Shown here piece after piece: positions 1-64,000 of a stretch of DNA of 64,000 bases. How positions within the stretch are numbered: position 1 is the stretch's first letter; each line of letters begins with the position of its first letter. Made by a program: the position numbers and the translations under genes. Below the pieces are notes generated by a model that searched no databases, had not been told where the DNA came from, and saw only the letters and a list, made by a program, of their open reading frames with translations. The stretch comes from Limnomonas spitsbergensis. Lineage: Eukaryota > Chlorophyta > Chlorophyceae > Chlamydomonadales. The DNA is taken from the NCBI GenBank assembly GCA_037349105.1, contig JAYJMM010000116.1, positions 4,774,001 to 4,838,000 on the forward strand, in the 5' to 3' direction.

Positions 1-1551
1 GAGCACTGGAGTGGGCACCGGAGTGAGCACTGGAGTGAGCACTGGAGTGAGCACCAGAGTGAGCACTGGAGTGAGCACTGGAGTGAGCACTGGAGTGGGC
101 ACTGGAGTGAGCACTGGAGTGGGCACTAGAGTGAGCACTGGAGTGGGCAATGAAGTGAGCACTGGAGTGGGCACTAGAGTGAGCTCTGGAGTGAGCATTG
201 GAGTGGGCACTGGAGTGGGCACTGAAGTGGGCACTGGAGTGAGCAATGGAGTGGGCACTGGAGTGAGCACTAGAGTGGGCACTGGAGTGAGCACTGGAGT
301 GGGCACTGGAGTGAGCACTGGAGTGGGCACGGGAGTGGGTACTGGAGTGGGCACTGGAATGGGCACTGGAGTGAGCAATGGAGTGGGCACTGGAGTGAGC
401 ACTGGAGTGGGAACTGGAGTGGGCACTGGAGTGAGCACTGGAGTGGGCACTGGAGTGAGCACTGGAGTGAGCACTGGAGTGGGCACTGGAGTGAGCACTG
501 GAGTGGGCACTAGAGTGAGCTCTGGAGTGAGCATTGGAGTGGGCACTGGAGTGGGCACTGGAGTGGGCACTGGGGTGGGCACTGGAGTGAGCAATGGAGT
601 GGGCACTGGAGTGAGCACTTGAGTGGGCACTGGAGTGAGCACTGGAGTGGGCACTGGAGTGAGCACTGGAGTGGGCACGGGAGTGGGTACTGGAGTGGGC
701 ACTGGAATGGGCACTGGAGTGGGCACTGGAATGGGCACTGGAGTGAGCAATGGAGTGGGCACTGGAGTGAGCACTGGAGTGGGAACTGGAGTGGGCACTG
801 GAGTGAGCACTGGAGTGGGCACTGGAGTGAGCACTGGTGTCAGCACTGGAGTGGGCACTGGAGTGAGCACTGGAGTCAGCACTGAAGTCAACACTGGAGT
901 CAGCAATGGAGTCAAAACTGGAGTCAGCACTGGAGTCAGTGATGGAGTCAGCATTGGAGTCAGTACTTGAGTCAACACTGGAGTCAGCAATGGAGTCAGT
1001 ACTGGAGTCCGTACTGGAGTCAGCACCGGAGTCAATACTGGAGTCAATACTGAAGTCATCACTGGAGTCAGCACTGCAGTCAGCTCTAGAGTCAGCACTG
1101 GTGTCAGCAATTGAGTTAGTACTAGAGTCGACACTTGATTCAACACTACAGTCAGCACTGTCTCACTGCGTCTGCACTGGAGTGAGCAATGGAGTCAACA
1201 CTAGAGTCAGCACACGAGTCAGCACTGGCGTCATTGTGTCTGCACTTGAATGAGCACTTAAGTGAGCACTTGAGTCAGCGCTGGAGTCAGCAATGGAGTC
1301 AATACTGGGGCCAATATTGGAATCAGCCGGGAGTCAGCACTGGGCACAGATTTGTCTCAGCCTTTGAGTCATGAATGAATGGAGAAAACACTGGATTCTA
1401 GCAGATAAGTCATCATTGGAGCCACACTTGATTCAACACTATTACACCAGAGTCAACAATGGAGTCATTGTCACAGGTGTTAGCACTGGAGTCAACACTG
1501 GAGTCAGTCTCACAGGAGTAAGCACTGGATTCAGCACTGGAGTCAGTGTCA
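1..1551. repeat. 12-bp minisatellite (GGAGTGAGCACT family)
   Basis: Tandem 12-bp units alternating GGAGTGAGCACT and GGAGTGGGCACT run from the window start. From about 840 they drift to GGAGTCAGCACT and become degenerate after about 1,130. Because 12 is a multiple of 3, long open frames of a four-residue repeat (GVST) appear; they look like a consequence of the repeat and not of coding selection. The array continues beyond the left edge of the window and resumes at 2,714 after the hAT insertion. Confidence 0.95.
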
Positions 1552-1559
1552 CATGAGTC

Positions 1560-2705
1560 CAGGGTAACCCGGTACGGAAACACGGTACGGGAATACGGTA
1601 CGGTACGGTGCGGATACGGTACGGAGAAAAGGGACAATACGGTAGGGCAGTACGGTCGAAGATTTCTTCCCATTTCAAGGCTCAGAACAGTAGAATCCAC
1701 ACAGAGAAACACATGCATGCAACACTCCCATGACTGTTTGACCCCATGCACATCCTGACATATTGCATGGCTGCATGACAGCCCCCATGCAATTTTGCAT
1801 GGCCCCCAGAGAATCACCAAGGATCTCCATGCATGCATGCAGATTTACCATGCTGACATGCTAGGAAAAAATATGATCATTGATGCAATCCCAAACTCCT
1901 CACACATCGCCATGACAATGTTCCAACATGCCATTCAGCAAACAAGAGGCATCAGAATCACCTTGCATAGTTGCTGAGTTACATCATTGCATGGCATGCA
2001 TGGCGATCACTTTTGAAGGAGACACGGAGCTCATGTGTCTTGCCTCCCTCCTGGGAGTCCTGGACTCTCAGGCTCCTACTCCTCCTTTGCTAGCCTCCTC
2101 CCTCCATGCAGCTTTGGATTGTGACTTGGCGCCAAGTTGTGTCTTATTGCCACTAAGTATTGGGGTAGCCTTGGAATTTTACGAGCAACGAATGCCTCTT
2201 TACCTCTGGAAGCGAGCGAGCTTACGTAGATTTTGATGTCCTCGAGGTGTGGACTGTGGACTGTGTGGACTTGCCAGACGAGGGAGACGATCACACGACA
2301 TCACCGCAGTATGCCTGTATCACCCTTCCTAACGTCTTACCCTTTTACACGCCGCAAGTTGTCCTGTTATGCCCGCGAGGTGATTGGTAAATCGCGTAGT
2401 GCCGACGATAATCTTATCGCAAAATTTGCATCGCCCACTCTTGGCCTGGCCAGCCTTCGATGACGGCTGCAAAATCCAATGCGCATCAGCCGAGTACGCT
2501 GCCTTCCTAGGACCTGTTCTCAGCGCTGCCTCTACCTCCATCCTGATAATATCAGACATGTCTAACTGGTCTGTGCACTTATGCTCTCATGCAGTCATGC
2601 ACTGCAGGAAATGGCAGCCGTACTTGGCCGTGTTGCAAACGGTACGGTACGGTACGGATACGGTACGGGATTTTAGGCCAATACGGCCCGTACTGGGTAA
2701 CCTTG
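1560..2705 (-). mobile_element. Non-autonomous hAT-type DNA transposon
   Basis: The left end reads CAGGGTAACCCGGTACGG. The right end, reverse-complemented, reads CAAGGTTACCCAGTACGG, so the two form imperfect 18-bp terminal inverted repeats. The element is flanked by a perfect 8-bp direct repeat, CATGAGTC, at 1552-1559 and 2706-2713; this is the target-site length of the hAT superfamily. Removing the element and one copy restores a continuous minisatellite. Both subterminal regions (1570-1660 and 2638-2690) are dense in ACGGTACGG motifs, as expected for transposase-binding sites. At 1,146 bp it is too short for a full transposase; only a BED zinc-finger fragment remains on the minus strand. 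Confidence 0.9.
2329..2559 (-). pseudogene. hAT transposase fragment (BED-type zinc finger)
   Basis: This 76-residue minus-strand frame contains a CKFCDK motif followed about 14 residues later by TNHLAGITG and a Cys about six residues further on. That is the C-x2-C ... H-x-C layout of the BED zinc finger found at the N terminus of hAT transposases, where the family motif is roughly CKYCGK ... LKxHLAGxxG. The frame stops soon after the finger, and no RNase H-like catalytic domain or dimerisation domain is visible downstream, so this is a truncated remnant. It lies inside an element with hAT-type ends, which supports the call. Confidence 0.72.
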
Positions 2706-2713
2706 CATGAGTC

Positions 2714-2892
2714 AGTCTCACATGAGTTGGCACCGGTGTGAACAGTGGAGTCATCTCTTGTGTCGGCACTGGAGTCAGCATTGGAAGCAACACTGGTGTT
2801 GATATTGGAGCTATCTTTGGAGTCATCACTGGTGTCAGCACTCGAGTCAGCTCTGGAGTCGACATTGGAGTCAGCACAGGAGTAACTTGCAA
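2714..2892. repeat. Resumption of the 12-bp minisatellite (degenerate)
   Basis: Diverged GGAGTCAGCACT-like units continue directly after the hAT target duplication. They are the right part of the array that the element split. Confidence 0.85.
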
Positions 2893-3757
2893 TGTAGGGA
2901 TGTCCACACCCCCTGGTCCATATTTAGGACAATCCCTGGCGTCTCCTTTTAAACGGAAATTATCACTTCGGTGCGCACACGGATTATATATTTGTATGCT
3001 GAATACATGTTGGATAGCTGCAGTCCTACCGGTGTGACGTTTGACGACTGAGGGGGCGTGCCTGGACTCGGGAGCGGCCAAGCTAGCTCTGGTGCGACAG
3101 AGTCGACTATGCCCTCGAGATCAGAGCAGAGGCCTGCCTACGCAACTGAACAAATGTGACCTCACTTGCTGGTGAGATCTGCACTTTCTGATGTGCACCC
3201 CATCATGTCTTGCACCGTTCTGATTTTTGATTCTCGACTCGTGATTGCGACGGTGCCTTTGTTGCACAGGGTTCGTGACTGCCAACTGAATCAAGGCGCA
3301 TAGTTCTTCTCTGGCAGCGCTTGTCGGTGCATAGGCCGCCTGGCATAGCACATGTTCGAAAAACACCCGAGCGCGTGCACCCTTCATGATCTGGTAAGTG
3401 CGTGTATGCGATACAACGCGGGCTAGCATTGCATATCCACGCATGGTAGAATTTTGTCACATCCTCTCTCTCCCCCGGGTTCCATGTTCTGGCCTCCCTC
3501 ACATAAGAGGAGGGGCGTGACTGCACCATGGTCCTGGGTGTGCATGGTACCTGGAATTGAGATTGCTCATCCCATACCATTCCCACCGATAGACGACCGG
3601 CTGCCTGCAGAACAACACATCGTGAATGCTGAAAGAGGAAGCTGCCATCATGAAAAAACATGGAAATTGTCCTCGTCATTACAGGTGTGAAACTCGGGGT
3701 TTCAAGTCTATCATGCGAAAGTGCTGGCAAGAGAAGCACAACGAAGATATCCAAAGA
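2893..3757. other. No recognisable gene
   Basis: About 0.87 kb of mixed-composition sequence. Open frames on both strands are short and show no motif, splice-bounded exon or repeat that I can recognise. Confidence 0.5.
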
Positions 3758-5578
3758 GGGTGGGTTGGAGTGTTGGACGGTACTCTACAGATGCGACAGA
3801 GCACTGAAAGCAAAGCAAATTCACAATTATAAGTGCTAGGTGAAGCTTGTCATATTTGTAATTGACAGGTCAGGAAACAACACGTTTCCTGCGCATAAAG
3901 GACTGTGGGATTGCCGCAGCTCAATCGAAGGCCGTGGTTTCTGCTAGTTCTCCCACAACGTTAGAGATAAACATGAATATGGGCTACCAAAATCGTTTTT
4001 CCAGATTCTGTACATACAAAACTGGATTATCTGCATTGCATAGAGAAAATATGTTTTGCCCCAGATCCTATGACCTTTGCCTCACCCCTGCCTGCCCCTG
4101 ATGAGGGGCTCTTGTGACCCTGCCCAGCAGATCAGGCCAGCTAGGTGGGTATGATGTCGAAAGGGAAGAAGGAGCTCATTATCTCCCATGCTCTCACCCA
4201 GACCCCAGACCAGCTCACCTTGCCTCCTGGAAATCTGGAATAGTACCACGACCCTAAAAACACGAGATCCTTCGCCCTGAACCTTGAACTAAACTCCTGA
4301 ACTCTTAATTCTCCTCCACCCTGATTTCGGTATTCCCTCAGGTCCGGCAAGTGGTTTACTATCCGAGCGAGCTCGTGTGCTGTGAGCTAGGTGTGTTGTA
4401 CGCCTGCATTGTTTGAGGCCCCGCGGCGCTGGTGCACGACACGCTGCAGCACCAGAAATGGCTGCAGGAATTTGCGAGAGCGCAGCAACAACTGCACCAC
4501 ATCCGTGCGCCCTCGGCCACCGCCTGCCGGCGCTTGGTAAACGGCCACCACGGCGGCGGCGGCTCGGTGGCGTCTGAAGCCAGCTATGGGATGGTGCGCT
4601 CAACAACGCCGCCGGCGTGGAGCAGCGGAGCGCACCAGAACAACGGGGGAAGGGTGGGCGGCGCGGTGGGACCGGACGCCTCGGCGTCGAATTCGGTTTC
4701 AGGGTCTCCCTTGCCTTTCCGCAGCCCCCAACACGTACACTACGCATACAGAGTCCATTCAGATGCTGGCGCTGGATCATGGTGAGCGTGGACCCTGGAT
4801 GGAAACCTGGAACCCTACTTGGTGCATGTTATAGGTCTGAGCAGTACACACAGAGCCTGATGCAGTACACAGAGAATTCTAAGCATAATACGTGGACCCT
4901 TGAGCAATACACACAGAACCCTACATAAAATATGCGGAGCCTTAAACAGTACATGCAAAACTACATGTTCCGGTAGTACACGCAAAACCCGTAGGCCTGT
5001 CGTGTCCAGTGTGCCTTGATGCGCCTGACAGCCTACCTGGGTATTTTCTGATGGCATAATGAACCTCCCTCCTAACCCTCGACCCTCATGGCCAGGAAGT
5101 GTCCTCATTGGATTTGAATGGACCCGGACATCCCCCCTCCCTGACCCCCCCTGCAAGAGGCTTTGCTGGGGGGAGATGTGACCCCCCCCTGTCCCTCCCC
5201 CCCGCCTCCCAGACACATATTCGATACCCCTTTCCTGGCCCCCTGCAGGTTGTCTTGTCTAGGGCGGCACGTCAACAATGGCCCTTCTTTTATGCCGCCA
5301 CCGCCCTCCCTGGGAGCCGCTGGCATCCTGAGCTCTGCAAATGATGCGACAAGCTCACCGCAAGGGTCGGCAAGCTCGCTGCGTGAGTGACCTGATGCAG
5401 GCGGCGCTGTTTAGGCTGTTTCCCCCTAAATTAGGCAACTGCTTGCTGCTTTCGCGAGCGACCTTAATGCTCCAATCCTCAACCCAGCATAAGGTGCCCC
5501 CTGCCATTCCCTCAAGGACCGCAACCGCCGTAGGCATGTCGCTGTGCAAGGTTCCAGTACCCACCCTAATGCTACAAT
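3758..5578. repeat. Tandem segmental duplication, left copy
   Basis: Matches 7169-8991 at a constant offset of 3,411 bp with no indel for about 1.6 kb and only scattered substitutions. The last 200-250 bp (from about 5,370) are clearly more diverged and include a 2-bp length difference. The segment carries the Ser/Gly-rich exon-like stretch at 4342-4785. The full tandem unit is probably 3758-7168, with the right copy internally deleted. Confidence 0.93.
4342..4785 (+). pseudogene. Raptor-like linker exon, left copy (in-frame stop)
   Basis: An open stretch follows a good acceptor (TATTCCCTCAG, ending 4341). It begins VRQVVYYPSELVCCELG, has an in-frame TGA at 4414-4416, then continues in the same frame with LVHDTLQHQKWLQEF and a Gly/Ser-rich tail to 4785. 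In Raptor the last HEAT repeat (VRxELxxALxxLV) is followed by a Ser-rich linker, so the layout fits. The similarity is short, and the call rests mainly on the clearer Raptor-like exon at 6763-7038 in the same duplicated unit. The stop is present in both copies, so it predates the duplication. The alternative is an unrelated non-coding segment. Confidence 0.38.
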
Positions 5579-6762
5579 GATCAGCCGAGCAACAGATGCC
5601 CCTGCCCCCCCCCTCTGGTATCAACGCCGCTGTGCAAGGGTTCCTTTACCCGCCCAAACGCCACAATCTTGACACTGTACCTCTTCTCTGCCCCAAAGCT
5701 CCGATCCTCAACCTTTTAAACCTGCACCCATGCATCTGTTCCCACGGCTACCATCACCCTGTTGCCTGCCACCTGTCTGCACTTTCCCTTAAATCTCTGC
5801 ATAAGGGATAAATGTTGAATTCTTCCGCAGCCCCCATGACCACGTTGTTGCGCAAGCGCTCTTAGCTGCCAGGCAGCGCCTTAACTGTGGCCCCTGCGTC
5901 CAGTGGCCCAGCCCCACCGGAAAAGAGGGGGACGGCGGCGGCGTGGCGGCCTTCTCAGCCTTTGCGGGGACGGTGGCGGCTGGGACGGTGGCGGCTGGGA
6001 CGCTGGCGGCCGTCGCGTGGGCAGCCACCACGCCGATTAGCGGGAGTTTTGAGCCCCTGCGAGGCGCGGTGCTGGCAGGGTTCAGCAGGCATCTGTACAC
6101 GTTGCTGTTAACAGGCAACTTGGGTGCGGACTGCAACATTGATGTGAGTCACAGCTGTGGGGGTAGGGCTGTGATCGAAAGACAGCGAGGGAGGTGTGGG
6201 CGATAAGACAAGAAGGCTGTTTAGGCGGGGATGTTGGAACAGGTGATGGAGGTGGGTTGGATGAGAACATGAGCACGGTATAAGACCGATAAGACCGTGT
6301 CGAAATCCAGGGAATTTCAGCCGTTAAGTGCCAACAAAGGTGGGGGATGGAGTGAAATAACATTGGCTTTTTTAACATGGGGAACTGAATGATATGAGGG
6401 CCTTGCTTCTTGAAATGTATGCCCTCCCCCCACGCCTGGGTCCTGAGCCATGCCCTGAACATGTATGTTGTCTGCTCATCACCTCAATATGATGGTCGCT
6501 TGACCCCCTTCTCATCTTTTTGTGTCACCTGGCTAGTGCAGACCCCCCCTCCCCCCCTTTCCCCCCCCCCTCCCATTTGCAGGGCCAGGTTTCCCTCTTT
6601 TGCCTCCTCACTCCCACCCCATATGCCCCCCCTCCCCTTCCCTCTCTCACCCACTCACTCCCACCCTTCCTTCCCTTTTATCTGTCACCCCCTCTCTCCC
6701 ACCCCTTCTGCCCTCCCTTCCCAATCTTCCCCTCTCTCCCCCCCCCCCCCCCCCCCTTGCAG
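5579..6762. other. Intron-like spacer within duplicated unit
   Basis: No confident gene. An Ala/Gly-rich open stretch (5943-6140) ends at a GTGAGTC donor-like site and could be a further decayed exon, but I recognise no domain. Positions 6540-6762 are a strong C/T-rich tract that ends in TTGCAG, the acceptor for the next exon. Confidence 0.4.
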
Positions 6763-7038
6763 TGCCATGCTGTATGCGCCACCAACAACCTGGCTGTCTT
6801 GATAAAGTGGCTCTGGGACCTTTTCCCGCCCTAGGTCACGTTTGCACGATCGGGTCACCTGTTGTTGCTCAAGTGGCTGTGCCTGGGCAATCTCTGCCAG
6901 AACATGCTCGAGATCCCCCTCATGGCAATCAGGGGGGGAACGGCATACCCGTTGGTGCAGTTGCTGAAGGTGGCAAGCCCGGTGATCCGAACTGCAGCGG
7001 TGTTTGCTCTGGGCTGCCTGGTCCACAAGTGTTATGAG
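6763..7038 (+). pseudogene. Raptor-like HEAT-repeat exon (TOR complex 1 scaffold relic)
   Basis: The exon is bounded by a polypyrimidine tract plus TTGCAG (acceptor) and GAG|GTAAGG (donor). It reads CHAVCATNNLAVLIKWL, then LKWLCLGNLCQN, then VIRTAAVFALGCLV. These three blocks match in order the Raptor HEAT region, whose conserved signatures are roughly QEACxxxNLxxxCLxxL, LxQWxCLxLGxLW and EVRxAAVFALG. Raptor is the scaffold that recruits substrates to TOR complex 1. An in-frame TAG at 6832-6834 lies between the first two blocks, and one residue seems lost from the WLCLxLG motif, so I call it a pseudogene; a sequencing error is possible. No caspase-like or WD40 part of Raptor is visible in the window. 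Confidence 0.55.
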
Positions 7039-7168
7039 GTAAGGGTGCGGGGAAGGGGGCAGGCAGCTGACTGATCCTAAGGGGAAGGGAGGAGACAGCT
7101 GACTGGTGCACACATGTCCTGAGATACGTGTGAGGGGAGGGAGGAGGAAGCTGTCTGATCTACAAAGT

Positions 7169-8991
7169 GGGTGGGTTGGAGTGTTGGATGGTACTCTACA
7201 GATGCGACAGAGCACTGAAAGCAAAGCAAATTCACAATTATAAGTGCTAGGTGAAGCTTGTCATATTTGTAATTGACAGGTCAGGAAACAACACATTTCC
7301 TGCGCATAAAGGACTGTGGGATTGCCGCAGCTCAATCGAAGGCCGTGGTTTCTGCTAGTTCTCCCACAACGTTAGAGATAAACATGAATATGGGCTACCA
7401 AAATCGTTTTTCCAGATTCTGTACATACAAAACTGGATTATCTGCATTGCATAGAGAAAATATGTTTTGCCCCAGATCCTATGACCTTTGCCTCACCCCT
7501 GCCTGCCCCTGATGAGGGGCTCTTGTGACCCTGCCCAGCAGATCAGGCCAGCTAGGTGGGTATGATGTCGAAAGGGAAGAAGGAGCTCATTATCTCCCAT
7601 GCTCTCACCCAGACCCCAGACCAGCTCACCTTGCCTCCTGGAAATCTGGAATAGTACCACGACCCTAAAAACACGAGATCCTTCGCCCTGAACCTTGAAC
7701 TAAACTCCTGAACTCTTAATTCTCCTCCACCCTGATTTCGGTATTCCCTCAGGTCCGGCAAGTGGTTTACTATCCGAGCGAGCTCGTGTGCTGTGAGCTA
7801 GGTGTGTTGTACGCCTGCATTGTTTGAGGCCCCGCGGCGCTGGTGCACGACACGCTGCAGCACCAGAAATGGCTGCAGGAATTTGCGAGAGCGCAGCAAC
7901 AACTGCACCACATCCGTGCGCCCTCGGCCACCGCCTGCCGGCGCTTGGTAAACGGCCACCACGGCGGCGGCGGCTCGGTGGCGTCTGAAGCCAGCTATGG
8001 GATGGTGCGCTCAACAACGCCGCCGGCGTGGAGCAGCGGAGCGCACCAGAACAACGGGGGAAGGGTGGGCGGCGCGGTGGGACCGGACGCCTCGGCGTCG
8101 AATTCGGTTTCAGGGTCTCCCTTGCCTTTCCGCAGCCACCAACACGTACACTACGCATACAGAGTCCATTCAGATGCTGGCGCTGGATCATGGTGAGCGT
8201 GGACCCTGGATGGAAACCTGGAACCCTACTTGGTGCATGTTATAGGTCTGAGCAGTACACACAGAGCCTGATGCAGTACACAGAGAACCCTAAGCATAAT
8301 ACGTGGACCCTTGAGCAATACACACAGAACCCTACATAAAATATGCGGAGCCTTAAACAGTACATGCAAAACTACATGTTCCGGTAGTACACGCAAAACC
8401 CGTAGGCCTGTCGTGTCCAGTGTGCCTTGATGCGCCTGACAGCCTACCTGGGCATTTTCTGATGGCATAATGAACCTCCCTCCTACCCCTCGACCCTCAT
8501 GGCCAGGAAGTGTCCTCATTGGATTTGAATGGACCCGGACATCCCCCCTCCCTGACCCCCCCTGCAAGAGGCTTTGCTGGGGGGGGATGTGACCCCCCCC
8601 TGTCCCTCCCCCCCGCCTCCCTGACACATATTCGATACCCCTTTCCTGGCCCCCTGCAGGTTGTCTTGTCTAGGGCGGCACGTCAACAATGGCCCTTCAT
8701 TTATGCCGCCACTGCCCACCCTGGGAGCCGCTGGCATCCTGAGCTCTGCAAATGATGCGACAAGCTCACCGCAAGGGTCGGCAAACTCACTGTGTGAGTG
8801 GCCTGATGCAGGCGGCGCTGTTTAGGCTGTTTCCCCCTAAATAAGGTAACTGCTTGCTGCTGTCACGAGCGACCTTAATGCTCCAATCCTCAACCTAGCA
8901 TTAGGTGTCTCCTGCCACCCCCCTCAAGGACCGCAACTGCCATACGCATGTCGCTTTTTAAGTGTTCCAGTACCCACCCTAATGCTACAAT
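7169..8991. repeat. Tandem segmental duplication, right copy
   Basis: Second copy of 3758-5578. The junction with the left unit lies at about 7,169, inside intron-like sequence 130 bp after the Raptor-like exon. After 8,991 this copy jumps to a fragment at 9040-9090 that resembles the start of the exon at 6763. It is therefore internally deleted relative to the left unit and then truncated. Confidence 0.93.
7753..8196 (+). pseudogene. Raptor-like linker exon, right copy (in-frame stop)
   Basis: Near-identical copy of 4342-4785, with the same acceptor and the same in-frame TGA (7825-7827). Here it lies downstream of the HEAT-like exon at 6763-7038, which is the order expected in a Raptor gene (HEAT, then Ser-rich linker). 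The same reservations apply as for the left copy. Confidence 0.38.
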
Positions 8992-9043
8992 TCTCAGCCC
9001 AGCCCTTCCTTTCTGCCCTCCCATCTCCTCCCCCCTCTTGCAG

Positions 9044-9092
9044 GGCCATGCTGTGTGTGCCACCTGCCACCTGCTGTTCGTCCTAGTCACGC
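9044..9092 (+). pseudogene. Truncated second copy of the Raptor-like HEAT exon
   Basis: CTCTTGCAG is followed by a frame beginning GHAVCATCHLL, corresponding to CHAVCATNNLAVL at 6763. Similarity ends around GTCACG (9087-9092), matching positions 6835-6840. About 1.1 kb present in the left unit (5,580-6,700) is missing before it. Confidence 0.5.
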
Positions 9093-10578
9093 CAAGCCAA
9101 GGGGGGTAAAATAATGTTTATATTACCAGAGATGAGCTCATGCTTGTAGCCGACACTGTTTATGTCATATTCTCAAGGTGATTCAGCTACAATTCGGCTA
9201 CGTCGTGGGATAAGGCCAGGGATACTTGTGCTACAAGCCATGTTGCTTGGGCCGTGGGCCTGTCAAGGTGTTACCCGTGGTAGACACAATTATACTTGTC
9301 AATGACGTTACACCACTGGGCCATGCTGCAAAGGCTGGGCCGCGTCGGATCCAACAGCAAGGTTGGAAACTAAAGAGAGAGAGGAAAGAGACCCCCTCAA
9401 AAACAAAACAAAAAGTCATAATCCCCAATCTAACTACCGGAAGCTAAAGACGTATGGGCCATGCTCAAAAGACTCGGCCGCGTGTTATACTTGTGCATGC
9501 TGGAGTATAGGCGCATGTCCCAGAGATGTTGCTTGATTCGCCTCCGGTGCCATAATTTACTATACTGTTCTTATTTGGCCTCTCTTGCCAAGGTCCCATT
9601 CGTTGCCAAGCTCTTATGTCACTCGTGGACTAGGCTCACTAGAGGCCCAATTCATACAGCCCGCTGGCAGCTACATCGGCAAGTATCCCCTGCTATACGG
9701 GCTAACACTGCTGGCCGCTGAAGTCGAATAACCCTTTTTGCTGCCCCCGCTGCAACCACGACATGATGTTGTGACATTGTCCATCTCCCTTATGCCAGTA
9801 GCGGCCGCAACCAGGACTTACCTCGGCAGCAGTTTTGGCAGCCCCTCCCAAAGGGGAAGCAAGTTTCGCTTAGGAGTCGGGCATGTAGCTGCAGGGGGCC
9901 ATGGAGGTGAGGAAAACTGCAAGTTCGTGGGGTGTGGCAAGGTGTGGCCTCAGTATTACAACTCCACGGAGATACAGCAGCTGGGAATGACAAAGATCGA
10001 CTCGAAAGGTGTGCATGGCTTCTGAACTCGTGGCAAGAAGGCATTGTTTATCTAGGCTGGACAGGCGTGCATATTATATTAGGACCTCGGGTCCAGACCG
10101 ACAGCACGTTCTCCTTGCAGGACTAGGCGTACTACGGGAGGCTGAGTTGATGTGTGAGCCTCGCTCACGCACGGTGCCTTTACGTTTCTTTGATAATGCA
10201 GTTGCTCTCGCATGGTTTTATGCCACGCATAGGTGTGGGGCCCGACACCTGGTGCCCGCCCAGCGACTTAGCGCTCCACAATCCCCGATACATCAAAGAC
10301 ACCGACAATGAAGGCTGCCAAACATTCCTATGTCCAGTGATGGTGAAATTCGAACGCTGCCAATGTCGTCGCATAGCCGAAATCCGCCCTCGGCAGGGCA
10401 TTGTTACTACTGACTCACGATTGGCCAGGCCGAGCTGCAATCAAACGTCACAATCGTGCTATACCACATAAGTATAATGTATAACTCGCGGAGAGGGTGT
10501 ATGGCGCTGTCCCTGTGAAGAAAAGCGAAACCGCTGGATTTCCCCCAGGGCCCCTGCTGCCATTCGGAAATCTGCCCA
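9093..10578. other. No recognisable gene
   Basis: About 1.5 kb with short open frames only. The only internal structure noticed is a 28-bp near-duplicate (9318-9345 and 9457-9484) sharing GGGCCATGCT and CGGCCGCGT-like ends. Confidence 0.45.
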
Positions 10579-13500
10579 TCCATGAATGCCCCCTGCGGTG
10601 CAAATGACTGCATCCATGAATGCCCCCCTACGGTGCAAATGACTGCATCCATGAATGCCCCCCTGCGGTGCAAATGACTGCATCCATGAATGCCCCCTGC
10701 GGTGCAAATGACTGCATCCATGAATGCCCCCTGCGGTGCAAATGACTGCATCCATGAATGCCCCCCTACGGTGCAAATGACTGCATCCATGAATGCCCCC
10801 TGCTGTGCAAATGACTGCATCCATGAATGCCCCCTGCGGTGCAAGTGACTGCATCCATGAATGCCCCCCTACGGTGCACATGACTGCATCCATGAATGCC
10901 CCCCTGCAGTGCAAATGACTGCATCCATGAATGCCCCCTGCAGTGCAAATGACTGCATCCATGAATGCCCCCCTGCGGTGCAAGTGACTGCATCCATGAA
11001 TGCCCCCCTGCGGTGCAAATGACTGCATCCATGAATGCCCCCTGCAGTGCAAATGACTGCATCCATGAATGCCCCCTGCGGTGCAAGTGACTGCATCCAT
11101 GAATGCCCCCTGCGGTGCAAATGACTGCATCCATGAATGCCCCCTGCAGTGCAAATGACTGCATCCATGAATGCCCCCTGCGGTGTAAATGACTGCATCC
11201 ATGAATGCCCCCCTACGGTGCAAGTGCCTGCATCCATGATTGCCCCCCTACGGTGCAAATGACTGCATCCATGAATGCCCCCTGCAGTGCAAATGACTGC
11301 ATCCATGAATGCCCCCTGCGGTGCACATGACTGCATCCATGAATGCCCCCTGCAGTGCAAATGACTGCATCCATGAATGCCCCCTGCGGTGCAAATGACT
11401 GCATCCATGAATGCCCCCCTGCGGTGCAAATGACTGCATCCATGAATGCCCCCTGCGGTGCAAATGACTGCATCCATGAATGCCCCCTGCGGTGCAAATG
11501 ACTGCATCCATGAATGCCCCCTGCGGTGCAAATGACTGCATCCATGAATGCCCCCCTACGGTGCAAATGACTGCATCCATGAATGCCCCCTGCGGTGCAA
11601 ATGACTGCATCCATGAATGCCCCCCTACGGTGCACATGACTGCATCCATGAATGCCCCCTGTAGTGCAAATGACTGCATCCATGAATGCCCCCTACGGTG
11701 CACATGACTGCATCCATGAATGCCCCCTGCGGTGCAAATGACTGCATCCATGAATGCCCCCTGCAGTGCAAATTACTGCATCCATGAATGCCCCCTACGG
11801 TGCAAATGACTGCATCCATGAATGCCCCCTGCAGTGCAAATGACTGCATCCATGAATGCCCCCTACGATGCACATGACTGCATCCATGAATGCCCCCTGC
11901 GGTGCAAATGACTGCATCCATGAATGCCCCCTGCGGTGCAAATGACTGCATCCATGAATGCCCCCTGCAGTGCAAATGACTGCATCCATGAATGCCCCCC
12001 TACGGTGCAAATGACTGCATCCATGAATGCCCCCTGCGGTGCAAATGACTGCATCCATGAATGCCCCCCTGCAGTGCAAATGACTGCATCCATGAATGCC
12101 CCCTACGGTGCAAATGACTGCATCCATGAATGCCCCCTGCAGTGCAAATGACTGCATCCATGAATGCCCCCCTACGGTGCACATGACTGCATCCATGAAT
12201 GCCCCCTGTAGTGCAAATGACTGCATCCATGAATGCCCCCTACGGTGCACATGACTGCATCCATGAATGCCCCCTGCGGTGCAAATGACTGCATCCATGA
12301 ATGCCCCCTGCAGTGCAAATGACTGCATCCATGAATGCCCCCTACGGTGCAAATGACTGCATCCATGAATGCCCCCTGCAGTGCAAATGACTGCATCCAT
12401 GAATGCCCCCTACGGTGCACATGACTGCATCCATGAATGCCCCCCTGCGGTGCAAATGACTGCATCCATGAATGCCCCCTACGATGCACATGACTGCATC
12501 CATGAATGCCCCCTGCGGTGCAAATGACTGCATCCATGAATGCCCCCTGCGGTGCAAATGACTGCATCCATGAATGCCCCCTGCAGTGCAAATGACTGCA
12601 TCCATGAATGCCCCCCTACGGTGCAAATGACTGCATCCATGAATGCCCCCTGCGGTGCAAATGACTGCATCCATGAATGCCCCCCTGCAGTGCAAATGAC
12701 TGCATCCATGAATGCCCCCTACGGTGCAAATGACTGCATCCATGAATGCCCCCTGCAGTGCAAATGACTGCATCCATGAATGCCCCCTGCGGTGCAAATG
12801 ACTGCATCCATGATTGCCCCCCTGCGGTGCAAATGACTGCATCCATGAATGCCCCCTGCGGTGCAAATGACTGCATCCATGAATGCCCCCTGCAGTGCAA
12901 ATGACTGCATCCATGAATGCCCCCTGCGGTGCAAATGACTGCATCCATGAATGCCCCCTGCAGTGCAAATGACTGCATCCATGAATGCCCCCTACGGTGC
13001 ACATGACTGCATCCATGAATGCCCCTCTGCGGTGCAAATGACTGCATCCATGAATGCCCCCTACGATGCACATGACTGCATCCATGAATGCCCCCTGCGG
13101 TGCAAATGACTGCATCCATGAATGCCCCCTGCGGTGCAAATGACTGCATCCATGAATGCCCCCTGCAGTGCAAATGACTGCATCCATGAATGCCCCCCTA
13201 CGGTGCAATTGACTGCATCCATGAATGCCCCCTGCGGTGCAAATGACTGCATCCATGAATGCCCCCTACGGTGCACATGACTGCATCCATGAATGCCCCT
13301 CTGCGGTGCAAATGACTGCATCCATGAATGCCCCCTACGATGCACATGACTGCATCCATGAATGCCCCCTGCGGTGCAAATGACTGCATCCATGAATGCC
13401 CCCTACGATGCACATGACTGCATCCATGAATGCCCCCTGCAGTGCAAATGACTGCATCCATGAATGCCCCCTACGGTGCACATGACTGCATCCATGAATG

Positions 13501-16500
13501 CCCCTCTGCGGTGCAAATGACTGCATCCATGAATGCCCCCTACGATGCACATGACTGCATCCATGAATGCCCCCTGCGGTGCAAATGACTGCATCCATGA
13601 ATGCCCCCTGCGGTGCAAATGACTGCATCCATGAATGCCCCCTGCAGTGCAAATGACTGCATCCATGAATGCCCCCCTACGGTGCAATTGACTGCATCCA
13701 TGAATGCCCCCTGCGGTGCAAATGACTGCATCCATGAATGCCCCCCTGCAGTGCAAATGACTGCATCCATGAATGCCCCCTACGGTGCAAATGACTGCAT
13801 CCATGAATGCCCCCTGCAGTGCAAATGACTGCATCCATGAATGCCCCCCTACGGTGCACATGACTGCATCCATGAATGCCCCCTGTAGTGCAAATGACTG
13901 CATCCATGAATGCCCCCTACGGTGCACATGACTGCATCCATGAATGCCCCCTGCGGTGCAAATGACTGCATCCATGAATGCCCCCTGCAGTGCAAATGAC
14001 TGCATCCATGAATGCCCCCTACGGTGCAAATGACTGCATCCATGAATGCCCCCTGCAGTGCAAATGACTGCATCCATGAATGCCCCCTACGGTGCACATG
14101 ACTGCATCCATGAATGCCCCCCTGCGGTGCAAATGACTGCATCCATGAATGCCCCCTACGATGCACATGACTGCATCCATGAATGCCCCCTGCGGTGCAA
14201 ATGACTGCATCCATGAATGCCCCCTGCGGTGCAAATGACTGCATCCATGAATGCCCCCTGCAGTGCAAATGACTGCATCCATGAATGCCCCCCTACGGTG
14301 CAAATGACTGCATCCATGAATGCCCCCTGCGGTGCAAATGACTGCATCCATGAATGCCCCCCTGCAGTGCAAATGACTGCATCCATGAATGCCCCCTACG
14401 GTGCAAATGACTGCATCCATGAATGCCCCCTGCAGTGCAAATGACTGCATCCATGAATGCCCCCTGCGGTGCAAATGACTGCATCCATGAATGCCCCCCT
14501 GCGGTGCAAATGACTGCATCCATGAATGCCCCCTACGGTGCACATGACTGCATCCATGAATGCCCCCTGCGGTGCAAATGACTGCATCCATGAATGCCCC
14601 CTGCGGTGCAAATGACTGCATCCATGAATGCCCCCTGCAGTGCAAATGACTGCATCCATGAATGCCCCCTACGGTGCAAATGACTGCATCCATGAATGCC
14701 CCCTGCAGTGCAAATGACTGCATCCATGAATGCCCCCTGCGGTGCAAATGACTGCATCCATGAATGCCCCCCTGCGGTGCAAATGACTGCATCCATGAAT
14801 GCCCCCTACGGTGCACATGACTGCATCCATGAATGCCCCCTGCGGTGCAAATGACTGCATCCATGAATGCCCCCCTGCGGTGCAAGTGACTGCATCCATG
14901 AATGCCCCCCTGCGGTGCAAATGACTGCATCCATGAATGCCCCCTACGGTGCAAATGACTGCATTCATGAATGCCCCCTGCAGTGCAAATGACTGCATCC
15001 ATGAATGCCCCCTGCGGTGCAAATGACTGCATCCATGAATGCCCCCCTGCGGTGCAAATGACTGCATCCATGAATGCCCCCTACGGTGCACATGACTGCA
15101 TCCATGAATGCCCCATGCAGTGCAAATGACTGCATCCATGAATGCCCCCTGCGGTGCAAATGACTGCATCCATGAATGCCCCCTGCAGTGCAAATGACTG
15201 CATCCATGAATGCCCCCTGCGGTGCACATGACTGCATCCATGAATGCCCCCTGCAGTGCAAATGACTGCATCCATGAATGCCCCCCTGCGGTGCAAATGA
15301 CTGCATCCATGAATGCCCCCTGCGGTGCAAATGACTGCATCCATGAATGCCCCCTGCGGTGCAAATGACTGCATCCATGAATGCCCCCTGCGGTGCAAAT
15401 GATTGCATCCATGAATGCCCCCTGCGGTGCAAATGACTGCATCCATGAATGCCCCCTGCAGTGCAAATGACTGCATCCATGAATGCCCCCCTACGGTGCA
15501 AATGACTGCATCCATGAATGCCCCCTGCGGTGCAAATGACTGCATCCATGAATGCCCCCCTACGGTGCACATGACTGCATCCATGAATGCCCCCTGCAGT
15601 GCAAATGACTGCATCCATGAATGCCCCCCTACGGTGCAAATGACTGCATCCATGAATGCCCCCCTGCGGTGCAAATGACTGCATCCATGAATGCCCCCTA
15701 CGGTGCACATGACTGCATCCATGAATGCCCCCCTGCGGTGCAAATGACTGCATCCATGAATGCCCCCTGCAGTGCAAATGACTGCATCCATGAATGCCCC
15801 CTACGGTGCAAATGACTGCATCCATGAATGCCCCCTGCAGTGCAAATGACTGCATCCATGAATGCCCCCTGCGGTGCAAATGACTGCATCCATGAATGCC
15901 CCCCTGCGGTGCAAATGACTGCATCCACGAATGCCCCCTACGGTGCACATGACTGCATCCATGAATGCCCCCTGCGGTGCAAATGACTGCATCCATGAAT
16001 GCCCCCTGCGGTGCAAATGACTGCATCCATGAATGCCCCCTGCGGTGCAAATGACTGCATCCATGAATGCCCCCCTACGGTGCAAATGACTGCATCCATG
16101 AATGCCCCCTGCGGTGCAAATGACTGCATCCATGAATGCCCCCTGCAGTGCAAATGACTGCATCCATGAATGCCCCCTGCAGTGCAAATGACTGCATCCA
16201 TGAATGCCCCCTACGGTGCAAATGACTGCATTCATGAATGCCCCCTGCAGTGCAAATGACTGCATCCATGAATGCCCCCTGCGGTGCAAATGACTGCATC
16301 CATGAATGCCCCCCTGCGGTGCAAATGACTGCATCCATGAATGCCCCCTACGGTGCACATGACTGCATCCATGAATGCCCCCTGCGGTGCAAATGACTGC
16401 ATCCATGAATGCCCCCTGCGGTGCAAATGACTGCATCCATGAATGCCCCCTGCAGTGCAAATGACTGCATCCATGAATGCCCCCTGCGGTGCACATGACT

Positions 16501-19500
16501 ACATCCATGAATGCCCCCTGCAGTGCAAATGACTGCATCCATGAATGCCCCCCTGCGGTGCAAATGACTGCATCCATGAATGCCCCCTGCGGTGCAAATG
16601 ACTGCATCCATGAATGCCCCCTGCGGTGCAAATGACTGCATCCATGAATGCCCCCTGCGGTGCAAATGATTGCATCCATGAATGCCCCCTGCGGTGCAAA
16701 TGACTGCATCCATGAATGCCCCCTGCAGTGCAAATGACTGCATCCATAAATGCCCCCCTACGGTGCAAATGACTGCATCCATGAATGCCCCCTGCGGTGC
16801 AAATGACTGCATCCATGAATGCCCCCCTACGGTGCACATGACTGCATCCATGAATGCACCCTGCAGTGCAAATGACTGCATCCATGAATGCCCCCCTACG
16901 GTGCAAATGACTGCATCCATGAATGCCCCCCTGCGGTGCAAATGACTGCATCCATGAATGCCCCCTACGGTGCACATGACTGCATCCATGAATGCCCCCC
17001 TGCGGTGCAAATGACTGCATCCATGAATGCCCCCTGCAGTGCAAATGACTGCATCCATGAATGCCCCCTACGGTGCAAATGACTGCATCCATGAATGCCC
17101 CCTGCAGTGCAAATGACTGCATCCATGAATGCCCCCTGCGGTGCAAATGACTGCATCCATGAATGCCCCCCTGCGGTGCAAATGACTGCATCCATGAATG
17201 CCCCCTACGGTGCACATGACTGCATCCATGAATGCCCCCTGCGGTGCAAATGACTGCATCCATGAATGCCCCCTGCGGTGCAAATGACTGCATCCATGAA
17301 TGCCCCCTGCAGTGCAAATGACTGCATCCATGAATGCCCCCCTACGGTGCAAATGACTGCATCCATGAATGCCCCCTGCGGTGCAAATGACTGCATCCAT
17401 GAATGCCCCCTGCGGTGCAAATGACTGCATCCATGAATGCCCCATGCAGTGCAAATGACTGCATCCATGAATGCCCCCTACGGTGCAAATGACTGCATCC
17501 ATGAATGCCCCCTGCAGTGCAAGTGACTGCATCCATGAATGCCCCCTGCGGTGCAAATGACTGCATCCATGAATGCCCCCCTGTGGTGCAAATGACTGCA
17601 TCCATGAATGCCCCCTACGGTGCACATGACTGCATCCATGAATGCCCCCTGCGGTGCAAATGACTGCATCCATGAATGCCCCCTGCGGTGCAAATGACTG
17701 CATCCATGAATGCCCCCTGCAGTGCAAATGACTGCATCCATGAATGCCCCCCTACGGTGCAAATGACTGCATCCATGAATGCCCCCTGCGGTGCAAATGA
17801 CTGCATCCATGAATGCCCCCTGCGGTGCAAATGACTGCATCCATGAATGCCCCCTGCGGTGCAAATGACTGCATCCATGAATGCCCCCTGCAGTGCAAAT
17901 GACTGCATCCATGAATGCCCCCCTACGGTGCAAATGACTGCATCCATGAATGCCCCCCTGCGGTGCAAATGACTGCATCCATGAATGCCCCCTACGGTGC
18001 ACATGACTGCATCCATGAATGCCCCCCTGCGGTGCAAATGACTGCATCCATGAATGCCCCCTGCAGTGCAAATGACTGCATCCATGAATGCCCCCTACGG
18101 TGCAAATGACTGCATCCATGAATGCCCCCTGCAGTGCAAATGACTGCATCCATGAATGCCCCTTGCGGTGCAAATGACTGCATCCATGAATGCCCCCATG
18201 CGGTGCAAATGACTGCATCCATGAATGCCCCCTACGGTGCACATGACTGCATCCATGAATGCCCCCTGCGGTGCAAATGACTGCATCCATGAATGCCCCC
18301 TGCGGTGCAAATGACTGCATCCATGAATGCCCCCTGCAGTGCAAATGACTGCATCCATGAATGCCCCCCTACGGTGCAAATGACTGCATCCATGAATGCC
18401 CCCAGCGGTGCAAATGACTGCATCCATGAATGCCCCCTGCGGTGCAAATGACTGCATCCATGAATGCCCCCCTACGGTGCAAATGACTGCATCCATGAAT
18501 GCCCCCTGCGGTGCAAATGACTGCATCCATGAATGCCCCCCTACGGTGCACATGACTGCATCCATGAATGCCCCCCTGCGGTGCAAATGACTGCATCCAA
18601 GAATGCCCCCCTGCGGTGCAAATGACTGCATCCATGAATGCCCCCTGCAGTGCAAATGACTGCATCCATGAATGCCCCCTACGGTGCACATGACTGCATC
18701 CATGAATGCCCCCTGCAGTGCAAATGACTGCATCCATGAATGCCCCCCTGCGGTGCAAATGACTGCATCCATGAATGCCCCCCTGCGGTGCAAATGACTG
18801 CATCCATGAATGCCCCCTGCGGTGCAAATGACTGCATCCATGAATGCCCCCCTACGGTGCACATGACTGATCCATGAATGCCCCCTGCAGTGCAAATGAC
18901 TGCATCCATGAATGCCCCCCTACGGTGCAAATGACTGCATCCATGAATGCCCCCTGCGGTGCAAATGACTGCATCCATGAATGCCCCCCTACGGTGCACA
19001 TGACTGCATCCATGAATGCCCCCTGCAGTGCAAATGACTGCATCCATGAATGCCCCCTGCGGTGCAAATGACTGCATCCATGAATGCCCCCCTACGGTGC
19101 ACATGACTGCATCCATGAATGCCCCCTGCAGTGCAAATGACTGCATCCATGAATGCCCCCTGCGGTGCAAGTGACTGCATCCATGAATGCCCCCCTGCGG
19201 TGCAAATGACTGCATCCATGAATGCCCCCTGCGGTGCAAATGACTGCATCCATGAATGCCCCCTGCGGTGCAAATGACTGCATCCATGAATGCCCCCCTA
19301 CGGTGCAAATGACTGCATCCATGAATGCCCCCCTGCGGTGCAAATGACTGCATCCATGAATGCCCCCCTGCGGTGCAAATGACTGCATCCATGAATGCCC
19401 CCCTGCGGTGCAAATGACTGCATCCATGAATGCCCCATGCGGTGCAAATGACTGCATCCATGAATGCCCCCCTACGGTGCAAATGACTGCATCCATGAAT

Positions 19501-20596
19501 GCCCCCTGCGGTGCAAGTGACTGCATCCATGAATGCCCCCTGCGGTGCAAATGACGGCATCCATGAATGCCCCCCTGCGGTGCAAATGACTGCATCCATG
19601 AATGCCCCCTGCGGTGCAAGTGACTGCATCCATGAATGCCCCCCTACGGTGCAAATGACTGCATCCATGAATGCCCCCTGCAGTGCAAGTGACTGCATCC
19701 ATGAATGCCCCTGCGGTGCAAATGACTGCATCCATGAATGCCCCCTGCGGTGCAAATGACTGCATCCATGAATGCCCCCTGCGGTGCAAATGACTGCATC
19801 CATGAATGCCCCCTGCGGTGCAAATGACTGCATCCATGAATGCCCCCTGCGGTGCAAGTGACTTTATCCATGAATGCCCCCTGCGGTGCAAATGACTGCG
19901 TCCATGAATGCCCCCCTGCGGTGCAAATGACTGCATCCATGAATGCCCCCTGCGGTGCAAATGACTGCATCCATGAATGCCCCCTGCAGTGCAAATGACT
20001 GCATCCATGAATGCCCCCCTGCGGTGCAAATGACTGCATCCATGAATGCCCCCTGCGGTGCAAATGACTGCATCCATGAATGCCCCCCTACGGTGCAAAT
20101 GACTGCATCCATGAATGCCCCCTGCGGTGCAAGTGACTTTATCCATGAATGCCCCCTGCGGTGCAAATGACTGCATCCATGAATGCCCCCTGCGGTGCAA
20201 ATGACTGCATCCATGAATGCCCCCCTGCAGTGCAAATGACTGCATCCATGAAAGCCCCCTGCGGTGCAAATGACTGCATCCATGAATGCCCCCTGCGGTG
20301 CAAATGACTGCATCCATGAATGCCCCCCTGCGGTGCAAATGACTGCATCCATGAATGCCCCCTGCGGTGCAAATGACTGCATCCATGAATGCCCCCCTGC
20401 GGTGCAAATGACTGCATCCATGAATGCCCCCCTGCGGTGCAAATGACTGCATCCATGAATGCCCCCCTGCGGTGCAAATGACTGCATCCATGAATGCCCC
20501 CTGCGGTGCAAATGACTGCATCCATGAATGCCCCCCTGCGGTGCAAATGACTGCATCCATGAATGCCCCCTGCGGTGCAAATGACTGCATCCATGG
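10579..20596. repeat. 34/35-bp satellite array 1 with higher-order repeats
   Basis: About 290 head-to-tail copies of a unit containing CTGCATCCATGAATGCC, then five or six C, then TGCGGTGCAAATGA. Unit length is 34 or 35 bp depending on the C run. Variants include TGCAGTGC, TACGGTGC and CACATGAC. Mixed 34/35-bp units form higher-order blocks of 103 and 137 bp. Larger super-repeats recur at offsets of 616, 1,061 and 1,677 bp (11.9-15.2 kb) and of 1,267 and 1,027 bp (15.4-18.2 kb). No minus-strand frame of the unit has a stop codon, so long minus-strand open frames arise regardless of unit length. Confidence 0.97.
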
Positions 20597-20706
20597 GCTG
20601 CACCAGAAGTGATATGCGGGATTCATACTTCAGCACTCAGCTGGCAGTCCGACCTCCATACCTCAACACAAAAAGGTACATGCATACTGGAGCTGCACTG
20701 AGATTA

Positions 20707-20927
20707 ACATGTGGGGTTCAGGATTGAGGGTTCAGGGTTCAGCATTCCGCTAGTTTGGCAATTTAGACCCCCTACCTCTACATGCTGGAGAAGCTCCGCA
20801 AATTACATGTGGGGTTCAGGATTGAGGGTTCAGGGTTCAGCATTCCGCTAGTTTGGCAATTTAGACCCCCTACCTCTACATGCTGGACAAGCACCGCAAG
20901 TTACATGTGGGGTTCAGGGTTGAGCTC
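20707..20927. repeat. 98-bp tandem repeat, about 2.3 copies
   Basis: Units start with ACATGTGGGGTTCAGG at 20,707, 20,805 and 20,903, each containing GGGTTCAGGGTT-type motifs. The third copy runs into the last coding exon of the NIPA-like gene, so this is probably its 3' untranslated or flanking region. Confidence 0.85.
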
Positions 20928-23900
20928 TCAGCTATCCTGGCAGCTACCCTGACAGGTTGGCCACCCCCACCTGTGCATTGCACTGAAGGAGTTCATGCTG
21001 GTGCTGACTCGCGGGTCGTAGGCCGGGTTGGTTCTCAGCAGGCTGCTGGTGTCGCCCTTCATCGTCCCCTTCAGGAGATCCAGGTCATCCTGGAGGAGGA
21101 GCGGCAAACATTTCCAATTATGTGTTCGGGTTCTTCCCCTCCTACATTACTGGATGGGGGGGCGACACAATTTCAAATTCCTGTTTCAGGTGAGACACAG
21201 CTTTTCAATGATCGATGATGAAATTGATCCTGTGGGTATATGTGGTATACAATATATTTTTGATGACCGGTGACAGGATACATGCTCTGCTTGTGTGCTG
21301 CTTGTAGAGGACATGCAAGTAGAGCAAGCCCATGGCAGGCCAGCAGCCCAACTCCGCCTCCCAGCTCCCACCACCAAGAAAAAAATCTCCATCTCCAAGG
21401 AGTTGGCCCAGAGCTGCGCTGTTCCCTTAACCCGCACGGCCCTAATGAAACAAACGTATCTTCATTTCTCTGTTGTGGCCTCCCTCCTCCCCCCCCCCCT
21501 CACACTCCTTCCCTTGCGGCTGTGCACCCTGACAGGCCTCACACCTCCACCAGCCTAGAGATAGCTTTCCGTCTCCAGGAGGATATCAAGCGGCGCTGTT
21601 CCCCTAACCCGCACGACCCTACTGAGATATTTTGTTATCCCTTGCCTCGTCTCCCTGCACCCCCCCCCCTCCCAATCCTCCCTGCCCCCCCCCCCCCCCA
21701 ATTCCCACCCCTCCCACCTCTTTCTCCTGGTACTCCTCTTCGCCCTCATTGCGGCTCTTATCTGTGAGGGTCAACAGATAGACGCCGACGAACACAATCT
21801 GCAGGGAGGGGGGGGGCAAGGAGGGAAAGGGGGTGAAGGATCAGGAGGATCCAACAGGAAAGTACTTGTACATGGGTTTCCTTCACCGCCAGGAATCACC
21901 AAAAACACACACAGTCGAAATGGAGGCAGGGCACCATCTGGAAGGGAGGAGGGGTGGGGAATTTATGGTCATAGAGGCCTCATGCGTGGTCTGGCTTGCT
22001 TTTTGAGACGCCAGCCATAGGCCAGTCCAGGTTTTTCCCTATTCAGGCTATCATTGACACCTTGGATGTGACTGCGTAGCAAATGAAACCTGCATGAGCT
22101 CCTTGGTTGATCCCCATAACTCACCGCCACCCCTAGGCCAAATGAAACCTGCATGAGCTCCTTGGTTGATCCCCATAACTCACCGCCACCCCTAGGCCAA
22201 ATGAAACCTGCATGAGCTCCTTGGTTGATCCCCATAACTCACCGCCACCCCTAGGCCAAATGAAACCTGCATGAGCTCCTTGGTTGATCCCCATAACTCA
22301 CCGCCACCCCTAGGCCAAATGAAACCTGCATGAGCTCCTTGGTTGATCACCATAACACACCGCCACCCCTAGGCCAAATGAAACCTGCATGAGCTCCTTG
22401 GTTGATCCCCATAACTCACCGCCACCCCTAGGCCAAATGAAACCTGCATGAGGTCCTTGGTTGATCACCATAACTCACCGCCACCCCTAGGCCAAATGAA
22501 ACCTGCATGAGCTCCTTGGTTGATCCCCATAACTCACCGCCACCCCTAGGCCAAATGAAACCTGCATGAGCTCCTTGGTTGATCACCATAACACACCGCC
22601 ACCCCTAGGCCAAATGAAACCTGCATGAGCTCCTTGGTTGATCCCCATAACTCACCGCCACCCCTAGTCCCAATGAAACCTGCATGAGCTCCTTGGTTGA
22701 TCCCCATAACTCACCGCCACCCCTAGCCCAAACATGGCGCCGCTAAGAGCTGTGAACGTTTTATACTCCTGAAGAGACAGAAGGAGGCAGAGAAGGAGCC
22801 AGGAGTGGGAAATAGCGAGGACAAGGATGCAGCGGCAACGATTGGGGGGCAAGAGGCAACGAGCAAGGAGAGAACAGCAGAGGGGGGCTAATTGTCCACA
22901 TGCAAATGACCTCAATGATGAAGGGGATAGATGTGAGCCTGTGACTGTGTTTCATGACATATGGCGGGGGCAGTGGCGGATCCGGGGCTGATTCAGACAG
23001 CAGGGGACGCTCTTCCTGGGAAAGATGTGCGCCTGTGACTGTGTTTCATGACATATGGCGGGGGCAGTGGCAGATGCGGGGCTGATTCAGACAGCAGGGA
23101 AGCTCTTCCTGGGAAAGATGGGGCCGTGCAGGGAGCCAATAAATTCATACCCCGGTTCACACCTGGAAGTACAGCAGCCCCTCTACGATGGAGAACAGCG
23201 TCCAACAGATCTGCATCAGAGGTACGATGATCATAGCTGGGAACATGCGCAGACTCTGGGAAGGGGAGGGAGGGAGGCGGGGGGAATAAAGGGTGAGGGG
23301 TGAGGGGAAGTGGTACGATGATCATAGCTGGGAACATACGCAGACTCTGGGGGAGTGAGAGGGAGGGAGGCGGGGGGGAATAAAGGGTGGGGGGTGAGGG
23401 GAAGTGGTACGATGATCATAGCTGGGAACATACGCAGACTCTGGGGGAGTGAGAGGGAGGGAGGCGGGGGGGAATAAAGGGTGGGGGGTGAGGGGAAGTG
23501 GTACGATGATCATAGCTGGGAACATACGCAGACCCTGGGGGAGTGAGAGGGAGGGAGGGTACAAATGAAGGGTGGGGGGTGAGCGGGGGCAGGGGGAGAG
23601 AAAGAAAGGATGGGGAGGGATGAGAGGGCACCCGGATCATGGCCAGGAGCATAGGGGGCTGTGACTCTATGCAAGTGTATTTGGGGGCGTGGGAGGTTGA
23701 GGGGTTGGGGGGGGGGGGGGGGGTGGGGGTGCGAGTGTTTGGGGGTGTGGGAGGTTGAGGATGGCACGAGAGCCAAGGATGCGCTGCAGCACATCAACAT
23801 GTTCAAACACATGTACTACCGGCTGTACACAACATGTACTGCTCACCTTATTCAGCCGTGACACCCAGAAGAAAGCCGTGATGATGAAGCAGAGAAGAGT

Positions 23901-26900
23901 GACCCATGTGTACCAGTTACCAAACTGGTTGTCGCCCTGGAAAGAGTGACACAGGCACATTGGGGGTGATGAGCGCCATGCAGGTGTACCAGATGCCAAG
24001 CTGACTGTCGCCCTAAAAGAGTGATGCGGCAAGGACCGAGGCTCCAAGAGTGTGATGATGGGTGGGTCATGATCAGGACCCAATCGACACACGTATATGA
24101 TGTATCTAAAACCAAGGGCCCAGAGACCAACAACCCCCACCTCTCATCTACCTACGTGTAATATAGCCCACCCCACCTCATCGAAACCCAATCTGCCTTG
24201 GGTCCAGTAGTTGAGAAGCAGCCAAGCCCACAGCAGATCTGCATACGTGGGAGACGCCACTCAGCTGAACCCTACCCCCAAACCCATTATGTTTCTTTAT
24301 CATGCCTAGACAAGCAGCCAAGCCCATACTTATATATATCTTACAGCAAATGTCTTGAATAGAAGCACCGACAAGCTCTTGGAAAAGAGGACGCTCTGCG
24401 TTCCGATGAGCGCCGAGAAGATGGAGTAGGAGATGGGCAACAACTGACACCAAGCAGAATGCTGCAGATCCAACAGATTCCTACACAAGACCAGCAGGCA
24501 GGCAAAGCAGGCATGTTGATTTTAAATGCAGGCATCGCAGCTTGATGCAGGCTTCAATCAGCAGCAGCTGCAACCACACAGAGTGTTCGATGCCCAACAT
24601 AATCCTACACAAGACCAGCAGGCAGGCAGGCAGGCGAATTGCTTTTAAATGCAAGCAACGCGACAGGTATCTATCAGCAGCAGTAAACATAAAGAGTGTT
24701 CGAAGTCCAAAAGATTCCTACACATGACAAGCAGGCAGGCAGGCATCTTGGCTTTTAAATGCAGGCATCTTATATTTATCAGCAGCAGCCGCTGATATAT
24801 ACAGAGTGCCCCAGATCCACACCCTTCATGCAAATGAAACAATATATCAGCGGCCAAGTTAAGGGCAGGATCAGCAGGTGGCCCTTAAGCTAGGGTGCTG
24901 CGTACACCTCAGTCCCTCACCATGCACATGGAACCTATCAGTCCCTCACCATGCACATGGAACATATCAGTCCCTCACCATGCACATGGAACATATCAGT
25001 ATTTGTGTGCATCAGACAATTACAGCAGGCCGCTGCATGAATTCAGCTGGGCCAATAAAAACCAACATAGACCCGCTTACGGCCTGATGCCCAACAGCTT
25101 CTGCACCATCCCCCCTGACGGCAGGTCATGGGGTAGCTGAATTGTAGCAGAAGCACCCTAAAGGCTGAACCAGATGCCTGAAGCCGCTCTTCACCTGACT
25201 ATTTCCTTCCCGAGCATGAGTTGCACCTGAAGCACACTAATGAAGACTGGACAAGATCCTGGAAGGACCCTAAAAAAATGAACCAGATACCCTTCGCCGT
25301 CAAGCCGCTCTTCACCTGACTATTTCCTTCCCATGCATGAGTTGTAGCGGAAGCACCCTAACCTAGTATACCCGATACCCGAAGCATCATAAGACTCGAC
25401 CAGATACCCGAAGCACCCTTAAGACTGGACCAGAAACCCGAAGCACCCTAAGACTGGACCCGATCCCCAAAGCACCCTAAGACTGGACACGATACCCAAA
25501 GCACCCTAAGACTGGACACGATACCCAAAGCACCTTAAGATAGTGAACCAGATACCCGTAGCCGTCAAGCCGTCATTTGGGGATCTGGTCCAGTATCTTA
25601 GGGTCCAGTATCTTAGGGTCCAGTATCTTAGGGTCCAGTATCTTAGGGTCCAGTATCTTAGGGTCCAGTATCTTAGGGTCCAGTATCTTAGGGTCCAGTA
25701 TCTTAGGGTCCAGTATCTTAGGGTCCAGTATCTTAGGGTCCAGTATCTTAGGGTCCAGTATCTTAGGGTCCAGTATCTTAGGGTCCAGTATCTTAGGGTC
25801 CAGTATCTTAGGCTCCAGTATCTTAGGGTCCAGTATCTTAGGCATGGAATAGATCGTCCAGCCGCCCCTCACCTGACTATTTTCTTCCCGTGCATGTACA
25901 CCAGGTAGCAACCTATGGCCGTGAGGAACATGAGGACCAGGTAGATGATGTACGCCGGTCTGCAGTACACACAGGCAATACAGGCAATGCAAGTGGTTAT
26001 TGTTGCCAGTCTGCAGTGCACATGGGCAATACATACAATCGGGTTATGTACACCGACTTGCAATACACGGGAAACATGCCATGATGAATTATAGCTTGCT
26101 GTACATTTTGGCAATACAAGTGGTGATTTACGGCAGCTTGCAGTACACCCATATTTACTTGGTGGTGCTCTCATGCAGGTCCATACCTCCATACCCCTGT
26201 CACACTTCTGCCCCCCACACCACTCACTGCTTATACAGGTCGATCAGTTCCTCCACCGTGTACTTAGTGTGCTCTCATGCAGGTCCATACCTCCACACCC
26301 CTGTCACACTTTTGCCCCCCACACCACTCACTGCTTATACAGGTCGATCAGTTCCTCCACCGTGTACTTGGTGGTGCTGTGGTCACCAAACAACACCAGC
26401 AGCATGCAGCCTCCAATGATGCAGGCAGTGGCCAATAGGACCATCCAGGTGATCTACGACAGGGGAAGGGGCAGGTGAGGGGCAAGTGAAGGTGGGGTGA
26501 GATGAAGATGAAGGGGCAGGTCCAGGGATAGGGGAGATGAGCCCCCCCCCGGGGCACTTTAAATACAAGCAAGCATATAACCTCGCTATGATGATACAAG
26601 GAGCGGCCAACAGGGAATCTACGACAGAGGAAGGAGCAGGGGAGGGAAGCATGAGAGAGAGAAAATGTGATAAGAGACAGCCGCCGCATCTTGATACAGG
26701 CAGTGGCCAACAGTAAACAGGAAATCTACGACAGGTGAAGGTGCGGGGGAGGGGAGGGTGAGAGAGGGAAAATGTGATAAGAGACAGCAGCCGCATCTTG
26801 ATACAGGCAGTGGCCAACAGCCAACAGGGATTCTACGACAGGTGAAGGGGCGGGGAGGAGAGGGTGAGAGAGGGAAAATGTGATAAGAGACAGCAGCCGC

Positions 26901-29900
26901 ATCTCGCTGCCTGCCGTCTGAAATAGGGATGTGCCTGCTAACATGTAAACAAGCTTGTCTCCGCCTGCCTGCCCCCTCCTCTGCGTGCCTCCCCCCTTGG
27001 CTTGTATGCCCAGGACCTTGACCTCTCTGCCCCCCTCTCCACCTGTCCCGTGATGATAGAAACATACCTGCACCTATCTCCGACCCCTGCTGCCTACTAG
27101 CTAGCTAGCTAGCACCCCCCATCACCTCTGCTCTGTACCCACATTCCCTCCCCCCCTCCTTACACACACCCTCACCTTTTCCTTGAGGACAGTGGAAGCA
27201 AAAACCACATTGGCCACAAACTGGACTGCTCCCAATGCAGACAGCAGCGACTGCGCCGCAAAGGCTGCACATGAGAACACAAGCATGAGTATGAGCATCA
27301 GCATGACAGGCAACAGCACAATGTGCAGACAAAAGTGACGGTGCTGCACAAAATAGAAGCTTGAGGTAGAGAACAAGCACAAGCATGAGCAAAAGCATGA
27401 GAGCTAGCACGTGCGAGAGGGTGAATACATCATGATCATGAGAAATGTCCGGTGGCAATCTGCAGCCTCCAATCGTGTGATCCCTCCCCTCACAGGACCA
27501 GGAGGCATCCTTTGCACCACATGTCCGGTGGCAATCTGCAGCCCCCAATCATGTGATCCCTCCCCTCACAGGACCAGGAGGCATCCTTTGCACCACATGT
27601 CCGGTGGCAATCTGCAGCCTCCAATCGTGTGATCCCTCCCCTCACAGGACCAGGAGGCATCCTTTGCACCACATGTCCGGTGGCAATCTGCAGCCTCCAA
27701 TCGTGTGATCCCCCCCCTCACAGGACCAGGAGGCATCCTTTGCACCACATGTCCGGTGGCAATCTGCAGCCCCCAATCGTGTGATCCCTCCCCTCACAGG
27801 ACCAGGAGGCATCCTTTGCACCACATGTCCGGTGGCAATCTACAGCCTCCAATCGTGTGATCCCTCCCCTCACAGGACCAGGAGGCATCCTTTGCACCAC
27901 ATGTCCGGTGGTAATCTGCAGCCCCCAATCGTGTGATCCCTCCCCTCACAGGACCAGGAGGCATCCTTTGCACCACATGTCCGGTGGCAATCTGCAGCCC
28001 CCAATCAAGTGATCCCTCCCCTCACAGGACCAGGAGGCATCCTTTGCACCACATGTCCGGTGGCAATCTGCAGCCCCCAATCGTGTGATCCCTCCCCTCA
28101 CAGGACCAGGAGGCATCCTTTGCACCACATGTCCGGTGGCAATCTACAGCCTCCAATCGTGTGATCCCTCCCCTCACAGGACCAGGAGGCATCCTTTGCA
28201 CCACATGTCCGGTGGCAATCTGCAGCCCCCAATCATGTGATCCCTCCCCTCACAGGACCAGGAGGCATCCTTTGCACCACATGTCCGGTGGCAATCTGCA
28301 TCCCCCAATCATGTGATCCCTCCCCTCACAGGACCAGGAGGCATCCTTTGCACCACATGTCCGGTGGCAATCTGCAGCCCCCAATCGTGTGATCCCTCCC
28401 CTCACAGGACCAGGAGGCATCCTTTGCACCACATGTCCGGTGGCAATCTGCAGCCCCCAATCATGTGATCCCTCCCCTCACAGGACCAGGAGGCATCCTT
28501 TGCACCACATGTCCGGTGGCAATCTGCAGCCCCCAATCGTGTGATCCCTACCCTCACAGGACCAGGAGGCATCCTTTGCACCACATGTCCGGTGGCAATC
28601 TGCAGCCCCCAATCATGTGATCCCTCCCCTCACAGGACCAGGAGGCATCCTTTGCACCACATGTCCGGTGGCAATCTGCAGCCCCCAATCGTGTGATCCC
28701 TCCCCTCACAGGACCAGGAGGCATCCTTTGCACCACATGTCCGGTGGCAATCTGCAGCCCCCAATCATGTGATCCCTCCCCTCACAGGACCAGGAGGCAT
28801 CCTTTGCACCACATGTCCGGTGGCAATCTGCAGCCCCCAATCGTGTGATCCCTCCCCTCACAGGACCAGGAGGCATCCTTTGCACCACATGTCCGGTGGC
28901 AATCTGCAGCCCCCAATCGTGTGATCCCTCCCCTCACAGGACCAGGAGGCATCCTTTGCACCACATGTCCGGTGGTAATCTGCAGCCCCCAATCATGTGA
29001 TCCCTCCCCTCACAGGACCAGGAGGCATCCTTTGCACCACATGTCCGGTGGCAATCTGCAGCCTCCAATCATGTGATCCCTCCCCTCACAGGACCAGGAG
29101 GCATCCTTTGCACCACATGTCCGGTGGCAATCTGCAGCCCCCAATCATGTGATCCCTCCCCTCACAGGACCAGGAGGCATCCTTTGCACCACATGTCCGG
29201 TGGCAATCTGCAGCCTCCAATCATGTGATCCCTCCCCTCACAGGACCAGGAGGCATCCTTTGCACCACATGTCCGGTGGCAATCTGCAGCCCCCAATCAT
29301 GCGATCCCTCCCCTCACAGGACCAGGAGGCATCCTTTGCACCACATGTCCGGTGGCAATCTGCAGCCCCCAATCATGTGATCCCTCCCCTCACAGGACCA
29401 GGAGGCATCCTTTGCACCACATGTCCGGTGGCAATCTGCAGCCTCCAATCGTGTGATCCCTCCCCTTACAGGACCAGGAGGCATCCTTTGCACCACATGT
29501 CCGGTGGCAATCTGCAGCCCCCAATCATGTGATCCCTCCCCTCACAGGACCAGGAGGCATCCTTTGCACCACATGTCCGGTGGCAATCTGCAGCCTCCAA
29601 TCATGTGATCCCTCCCCTCACAGGACCAGGAGGCATCCTTTGCACCACATGTCCGGTGGCAATCTGCAGCCCCCAATCATGCGATCCCTCCCCTCACAGG
29701 ACCAGGAGGCATCCTTTGCACCACATGTCCGGTGGCAATCTGCAGCCCCCAATCATGTGATCCCTCCCCTCACAGGACCAGGAGGCATCCTTTGCACCAC
29801 ATGTCCGGTGGCAATCTGCAGCCTCCAATCGTGTGATCCCTCCCCTTACAGGACCAGGAGGCATCCTTTGCACCACATGTCCGGTGGCAATCTGCAGCCT

Positions 29901-32900
29901 CCAATCATGTGATCCCTCCCCTCACAGGACCAGGAGGCATCCTTTGCACCACATGTCCGGTGGCAATCTACAGCCCCCAATCATGTGATCCCTCCCCTTA
30001 CAGGACCAGGAGGCATCCTTTGCACCACATGTCCGGTGGCAATCTGCAGCCCCCAATCATGTGATCCCTCCCCTCACAGGACCAGGAGGCATCCTTTGCA
30101 CCACATGTCCGGTGGCAATCTGCAGCCCCCAATCGTGTGATCCCTCCCCTCACAGGACCAGGAGGCATCCTTTGCACCACATGTCCGGTGGCAATCTGCA
30201 GCCCCCAATCATGTGATCCCTCCCCTCACAGGACCAGGAGGCATCCTTTGCACCACATGTCCGGTGGCAATCTGCAGCCCCCAATCGTGTGATCCCTCCC
30301 CTCACAGGACCAGGAGGCATCCTTTGCACCACATGTCCGGTGGCAATCTGCAGCCTCCAATCGTGTGATCCCTCCCCTCACAGGACCAGGAGGCATCCTT
30401 TGCACCACATGTCCGGTGGCAATCTGCAGCCCCCAATCATGTGATCCCTCCCCTCACAGGACCAGGAGGCATCCTTTGCACCACATGTCCGGTGGCAATC
30501 TGCAGCCCCCAATCATGTGATCCCTCCCCTCACAGGACCAGGAGGCATCCTTTGCACCACATGTCCGGTGGCAATCTGCAGCCTCCAATCGTGTGATCCC
30601 TCCCCTCACAGGACCAGGATGCATCCTTTGCACCACATGTCCGGTGGCAATCTGCAGCCCCCAATCGTGTGATCCCTCCCCTCACAGGACCAGGAGGCAT
30701 CCTTTGCACCACATGTCCGGTGGCAATCTGCAGCCCCCAATCGTGTGATCCCTCCCCTCACAGGACCAGGAGGCATCCTTTGCACCACATGTCCGGTGGC
30801 AATCTGCAGCCCCCAATCGTGTGATCCCTCCCCTCACAGGACCAGGAGGCATCCTTTGCACCACATGTCCGGTGGCAATCTGCAGCCCCCAATCGTGTGA
30901 TCCCTCCCCTCACAGGACCAGGAGGCATCCTTTGCACCACATGTCCGGTGGCAATCTGCAGCCTCCAATCATGTGATCCCTCCCCTCACAGGACCAGGAT
31001 GCATCCTTTGCACCACATGTCCGGTGGCAATCTGCAGCCTCCAATCATGTGATCCCTCCCCTCACAGGACCAGGAGGCATCCTTTGCACCACATGTCCGG
31101 TGGCAATCTGCAGCCCCCAATCGTGTGATCCCTCCCCTCACAGGACCAGGAGGCATCCTTTGCACCACATGTCCGGTGGCAATCTGCAGCCTCCAATCAT
31201 GTGATCCCTCCCCTCACAGGACCAGGAGGCATCCTTTGCACCACATGTCCGGTGGCAATCTGCAGCCTCCAATCATGTGATCCCTCCCCTCACAGGACCA
31301 GGAGGCATCCTTTGCACCACATGTCCGGTGGCAATCTACAGCCCCCAATCATGTGATCCCTCCCCTTACTGGACCAGGAGGCATCCTTTGCACCACATGT
31401 CCGGTGGCAATCTGCAGCCCCCAATCATGTGATCCCTCCCCTCACAGGACCAGGAGGCATCCTTTGCACCACATGTCCGGTGGCAATCTGCAGCCCCCAA
31501 TCGTGTGATCCCTCCCCTCACAGGACCAGGAGGCATCCTTTGCACCACATGTCCGGTGGCAATCTGCAGCCCCCAATCATGCGATCCCTCCCCTCACAGG
31601 ACCAGGAGGCATCCTTTGCACCACATGTCCGGTGGCAATCTGCAGCCTCCAATCGTGTGATCCCTCCCCTCACAGGACCAGGAGGCATCCTTTGCACCAC
31701 ATGTCCGGTGGCAATCTGCAGCCCCCAATCATGTGATCCCTCCCCTCACAGGACCAGGAGGCATCCTTTGCACCACATGTCCGGTGGCAATCTGCAGCCT
31801 CCAATCGTGTGATCCCTCCCCTCACAGGACCAGGAGGCATCCCTTACAGGACCAGGAGGCATCCCTCACAGGACCAGGAGGCATCCCTCACAGGACCAGG
31901 AGGCATCCTTTGCACCACATGTATACTGGAGTTGTCGGCAAAGGAGCATATCGGAAAGACCATGCGTGTGATCAAAGATTCGCTGACCTCTCCCATCCCC
32001 CCCTCATTGGTCAGGGGTCATCCCTTCCACCAAATTTCTTGGGAGATCAATCCGGCTAAACTTGTGATGTATCAAGCTGTATCTACCTTACACCGCATCC
32101 ACACAGATCTCCTCCTCCCACCCGCCCAAAAACGACGCATCCGTCCACTCACCATAGGATGCAAAGCTGGCGAGGGTGCCGACAACAAATACATCCCCCA
32201 CACCACATCCACACCACATCCACACCAATATCCACACTAATATCCGTCCACTCACCATAGGATGCAAAGCTGGCGAGGGTGCCGACAATAAACACAAAGA
32301 TACCAATCTGCCAGCTGGGGAACTTCCTGCAGAAAGAGATCAAGGGTGCAGGGTGAAGGGTCAGGGTTTAGGGCCAAGGTTAAGGGTTAAGGTTTAATGG
32401 CAGGGTTAAAGGTCAGGGTTTAAGGCCAGGGTTTAAGGGTTAAGGTTTAAGGTCAGGGTTTAAGTTCAGTGTTTAAGGTCAGGGTGAAAGGTCAGGGTTT
32501 AAGGTCAGGGTTTAAGGCCAGGGTTTAAGGTCAGGGTTTAAGGTCAGGGTTTAAGACCAGGGTTTAAGGTCAGGGTTTAAGGTCAGGGTTTAAGGCCAGG
32601 GTTTAAGGCCAGGGTTTAAGGTCAGGGTTTAAGGTCGGGGTTTAAGGCCAGGGTTTAAGGCCAGGGTTTAAGGTCAGTGTTTAAGGTCAGGCTTTAAGGC
32701 CAGGGTGAAACGTCAGGGTGAAAGGTCAGGGTTTAAGGTTAGGGTTTAAGGTCAGGGTTTAAGGTCAGGGTTTAAGGCCAGGGTTTAAGGCCAGGGTTTA
32801 AGGTCAGGGTTTAAGGCCAGGGTTTAAGGCCAGGGTTTAAGGCCAGGGTTTAAGGTCAGGGTTTAAGGTCAGGGTTTAAGGCCAGGGTTTAAGGTCAGGG

Positions 32901-35900
32901 TTTAAGGTCAGGGTTTAAGGCCAGGGTTTAAGGCCAGGGTTTAAGGCCAGGGTTTAAGGCCAGGGTTTAAGGCCAGGGTTTAAGGCCAGGGTTTATGGTC
33001 AGGGTTTAAGGTCGGGGTTTAAGGCCAGGGTTTAAGGTCAGGGTTTAAGGTCAGGGTTTAAGGCCAGGGTTTAAGGTCAGGGTTTAAGGTCAGGGTTTAA
33101 GGTCAGGGTTTAAGGCCAGGGTTTAAGGCCAGGGTTTAAGGTCAGGGTTTAAGGCCAGGGTTTAGGGCCAGGGTTTAAGGCCAGGGTTTAAGGCCAGGGT
33201 TTAAGGCCAGGGTTTAAGGCCAGGGTTTAAGGCCAGGGTTTAAGGTCAGGGTTTGAGGTCAGGGTTTAATGCCAGGGTTTAAGGCCAGGGTTTAAGGTCA
33301 GGGTTTAAGGTCAGGGTTTAAGGCCAGGGTTTAAGGTCAGTGTTTAAGGCCAGGGTTTAAGGCCAGGGTTTAAGGCCAGGGTTTAAGGCCAGGGTTTAAG
33401 GCCAGGGTTTAAGGCCAGGGTTTAAGGTCAGGGTTTAAGGCCAGGGTCTAACGCCAGGGTTTAATGCCAGGGTTTAAGGCCAGGGTTTAAGGTCGGGGTT
33501 TAAGGCCAGGGTTTAAGGCCAGGGTTTAAGGCCAGGGTTTAAGGCCAGGGTTTAAGGCCAGGGTTTAAGGCCAGGGTTTAAGGTCAGGGTTTAAGGTCAG
33601 GGTTTAAGGCCAGGGTTTAAGGTCAGGGTTTAAGGTCAGGGTTTAAGGTCAGGGTTTAAGGCCAGGGTTTAAGGCCAGGGTTTAAGGTCAGGGTTTAAGG
33701 CCAGGGATTAAGGCCAGGGTTTAAGGTCAGGGTTTAAGGCCAGGGTTTCAGGCCAGGGTTTAAGGCCAGGGTTTAAGGCCAGGGTTTAAGGTCAGGGTTT
33801 AAGGCCAGGGTTTAAGGCCAGGGTTTAAGGTCAGGGTTTGAGGTCAGGGTTTAAGGTCAGGGTTTAAGGCCAGGGTTTAAGGTCAGGGTTTAAGGTCAGG
33901 GTTTAAGGCCAGGGTTTAAGGCCAGGGTTTAAGGTCAGGCTTTAAGGCCAGGGTTACGGATTTATGGTCTTCAGTGGAGGCAGAGAGTGCCGATGAGCTA
34001 TTTGGCGATGCTTATCAGCCAGCTGGGGCCTGGGGGTCCCCCCGTCCATATGGGGTAAGGGTGAAGGGTCTTAGCAGATGGAGCCGACAATGCCAATTGA
34101 AAATTACGATCGACTGGGGGACGTAATGCAGAGGTCAGGCACTATCAGGGGGAGACAGGTCAGGTGTAGAGCAGTGCTTTTTTTTTCCGGCTACGAGTCC
34201 ACCTTTGACGGGCCGCCCCGCGGCGGCCAAAGGCCCGATTATGCCCAAACCTGGACTGGCCTACAACTGGTGGCTTGGGCAGGAAGGCTGGCCACAAATG
34301 TGGCCTCCGGCCAGCGGCCTGAGTGTATCTGACATGTAGCTGAATCACGAGAGAAACAAACTGGTGTAGAGTAGTAGTCAGTAGGGCAGTGGGCCTCTCA
34401 GTGAAGCATGAATGCTGGAGGGCAGCACCAATAGTGTGGGAGCGTCCACTATTGAGGTCATTCAAGGACAGGCGGGCGTATGCTTGTTCTAGCATTCCTG
34501 CATCTGAGGGCAAGACAGCGGCTTGCTGGCAATACCCCCCAATCGTGCAATCACCGCCCTTTCCCTATTGCCCATTGATGGCCCTAGCTCCCCTGTCCCT
34601 CACTGCCCATTCATCTGGTGCCTCACATCCCTTATCGACCCCGCTGCCAAGGATGAGGTATCTGAGGGCAAGACAGAGGCTTGCTGGCAATACCCCCCAA
34701 TCGTACAGTCAAACAATAGCACTGTCCTGCTGCCTCTCTATGGCTGTTGCTCCCATGTCCCTTGTTGCCCCAAACACGCAAACAATCCTATGTTTCCCCT
34801 TCATTGCCGCGGCCTCAAAAGAGACTCACACGATAGAGGGCTTCTCTCCCTCCTGCCCTGAGACTCACACGATAGAGGGCTTCTCCCCCTCCTGCCCTGA
34901 GACTCACACGATAGAGGGCTTCTCTCCCTCCTGCCCTGAGACTCACACGATAGAGGGCTTCTCCCCCTCCTGCCCTGAGACTCACACGATAGAGGGCTTC
35001 TCCCCTACCTGCCCTGAGACTCACACGATAGAGGGCTTCTCTCCCTCCTGCCCTGAGACTCACACGATAGAGGGCTTCTCTCCCTCCTGCCCTGAGACTC
35101 ACACGATAGAGGGCTTCTCTCCCTCCTGCCCTGAGACTCACACGATAGAGGGCTTCTCCCCCTCCTGCCCTGAGACTCACACGATAGAGGGCTTCTCCCC
35201 CTCCTGCCCTGAGACTCACACGATAGAGGGCTTCTCCCCCTCCTGCCCTGAGACTCACACGATAGAGGGCTTCTCCCCCTCCTGCCCTGAGACTCACACG
35301 ATAGAGGGCTTCTCCTCCTCCTGCCCTGAGACTCACACGATAGAGGGCTTCTCCCCCTCCTGCCCTGAGACTCACACGATAGAGGGCTTCTCCTCCTCCT
35401 GCCCTGAGACTCACACGATAGAGGGCTTCTCCCCCTCCTGCCCTAAGACTCACTCGATAGAGGGCTTCTCCCCCTCCTGCCCCGAGACTCACACGATAGA
35501 GGGCTTCTCCCCCTCCTGCCCTGAGACTCACACGATAGAGGGCTTCTCCCCCTCCTGCCCTGAGACTCACACGATAGAGGGCTTCTTCCCCTCCGGCAGA
35601 TCCAGCTCGGCACGCTTATTGTGACCCAGCTTCATAACATTCTGCAAAGCAAATGAAAAGGGGGAAGAACCGCAAGCCACCGTAATCAATTACGATGTGT
35701 CTCTTCTCTCACGGTAACGGCGCGGATGTTGCTTTGGTCAAGGCTGAGCTGTTACCCTTACTCTCCCGCCCCCCACAGGGCGTAACTTTCTTTCTTTATT
35801 TACAAGGGGTGTGTCACGAGCAGGATGGACACCAGAGGCAGGGGTGTGAACAACGGGTGTGAACAACGTGTGTTTTGAGACAAAGCTTTATCACACACTA

Positions 35901-36580
35901 CAGAATCAGAGTGTGAAGGGCGTGACGAGGATGATGGGCACCAGAGGCATGTGCTCACACTTGTTATGTCTCAAGCCACAAAGTATCGTCGCCTGATTCA
36001 CAATCTGCAGAACTGAAGGTGATGATGACCACAGTGCCCATGTTCAGTAAATTGGCAGATCGAAACACCCACCCCTGGTCACAGATCCCCCAAAGTGACA
36101 TCCTACTAGGCGAGAACACGGTAGCGGTACGGGTGTGGCTTCGGCCCAAGCTGCGCTGTTCCCTAAACCCGCACGCCCCTAGGGGGGCGCACTTTCTTCC
36201 TTTCTTCCCATCCCCACCTGCCTCAGGTGTCACACGGCCCTCCCCAGGTCTCACACGGCTCTTTCCCTCCCCCCCCTGTGGGCCCTCAGCCTTCAATACC
36301 CCAAACCCTAGGAAATAAGACACGAGTCCCAGCCATGAACCCTGAACCACAGGCCCCCATTCCCCCATGTAGTGGAAAGGTGGTGTGTGGGCTTATTGGC
36401 CTAGGGTTCAGATGCGCCCCCCACCCATTCACCCTGATGCCTCACCGTGCCTAGGGTTTAGATGAGCCCCCCCCCCCCCCCCCTGTTTAGGGTTAAGGGT
36501 TTAGACGAGCCCCCCCCCCCCCCCCACCCCCGTTCCCCCTGATGCCTCACCGTGCCTAGGTTGATGGCGATACTGGCCGC
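20928..36580 (-). CDS. NIPA-like (DUF803) magnesium transporter, multi-exon
   Basis: Exons in transcript order: 36580-36551, 35641-35571, 32326-32256, 27264-27176, 26453-26332, 25959-25873, 24443-24345, 23936-23847, 23255-23163, 22768-22715, 21798-21718, 21089-20928 (TGA stop). All have AG acceptors and GT donors, mostly GTGAG. Reading phase is consistent at every junction except between 25873 and 24443, where a short exon is probably missing; 25115-25081 (MVQKLLGIR) fits the incoming phase only. About 349 residues are read. Signatures in order: INLGT, NVMKLGHN, WQIGIFVFIVGTLASFASYA, FAAQSLLSALGAVQFVANVV, FGDHSTTKYTVEELIDLY, LIGTQSVLFSKSLSVLL, WVSRLNK, IIVPLMQICWTLFSIVEG, FVGVYLLT. These match the NIPA/DUF803 family of multi-pass membrane proteins thought to carry Mg2+. 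The start exon lies upstream of 36,580 and was not found. The family call is firm; substrate is inferred. Confidence 0.88.
22080..22714. repeat. 59-bp intronic minisatellite made of an exon 3' end plus donor
   Basis: About 11 copies abut the exon 22768-22715. On the gene strand each unit holds GGCCTAGGGGTGGCG followed by GTGAGTTATGG, that is, the last 17 or so exon bases and the start of the intron. The authentic junction differs by only one or two bases. Reading past the true donor meets a stop within one unit. Confidence 0.95.
22937..23120. repeat. 94-bp direct duplication in intron
   Basis: Two copies, with GTGTTTCATGACATATGG at 22,947 and 23,041, next to the exon 23255-23163. No coding content recognised. 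Confidence 0.8.
23221..23645. repeat. 94-bp minisatellite made of an acceptor plus exon 5' end
   Basis: About four copies. On the gene strand each carries a C-rich tract, CCAG, then GTATGTTCCCAGCTATGATC and CATCGTACC: the acceptor and first 30 or so bases of exon 23255-23163 (LRMFPAMIIVP). Only the copy nearest the exon continues into the full exon. Confidence 0.93.
23937..24020. repeat. Degenerate copy of acceptor plus exon start
   Basis: On the gene strand, a GGGCGACAGTCAGCTTGGC stretch preceded by CACTCTTTTA mirrors the acceptor and start of exon 23936-23847 (CACTCTTTCCAG, then GGCGACAACCAGTTTGG). One decayed tandem copy, about 75 bp upstream of the real junction. Confidence 0.75.
24476..24830. 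repeat. About 120-bp tandem repeat, three copies, in intron
   Basis: Copies begin near 24,476, 24,600 and 24,716 with TCCTACACAAGACCAGCAGG-like sequence and contain TTTTAAATGCA and ATCAGCAGCAG motifs. They adjoin the acceptor side of exon 24443-24345. Confidence 0.85.
24907..24999. repeat. About 29-bp tandem repeat, three copies
   Basis: Three units containing CAGTCCCTCACCATGCACAT followed by GGAAC. Confidence 0.85.
25140..25560. repeat. Interspersed CCCTAAGACTGGAC units with donor copies
   Basis: Irregular tandem units containing CACCCTAAGACTGGAC. Two copies of a CACCTGACTATTTCCTTCCC stretch (about 25,193 and 25,312) correspond to the end and donor of exon 25959-25873. The units are inverted relatives of the 15-bp repeat that follows. 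Confidence 0.75.
25590..25845. repeat. 15-bp minisatellite (GGTCCAGTATCTTAG)
   Basis: About 17 nearly perfect copies; the junction of units reads TTAGGGTCC. 15 bp keeps frame, so open frames appear on both strands; they lie in an intron of the NIPA-like gene. Confidence 0.95.
26163..26371. repeat. 104-bp duplication of an exon 3' end and donor
   Basis: Two copies share CACTCACTGCTTATACAGG and TCGATCAGTTCCTCCACCG (plus strand): the final 40 or so bases of exon 26453-26332 (VEELIDLYK) plus the donor and intron start. Only the upstream copy is connected to the rest of the exon. Confidence 0.93.
26600..26905. repeat. About 108-bp tandem repeat containing exon acceptor pieces
   Basis: About three copies, each with CAGGCAGTGGCCAA and ATCTACGACAG. 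These come from the 5' part and acceptor of exon 26453-26332 and lie in the intron just upstream of it. Confidence 0.85.
27445..31925. repeat. 76-bp intronic minisatellite, about 58 copies
   Basis: Highly homogeneous 76-bp units containing ATGTCCGGTGGCAATCTGCA, GTGTGATCCCTCCCCTCACA and GGACCAGGAGGCATCC. Differences are mostly GTG/ATG and CCC/CTC single-base variants. On the gene strand each unit has GTGAGGGG (donor-like) and GGCTGCAG (acceptor-like). The right end (31,830-31,921) collapses into four 22-bp subunits with CCTCACAGGACCAGG. It fills the intron between exons 32326-32256 and 27264-27176. Confidence 0.97.
32131..32275. repeat. 105-bp duplication of an exon 3' end and donor
   Basis: Plus-strand CACTCACCATAGGATGCAAA and GCTGGCGAGGGTGCCGACAA occur at about 32,147 and 32,250. 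The right copy is the real end of exon 32326-32256 (GTLASFASY); the left copy is a partial exon with its own donor inside the intron. Confidence 0.92.
32360..33957. repeat. 13-bp telomere-like minisatellite in intron
   Basis: About 120 copies of GGCCAGGGTTTAA / GGTCAGGGTTTAA. Each unit contains AGGGTTTA, an overlap of the TTTAGGG telomere heptamer, but spaced at 13 bp and not 7, so this is an interstitial derivative and not a chromosome end. It lies within a NIPA-like gene intron. Confidence 0.95.
34504..34760. repeat. 158-bp direct duplication
   Basis: CTGAGGGCAAGACAG and GCTTGCTGGCAATACCCCC recur at 34,504 and 34,662. Confidence 0.85.
34817..35570. repeat. 39-bp minisatellite made of an exon 3' end plus donor
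   Basis: About 19 copies abutting exon 35641-35571. On the gene strand each unit reads GAAGCCCTCTATCGT then GTGAGTCTCAGGGCAGG: roughly 23 exon bases plus 16 intron bases of the real junction. Because 39 is a multiple of 3, a 411-codon plus-strand frame and a 251-codon minus-strand frame exist; I regard both as artefacts. Reading past the true donor meets an in-frame TGA at once, so distal donors could not yield a normal protein. Confidence 0.96.
36427..36556. repeat. Donor duplication and poly-C tracts
   Basis: Plus-strand CCTGATGCCTCACCGTGCCT occurs at about 36,436 and 36,538. The second is the real donor of micro-exon 36580-36551. Between them lie GGGTTTAGA (telomere-like) motifs and two C runs of about 16-18 bases. 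Confidence 0.82.
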
Positions 36581-36790
36581 CTGCGACAACACACACACAC
36601 ACACAATTGTTCATCCACATGCATCAACAATGAAACCACACCAGTACTTTGCCACTTGCCAGTAATGTGTCAGGATGGGGCATCATGATCAGGATATCTG
36701 TATGGTAGCCCACCTAGTGCTACGGCCGAACGGGTGGCTTCCTTAATCCACGCCCCAGGTTGTTTATTATTTATTTTATCATAAACGAGC

Positions 36791-37065
36791 GAGGTTTACC
36801 GCCCTCTACCGGTCTACCGGCCCAAGACCGGCCTACCGGCCCTACCGGGGGTTACCGGCACTTACCGCCCCTACCGGCCCCTACCGGCCCCTACCGGTCT
36901 TCCGACCCCATACCGGCCTACCGGCCCTTACCGGGCACATACCGGCCCTACCGGCCAAAGACGCCCCTTACCGGCCCTTACCGCTCCTACCGGGCTTTAC
37001 CGCCCCTATCGGCCTTTACCGCCCCGTACCTGCCCTTACCGCCCCTACCGGCCCTTACCGGGTGT
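36791..37065. repeat. CCGGTA-rich irregular repeat
   Basis: Dense irregular units of CTACCGGCC / CTTACCGGCC. On the minus strand these give many GGTAAGGG and GGTAGGG motifs. Possibly an intron repeat near the unfound first exon of the NIPA-like gene, or the end of an unidentified element; neither is shown. Confidence 0.8.
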
Positions 37066-37566
37066 ATTCCCTATTGAGCCTTGTCCATATAGGCGTTTTA
37101 TCGATCACCGAACAATGGCCATACAGAGAGTTGACTGATCATGAAATTAGAGATTTCCACCCTCCCGGTATACGGACCGGTACATGTCATCGGTGTGGAT
37201 TCTTGGTCCTAATCTTCCGATCATCGCAAGAGCCCATTGATCTCGGGACCTACATTTTGAAGTAAGCGACTACTTTTAATCTCAATGGGAATTGAGATTA
37301 TCGTTCGTCGTCGAGCATTTCTATATTCGAGAAGACAACACGTGTAAGGTGAGATCTACTCGTCTATGGGTCATCAGACCCCTGCGAACCATCGCCCTAT
37401 CTCCCTATTACAACCCGGGTATTTGCAACGACGCCCAATTGGTGCACTACATGGCGCGATAATTTTCGCGCGCGCCTGGTTATGGAGGGCAGGCTCGCCC
37501 TAGCGTCTCACACCATGTATATTTGCACAGTTAGGGCGTGCATTAGAAGATCTTTGAACTGGCACC

Positions 37567-40366
37567 ATGCCTCAAGCTGCCCGGTATACCAGTCCCCCTC
37601 CGGTCTGGTGCAGGCACCCTGCCACCTCTCCATGCAAGAGCAATATGTCCCCATTACATGTCCCCTGTGCAGAGGCTGAAATGGAAGGTGGTTGGGGCAA
37701 GAGGCCGGGTGATGAGAAGGCAGAAGATGTCAAGAAAGTGGAGGTACGACACTATTGGTGCATGGCGAGCACTTCCTGTGAACATCTGCCTGGCTGACAT
37801 CACCTCCCATACCCTGTTATAGTACCTGGATCCGTGTCACCAATGGGGATTGTTAATCCCTAATCCTACTGGCGGCGAAGACGCGGTCTTTCCAGACCTC
37901 ACCAACCCCAAGTCCCACACTGTTGATGGGGGCCATTTGGCGAACTGGTATAGCTGGATGGGCGTGAACGCGCCCCCCTGAGCAGGTTGAAGCATTGCAT
38001 AAATGCCGGGGCGGATTACAGCAATTGAGGACCAAGTTCGGTTACATTGGTTCAGATTGCGCCTCTGCTAACAATCCAAAGGACCTTGACAAGGCAAAGG
38101 TAGGAGGTAGCCACAAAGGGCATAGTGGCTATTCCTATGCCATAGGGGGGAGCTTCACATCATTGTTTTGACCTAAGTAATGCCTCAGCCCTTAACGACA
38201 CTGCCTTTCTGGGACCCCCCATTTAGGTGGCCTTGTGGCGAGCCCGCCGGGGCAAAACGCTGACAGAGAACGATCCAGCTGTTGCAGAGGCCATGCTCCG
38301 CCTTGCGAACGTAGTGATCAGAAAATTGGCACCAGAATGGCCTTCTGATATCCAAATTGTTGTGGTAAGTCTGTCTGCTATTAATCCGGTACACGCACAT
38401 TCTGTTTCTGTTTGGTCAGAGCCCAATTGATTGGAAGTATTTGAATATCCTATTATCACTAAATAAACCTTGTTAGGTGATGGATTGTGGAGGTTGCAGC
38501 ACATTAATGTGACCTGGCCTAGGCAACTTTTAAGAGACTAACATCTGATTCTTACCCAAAGTATAAGGACTGTCTACCTGCCTTCCCTGTACAGTCCCCG
38601 GACAAACCTACCAGGCAAGATGAGTACCTCCAGGTTCGGAATCCCCTTAAGGGGGCGAAACGGAAGCGGCAACAACAGAAACAACAGCAGCGGGAGCATG
38701 AGCAGGTTCATGCCAGTTCTGCTGCTCAGCTCGATGCCCATCTGCGGCAACAACAACCGCCGCAGCAACAGCAACCGCAGCAGCAGCTCCAACAACAGCC
38801 GCAACGGCGGTTTCAGCAGATTGAGCAGCGGCTGATGCGGAAGCAGGCTATTGAGCAACGACAAGAGAATCGGCAACAGAAGGAACGGCAGCAGCAACAG
38901 CAGGAGGAGCGACAAATGGAGCAGCAGCAGAGGGAGCAGCAACAGAGGGAGCAGCAGCAGAGGGAGCAGCAGAACAGGGAGCATCAGAACAGGGAGCAGC
39001 AGCGGAGGGAGCAGGAGCAGAGGGAGCATGAGCAGAGGGAGCAGCAGAAGAGGGAGCAGCAGAAGAGGGAGCAGCAGAACAGGGAGCTGCGACAGAGGGA
39101 GCAGGAACAGAGGGAGCAGGAACAGAGGGGGCAGGAACAGAGGGAGCAGCAAAAGAGGGAACAACAAAACAGGGAGCAGCAGCAGAGGGAGCAGGAACAG
39201 AAGGAGCATGAGCAGAGGGAGCAGGAGCAGAGGGAGCAGCAGAAACAGGAGCAGCGGCAGAGGGAGCAGGAGCAGAGGGAGCAGGAGCAGAGGGAGCAGC
39301 AGAAAAAGGAGCAACGGCAGATGGAGCAGGAGCAGAGGGAGCAGGAAAAGAGGGAACAACAAAACAGGGAGCAGCAGCAGAGGGAGCAGGAACAGAAGGA
39401 GCATGAGCAGAGGGAGCAGGAGCAGAGGGAGCAGCAGAAAAAGGAGCAACGGCAGAGGGAGCAGGAGCAGAGGGAGCAGGAGCAGAGGGAGCAGGAGCAG
39501 AGGGAGCAGCAGAAAAAGGAGCAACGGCAGATGGAGAAGGAGCAGAGGGAGCAGGAAAAGAGGGAACAACAAAACAGGGAGCAGCAGCAGAGGGAGCAGG
39601 AACAGAAGGAGCATGAGCAGAGGGAGCAGGAGCAGAGGGAGCAGCAGAAAAAGGAGCAACGGCAGAAGGAGCATGAGCAGAGGGAGCAGGAGCAGAGGGA
39701 GCAGCAGAAAAAGGAGCAACGGCAGAAGGAGCATGAGCAGAGGGAGCAGGAGCAGAGGGAGCAGCAGAAAAAGGAGCAACGGCAGAGGGAGCAGGAGCAG
39801 AGGGAGCAGGAGCAGAGGGAGCAGGAGCAGAGGGAGCAGGAGCAGAGGGAGCAGGAGCAGAGGGAACAAGTGGCCTTTGAATGGGCTGTATATGTAGCTG
39901 CTGCCTATGCTGCCCAGCCGGGGCCGGACACCCAGCAGCAGGAGCGGCATGACCGTGTGGCGGCTGTTGAGGCTGCTGAGGCACTGATCAATTTGGCCGG
40001 TGGTGCCAGAGATGCTACAACCGTTATCAGGGCGCAAGGGGCGCCATGAACAAGGCGTGGACTGCCGCCGTGAAGGCAAAGCAGCAGGAGCCGCAGCCTC
40101 AGGAGCAGCCGCCTCAGGTCCAGCAGATGCCACCAGCGCCAGCAACAACAACCGTACCTGCAGCAACGAGCCTGGCACGGCAGGTGTCCACTGCCTCCGC
40201 TGCTGTGGCCAGCAGGTCGAGCAGGCGGCTGCATGTGAAGGTTGTGCCCACCACCAGCCCCACGACCAGCAGGCCCACCACCACCAGCAGGCCCACCACC
40301 GCAGCACAGCAACTAGGAGCCAAGAGGCAGCGGAGGAGTGCAAGCTCCGGGGATGAGTCGGAGTAG
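37567..40366 (+). CDS. Unrecognised Gln/Glu/Arg-repeat protein, multi-exon, frameshifted
   Basis: Exons: 37567-37743 (ATG start; an alternative start is the acceptor at 37671), 37823-38099, 38227-38364, 38595-40049, with GT-AG junctions in phase 0. Exon 2 reads YLDPCHQWGLLIPNPTGG and WYSWMGVNAPP, then shifts frame in a run of six C (37974-37979) and continues EQVEALHKCRGG. Exon 3 reads VALWRARRGKTLTEND. Exon 4 opens with a basic stretch (KGAKRKRQQQK) and carries about 330 residues of EQREQ repeats, probably a long charged helix. Its stop is at 40047-40049, but the +2 frame continues MNKAWTAAVKAK to a Lys/Arg-rich end (KRQRRSASSGDESE) at 40366, suggesting a second single-base shift. The basic ends hint at nuclear location. 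I recognise no family; a transposon-derived gene is possible. Confidence 0.6.
38835..39870. repeat. Coding 15-bp minisatellite (GAGCAGAGGGAGCAG)
   Basis: The EQREQ coding repeat, with longer blocks (AAAAAGGAGCAACGGCAG recurs) that show internal tandem duplication. All frames tend to stay open, giving Leu-rich and Ala/Pro/Ser-rich antisense frames that I reject as genes. Confidence 0.93.
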
Positions 40367-40668
40367 CAATAGGAGCAGGGTTCCGGTGGCAGTGTTAGGA
40401 GTGTTGGCCTGAGGGGCATGTTCAAGCTGCCTCTTGGGCCCTTGTTCGTTGCCCAAGTCCTGGAGAGATCCTGACCTTGACCTTGCCCAATGACGGGTGG
40501 AATGAGGATGAGGATGATCGGGACAATTTGTGGCAAGCGGTGCTTGATTTGGCCGACGACCATCATGTGACATCTTGACTGAGACTCCTTGACTGTAAGG
40601 TTATGAGCCCTAATACCGTACTGCTCCGTATGTAGCCATCCGTACTGCTTGCATCATGAATACTGGGT

Positions 40669-40694
40669 GCAGACAGAGCTACGGCCCTGTCTGC
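40669..40694. other. Perfect 8-bp stem hairpin
   Basis: GCAGACAG and CTGTCTGC are separated by 10 bases. Located about 300 bp after the end of the Gln/Glu-rich gene; function unknown. Confidence 0.4.
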
Positions 40695-41001
40695 ATCCGG
40701 GGGTTACTTACTAGAAGTCCCGGTGTTGGCTGGTTGCCTTCTGCTTATCTCAATCCTATACGAGGTACTCGGAGTTGGGTTCGACTCCCAAAACATCACT
40801 TCTCTAGTAAGCATCTTGTACAGCCATGGTAGCCATGAATATACCGAACATGTCAAATATACCAACATACTTGGTTGCCGAAACTTTTAGATATTAAAAA
40901 GGTACAAACATATGACGCTTGCGTGTCACGAAACGCTCGCTCCCGCTCGCGACATGTACTTGTGGGGCGGAGGCGTTAACCGCCATCAGTCTGCTTGGTG
41001 T

Positions 41002-41232
41002 GTGTCTTGCTTTAGGGTTAAGGGTTCTACAGTTTGGTGTGTTCCTTGCTTTAGGGTTCAGGTTTCTACTGTTTGGTGTGTTTCTGAATTTAGGGTTCAG
41101 GGTTCTGCTGTTTGGTGTGTTTCTTACTTTAGGGTTCAGGGTTCTACTGTTTGGTGTGTTTCTTACTTTAGGGTTCAGGGTTCTACTGTTTGATGGGTGT
41201 CTTGCTTTAGGGTTCATGGTTCTGCTTTTTGT
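41002..41232. repeat. 39-bp telomere-like minisatellite, about 6 copies
   Basis: Units contain TTTAGGGTTCAGGGTTCTAC and GTTTGGTGTGTTTCTT. The TTTAGGG heptamer is intact in each unit. Both strands stay open through the array because the period is a multiple of three. Confidence 0.93.
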
Positions 41233-42361
41233 GTGTTTCTTACGTTTCTCTTTGTTGGGGGCTGTGATCTTGACTGCCCAATGGTTCTTCGGACTTCCTT
41301 CTACTTTTTGAGATGGCCTTTTCCTTCTCATTTTCCGTCTTTGCCTTGCTCTTCTAGGCTTAAGTTCGTTTTTCTCCCGGCTAGACACTCAGTTAGGCAC
41401 CCATGTGGCCGAGCCTTTGCAGCCTTGTGGACAACAATGACCCTGACTAAGAGGAAGCATGAAAGCTGAATTTTCGAACAATTCCAGGGTACACAAAATC
41501 ATGGGTCGAAAACAGCTAGGCCCTGGCATGCCAGCTACCCTTCATCTCTGCACTAAGGGCCTTGCTCTTAAGTCCCGGCCGCCAGGCCCTAGCTGATGTC
41601 TCCCACGGATCTTATCAAAGGAATTTGTGTACTCTGGAATACCAGGGTCGAGAATTTGAGGGATGGATTTAAAATGGCCTCCCTACAAGTGATAAATCAT
41701 CAGACAGATTATAAGCCCGGAGGAAAACATTCAATCATCAGACATATTATAAGCCCGGAGGAAAAAATTCAGACTGCCTACACCTGATCCCTGACTCTAC
41801 GACGAAGCACGGAGGCCTGCCCAACGCTGCATAACTGTATCTAGTTAGCTAGATGCGAGGCCATGGCCTCCACTGACGCTGCCAATAAGGGATGCATTAC
41901 CAATCAGGATGTCCGACAGAAGCACCATGTTTTGAATCGCTTTCAACCCGGCATGCAACTAAGGGTCGGTACAAAGTGAGCGCATTTATCTCATTGCCTT
42001 CTTCGGAGGGGCCAGGCAGCAGTGCACAACGAACAATAACGAAATGCTCATCCATGTCAGTAACGTTACACCTCTGGGCCCGCTCAAAGCTCATCCATGT
42101 CATCCTAAGAGAACACCATTTAATACATTCGACATCACAATGAAGTGAGGGGCAGGAGCATGATGGGAACAGAGTGTTCACGCTCGCTTGCTGAGTCAAG
42201 GAACATGGATGGTGGAAGCAGAAAGTCAACAACACATGAACGGAAGCCAACCAGCCAGACCGTATGACGCCAGTATGTACAACAGTACAGACGCGCAATG
42301 GCGGTACACAGGCTGTACAAGGGTTGAATGAGTCACGGCTAGGATACAGGGTTCAGGGTTT
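41233..42361. other. No recognisable gene
   Basis: About 1.1 kb of intergenic-looking sequence between convergent genes. The only structure is a 45-bp direct duplication at about 41,690-41,780 sharing ATTATAAGCCCGGAGG. Confidence 0.5.
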
Positions 42362-45300
42362 TTATTGCTGTCGCCAGGACCTCGATAAACTGAGGGGCTG
42401 TGGGGACCTGTTCCGTCCTGCTCCCCAGCTGCCGCCCCCTCCGCCTCCGCTGTTCCCACCGCTGCCCATCTGGCCCAGCAACGCACCTCCAGCAGCAGCT
42501 GCAGCAGGGGAGAACAGCAACTTAATAAATTGATACCGCACAGTAGCACCAAAGGCCTATCCCAAACGATCAGATACAAGTCTTACACCTTCAGCACCCT
42601 GCTTGTGAATGCACCTGCTGACTCCCCCCTACTGCTGCTGCTGCTGCATGGATGCCTGTAGGAAGAGTTGCATCTTGGCCTAACGATGAGACTGCTGCGA
42701 CAAGTTCACCCAATAGTTAATACTGAATCCAGTCATGTTGTTGCTATGAGTCATGAGCGCCCAACCCTTGCTACTAAGGATGATCCTTCTTCCACACGCT
42801 TGTTGGCCGCGCGAGAGTCTCCCCCGTCATGCGCCGCCTCTCCCTTGCGCACCTGCTGCATAGTTAAAGTTGTAATGGGCTGCACCACTGCCCGGTCTGC
42901 CTGATGCCGCACTACCACCGCTGCCAGGCCTGCCTGCAGCCGCAGCCGGTGATGCCCACGGCATGTTTCCCAGCGGGGAGGCAGGCCACGTCGGTTGGGT
43001 TAAGGGGCCTGCCGGGCCGCCACTGCTAGGCATGCCAGGCAGGCCCACACCTCCTCCTCCCTCCCCTTCATTGCCTGGCTGGGACATGTTGCCGTCCTGC
43101 AGGCGGACGGGGCCGTCCTCAAGAGGAGGGGCGCCCCAGGCATGCTGGCGGGCAGATGGGATCTGCTGCTGCTGCTGCTGCATCTGCTGCTGCTGGTTGG
43201 CCTGACAGAGGGGGGCAGCGGAGCAAAACAGTTGATATGTGCGTCAGTCACATTGGTACGTTCAATAACCCTCACCAACCCACTCTTTTAGCTCCCCCTC
43301 CGACACACCTGCTCTCCCCCGAACACCTGCTCCCTCCTCGGCTCTCCTCTTCCCTTAATCTTCGACCCCATGATCGCTGCAATGCTTGCCTGACCCCTCC
43401 TCGGGGTTACCATGTAGGCCCTAATCCCTAAACCCTCATCACCCGACCCCTCCTCGGGGTTGCCATGTAGGCCCTAATCCCTAAACCTTCATCACCCGAC
43501 CCCTCCTCGGGGTTGCCATGTAGGCCCTAATCCCTAAACCCTCATCACCCGACCCCTCCTCGGGTTGCCATGAAGGCCCTAATCCCTAAACCCTCATCAC
43601 CCGACCCCTCCTCGGGGTTGTCATGTAGGCCCTAATCCCTTAACCCTCATCACCTGATTCCTCTTCAGGTGACTTTATAGAGGTTTATGCCCTAATCCCT
43701 GAACCCTCATCACCTGGCTCCTCCTCAGGGCATACATGTAGGCCCCCAGGGATGCGGCAGTCGGCCCAGTGGACACCAATGTCCGTTCCGGTTGTTGCAG
43801 CAGCAGGCGGCTAGGCGGCGAATACAGCGCCTGAGGGTAATACAACGACGCGGAGGAGGCAGACTTGGGCAGCGGGGGAGGACGCCAGGTGCTGATAGGG
43901 TTGGGTGCACCCGCCCCCCCTGCGCCAGCAGATGAGGAGCGCTCGTGGGAAGAGGTGCTGGACACGCGACTGTAGACGTCGCCCAAGGCAGCAGCAGCAG
44001 GGGCACGGGCGTAGCTGGGGCTTGCTCCGAAACCCACTCCGTAATCCCCTGCTGCGGCTCCGTGCCCCTCCCTAGGGATTGGGACCGTAGCAGCAGGTGG
44101 CGCCATGCTGTTCATAGTGGACCACTGAGAGGGATGTGACGCGGCCTGGGAGCCATCACGCCTCGGTAATGGAATCCAATCATGGGCCAGGTGTGGCTGC
44201 TGTTGCTGCTGCTGTTGTTGCTGTTGCTGCTGCTGTTGTTGCATCCATGGATGTTGTTCGGCAGGCTGATGATGTTGTTGCTGTTCTTGTTGCTGCTGTT
44301 GCAACAGCTGTTGTTGCATCCACGGGTGTTGCGCAACATGTTGTTGTTGTTGTTGCAGGCTTGGGTTGAAGGTCGGTAGCGGGATCCAGTCGTTGCGAAG
44401 AGCCATCGCCTGTTGTTGCTGCTGCCACACCGCCTGTTGCTGCTGTTGCTCCTGTTGTTGCAGGTGTTGCGGAGAGGACAGGGGCAGCCAGGAGTCAGCG
44501 GGAAAGCCCCCGGCGTAGGAGGGGCTGTGCGGGCGGCCATGTTGCTGGTCTGGCCTCTGTTGTTGAGGTAGCTGCTGCTGCTCTTGTCGCCGACTTCGAG
44601 GATGGCCCGCCTCCACACGCCCTCCCTCCCCCACCTGCCTATACCCCTCCTGGTCGTCGTCCTCCTCATCCTCCCAGGAGTCCTCCTCTGGGGGGGCAGG
44701 GCGCCGATTGCCACGCTGACCTGCATCTCCTCCCCTTGTCCCTCCTGGGCCGCCTTCAGCTCGTCTCCCTGTCCCTGCTGTCCCCCCTGTCCCTCCTGCT
44801 GCTCCTTCCTGGGTGCTGCCGAATGGGGTCTTCCCTGGAAAGGGGGTGGCAGCCTGCTGCTCGGAGGAGGCCTTGCTGCCGAAGCGGGAGCGCGGGGCTT
44901 GCTTGACATGCTGATCGTCCCCGGATAGGTCCGGGGAAGCACCCAAGGGGGGGTAGACAGGGGGGAGACAAGGGTTGAGGGCCTTGATGGGGAAGGGGAG
45001 GGGGAGGCGCCTGAGGGGGCAGGCAGGGGGGTAACGGGTCTTAAGGGCATCAGGATGGAAAGGGGAGGGGGAGGGGGAGGGGGAGGTGGAGGTGGAGTGG
45101 GGGGGGGGGTTGGGGAGGATGGGGATGGGGACAGGCCTATGGGTGCAGGCAGGGGAGAGGCAGACAAGGGTTTGTGCCTTTATTGCTTTCATGGTGAGTG
45201 AGCCAGGAGAGGAAGGGGAAGGGGGACGGGCCTATGGGGGCAGACAGGAGAGGATACCGACAAGGGTTGATGGCCTTCATGGGAGGTGATCCAGGAGGGG

Positions 45301-48300
45301 GAGGGGGAGGGCGAGGGGCCTAAGCGGACAGGCAGAAGTCGGGGGCAGGAAGGAGGGCTTGAAGATGAAGTATTGATAATTCAGGGAGGGTGTCAGCACT
45401 ATCCTGTATCCCCCGCTAGACCCCAAAAGGGCCTTTTATTCGGCGCGGTATTCCCCCACCTCAGGTGACCTGGCAGGCGGCAATTTTCGCATTGCATAGC
45501 TGAATGAAACACAGCATTGTAAGACACACAGCTTTTTATTTGCAATGATCTAAGAGAGAGCACAGAGATCACGACTGAATGAATAGGCTGGCTGAGCGCG
45601 ACACCATGCAGCATTCAGTGCAACGAGGCGTTGAATCACATGAACACGACGTTTGGTCCAGACTGATCCAACTGAAAGCAGATCGACGCTACGCGCCTCG
45701 AAGCCTCACATCAGAGCTCGATTTTCCGAAACAAACTGCTCGGCTGAATATCTGGCCATATGCTCGGTATACCCCCGGGATCGTATAACCTTAACTTATT
45801 TCCCATACCAAAGAAGCTTCACGTCCCTTGCCCTTCCTCAGATTTCCATTCCTTTCCTTTTCCCACTCCTAACACCTAACCATGCTTGTCTGAATGCGAC
45901 CCGGGAGGGGTACTCCTGGCTGCTGATGCCCCCCCCGCTGACTTCCTGTCAACGCTTCCTTTAATTCCCCATCCTGCCCCTGAACCCTGACCACACTCGC
46001 CTGAATGTGACCCGGGAGGGGTACTCCTGGCTGCTGATGCCCCCCCCGCTGACTTCCTGTCAACGCTTCCGTTAATTCCCCATCCTGCCCCTGACCCCTG
46101 ACCACACTCGCCTGAATGTGACCCGGGAGGGGTGCTCTTGGCTGCTGCTCCTGCTGCCGATGCCAACTTTCTGTCAACACTGCCTTCCGCTGCCGATCGC
46201 CGATCAAAGCCAAATGGGGATGCACGTCCACTGCTAGTCTCGCCCTCGCTTGTCAGAGCCTAGGGCAGGGAAAAGAGGGGGAGGGAGGGACACTATTGAG
46301 ATAAAGTAGAGTGTAAGGAAGATAGGTTTGATGGCTTTAATGTCAAGTTCATAACAGCTAATAGTACTGGCGCAGGAGCCCCCCCCCCCCCCTCCCATCT
46401 GCATGGCTCTCCCTTGGATTTTTGCCCCCTTTCCGCTGCTGCTGCAACTGTCACCCTACTAGCACCTGACCCAACGATGGTCTTATAGCCCAGTCCAGCC
46501 CAGCCCAGTCATAACGCGTCATTGCGCAAGCCCAGAGGGCCCCCCGCTCCTACCAGCATGGCCTTCCTCTGCATATTTGCCCTTTGCTGCCGCTTCTGAT
46601 GGTCTCACCCTGCTGGGTCCCGACTCAATGATCGTGCTGAGGCCGCTCTCATCAATCATGTCATAGCTCAAGCGCAGCCCCCCCCCCTCCCCCCCCCTCC
46701 CTCCCTCATAGCTCTCACCCTGCTGGGTCCAGATTCAATGATGGTGCTGAGTCCGCTCTCATCAATGGTAATGGAGGCCTCCTTGATGGTACTCAGCTGC
46801 ATGCTCCTCAACAGATCAGGGGGAGCCACCTCCTGTGAAGGGGGACACAAGTGGCAGCACATCGCTGACTTAGATATAGTAGGAAGATCAAAACAATGTA
46901 CCTAGCTCAGTGTTGCTCGGACAGCGTATCATATCATCAATGTCCCCCTGCCCACACTTTTCATCAGCGTCCCCCCTGTCCACACTTTGCATCAGTACCA
47001 AGTTCAGTGTTGCTCAGACGGAGTATCATTTCAAGGTGGCTCATACCCGACAGGTCCCAGATTGAAAGCCCTGTTCAACAGACCGCCCCGCCCGAGTGTG
47101 ATCAGTGGGCACAAGCACAGTCTAGCGGGGCTAGGAGAGCTCAGATGTCACGAAGAATCAGTGAACCTTCAGTATCACTGAACCAGGAAACGACTAGAGG
47201 AGTGTTAAGAGCCCTTACCAAGGGATTCCCAACTGTGAGCAGTGGGCACAAACACAGTCTGTTGCCAGCCCTGATTCGTGGGAAGGGCCTGCCTGAAAGG
47301 CCCTCAAGCCCGACCCCCTAGGGGGGAAGAACCTTCCTCAACCCTTCGGATGGCCCAGGCAGCAAATCATCAGTTCCCACACTTTCCATCCACACTTTTA
47401 CACCCACCTCAGGGTGGAACCTGGATTGGGGTAGTGCTGACATGATGTGGTCTGCGCTGTGCGGGTCTTGCCCCTGCTGCTGCTGGGCTGTCCCGCCTCC
47501 TCCTCCCCCCTGCTGCTGTTGCTGCTGCATGGATGCGCGCAGGGAGCGTTGCATTTTGGCCTTACGATGCGACTGCTGCGACGAATTGACCGAATAAACA
47601 CTGAGTCCAGTCATGTTGTTGCTGTGACCTAGTCCCACAGCCTGTGCCAGGCAGGGGAGGAGGGCAAGGGGGTGGTATGAGTTCACACCAAGTCCAGTCA
47701 TGTGGCTGCTTGGTCCTAGCCCCACAGCCTGCGCAATCAGGGGAGGAGGGCAAGGGGGTGGAATGAGTTCACACGAAGTCCAGTCATGTGGCTGCGGTGA
47801 CCTAGTCTCACAGACTGTCATGATGGATCAGGTGATGGAGCAGGGCAGGGGGGGAGGGGTGAATATGCAGTGATGTCAGTCATGTGGCTGTTGTGATGAA
47901 AGTTTCATGCTAGTCCACAGGGCAGCCCGGTTCGGGAGCAGGGTAGGGCCGGGAATAGACCACAAGTATGCTAGTTGCATGCTAAGCTCACTGCCTGTCA
48001 AGACAGGGGAACTGGGAAGCAAGATAAAGGCTATAGTATACATTGTCGGCTGGACTATCAGCGTGATAGCCATGATCGTTTTTGATACAGCCACGCGGGA
48101 ACAGGAGCAAGTGTGGCTAGCTTGCGGTGTGGCCCATTAGCCTGTGTCCCAATGTCTGCTGATTTACCTGAGCTGCGCTGTTCTCCACACCCTCATGCCC
48201 CGGAAACAGGGGCATCCTCCCTTCCCCACCCCTCAGCCTTCTTTCTTGCCAGCCAGGGAGGGCATTGCTCACTTCCCTTCCCCTCTTTTTCACCTCTTCC

Positions 48301-51300
48301 TTTCTTGTCGGCCATAAGGGGGCATAGTCCCTTTCCCTTTCCCCCTGCTGCTTGTTTTTTTGCCGGCCAGCGTTGGACATTGTTCTTATTCACCCCACAT
48401 CTTTCTTCCCCTCTTTCTTGCCGGCCAGGGGGGGAGTTGTTAATTTCCCTTCCCCCTTTTCATTTCCTCTTTCATGCCGATTACCCACCTGTTTGGCCGC
48501 ATCCATGTCGGAGAATTCCACCTTGGACATTGTTCTTATTCACCCCTCTCTTTCTTCCCCTTTTTCATGCCGATGACCCACCTGTTTGGCCGCATCCAGG
48601 TCGAAGAATTCCACCTTGGACAGCTTCTTTTGAACCAGCTTGGCACCCTTCTTCAAGGAATGCAGCCTGAAGTACAAGGCAAGTCAGGGCAATCAGCTGG
48701 GTAGGGGGCGAGGGGGGTTCCTCCAGTCAGGGGCAATGAAGGTATGGCTCATTGCCTCCATGATGCGGGTGGGACTCCAAGGGGTTCCCCCAGTAAGCAG
48801 TGGGGGGCACTGATAAATGGGCATTACCCAGGGCATTAATGGGCATTAATGAACATTACCCGGGGCATTAATGGGCATTACCCGGGGCATTAATGGGCAT
48901 TACCTGAGGCATTAATGGGCATTACCTGAGGCATTAATGGGCATTACCTGAGGCATTAATGGGCATTACCCGGGGCATTAATGGGCATTACCTGAGGCAT
49001 TAATGGGCATTACCCGGGGCATTAATGGGCATTACCTGAGGCATTAATGGGCATTACCCGGGGCATTAATGGGCATTACCCAGGGCATTAATGGGCATTA
49101 ATGGGCATTACCCGGGGCATTAATAGGCATTAATGGGCATTAATGGGCATTACCCGGGGCATTAATGGGCATTACCCGGGGCATTAATGGGCATTACCTG
49201 AGGCATTAATGGGCATTACCCGGGGCATTAATGGGCATTACCTGAGGCATTAATGGGCATTACCTGAGGCATTAATGGGCATTACCCGGGGCATTAATGG
49301 GCAATACCCGGGGCATTAATGGGCATTAATGGGCATTACCCGGGGCATTAACCGCCAGTCCTCAAGAGCTCACCCACAAAGCCCTGTTGTGATCTTGGCC
49401 ACCGTCGGGATGTGTGGAGCCCCTGTGGTTGAGAGCATGCACCCTAAACCCTCACTCCAGCACCCACATGGAGGTGGGTGGGACCAGGTTGCAACCCTCA
49501 CTCCAGCACCCACATGGAGGTGGGTGGGCACAGGTTGCAACCCTCACTCCAGCACCCACATGGAGGTGGGTGGGACCAGGTTGCAACCCTCACTCCAGCA
49601 CCAATTACAGAGGTATGGTGATCTTTGGTGCCTTCAATGTGGGAGGTACCAGAGGGGTGCCGGGTTAAAGCGTCAGCCCTGATTCCCTGAACACCACACC
49701 CACACTGAGCTCTTGCAATCTTCACCCGCTTGTGTGCTGCCTGAGTGGTGCATGTTTTCTGCCCTAGACCCTCACACCATCACTCATATGGAGGTGTCCT
49801 GACCTTTGCCGCCTTCAATGTATCCCTCAAAACCCCACCCAAAATGCGCTGTTGTGATCTCCACCGCCGTCGAGGTTTGTGGAACCAGAGTGGTGCGGTT
49901 TTATGCCCTCAACCCTCGCTCTTGCACCCAAATGGAGGTGTCCTGCTTCTGGACTCCCTCAATGAGTCCCTCAACACCCCACCCACAATGAGTTGTTGTG
50001 ATCTTCACCACCGTCGAGGAGCACCGAGCCTGAGCGGTGCATCTCTGTTGAGCCCATGTGGTCGTGCATGTAGGCGCCACCACCGCTACCGTGGTGGCCT
50101 TGACCTGGTAGGTGTGAACAGTGTGGGGATGGTGTGAACGTGAACATTGGAAATTCACACATGTTGCTGTTCATGCTGGCCCAGTCAGTCCACGCAAGGC
50201 AGGGTCACCTAGGGTAGGGGTAAGAGAGACATCAGTATTGGGCTCATAGAAAAAATGCAGCTGTTCATGCCGGCCATGAGCCCAATCCATACCAGCTCTT
50301 CATCAGTCCACCTGGGTCATGGGTGAGAGAGAAACCCCTGGAGCCATACATGGGGAACAAACGCTGTCTGCATGGCACATGGCATATCTCTATGCCTTGA
50401 ACTGCAATATGATGGTGTGGCCCTGAGGAGCTAAGGTGGTGCTGCCAGCGAGTTCAGGGCTGACCCAAGGCGTTTAATTGTAACGATAAAAAATAAAATG
50501 ATAAAATGTGTCACCGCATTCATATCCTTGGCAGCAGCCCGTCCGTAACAGTCTCAGTCTAGACCAGCTGCTGTTCACTGGTGAGAGAACGCACCTTCCA
50601 CACTATCTCGTAGTCCTTGTTTGCCCGATGCTGCGTATGAACATGTGAGAGGGGTGTGTGATACTCTAGGGGAAAAAGGTGACAATCTGGGGACTCAAGT
50701 GATAATGTGTGGCAATGTGTGGAATCAGCTGGAAAGTTGTGAAATCTAGTGACCATGTGTGGCAATGTGTGGACTCACGTGACACTGTGCGGCGATTCGT
50801 GGGTGACAGGGTGCTGGCCAGACCTAATGAGGGGAGAGAGGGGGGGGAAGGGGGGGGGAGGGGACATTAATCAGTACAGGAGGAGGAGGAAGGTCAATCT
50901 CTGCCTGATAAGGGGTGAGAGGGAAGAGGGGCAGGGATCAGGGGGGCAGAGCATCAGGAGGACGCGTCCCCTCTGTCACCAATCCCTGGTAGCAGTACAG
51001 TCACACGAAGTGCATCTGCTAGCAGTACGGTCGAACTACGTGCAGCAGCTAGCAGTTTGGTAATACTTAGTGCAACAGCCAGCAGTACTGCCACACTACT
51101 GACAGCAATGCGCATCACAGTGACACATCACAGGGAGCTGCAAGGCCGTTGTCTCGGTATTAGGCGAGTGGCAGCCATTGGCAACCAGTAGGGGGAGTCG
51201 AAAGGCATTCGGACTGGCGATTTCAGCATACAAACTGGCCGAAAGAAGTTGGGGCGCCGAGGGCGCGAGCCCATAATATCCAGTTCTCACACAGTGGGCT

Positions 51301-51439
51301 CCTAGAAGATAATTTAAAATCAGAAATACGGCACCGGGCGCTCCATCACTCACTTCCCACTTGGAGGGTGGAGTCCAGTATGGACATCTTGCGCGCCTTG
51401 CCTGGGGTGACCGGATGTGGGTCGATAACGGAGCCAGAC
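42362..51439 (-). CDS. Unrecognised Gln/Gly/Ser-rich protein, about 10 exons, 5' end missing
   Basis: Exons in transcript order: 51439-51354, 50630-50595, 50104-49987, 48666-48582, 47641-47408, 46832-46719, 46260 to about 46115, about 44920-43714, 43201-42853, 42498-42362 (TAA stop at 42364-42362). GT-AG sites and phases agree at every clearly bounded junction, including the 36-bp micro-exon. About 830 residues are read. Segments in order: ARKMSILDSTLQVG, a His/Gly stretch (GGGAYMHDHMGSTEMHRSGS), a basic helix-like stretch (LKKGAKLVQKKLSKVEFFDL), a poly-Gln/Gly exon, an acidic/Ser exon (STIKEASITIDESG), a long exon of Gln runs with two HPWMQQQ blocks and repeated DWIPLP, and a Gly/Ser-rich C terminus. 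No enzymatic domain or membrane segment is seen; it is probably a disordered scaffold or regulatory protein. The first exon lies upstream of 51,439 and was not found. Confidence 0.72.
42596..42760 (-). pseudogene. Decayed dispersed copy of the poly-Gln exon
   Basis: Positions 42,640-42,760 match 47,515-47,625 (the middle of exon 47641-47408): a run of CTG triplets, GCATGGATGC, TTGCAT-TTGGCC, GACTGCTGCGAC and CCAGTCATGTTGTTGCT in the same order with many substitutions. It sits in the last intron of the same gene, about 4.9 kb downstream of its source. Confidence 0.8.
43395..43713. repeat. 53-bp minisatellite made of an exon 3' end plus donor
   Basis: About six copies abutting the large Gln-rich exon. 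On the gene strand each holds CCCGAGGAGGGGTCGG then GTGATGAGGGTTTAGGG, mirroring the true junction CCTGAGGAGGAGCCAG|GTGATGAGG. The intronic part includes a telomere-like GGGTTTAGGG. Confidence 0.94.
44200..44470. repeat. CAG/CTG-rich coding microsatellite (poly-Gln)
   Basis: Several interrupted CAG/CAA runs on the minus strand encode Gln tracts of up to about 15 residues within the large exon of the Gln-rich gene. Mixed CAA/CAG usage makes the runs less slippage-prone than pure CAG. Confidence 0.9.
45888..46170. repeat. About 100-bp tandem repeat of an exon 3' part
   Basis: Three copies share GACCCGGGAGGGGTACTCCT and TGACTTCCTGTCAACGCTTC (plus strand). On the gene strand they copy the end of exon 46260-46115 (SVDRKLASAAG ... 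STPPG) plus the following intron. Confidence 0.9.
46595..46718. repeat. Duplicate of an exon 3' end plus donor
   Basis: At 46,600-46,665 the gene strand reads ATTGATGAGAGCGGCCTCAG, then GGACCCAGCAGG and a GTGAGAC donor, a diverged copy of the end of exon 46832-46719 (DESGLSTIIESGPSR). It is separated from the real junction by C-rich sequence. Confidence 0.92.
47642..47825. repeat. 94-bp repeat of an acceptor plus exon 5' end
   Basis: Two extra copies upstream of exon 47641-47408 carry, on the gene strand, GCTGTGGG-CTAGG, then an AGCAAC/AGCCACATGACTGGACT stretch: the acceptor and first 45 or so bases of the exon (AVGLGHSNNMTGL). Confidence 0.92.
48470..48581. repeat. 112-bp duplicate of an exon 3' end plus donor
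   Basis: The gene strand at 48,495-48,535 reads TCCAAGGTGGAATTCTCCGA, then GATGCGGCCAAACAG and a GTGGGTAATCGG donor. This copies the end of exon 48666-48582 (SKVEFFDLDAAKQ). Confidence 0.93.
48811..49352. repeat. 22-bp minisatellite in intron
   Basis: About 24 copies of units composed of GGGCATTACCCGGGGCATTA plus AT, with a CCTGAGG variant. Located between exons 50104-49987 and 48666-48582. Confidence 0.96.
49440..49605. repeat. 47-bp tandem repeat, about 3.5 copies
   Basis: Units contain CCCTCACTCCAGCACCCACA and TGGAGGTGGGTGGG. Confidence 0.93.
49640..49986. repeat. Degenerate repeats of an exon 3' end plus donor
   Basis: Decayed copies of the end of exon 50104-49987 (VLLDGGEDHNNS plus a GTGGGTGGGG donor) lie at about 49,835-49,880 and near 49,690. 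A further trace (TTGTGATCTTGGCCACCGTC) is at 49,387. Confidence 0.8.
50989..51105. repeat. About 33-bp degenerate tandem repeat, 4 copies
   Basis: Units contain AGCAGTA-GGTC and ACTACGTGCAGCAGCT-like sequence. Confidence 0.75.
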
Positions 51440-51725
51440 CTGCACAGAATGCGTTCAAACACAAGATTTATTCATAGGTGAAGGACCGTATTCTTAGCTT
51501 CAGTGTAAGCTATCTTTTTATTTTCTGGCTGGCTTCATTATGACCAAGTTTCCAACCATATTGATCCCAGTGTAAAGATGCTGAATCACCCCTCATCTGC
51601 CAACCAGGGGGACAGCAGTAATGGCCTATTGCCACAAACCCTGAACCCTGACACAATAACCAAAAAATCCTTCAGGTATGAACTAGGCGAGCTGCAGCCG
51701 AGCCTTGAAAAAATAAAGATGTGCA

Positions 51726-53930
51726 TGCTGGGTCTGCCTGTTTCAGGTGCTGGGTCCGCCTGTCTCAGGTGCTGGGTCCGCCTATCTCAGGTGCTGGGTC
51801 CGCCTGTCTCAGGTGCTGGGTCCGCCTATCTCAGGTGCTGGGTCCGCCTGTCTCAGGTGCTGGGTCCGCCTATCTCAGGTGCTGGGTCTGCCTGTCTCAG
51901 GTGCTGGGTCCGCCTATCTCAGGTGCTGGGTCCGCCTGTCTCAGGTGCTGGGTCCGCCTGTCTCAGGTGCTGGGGCCGCCTATCTCAGGTGCTGGGTCCG
52001 CCTATCTCAGGTGCTGGGTCCGCCTGTCTCAGGTGCTGGGTCTGCCTGTTTCAGGTGCTGGGTCCGTCTATCTCAGGTGCTGGGTCCCCCTGTCTCAGGT
52101 GCTGGGTCCGCCTATTTCAGGTGCTGGGTCCGCCTATCTCAGGTGCTGGGTCCGCCTATCTCAGGTGCTGGGTCCGCCTGTCTCAGGTGCTGGGTCCGCC
52201 TGTCTCAGGTGCTGGGTCCGCCTGTCTCAGGTGCTGGGTCTGCCTGTTTCAGGTGCTGGGTCCGCCTATCTCAGGTGCTGGGTCCGCCTATCTCAGGTGC
52301 TGGGTCCGCCTATCTCAGGTGCTGGGTCCGCCTGTCTCAGGTGCTGGGTCCGCCTGTCTCAGGTGCTGGGTCTGCCTGTTTCAGGTGCTGGGTCCGCCTA
52401 TCTCAGGTGCTGGGTCCGCCTGTCTCAGGTGCTGGGTCTGCCTGTTTCAGGTGCTGGGTCCGCCTATCTCAGGTGCTGGGTCCGCCTGTCTCAGGTGCTG
52501 GGTCCGCCTGTTTCAGGTGCTGGGTCCGCCTATCTCAGGTGCTGGGTCCGCCTATCTCAGGTGCTGGGTCCGCCTGTCTCAGGTGCTGGGTCTGCCTGTT
52601 TCAGGTGCTGGGTCCGCCTATCTCAGGTGCTGGGTCCGCCTGTCTCAGGTGCTGGGTCCGCCTGTTTCAGGTGCTGGGTCCGCCTATCTCAGGTGCTGGG
52701 TCCGCCTATCTCAGGTGCTGGGTCCGCCTGTCTCAGGTGCTGGGTCCGCCTGTCTCAGGTGCTGGGTCCGCCTGTCTCAGGTGCTGGGTCTGCCTGTTTC
52801 AGGTGCTGGGTCCGCCTATCTCAGGTGCTGGGTCCGCCTATCTCAGGTGCTGGGTCCGCCTATCTCAAGTGCTGGGTCCGCCTGTCTCAGGTGCTGGGTC
52901 CGCCTGTCTCAGGTGCTGGGTCTGCCTGTTTCAGGTGCTGGGTCCGCCTATCTCAGGTGCTGGGTCCGCCTGTCTCAGGTGCTGGGTCTGCCTGTTTCAG
53001 GTGCTGGGTCCGCCTATCTCAGGTGCTGGGTCCGCCTGTCTCAGGTGCTGGGTCCGCCTGTTTCAGGTGCTGGGTCCGCCTATCTCAGGTGCTGGGTCCG
53101 CCTATCTCAGGTGCTGGGTCCGCCTGTCTCAGGTGCTGGGTCTGCCTGTTTCAGGTGCTGGGTCCGCCTATCTCAGGATCTGGGTCCGCCTATCTCAGTT
53201 GCTGGGTCCGCCTGTTTCAGGTGCTGGGTCCGCCTATCTCAGGTGCTGGGTCCGCCTATCTCAGGTGCTGGGTCCGCCTATCTCAGGTGCTGGGTCCGCC
53301 TGTCTCAGGTGCTGGGTCCGCCTATCTCAGGTGCTGGGTCCGCCTGTCTCAGGTGCTGGGTCCGCCTGTTTCAGGTGCTGGGTCCGCCTATCTCAGGTGC
53401 TGGGTCCGCCTATCTCAGGTGCTGGGTCCGCCTGTCTCAGGTGCTGGGTCCGCCTGTCTCAGGTGCTGGGTCCGCCTGTCTCAGGTGCTGGGTCCGCCTG
53501 TCTCAGGTGCTGGATCCGCCTATCTCAGGTGCTGGGTCCGCCTATATATCTCAGATGCTGGGTCCGCCTATCTCAGGTGCTGGGTCCGCCTGTCTCAGGT
53601 GCTGGGTCCGCCTGTCTCAGGTGCTGGGTCCGCCTGTCTCAGGTGCTGGGTCCGCCTGTCTCAGGTGCTGGGTCCGCCTGTCTCAGGTGCTGGGTCCGCC
53701 TGTCTCAGGTGCTGGGCCCGCCTATGTCAGGTGCTGGGTCCGCCTATCTCAGGTGCTGGGTCCGCCTATCTCAGGTGCTGGGTCCGCCTGTCTCAGGTGC
53801 TGGGTCCGCCTGTCTCAGGTGCTGGGTCCGCCTGTCGCAGGTGCTGGGTCCGCCTATCTCAGGTGCTGGGTCCGCCTATCTCAGGTGCTGGGTCCGCCTA
53901 TCTCAGGTGCTGTGTCCGCCTATCTTAGGT
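51726..53930. repeat. 22-bp minisatellite, about 100 copies
   Basis: Units of GGTGCTGGGTCCGCC, TATCTCA or TGTCTCA. Each junction reads CTCAG|GTGCTGGG, so every unit carries both an acceptor-like CAG and a donor-like GT. Since 22 is not a multiple of three and the unit has no plus-strand stop, all three plus frames stay open for 735-789 codons; these are treated as artefacts. Confidence 0.97.
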
Positions 53931-54059
53931 GGCGTCATGCACATTAAAGGCTCTTCACTAGTTGAGCTCTCAGCCAGTGAAGAGCCAATAGCCACCATCC
54001 ACCATGGGTGCAATGTCATTGACTGTTTGAGCTCTCAGCCACCCTGGGATTTTAGCTTC

Positions 54060-56057
54060 AATGCCCCCCTGCGGTGCAAATGATTGCATCCATGAATGCC
54101 CCCTGCGGTGCAAATGACTGCGTCCATGAATGCCCCCCTGCGGTGCAAATGACTGCATCCATGAATGCCCCCTGCGGTGCAAATGATTGCATCCATGAAT
54201 GCCCCCCTGCGGTGCAAATGATTGCATCCATGAATGCCCCCCTGCGGTGCAAATGACTGCATCCATGAATGCCCCCCTGCGGTGCAAATGACTGCATCCA
54301 TGAATGTCCCCTGCGGTGCAAATGACTGCATCCATGAATGCCCCCCTGCGGTGCAAATGACTGCATCCATGAATGCCCCCCTGCGGTGCAAATGACTGCA
54401 TCCATGAATGCCCCCCTGCGGTGCAAATGACTGCATCCATGAATGCCCCCTGCGGTGCAAATGACTGCATCCATGAATGCCCCCTGCGGTGCAAATGACT
54501 GCATCCATGAATGCCCCCTGCGGTGCAAATGATTGCATCCATGAATGCCCCCCTGCGGTGCAAGTGACTGCATCCATGAATGCCCCCATGCGGTGCAAAT
54601 GACTGCATCCATGAATGCCCCCTGCGGTGCAAATGACTGCATCCATGAATGCCCCCTGCGGTGCAAATGATTGCATCCATGAATGCCCCCCTGCGGTGCA
54701 AATGACTGCATCCATGAATGCCCCCCTGCGGTGCAAATGACTGCATCCATGAATGCCCCCCTGCGGTGCAAATGACTGCATCCATGAATGTCCCCTGCGG
54801 TGCAAATGACTGCATCCATGAATGCCCCCTGCGGTGCAAATGACTGCATCCATGAATGCCCCCCTGCGGTGCAAATGACTGCATCCATGAATGCCCCCTA
54901 CGGTGCAAATGACTGCATCCATGAATGCCCCCCTGCGGTGCAAATGATTGCATCCATGAATGCCCCCCTGCGGTGCAAATGACTGCATCCATGAATTCCC
55001 CCTGCGGTGCAAATGATTGCATCCATGAATGCCCCCCTGCGGTGCAAATGACTGCATCCATGAATGCCCCCTGCGGTGCAAATGACTGCATCCATGAATG
55101 CCCCCCTGCGGTGCAAATGACTGCATCCATGAATGCCCCCCTGCGGTGCAAATGACTGCATCCATGAATGTCCCCTGCGGTGCAAATGACTGCATCCATG
55201 AATGCCCCCTGCGGTGCAAATGACTGCATCCATGAATGCCCCCCTGCGGTGCAAATGACTGCATCCATGAATGCCCCCTACGGTGCAAATGACTGCATCC
55301 ATGAATGCCCCCCTGCGGTGCAAATGATTGCATCCATGAATGCCCCCCTGCGGTGCAAATGACTGCATCCATGAATTCCCCCTGCGGTGCAAATGATTGC
55401 ATCCATGAATGCCCCCCTGCGGTGCAAATGACTGCATCCATGAATGCCCCCTGCGGTGCAAATGACTGCATCCATGAATGCCCCCCTGCGGTGCAAATGA
55501 CTGCATCCATGAATGCCCCCCTGCGGTGCAAATGACTGCATCCATGAATGTCCCCTGCGGTGCAAATGATTGCATCCATGAATGCCCCCCTGCGGTGCAA
55601 ATGATTGCATCCATGAATGCCCCCCTGCGGTGCAAATGACTGCATCCATGAATGCCCCCTGCGGTGCAAATGACTGCATCCATGAATGTCCCCTGCGGTG
55701 CAAATGATTGCATCCATGAATGCCCCCCTGCGGTGCAAATGATTGCATCCATGAATGCCCCCCTGCGGTGCAAATGACTGCATCCATGAATGTCCCCTGC
55801 GGTGCAAATGATTGCATCCATGAATGCCCCATGCGGTGCAAATGATTGCATCCATGAATGCCCCCCTGCGGTGCAAATGACTGCATCCATGAATGCCCCC
55901 CTGCGGTGCAAATGACTGCATCCATGAATGTCCCCTGCGGTGCAAATGACTGCATCCATGAATGTCCCCTGCGGTGCAAATGACTGCATCCATGAATGCC
56001 CCCTGCGGTGCAAATGATTGCATCCATGAATGCCCCCCTGCGGTGCAAATGACTGCA
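54060..56057. repeat. 34/35-bp satellite array 2 (left of the retrotransposon)
   Basis: About 58 units of the same satellite as 10.6-20.6 kb, mostly the TGCGGTGCAA form with ATGATTGC and GAATGTCC variants. The array is cut at CTGCA (56053-56057) by the LTR element and resumes at 62,075. Confidence 0.97.
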
Positions 56058-56482
56058 TGAAGTGATCTACTGCCCGGGAGGGGACAAAGACTACTGATAC
56101 TAGGCTAGAGGCTGGGCTGGAAGACTAGGGAGGCGCACGTGGTGCGTGGGAGCTATGTCGACTCCGGGACTGGGGCGTTGGCTGAAAGGTTTGCAAGTGG
56201 GAGCCAAGTATTGAGCTTGGTAGAATGAACTTATCTCTGTCGAGAGACTCCCGGTTTACTAGCGGGGCGCACTTATGTAGGCGCTCGGCAGATGGCAAGC
56301 CCGGATAAGGCTCTAAAGGCTGGAAGGTTCATGTCGTACAACCGAAGGTTGTTAGAGATCTTAACGACACGCAACTGCTCTCACACTGTTAGCTACGCAG
56401 TGTGACAACGGTTGTGTTCGCGTACTGGATACTAGGAGACATGTACTGAGTTAACTGGACTGGGGGGTCCAAGACCACTACA
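56058..56482 (-). repeat. 3' LTR of the chromovirus
   Basis: 425 bp. In plus-strand coordinates it begins TGAAGTGATC and ends CCACTACA. It differs from the 5' LTR at 56,060 (A versus T), the only difference I found by eye. Confidence 0.95.
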
Positions 56483-56743
56483 CACCTCCCCCTTTGCTGC
56501 GTGCATAACGCGCTGCAAGGAGCGTAGGCTGTAGCGACTTGTAGCTGGATAACTCGGCTGGTAAGACAGGGATTAATCTTGTAAATTTACATGACTTGAC
56601 ACGATTTTTTTTTTTCATTTGCTAGGCTGGATTTTAATTCTGCTTGGCAAGATCTGGAGAGAATAGTCTGGGCTAGGCTGGTAAATAAGAGACACTTGGA
56701 CAGTGTTAAATATGTTCCCTTAATGACAAGGAAGGCTGCAACA

Positions 56744-57151
56744 TTACTTGCGAAATGTTTTAGGTTGCTCGAGCACGGCTGGAGTGAGGTTAGCGAGCGG
56801 TTCCCATGAATTGTGGGTGTCGTCGTATGCTTTCCACTTGACTAGGACTTGTTTGATTTTCTTTTTGCGAACCTTGCGGATTCGGTGGGACAAGAGTGCC
56901 TCAACTTGATAGAAAGGAAGGCCGTCTTCCATTTCAGGTCCAGCGGGTACAAGCATGGAATCGCTTGAGGATTGGAAGGGCTTGAGCAAGGATACATGAA
57001 AAACTGGGTGAACTCGTTCGTAATTGGCAGGCAATGCTAGTTTCGCAGCGGTGCCTCCTTGTTTCATTGACAGGATTTGGACTAGGCCAATGTACTTGGG
57101 ATGCAATTTCTGAACACCTGCCTTGTACTTGAAATTTCTGGTGGAGACCAT
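56744..57151 (-). pseudogene. Integrase C-terminal region plus chromodomain
   Basis: The frame begins with the integrase C-terminal module (LHPKYIGLVQIL ... HPVFHVSLLKPF, the typical GPF/Y-like region before the chromodomain). It ends with a chromodomain: YQVEALLSHRIRK, VLVKWKAY, and NSWEPLANL. In chromoviruses this domain guides integration to heterochromatin-like targets, which suits its position inside a satellite. A frameshift separates it from the integrase core. Confidence 0.88.
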
Positions 57152-58295
57152 GACTTGATCTCCTGTTTTAAAGGAGTATGGTGCTCGGAATCTTGAATCA
57201 GCGTACGTTTTCTGTCTGTCTTTTCAGAGCGGGCAGAGCGCAAAAGCTGCTTGACTCGTACAAATGTGATGTCTAGGTCTGCGAATACCGCGTCAAGGGC
57301 TGGGATTTGCTTGTCAGGCATCTGGACAGACAAGGGTGTGTTTGGGTGCCTTGCGGTGTTCAAGTAAAATGGGCTCTGTCCGGTGACGCTGGATTTTGCA
57401 TTATTTATAGTCAGGGCGACTATGGGCAAGAGTTCTTCCCATGTGACATGATTTCCATCAATGAAATGCCTCAGCATTTCTTCAACGACTCGGTTCATGC
57501 ACTCGGTTTGCCCATCGGTTTGAGGGTGGAAAGCAGTTGAAAAACGCGGCTCGATTCGCATGCGGGTGCACATATTGCGCTAGAACTGTGAGGTAAAACG
57601 CACATCTCGATCCGATTAATATTTTTCGGTAGGCCATGGTGTTGGTAAACATGTTTGATAAAGGCTCGTGCTATGTCCTCTGAGGTACTGGATTTCTGGA
57701 CTGGTGCTAGGCAGACATACTTGGTAAGCTTGTCAACAATGACCATGATTCCATCGTTTTTCTCTGAAGACATGGGAAGATCGAACACGAAGTCCATAGT
57801 GACAGTGTGCCACCTAGTGTCTGGGATGGGCAAGGGCTGGAGCAACCCATACGGTCGTTTGCATGAGGCCTTGTTTGCTTGGCATGTTTGGCATGTGGAC
57901 ACGAACTGTTGGACATCAACAGCCATGCTGGGCCACCAGAACTGTCGCTGAATCAAGTCTAGGGTCTTGGTCCAGCTGAAATGGCCGGCAATGAGGGTTG
58001 CATGGTGCTCTTTTAGGACACGTGCTCGGACAGTGGCTGGAACAATGATTCGACCGCGGAATGACCAGTAGCCATGCTGGAGTGACCACTGTTTTGTGAC
58101 AGTTGGGTCCTTGAAATCTAGATCTGTCAGGGATTCAGCTTTTATTTGCTGCATGAGGTCTGGACTGGACTCGTTTACTGTGATCGCGAAAAGCATGAGC
58201 GCTGCTGCTTCACCTTGGTATGGCAATCTCGACAGGGAGTCAGCAGGGTTGGTTGCACCGGGCCGGTGGCGGACTGAAAACTGGAACCTCGACAT
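57082..58295 (-). pseudogene. Integrase zinc-finger and catalytic core (broken)
   Basis: From 58295 downward: tail of RNase H and linker (RHRPGATNPADSLSRLP), then the HHCC zinc finger (HHATLIAGHF ... CQTCQANK), then the first catalytic Asp in MDFVFDLP. Near 57,600 a frameshift follows LPKNI; the alternative frame then shows the second catalytic region and a TAG where Trp is expected. The core resumes at 57573 with FHPQTDGQTE, which contains the catalytic Glu, and continues to about 57,190, where another frameshift leads to the C-terminal region. Confidence 0.88.
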
Positions 58296-59413
58296 GAATT
58301 CGCTCCATCGCGCTTGTCTTCTGGACAGGGTCGGTTGCTTGGTGAAAATGTCAAGGGATTGTGATCAGTGACAATTGAAAGTCCTTGGCTGCCCTCAAGA
58401 TAGCAGCGCCATTCTTTGAGTGCCTTGATGATTCCTAGAATTTCTTGTTCACCTGTGGTGTAATTATGCTCGGCTGGGCTGAACTTGGAGGAGAAGTACG
58501 CGACTGGTCGGCCCTTCTGGGTGAGTACTGCACCGCAACCTGTCATGGATGCGTCAGATACTAGTTCGTAGGGCAAGTCTGGATTCGGGTACGCTAGGAC
58601 TGGAGGTGAAACTAACGCCTCCTTGATGGCTTCAAATGCTAGGATGGCATCTTCGCCCTTGGTGAATTGTACTTTTTTCTTGGTGAGCTGGTGCAGGGGA
58701 GCCGCTAGTCGCGACAGGTTAGGTACGAATTTGCGAAAATAATTCGCAAGTCCCAGGAATTGGAGTATGCCTGTGGCATTGGTTGGGAATTCCCACTCGG
58801 TCAGGGTACGAAGTTTTTCTGGGTCTGCGCGCACTCCCTCTTTGGAAAGAATGTGGCCTAGGTACTTGACTTGTTCTTGTAAAAATCTGCACTTCGAAAA
58901 GCGCACTTGCAGCCCGGCTTCACGAATCTTCGTAAACACCTGGTTCAAGTGGTCTAGATGTTCTGCTGGGGATTGCGACAGGATGAGGATGTCATCGATG
59001 TAAATCAGCACGAAGGACAGGGACTGGAAGATCTTGTTAACAGTACTCTGGTACTGGCTGGGCGCGTTGGAAAGTCCCATAGGCAGACATCGCCATGCAT
59101 AGTGACCGAATGGTGTCGCGAACGCGGTTTTAGGCACGTCTTCCTCGGAAATCAGCAGCTGGTGAAAGCCACCTGCCATGTCAAGGCTGGAGTAACAAGT
59201 GGCACCGCGGGCTGCATCCAGCAGGTCATCAATGCGCGGTAGCGGATAGCGGAGCTTGAGAGTTATTTCATTGAGGGCTCGGTAATCAAGGCAAAACCTG
59301 AAGCCACCGCTTGGTTTCTTGACAAAGAGGACTGGAGCTCCGTATGGAGAATTGATAGGGGTGGTGATTCCCTTCGCTAGGAGTTCGGTAACTTGTGACT
59401 TGAGCTCGATCAT
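58175..59413 (-). pseudogene. Reverse transcriptase and RNase H (frameshifted)
   Basis: RT motifs in order: PINSPYGAPVLFVKKPSGG, RFCLDYRALNE, LPRIDDLLD, CYSSLDMAGGFHQL, KTAFATPFGHYAWRCLPMGL, YIDDILILS (catalytic YIDD), FLGLANYFRKFV. RNase H follows with SDASMTGCGAVL, TTGEQEILGIIKAL and TDHNPLTF, covering the D-E-D residues. The frame shifts at about 58,350 just after TDHNPL; the adjacent frame carries on from 58295. Upstream, a frameshift near 59,510 separates it from the segment with DLRNLIDRFADIFSE (59751-59410). Confidence 0.93.
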
Positions 59414-61649
59414 TTCACTGGGAGAAAGGCGACAGTTCCTTCGGAAAGGGGGCTTCGCACCGGGTACAAGATTGATTGTGTGCTTGAGTGGCGGGATGTT
59501 AGTCCGCCGGCCTGGGTTGTTTCACTGAAGATGTCTGCAAATCTGTCAATCAGGTTGCGCAGGTCAGTTTGCATGGCTGGTGGCACATGGTCCATGTTCA
59601 CGTCAAGTTTGCATGGCTGGGTCTCGACTGGTTCTCCACTGGGTTGGTTTGGTACCCTATCAAGGTCGACCTCACTGTCGTCTGGGCTTAGCTCGTGAGG
59701 CGTAAGGACCGTGACGAAGGACTTGTATCGACCGGAGTTGAGGTATCTCACGGCGAGGTCAGCTGGGATTTCATCTGGCGGGGGCGTTCGTCTTCCGCGG
59801 AGTTCTGAAAATCAGTAACCGTGGGCATAGGGGCGGTGGTCTTCACTACACGGGCAGTTGCACCGCGAGTGCCACGGTAGACGCACTAGGTTTACACGAC
59901 TCCGTCCCCATTGGGTGATGGAAGCCTCATCGAGTCAAGATTGTATGTTAGCCACAAGATGCATCGACAAGAATATGGACAGGACGTGGACAATGATTTC
60001 AAAAGCAGCCCGGCCGAGCATAATTTTAAAGTCACTGCCCTGGCTACAGGGACAACTTGATCGGAAGCGGTGGCCACCGGCTTGAATCGCGACATACGAA
60101 CGGGGAGTCCCATTTTCTTGGGAAATCAGGAACTAGAGCTAGATCCAGTATGAAATAGACTAGGGAGACTTTGACCATGTGCTGGCCGTCATAGATTGAT
60201 GCTAGGGACTAGGGACTGGACTAGGGGAAGTCCACTTCCATCACGGACAGCGGCTGGGTCATCTGAAAGGCTCGGCATTTTGCTGTGTCGCGTAAATCTG
60301 AAGGAACTAGAAGAGCCCATGCCTGTTTAGACAAGGCAGGGGCCGCGATATTTGTTCTCTTGAGCTGGAACTAGTATGGACAGCAGGGAGAGCTGAGATT
60401 GGAGGAACCAATGCCTGGGGCTGTAGCGACAGCTTGGGGTGGGCAAATATTCGTACTCGCGAAATTAAAAAATGTCTGGGCTGGACTCGGGCCTGGGTGC
60501 GACTCGGCTGGAATCTGGACTCGATCTCGAACTGTTCCGCCATCGTTACATAACGTGTCAGCAAGGATACGATACATTTTGGTAGATTTGCTTGCAAAGC
60601 TCTGATTGACTGGGTCTGGTAGTATCTCGATTTGCAGAGGAGCTAGGTAGTCAGCGACTGGACATGTGAGTGACTTGAGCTGCAGATACGCGAGAGAGAT
60701 GGCAGTATATCGCCCATTATACGCTTGGCTTGGGCAGGAGCAGCAACGGTTGGGCTGCAATGATATCGGCCTGGACTGGAATTGCGACGGCAACAACTTG
60801 ATCCGTCGGGGTGACAGCGATAGCGACCCCACTGGAAGACATGGAAACAGCGTCATGAGAATTGCGAAGGCAACGCTTAGTAAGCGGCTGGAAATGGCTA
60901 GAAGGGGAGGGGAGCTTGTCGATATGTCGCCTGTAGGCGTTGACAGGTTGTTGTACGACCAGGGGGGGGGAGCTTCGCGCAGTAGCCTGTAGGCGTCGAC
61001 AGGATGCGGTACGACAGCATGGGGGGGGGGAGCTTCGCGCAGTAGCCTGTAGGCGTCGACAGGTTGCGGTACGACAGCATGGGGGGGGGGAGCTTCGCGC
61101 CGTAGCCTGTAGGCGTCGACAGGCTGATGCTGAACCCAAGGTGCTTGTCCGCGACATGCGCTAGGTGCTGGGGTGGCTTAACTCAACGGAACTCTGAGAG
61201 CCGGGTTGCGAGATTGGAAATGAGTGACCATAGCTTGGCTTGACTAGACAGAAGCTTGACACGTATGACAGGATGGCCCGCGCGTAATCGCGTCGAACAA
61301 ATTTTGACGTGGTACATCATGACTGATGACTGGGACTGAGTTTGTGGCTAGGCTTGGCGCGAAAAAAATGCTCGGTGGATCAATGGCTGGGACTGGGAGA
61401 TTCCAACAATTCACAATTCCTTTCAATCTGCAGCGACTCTTTGATATCTATGTATCTCAAGTTTGCTGTTGAGAGATTGGAGTGCAAAATTGAAGGTCTG
61501 GGAGAGTCAAGGACTTGATCCTCGAGAGGATGCCGGAGGATACTCGAAGACTGGGCACGCGAGGAAACTCGGGGATACTGGTTGTGTCCGATGGTTTCCA
61601 TTCGGGTGGCTCGACACTACGGTAAAGAGACCTTGGCTCGTGAAAACAC
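59414..61649 (-). pseudogene. Degenerate gag/protease region
   Basis: 59751-59414 holds the protease-RT linker (LIDRFADIFSE). At 59892-60113 a frame with LKLCSAGLLLK could be part of a retroviral-type aspartic protease, but no clear D-S/T-G is seen. From 60,370 to 61,650 no intact gag or CCHC knuckle is recognised. 60,911-61,129 is a 60-bp tandem repeat (4 copies) containing GCCTGTAGGCGTCGACAGG and a run of nine or ten G. Confidence 0.6.
60911..61129. repeat. 60-bp tandem repeat with poly-G runs, 4 copies
   Basis: Each unit has GGGGGGGGAGCTTCGCGC and GTAGCCTGTAGGCGTCGACA. It lies within the 5' internal (gag) region of the retroelement. Confidence 0.93.
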
Positions 61650-62074
61650 TGTAGTGATCTACTGCCCGGGAGGGGACAAAGACTACTGATACTAGGCTAG
61701 AGGCTGGGCTGGAAGACTAGGGAGGCGCACGTGGTGCGTGGGAGCTATGTCGACTCCGGGACTGGGGCGTTGGCTGAAAGGTTTGCAAGTGGGAGCCAAG
61801 TATTGAGCTTGGTAGAATGAACTTATCTCTGTCGAGAGACTCCCGGTTTACTAGCGGGGCGCACTTATGTAGGCGCTCGGCAGATGGCAAGCCCGGATAA
61901 GGCTCTAAAGGCTGGAAGGTTCATGTCGTACAACCGAAGGTTGTTAGAGATCTTAACGACACGCAACTGCTCTCACACTGTTAGCTACGCAGTGTGACAA
62001 CGGTTGTGTTCGCGTACTGGATACTAGGAGACATGTACTGAGTTAACTGGACTGGGGGGTCCAAGACCACTACA
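61650..62074 (-). repeat. 5' LTR of the chromovirus
   Basis: 425 bp with short inverted ends (TGTAGTG and CACTACA), hence the TG...CA termini expected of an LTR. Near-identical to 56058-56482. Confidence 0.95.
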
Positions 62075-64000
62075 CTGCATCCATGAATGCCCCCTGCGGT
62101 GCAAATGACTGCATCCATGAATGCCCCCCTGCGGTGCAAATGACTGCATCCATGAATGCCCCCCTGCGGTGCAAATGACTGCATCCATGAATGCCCCCCT
62201 GCGGTGCAAGTGACTGCATCCATGAATGCCCCCTGCGGTGCAAGTGACTGCATCCATGAATGCCCCCCTGCGGTGCAAATGACTGCATCCATGAATGCCC
62301 CCCTGCGGTGCAAATGACTGCATCCATGAATGCCCCCCTGCGGTGCAAATGATTGCATCCATGAATGCCCCCCTGCGGTGCAAATGATTGCATCCATGAA
62401 TGCCCCCCTGCGGTGCAAATGACTGCATCCATGAATGCCCCCTGCGGTGCAAATGACTGCATCCATGAATGCCCCCCTGCGGTGCAAATGACTGCATCCA
62501 TGAATGCCCCCTGCGGTGCAAATGACTGCATCCATGAATGCCCCCCTGCGGTGCAAATGACTGCATCCATGAATGCCCCCTGCGGTGCAAGTGACTGCAT
62601 CCATGAATGCCCCCATGCGGTGCAAATGACTGCATCCATGAATGCCCCCTGCGGTGCAAATGACTGCATCCATGAATGTCCCCTGCGGTGCAAATGACTG
62701 CATCCATGAATGCCCCCCTGCGGTGCAAATGACTGCATCCATGAATGCCCCCCTGCGGTGCAAATGACTGCATCCATGAATGCCCCCTGCGGTGCAAATG
62801 ACTGCATCCATGAATGTCCCCTGCGGTGCAAGTGACTGCATCCATGAATGCCCCCCTGCGGTGCAAGTGACTGCATCCATGAATGCCCCCCTGCGGTGCA
62901 AGTGACTGCATCCATGAATGCCCCCCTGCGGTGCAAATGACTGCATCCATGAATGCCCCCTGCGGTGCAAATGACTGCATCCATGAATGCCCCCCTGCGG
63001 TGCAAGTGACTGCATCCATGAATGCCCCCCTGCGGTGCAAGTGACTGCATCCATGAATGCCCCCCTGCGGTGCAAATGACTGCATCCATGAATGCCCCCT
63101 GCGGTGCAAATGACTGCATCCATGAATGCCCCCTGCGGTGCAAATGACTGCATCCATGAATGCCCCCCTGCGGTGCAAGTGACTGCATCCATGAATGCCC
63201 CCCTGCGGTGCAAGTGACTGCATCCATGAATGCCCCCCTGCGGTGCAAGTGACTGCATCCATGAATGCCCCCCTGCGGTGCAAATGATTGCATCCATGAA
63301 TGCCCCCCTGCGGTGCAAATGACTGCATCCATGAATGCCCCCTGCGGTGCAAATGACTGCATCCATGAATGCCCCCATGCGGTGCAAGTGACTGCATCCA
63401 TGAATGCCCCCCTGCGGTGCAAGTGACTGCATCCATGAATGCCCCCCTGCGGTGCAAATGATTGCATCCATGAATGCCCCCCTGCGGTGCAAATGACTGC
63501 ATCCATGAATGCCCCCCTGCGGTGCAAATGACTGCATCCATGAATGCCCCCCTGCGGTGCAAATGACTGCATCCATGAATGCCCCCCTGCGGTGCAAATG
63601 ACTGCATCCATGAATGCCCCCCTGCGGTGCAAATGACTGCATCCATGAATGCCCCCCTGCGGTGCAAGTGACTGCATCCATGAATGCCCCCCTGCGGTGC
63701 AAATGACTTCATCCATGAATGCCCCCTGCGGTGCAAATGACTGCATCCATGAATGCCCCCCTGCGGTGCAAATGACTGCATCCATGAATGCCCCCTGCGG
63801 TGCAAATGACTGCATCCATGAATGCCCCCCTGCGATGCAAATGACTGCATCCATGAATGCCCCATGCGGTGCAAATGACTGCATCCATGAATGCCCCCCT
63901 GCGGTGCAAGTGACTGCATCCATGAATGCCCCCCTGCGGTGCAAGTGACTGCATCCATGAATGCCCCCCTGCGGTGCAAATGATTGCATCCATGAATGCC
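62075..64000. repeat. 34/35-bp satellite array 3 (right of the retrotransposon)
   Basis: About 56 units continuing array 2 after the retroelement, mostly the 35-bp CCCCCC form with AAGTGAC variants. It runs off the right edge of the window, so the true array length is unknown. Confidence 0.97.

Follow-up and report, generated by a model that had tools for sequence, protein, structure and literature searches.

The window, a 64,000-nucleotide stretch of the genome of Limnomonas spitsbergensis, a snow alga of the Arctic, carries two genes with tandem repeats in their introns, both on the minus strand, to which all features given below belong. Gene 1 encodes a NIPA8-like magnesium transporter, and its exons were defined by reading frame and splice signals and then compared with algal orthologs. 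Self-comparison of the locus showed that, of the 22 splice junctions internal to gene 1, 10 are copied into the adjoining intron, including all seven sites listed for this gene in a first-pass annotation, which had read the intronic repeats of both genes as copies of the adjoining junction; three further cases (acceptor 26453, acceptor 24480 and donor 25873) were absent from that annotation. Exon 1 of the modelled part (36551..36580; frame and splice signals) has a donor-edge copy at 36417-36455 (105 bp, 2 copies, 90% identity) with only 10 nt of exon. Exons 2 (35571..35641) and 3 (32256..32326) match orthologs; the former is followed by a donor-side array of about 20 copies of a 39-bp unit (34821..35594) with up to 27 nt of exon per copy, and the latter by a donor-edge copy at 32139-32193 (2 copies, 41 nt of exon, 96%) with a unit of 103 bp, previously given as 105. 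Exon 4 (27176..27264) also matches orthologs, and exons 5 to 9 are supported by frame, splice signals and ortholog match together. Exon 5 (26332..26453) is copied at both edges, by a donor-side duplication at 26156..26378 (104 bp, 2 copies, 47 nt of exon) and by an acceptor-side array at 26609..26904 (about 107 bp), whose three intronic copies hold at most 37 nt of exon and in one case only 8 nt. The donor edge of exon 6 (25873..25959) recurs in two decayed copies at 25182..25339, with 24 nt of exon at 88-89%; they lie 534-691 bases downstream from where the exon ends. Exon 7 (24345..24480) is preceded by an acceptor-side array at 24470..24769 with two intronic copies of about 113 bp. An acceptor-edge copy of exon 8 (23847..23936) lies at 23981..24024 (75 bp, 2 copies, 32 nt of exon, 82%), and exon 9 (23163..23255) has an acceptor-side array at 23221..23586 consisting of four 94-bp copies, three of them intronic, with 38 nt of exon. 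Exon 10 (22715..22768), defined by frame and splice signals, is weakly matched in three of the eight orthologs shown and has 100% identity in paralog A and 94% in paralog B; its donor-side array at 22080..22732, made of 11 copies of a 59-bp unit that takes in 18 nt of exon, is single in paralog B. Exons 11 (21718..21798) and 12 of the modelled part (20971..21089) were likewise defined by frame and splice signals and found in paralogs A and B. Self-comparison found no edge copies for exons 4, 11 and 12.

For gene 2, the exons were taken from splice signals and from identity between copies. Identity to paralog A or B was 95.8-100% for the compared exons and 91.4-96.1% for three intron stretches, ranges that touch (the exon at 49987-50104 is 96.6% identical in B) and thus give the exon model modest support, and two of the probable exon ends used (46120 and the start of the last exon) are no real splice sites by sequence. 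All five junction sites named earlier for this gene were recovered. The probable exon at 49987..50104 has three decayed donor-edge copies downstream, and that at 48582..48666 has a donor-edge copy at about 48458-48529 with a unit of 93 bp instead of the 112 bp first reported, with 22 sites in paralog B. An acceptor-side array at 47604..47817 adjoins the exon starting at 47641, its unit being 86 bp (formerly 94). The probable exon at 46719..46832 has its donor edge repeated 110 bp further downstream, with 48 nt of exon and 93% identity, and the donor-side array of the exon ending at 43714 (43392..43680; 53 bp) has four intronic copies, or six sites including the junction itself. Donor 50779 is a further weak case at 77%. 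Assignment of gene 2 to a known family was tried and rejected, Pfam being empty for two of its pieces and a protein search finding no homolog.

The expectation that the pattern extends beyond two genes was borne out in 14 further loci outside the choice of the first-pass annotation (hereafter unchosen loci), namely a diverged NIPA paralog (paralog C), CCT/Cpn60 genes and tRNA-synthetase genes, where 20 of 61 introns contained junction copies; with window gene 1 included, the figure was 29 of the 72 introns examined. These 72 introns held 47 clusters, 30 that include a junction (14 donor and 16 acceptor, so that both boundary types are hit) and 17 confined to the intron, side by side. Dinucleotide-shuffled introns, in which the 6 bases after the donor and the 4 before the acceptor were retained, gave no junction-including cluster in three rounds as against 30 in the real introns, and the pattern therefore exceeds chance similarity. 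In the within-locus search, junction-crossing alignments placed donor copies downstream and acceptor copies upstream of their exon. Unit lengths, taken as smallest offsets, ranged from 39 to 164 bp in the 29 listed, with one further case at an offset of 359; the smallest offset was set by hand for four window-gene clusters and differs from the true unit in some, among them the array at exon 9 in paralog C and the decayed exon 6 copies. Introns with copies are longer, in line with the proposed lengthening, at a median of 652 bases against 402 without (14 unchosen loci, P 0.011). That each copy keeps its GT or AG was nearly correct, 104 of 108 donor and 32 of 39 acceptor copies doing so in a count limited to junction-crossing alignments, a few of them at doubtful edges; the per-junction means were 0.94 and 1.00 for donors and 0.94 and 0.87 for acceptors.

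Several features of the sample bear on these counts. The loci were chosen for many matches in a few kb, which biases them to shorter introns, and are partly non-independent since L029/L030 and L033/L034 are paralog pairs; loci L035 and L036 showed no junction copies and were kept. Of 72 PF00118 matches, 57 served as anchors, 6 lay in the Cpn60 pair, which was modelled by peptide, and 9 elsewhere were left out, as were introns flanked by HMM matches that are not adjacent. Eighty kb of random sequence (L016-L023), which had no exon models, stood outside the counts and served only in the search for coding candidates. The start of exon 7 in paralog C was modelled 23 bases too far downstream, with the counted clusters unaffected.

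A distinct matter is how often duplications placed at random would reach a junction. By the plain rule, 20 of 28 arrays in the unchosen loci cover a junction against 10.8 expected under random placement (P 1e-4), and by a strict rule, requiring 4 intronic and 8 exonic nt to be aligned, 15 do so against 10.3 (P 0.04). Among arrays of at least 85% identity the values were 15 of 16 against 7.4 (P 5e-5) and, by the strict rule, 11 against 7.1 (P 0.03), and at 90% or more they were 10 of 11 against 5.3 (P 0.002) and 8 against 5.1 (P 0.06). The excess was 1.6- to 2.5-fold in single gene sets under the plain rule and 1.5- to 2.0-fold in pooled sets under either rule; this test excluded gene 2 and also the gene 1 paralogs A and B, the latter two because they nearly duplicate the window gene. 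Chance placement accounts for about half to two thirds of the junction arrays. The earlier idea of a junction-directed process is supported in part, by the pooled excess, many of the cases being already predicted by random placement. A duplication process linked to transcription or to splicing (through breaks, R-loops or stalled spliceosomes) that makes junctions real hotspots, so that introns grow inward from their ends, would agree with an excess in every gene set tried, with the larger share of intron length filled by junction arrays than by intron-only arrays in the unchosen loci (19.6% vs 4.9%) and with the four array-bearing junctions that the window-lineage NIPA copies share with paralog C, where the units differ (exon 5 donor, exon 6 donor, exon 9 acceptor and exon 10 donor). 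In the window gene, however, intron-only arrays fill 49.7% and junction arrays 21.7%, and the agreement with paralog C (four of its five junctions, the window lineage being hit at 7 of 14) has a chance probability of about 0.13 by hand calculation, which is not a low value. Duplication coverage, moreover, has no junction peak relative to the intron interior: it is about equal at the exon edge and in the neighbouring intron and declines within 40-80 nt into the exon, as expected for units of this size placed regardless of the junction. At acceptors, coverage is higher on the exon side (0.21-0.27) than on the adjacent intron side (0.17-0.20). The exon share of the unit exceeds 0.72 in none of 29 and is below half in 21 of 29, a distribution that departs from uniform placement (P 0.004; units are smallest offsets, some of them rough). 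The excess, about twofold at most in pooled sets and down to P 0.03-0.06 in the unchosen loci under the strict rule, may come in part from the exon half of the copies, since old exon-derived copies remain recognisable for longer, the exon being constrained. Because random placement would yield at least roughly half of the cases and no junction peak appears, hotspots were set aside as the main explanation and are, in our judgement, unlikely. It is a shade more doubtful still that tandem duplication in this alga, through a link to transcription or splicing, favours splice junctions as its target, each intron growing from its ends as exon edges are copied and being seeded with spare splice sites; if true, intron lengthening would have a driving force acting across the lineage, one that also supplies raw material for new exons and introns.

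We consider it probable that the junction repeats are ‘mirage’-type minisatellites in L. spitsbergensis, produced by frequent small tandem duplication and then by ordinary minisatellite turnover. Segments of about 40-160 bases would often be duplicated in tandem in this genome. As the positions found show, some units span a donor or an acceptor, and an exon part with its splice site is thereby copied, on the intron side only. Such duplications would be tolerated since splicing would continue at the site that adjoins the complete exon; the intronic copies contain no partner site and 10-77 nt of exon, and exon definition would be expected to skip them. As comparison of the paralogs shows, arrays once formed expand and contract in the manner of other minisatellites and seem largely to homogenise, with intron lengthening as a probable by-product. 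Sites per junction in the window copy, paralog A and paralog B numbered 2/4/22, 3/8/7 (the array at 47641), 11/11/1 and 3/3/1, while six intron stretches compared between paralogs are 0.5-9% diverged; length instability was thus seen, copy number varying strongly among the recent paralogs compared. The intronic copies resemble each other more closely than they do the authentic junction in 8 of 11 arrays, and in 3 they do not.

The first-pass annotation had also suggested a running form of intron gain, in which duplicated AG|GT segments become new introns or exons. The GT or AG is mostly kept and the raw material is therefore present, and a published potato case of intron gain involves a duplication across an intron–exon border (PMC4974935); an origin of introns or exons from duplicated segments is also proposed for amphioxus mirages in PMC3087553. 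No new intron was found, however: the window gene and paralog C share all 7 comparable intron positions (exon 7 length differing by one codon), the Cpn60 pair shares all 8, and the counted copies lie inside existing introns, which makes intron gain in progress very unlikely. Selection for the repeats as spare or regulatory splice sites is, if anything, slightly less credible. GT and AG are indeed kept a little better than most neighbouring positions, but the difference is small and the alignments had to cross the junction, arrays appear and vanish among paralogs with little-diverged introns, and unit lengths have no clear preference for multiples of three (13 of 29), so that the copies are not maintained as coding sequence. 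Least probable of all is an artefact of assembly or exon calling, for which the polished PacBio CLR assembly (PMC11228838), in which arrays could collapse or expand, and the missing homolog of gene 2 might speak, but against which stand the protein homology or peptide continuity behind the exons of gene 1 and CCT/Cpn60 (exact edges being splice signals near match ends), arrays at the same junctions in separate paralogs, with another unit sequence in paralog C, and many cases of two copies of about 100 bp, much shorter than the reads.

The mirage-type reading draws on amphioxus, where such minisatellites were reported in Adh3, in the globins BflGb6 and BflGb9, and also in TnC and PGBD5; many intronic copies retain splice signals, splicing is reported from RT-PCR to be normal and length is variable (PMC3087553, PMC3902484), with somatic instability reported at Adh3. 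The algal arrays resemble them in spanning exon–intron boundaries at both 5′ and 3′ ends, in unit length (39-164 bp against a published 10-160 bp) and in unstable copy number, seen here between paralogs. For concerted evolution of the inner copies apart from the authentic boundary copy, the algal arrays are divided, 8 of 11 showing it and 3 not. The amphioxus descriptions available rest on single genes of a cephalochordate, whereas in this green alga the pattern is common across the genes examined, and normal splicing, observed there, is inferred here. In kind, the junction repeats are not new, the amphioxus mirages preceding them (PMC3087553). Other systems compare less closely. Intron gain across AG|GT (the Rogers model; potato RdRp, PMC4974935) shares tandem duplication with splice-site sequence, but there the new intron takes former exon. 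Introner elements of Amoebophrya and Micromonas (PMC7789003) are also repeats tied to introns and splice sites, but are alike between unrelated introns, whereas each algal unit matches its own exon edge; for window positions 22600-23300, which hold several arrays, the 64 matches listed from among the best candidates all belong to this locus or to paralogs of it on C116, C25 and C24. In Drosophila, duplications near splice sites likewise shape gene structure through sliding and exon duplication, but the intron positions studied there had moved or were new (PMC2891723), and none of that sort was seen among the algal genes compared. Searches of the open-licence literature, outside which most subscription papers lie, turned up no description of arrays of this type from green algae, and the part available of PMC8226300, on long introns in Chlamydomonas, yielded no mention of junction repeats.

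If the pattern is genome-wide, it would provide many natural tests in which a real splice site stands next to duplicates of itself, 2 to some 50 in number, and would make addressable which copy is used, exon definition in green algae, the turnover rate, and new exons and introns. IsoSeq data of full-length transcripts were published with the long-read genome of L. spitsbergensis (PMC11228838). For annotation, caution is advised, as ab initio tools may set exon ends at the wrong copy. A few matches internal to exons, with no junction crossing, were also seen, such as one of exon 4 in L029, 252 bases downstream, at 73%.

Intronic tandem arrays that copy the adjoining exon edge together with its splice site are real and common in the genes sampled from Limnomonas spitsbergensis. 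The genome searched comprised 260,226,709 bases in 124 contigs (window, C116:4774001-4838000). The sections of the genome paper on this Arctic snow alga drawn on here give 260,248,090 bases, 124 contigs, a GC content of 54.15% and a mean intron length of 788 bases, refer to full-length transcripts, and make no mention of junction repeats (PMC11228838). The NIPA8-like gene was modelled, over the part covered, as 12 minus-strand exons joined in frame, with the 5′ end of the gene lying beyond; its product is a NIPA8-like magnesium transporter (PF05653, E 9e-32) with up to 61% identity to green algal relatives. Exons 2-9 were covered by tblastn with the eight orthologs shown, whose matches mostly ended within a few bases of the modelled borders and sometimes started within the intron; exon 10 drew weak matches from three of the eight, and exons 1, 11 and 12 matched none of them. 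Exons 10-12 were found in the near paralogs A and B too, and exon 1 was modelled from frame and splice signals only. When each exon with its flanks was compared with the gene itself, exon-edge copies were obtained at 10 of 22 internal junctions (exons 1, 2, 3, 5 at both edges, 6, 7, 8, 9 and 10), each with 8-47 nt of exon, donor-edge copies lying downstream and acceptor-edge copies upstream. All seven sites listed for this gene in the first-pass annotation were correct, and three of the ten are additional to them.

The second minus-strand gene, for which a protein search found no homolog, has two further copies, A (C116, 6.32-6.33 Mb) and B (C25, 0.49-0.50 Mb). Its probable exons are 95.8-100% identical to these copies and three intron stretches 91.4-96.1%, a difference that backs the exons only modestly. 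The five junction arrays previously assigned to it were all present; their units deviate a little in length from the values reported. Copies of the two genes lie close together at C116 6.30-6.33 Mb (L009-L011) and C25 0.49-0.52 Mb (L012-L014), in both places with the NIPA8-like gene first, the reverse of the window order; a stretch on C24 (L015) was grouped with these. Within the stretches examined, exon 5 of the NIPA8-like gene was partial and exons 1-4 unmatched in A, and exons 1-3 were unmatched in B, so the 5′ portions may be disrupted or may lie at a greater distance.

Comparison of the window copy with A and B, by counting sites similar to each window junction, gave 2, 4 and 22 sites (window, A, B) at donor 48582 and 3, 8 and 7 at acceptor 47641 of the homolog-less gene, and 11, 11 and 1 at the exon 10 donor, 3, 3 and 1 at the exon 6 donor and 4, 2 and 4 at the exon 9 acceptor of the NIPA8-like gene; many further junctions had one site in each. 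Separately, intron 9 of paralog A (C116:6309186-6317720) holds about 40 matches at roughly 188-bp spacing, intronic only, and its window counterpart is a two-copy 94-bp repeat. A diverged paralog of the NIPA8-like gene, C (on C24; 71-83% identical in the exons compared), carries arrays at the donors of exon 5 (129 bp), exon 6 (106-bp units with 73 nt of exon), exon 7 (133-bp units) and exon 10, and at the exon 9 acceptor (90-bp units, about 10 copies). At four of these junctions arrays are present in the window lineage as well, but their unit lengths and exon parts differ, a sign that they arose separately. Among nine CCT loci, located by PF00118 and with exons modelled from those matches, five had junction-crossing copies (L024, L029, L030, L031 and L032), three had none (L025, L026 and L028) and L027 had a single exon-edge copy without an intron part. 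The first modelled intron of L024 has a GC-AG border, as read from the frame. A Cpn60 pair (L033 and L034), which we read as the chloroplast type and modelled by peptide with continuous translations, had copies at five junctions by cluster count; the tRNA-synthetase exons of L035 and L036, found with PF00133, had no junction copies. Junction arrays occupied 20.2% of the 50,345 intron bases examined and intron-only arrays a further 17.9%; the respective shares were 21.7% and 49.7% for the window gene taken by itself, and 19.6% and 4.9% at the other loci.

Chance similarity does not account for the arrays: three rounds of dinucleotide shuffling of 72 introns gave 0, 0 and 2 clusters, none including a junction, against 47 clusters in the real introns, 30 of them junction-including. 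The chance that a duplication spans either of the two junctions by at least 8 exonic bases was taken as about 2(u-8)/(I0+u), where u is the unit and I0 the original length of the touched intron, and was summed over arrays at the loci not chosen by the first-pass annotation (61 introns, 28 clusters). The results showed 20 junction-including arrays against 10.8 expected (P 1e-4), and 15 against 10.3 (P 0.04) under a strict rule that asks for 8 exonic and 4 intronic nt within the alignment itself, so that it crosses the junction. Restricting the set to arrays of at least 85% identity gave 15 of 16 against 7.4 (P 5e-5), or 11 against 7.1 by the strict rule (P 0.03); a 90% cut-off gave 10 of 11 against 5.3 (P 0.002), or 8 against 5.1 by the strict rule (P 0.06). 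For the full set with the originally chosen gene included, the counts were 30 of 47 against 16.9 and, by the strict rule, 25 against 16.1 (P 0.003). Thus much of the association arises because introns are short and units near 100 bases, and the pooled excess is 1.5- to 2.0-fold. Old junction copies are also easier to recognise, since their exon half is compared with constrained and their intron half with free sequence, an effect that would inflate the junction count, and to a greater degree when the strict rule is not applied. Duplication coverage has no peak at the junction; at acceptors coverage is slightly higher on the exon side than on the adjacent intron side. On a bolder and less likely reading, a junction-directed duplication process may make the arrays.

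GT is kept in 104 of 108 donor copies and AG in 32 of 39 acceptor copies, and hence there is no sign of decoy purging. From the protein homology of the spliced product it follows that the site used would be the exon-contiguous one, and exon definition, on established knowledge of splicing, could be why that site stays in use. The name mirages was given to tandem repeats that straddle exon-intron borders in amphioxus Adh3, and globin genes have them too; the portions of that work drawn on here report normal splicing by RT-PCR and repeat numbers differing among haplotypes (PMC3087553), and part of a later paper describes mirages in PGBD5 and, by citation, TnC (PMC3902484). The algal arrays share the tested defining features of mirages except homogenisation, which was mixed: intronic copies were closer to each other than to the authentic junction in 8 of 11 arrays and not in the other 3. 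We regard them as an unambiguous example, in a new lineage, of something already known though little studied. The step from mirage to new intron, proposed in the same portions of PMC3087553, had no instance in the genes examined here.

Other repeats were seen in the window. One 34/35-bp minisatellite forms long arrays at 10577-20595, 54060-56058 and 62074-64000, unrelated to modelled exon edges. The same coding-like stretch with a 21-bp repeat recurs at about 4422-4875 and 7833-8286, some 3.4 kb apart, which suggests direct duplication. An open frame at about 58890-59070 on the minus strand is a putative LTR retrotransposon reverse transcriptase, judged by a motif that it seems to share with such enzymes. 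Elsewhere, C30:300001-310000 (L017) is densely filled with long open frames on its two strands; their translations give the impression of a giant-virus insertion.
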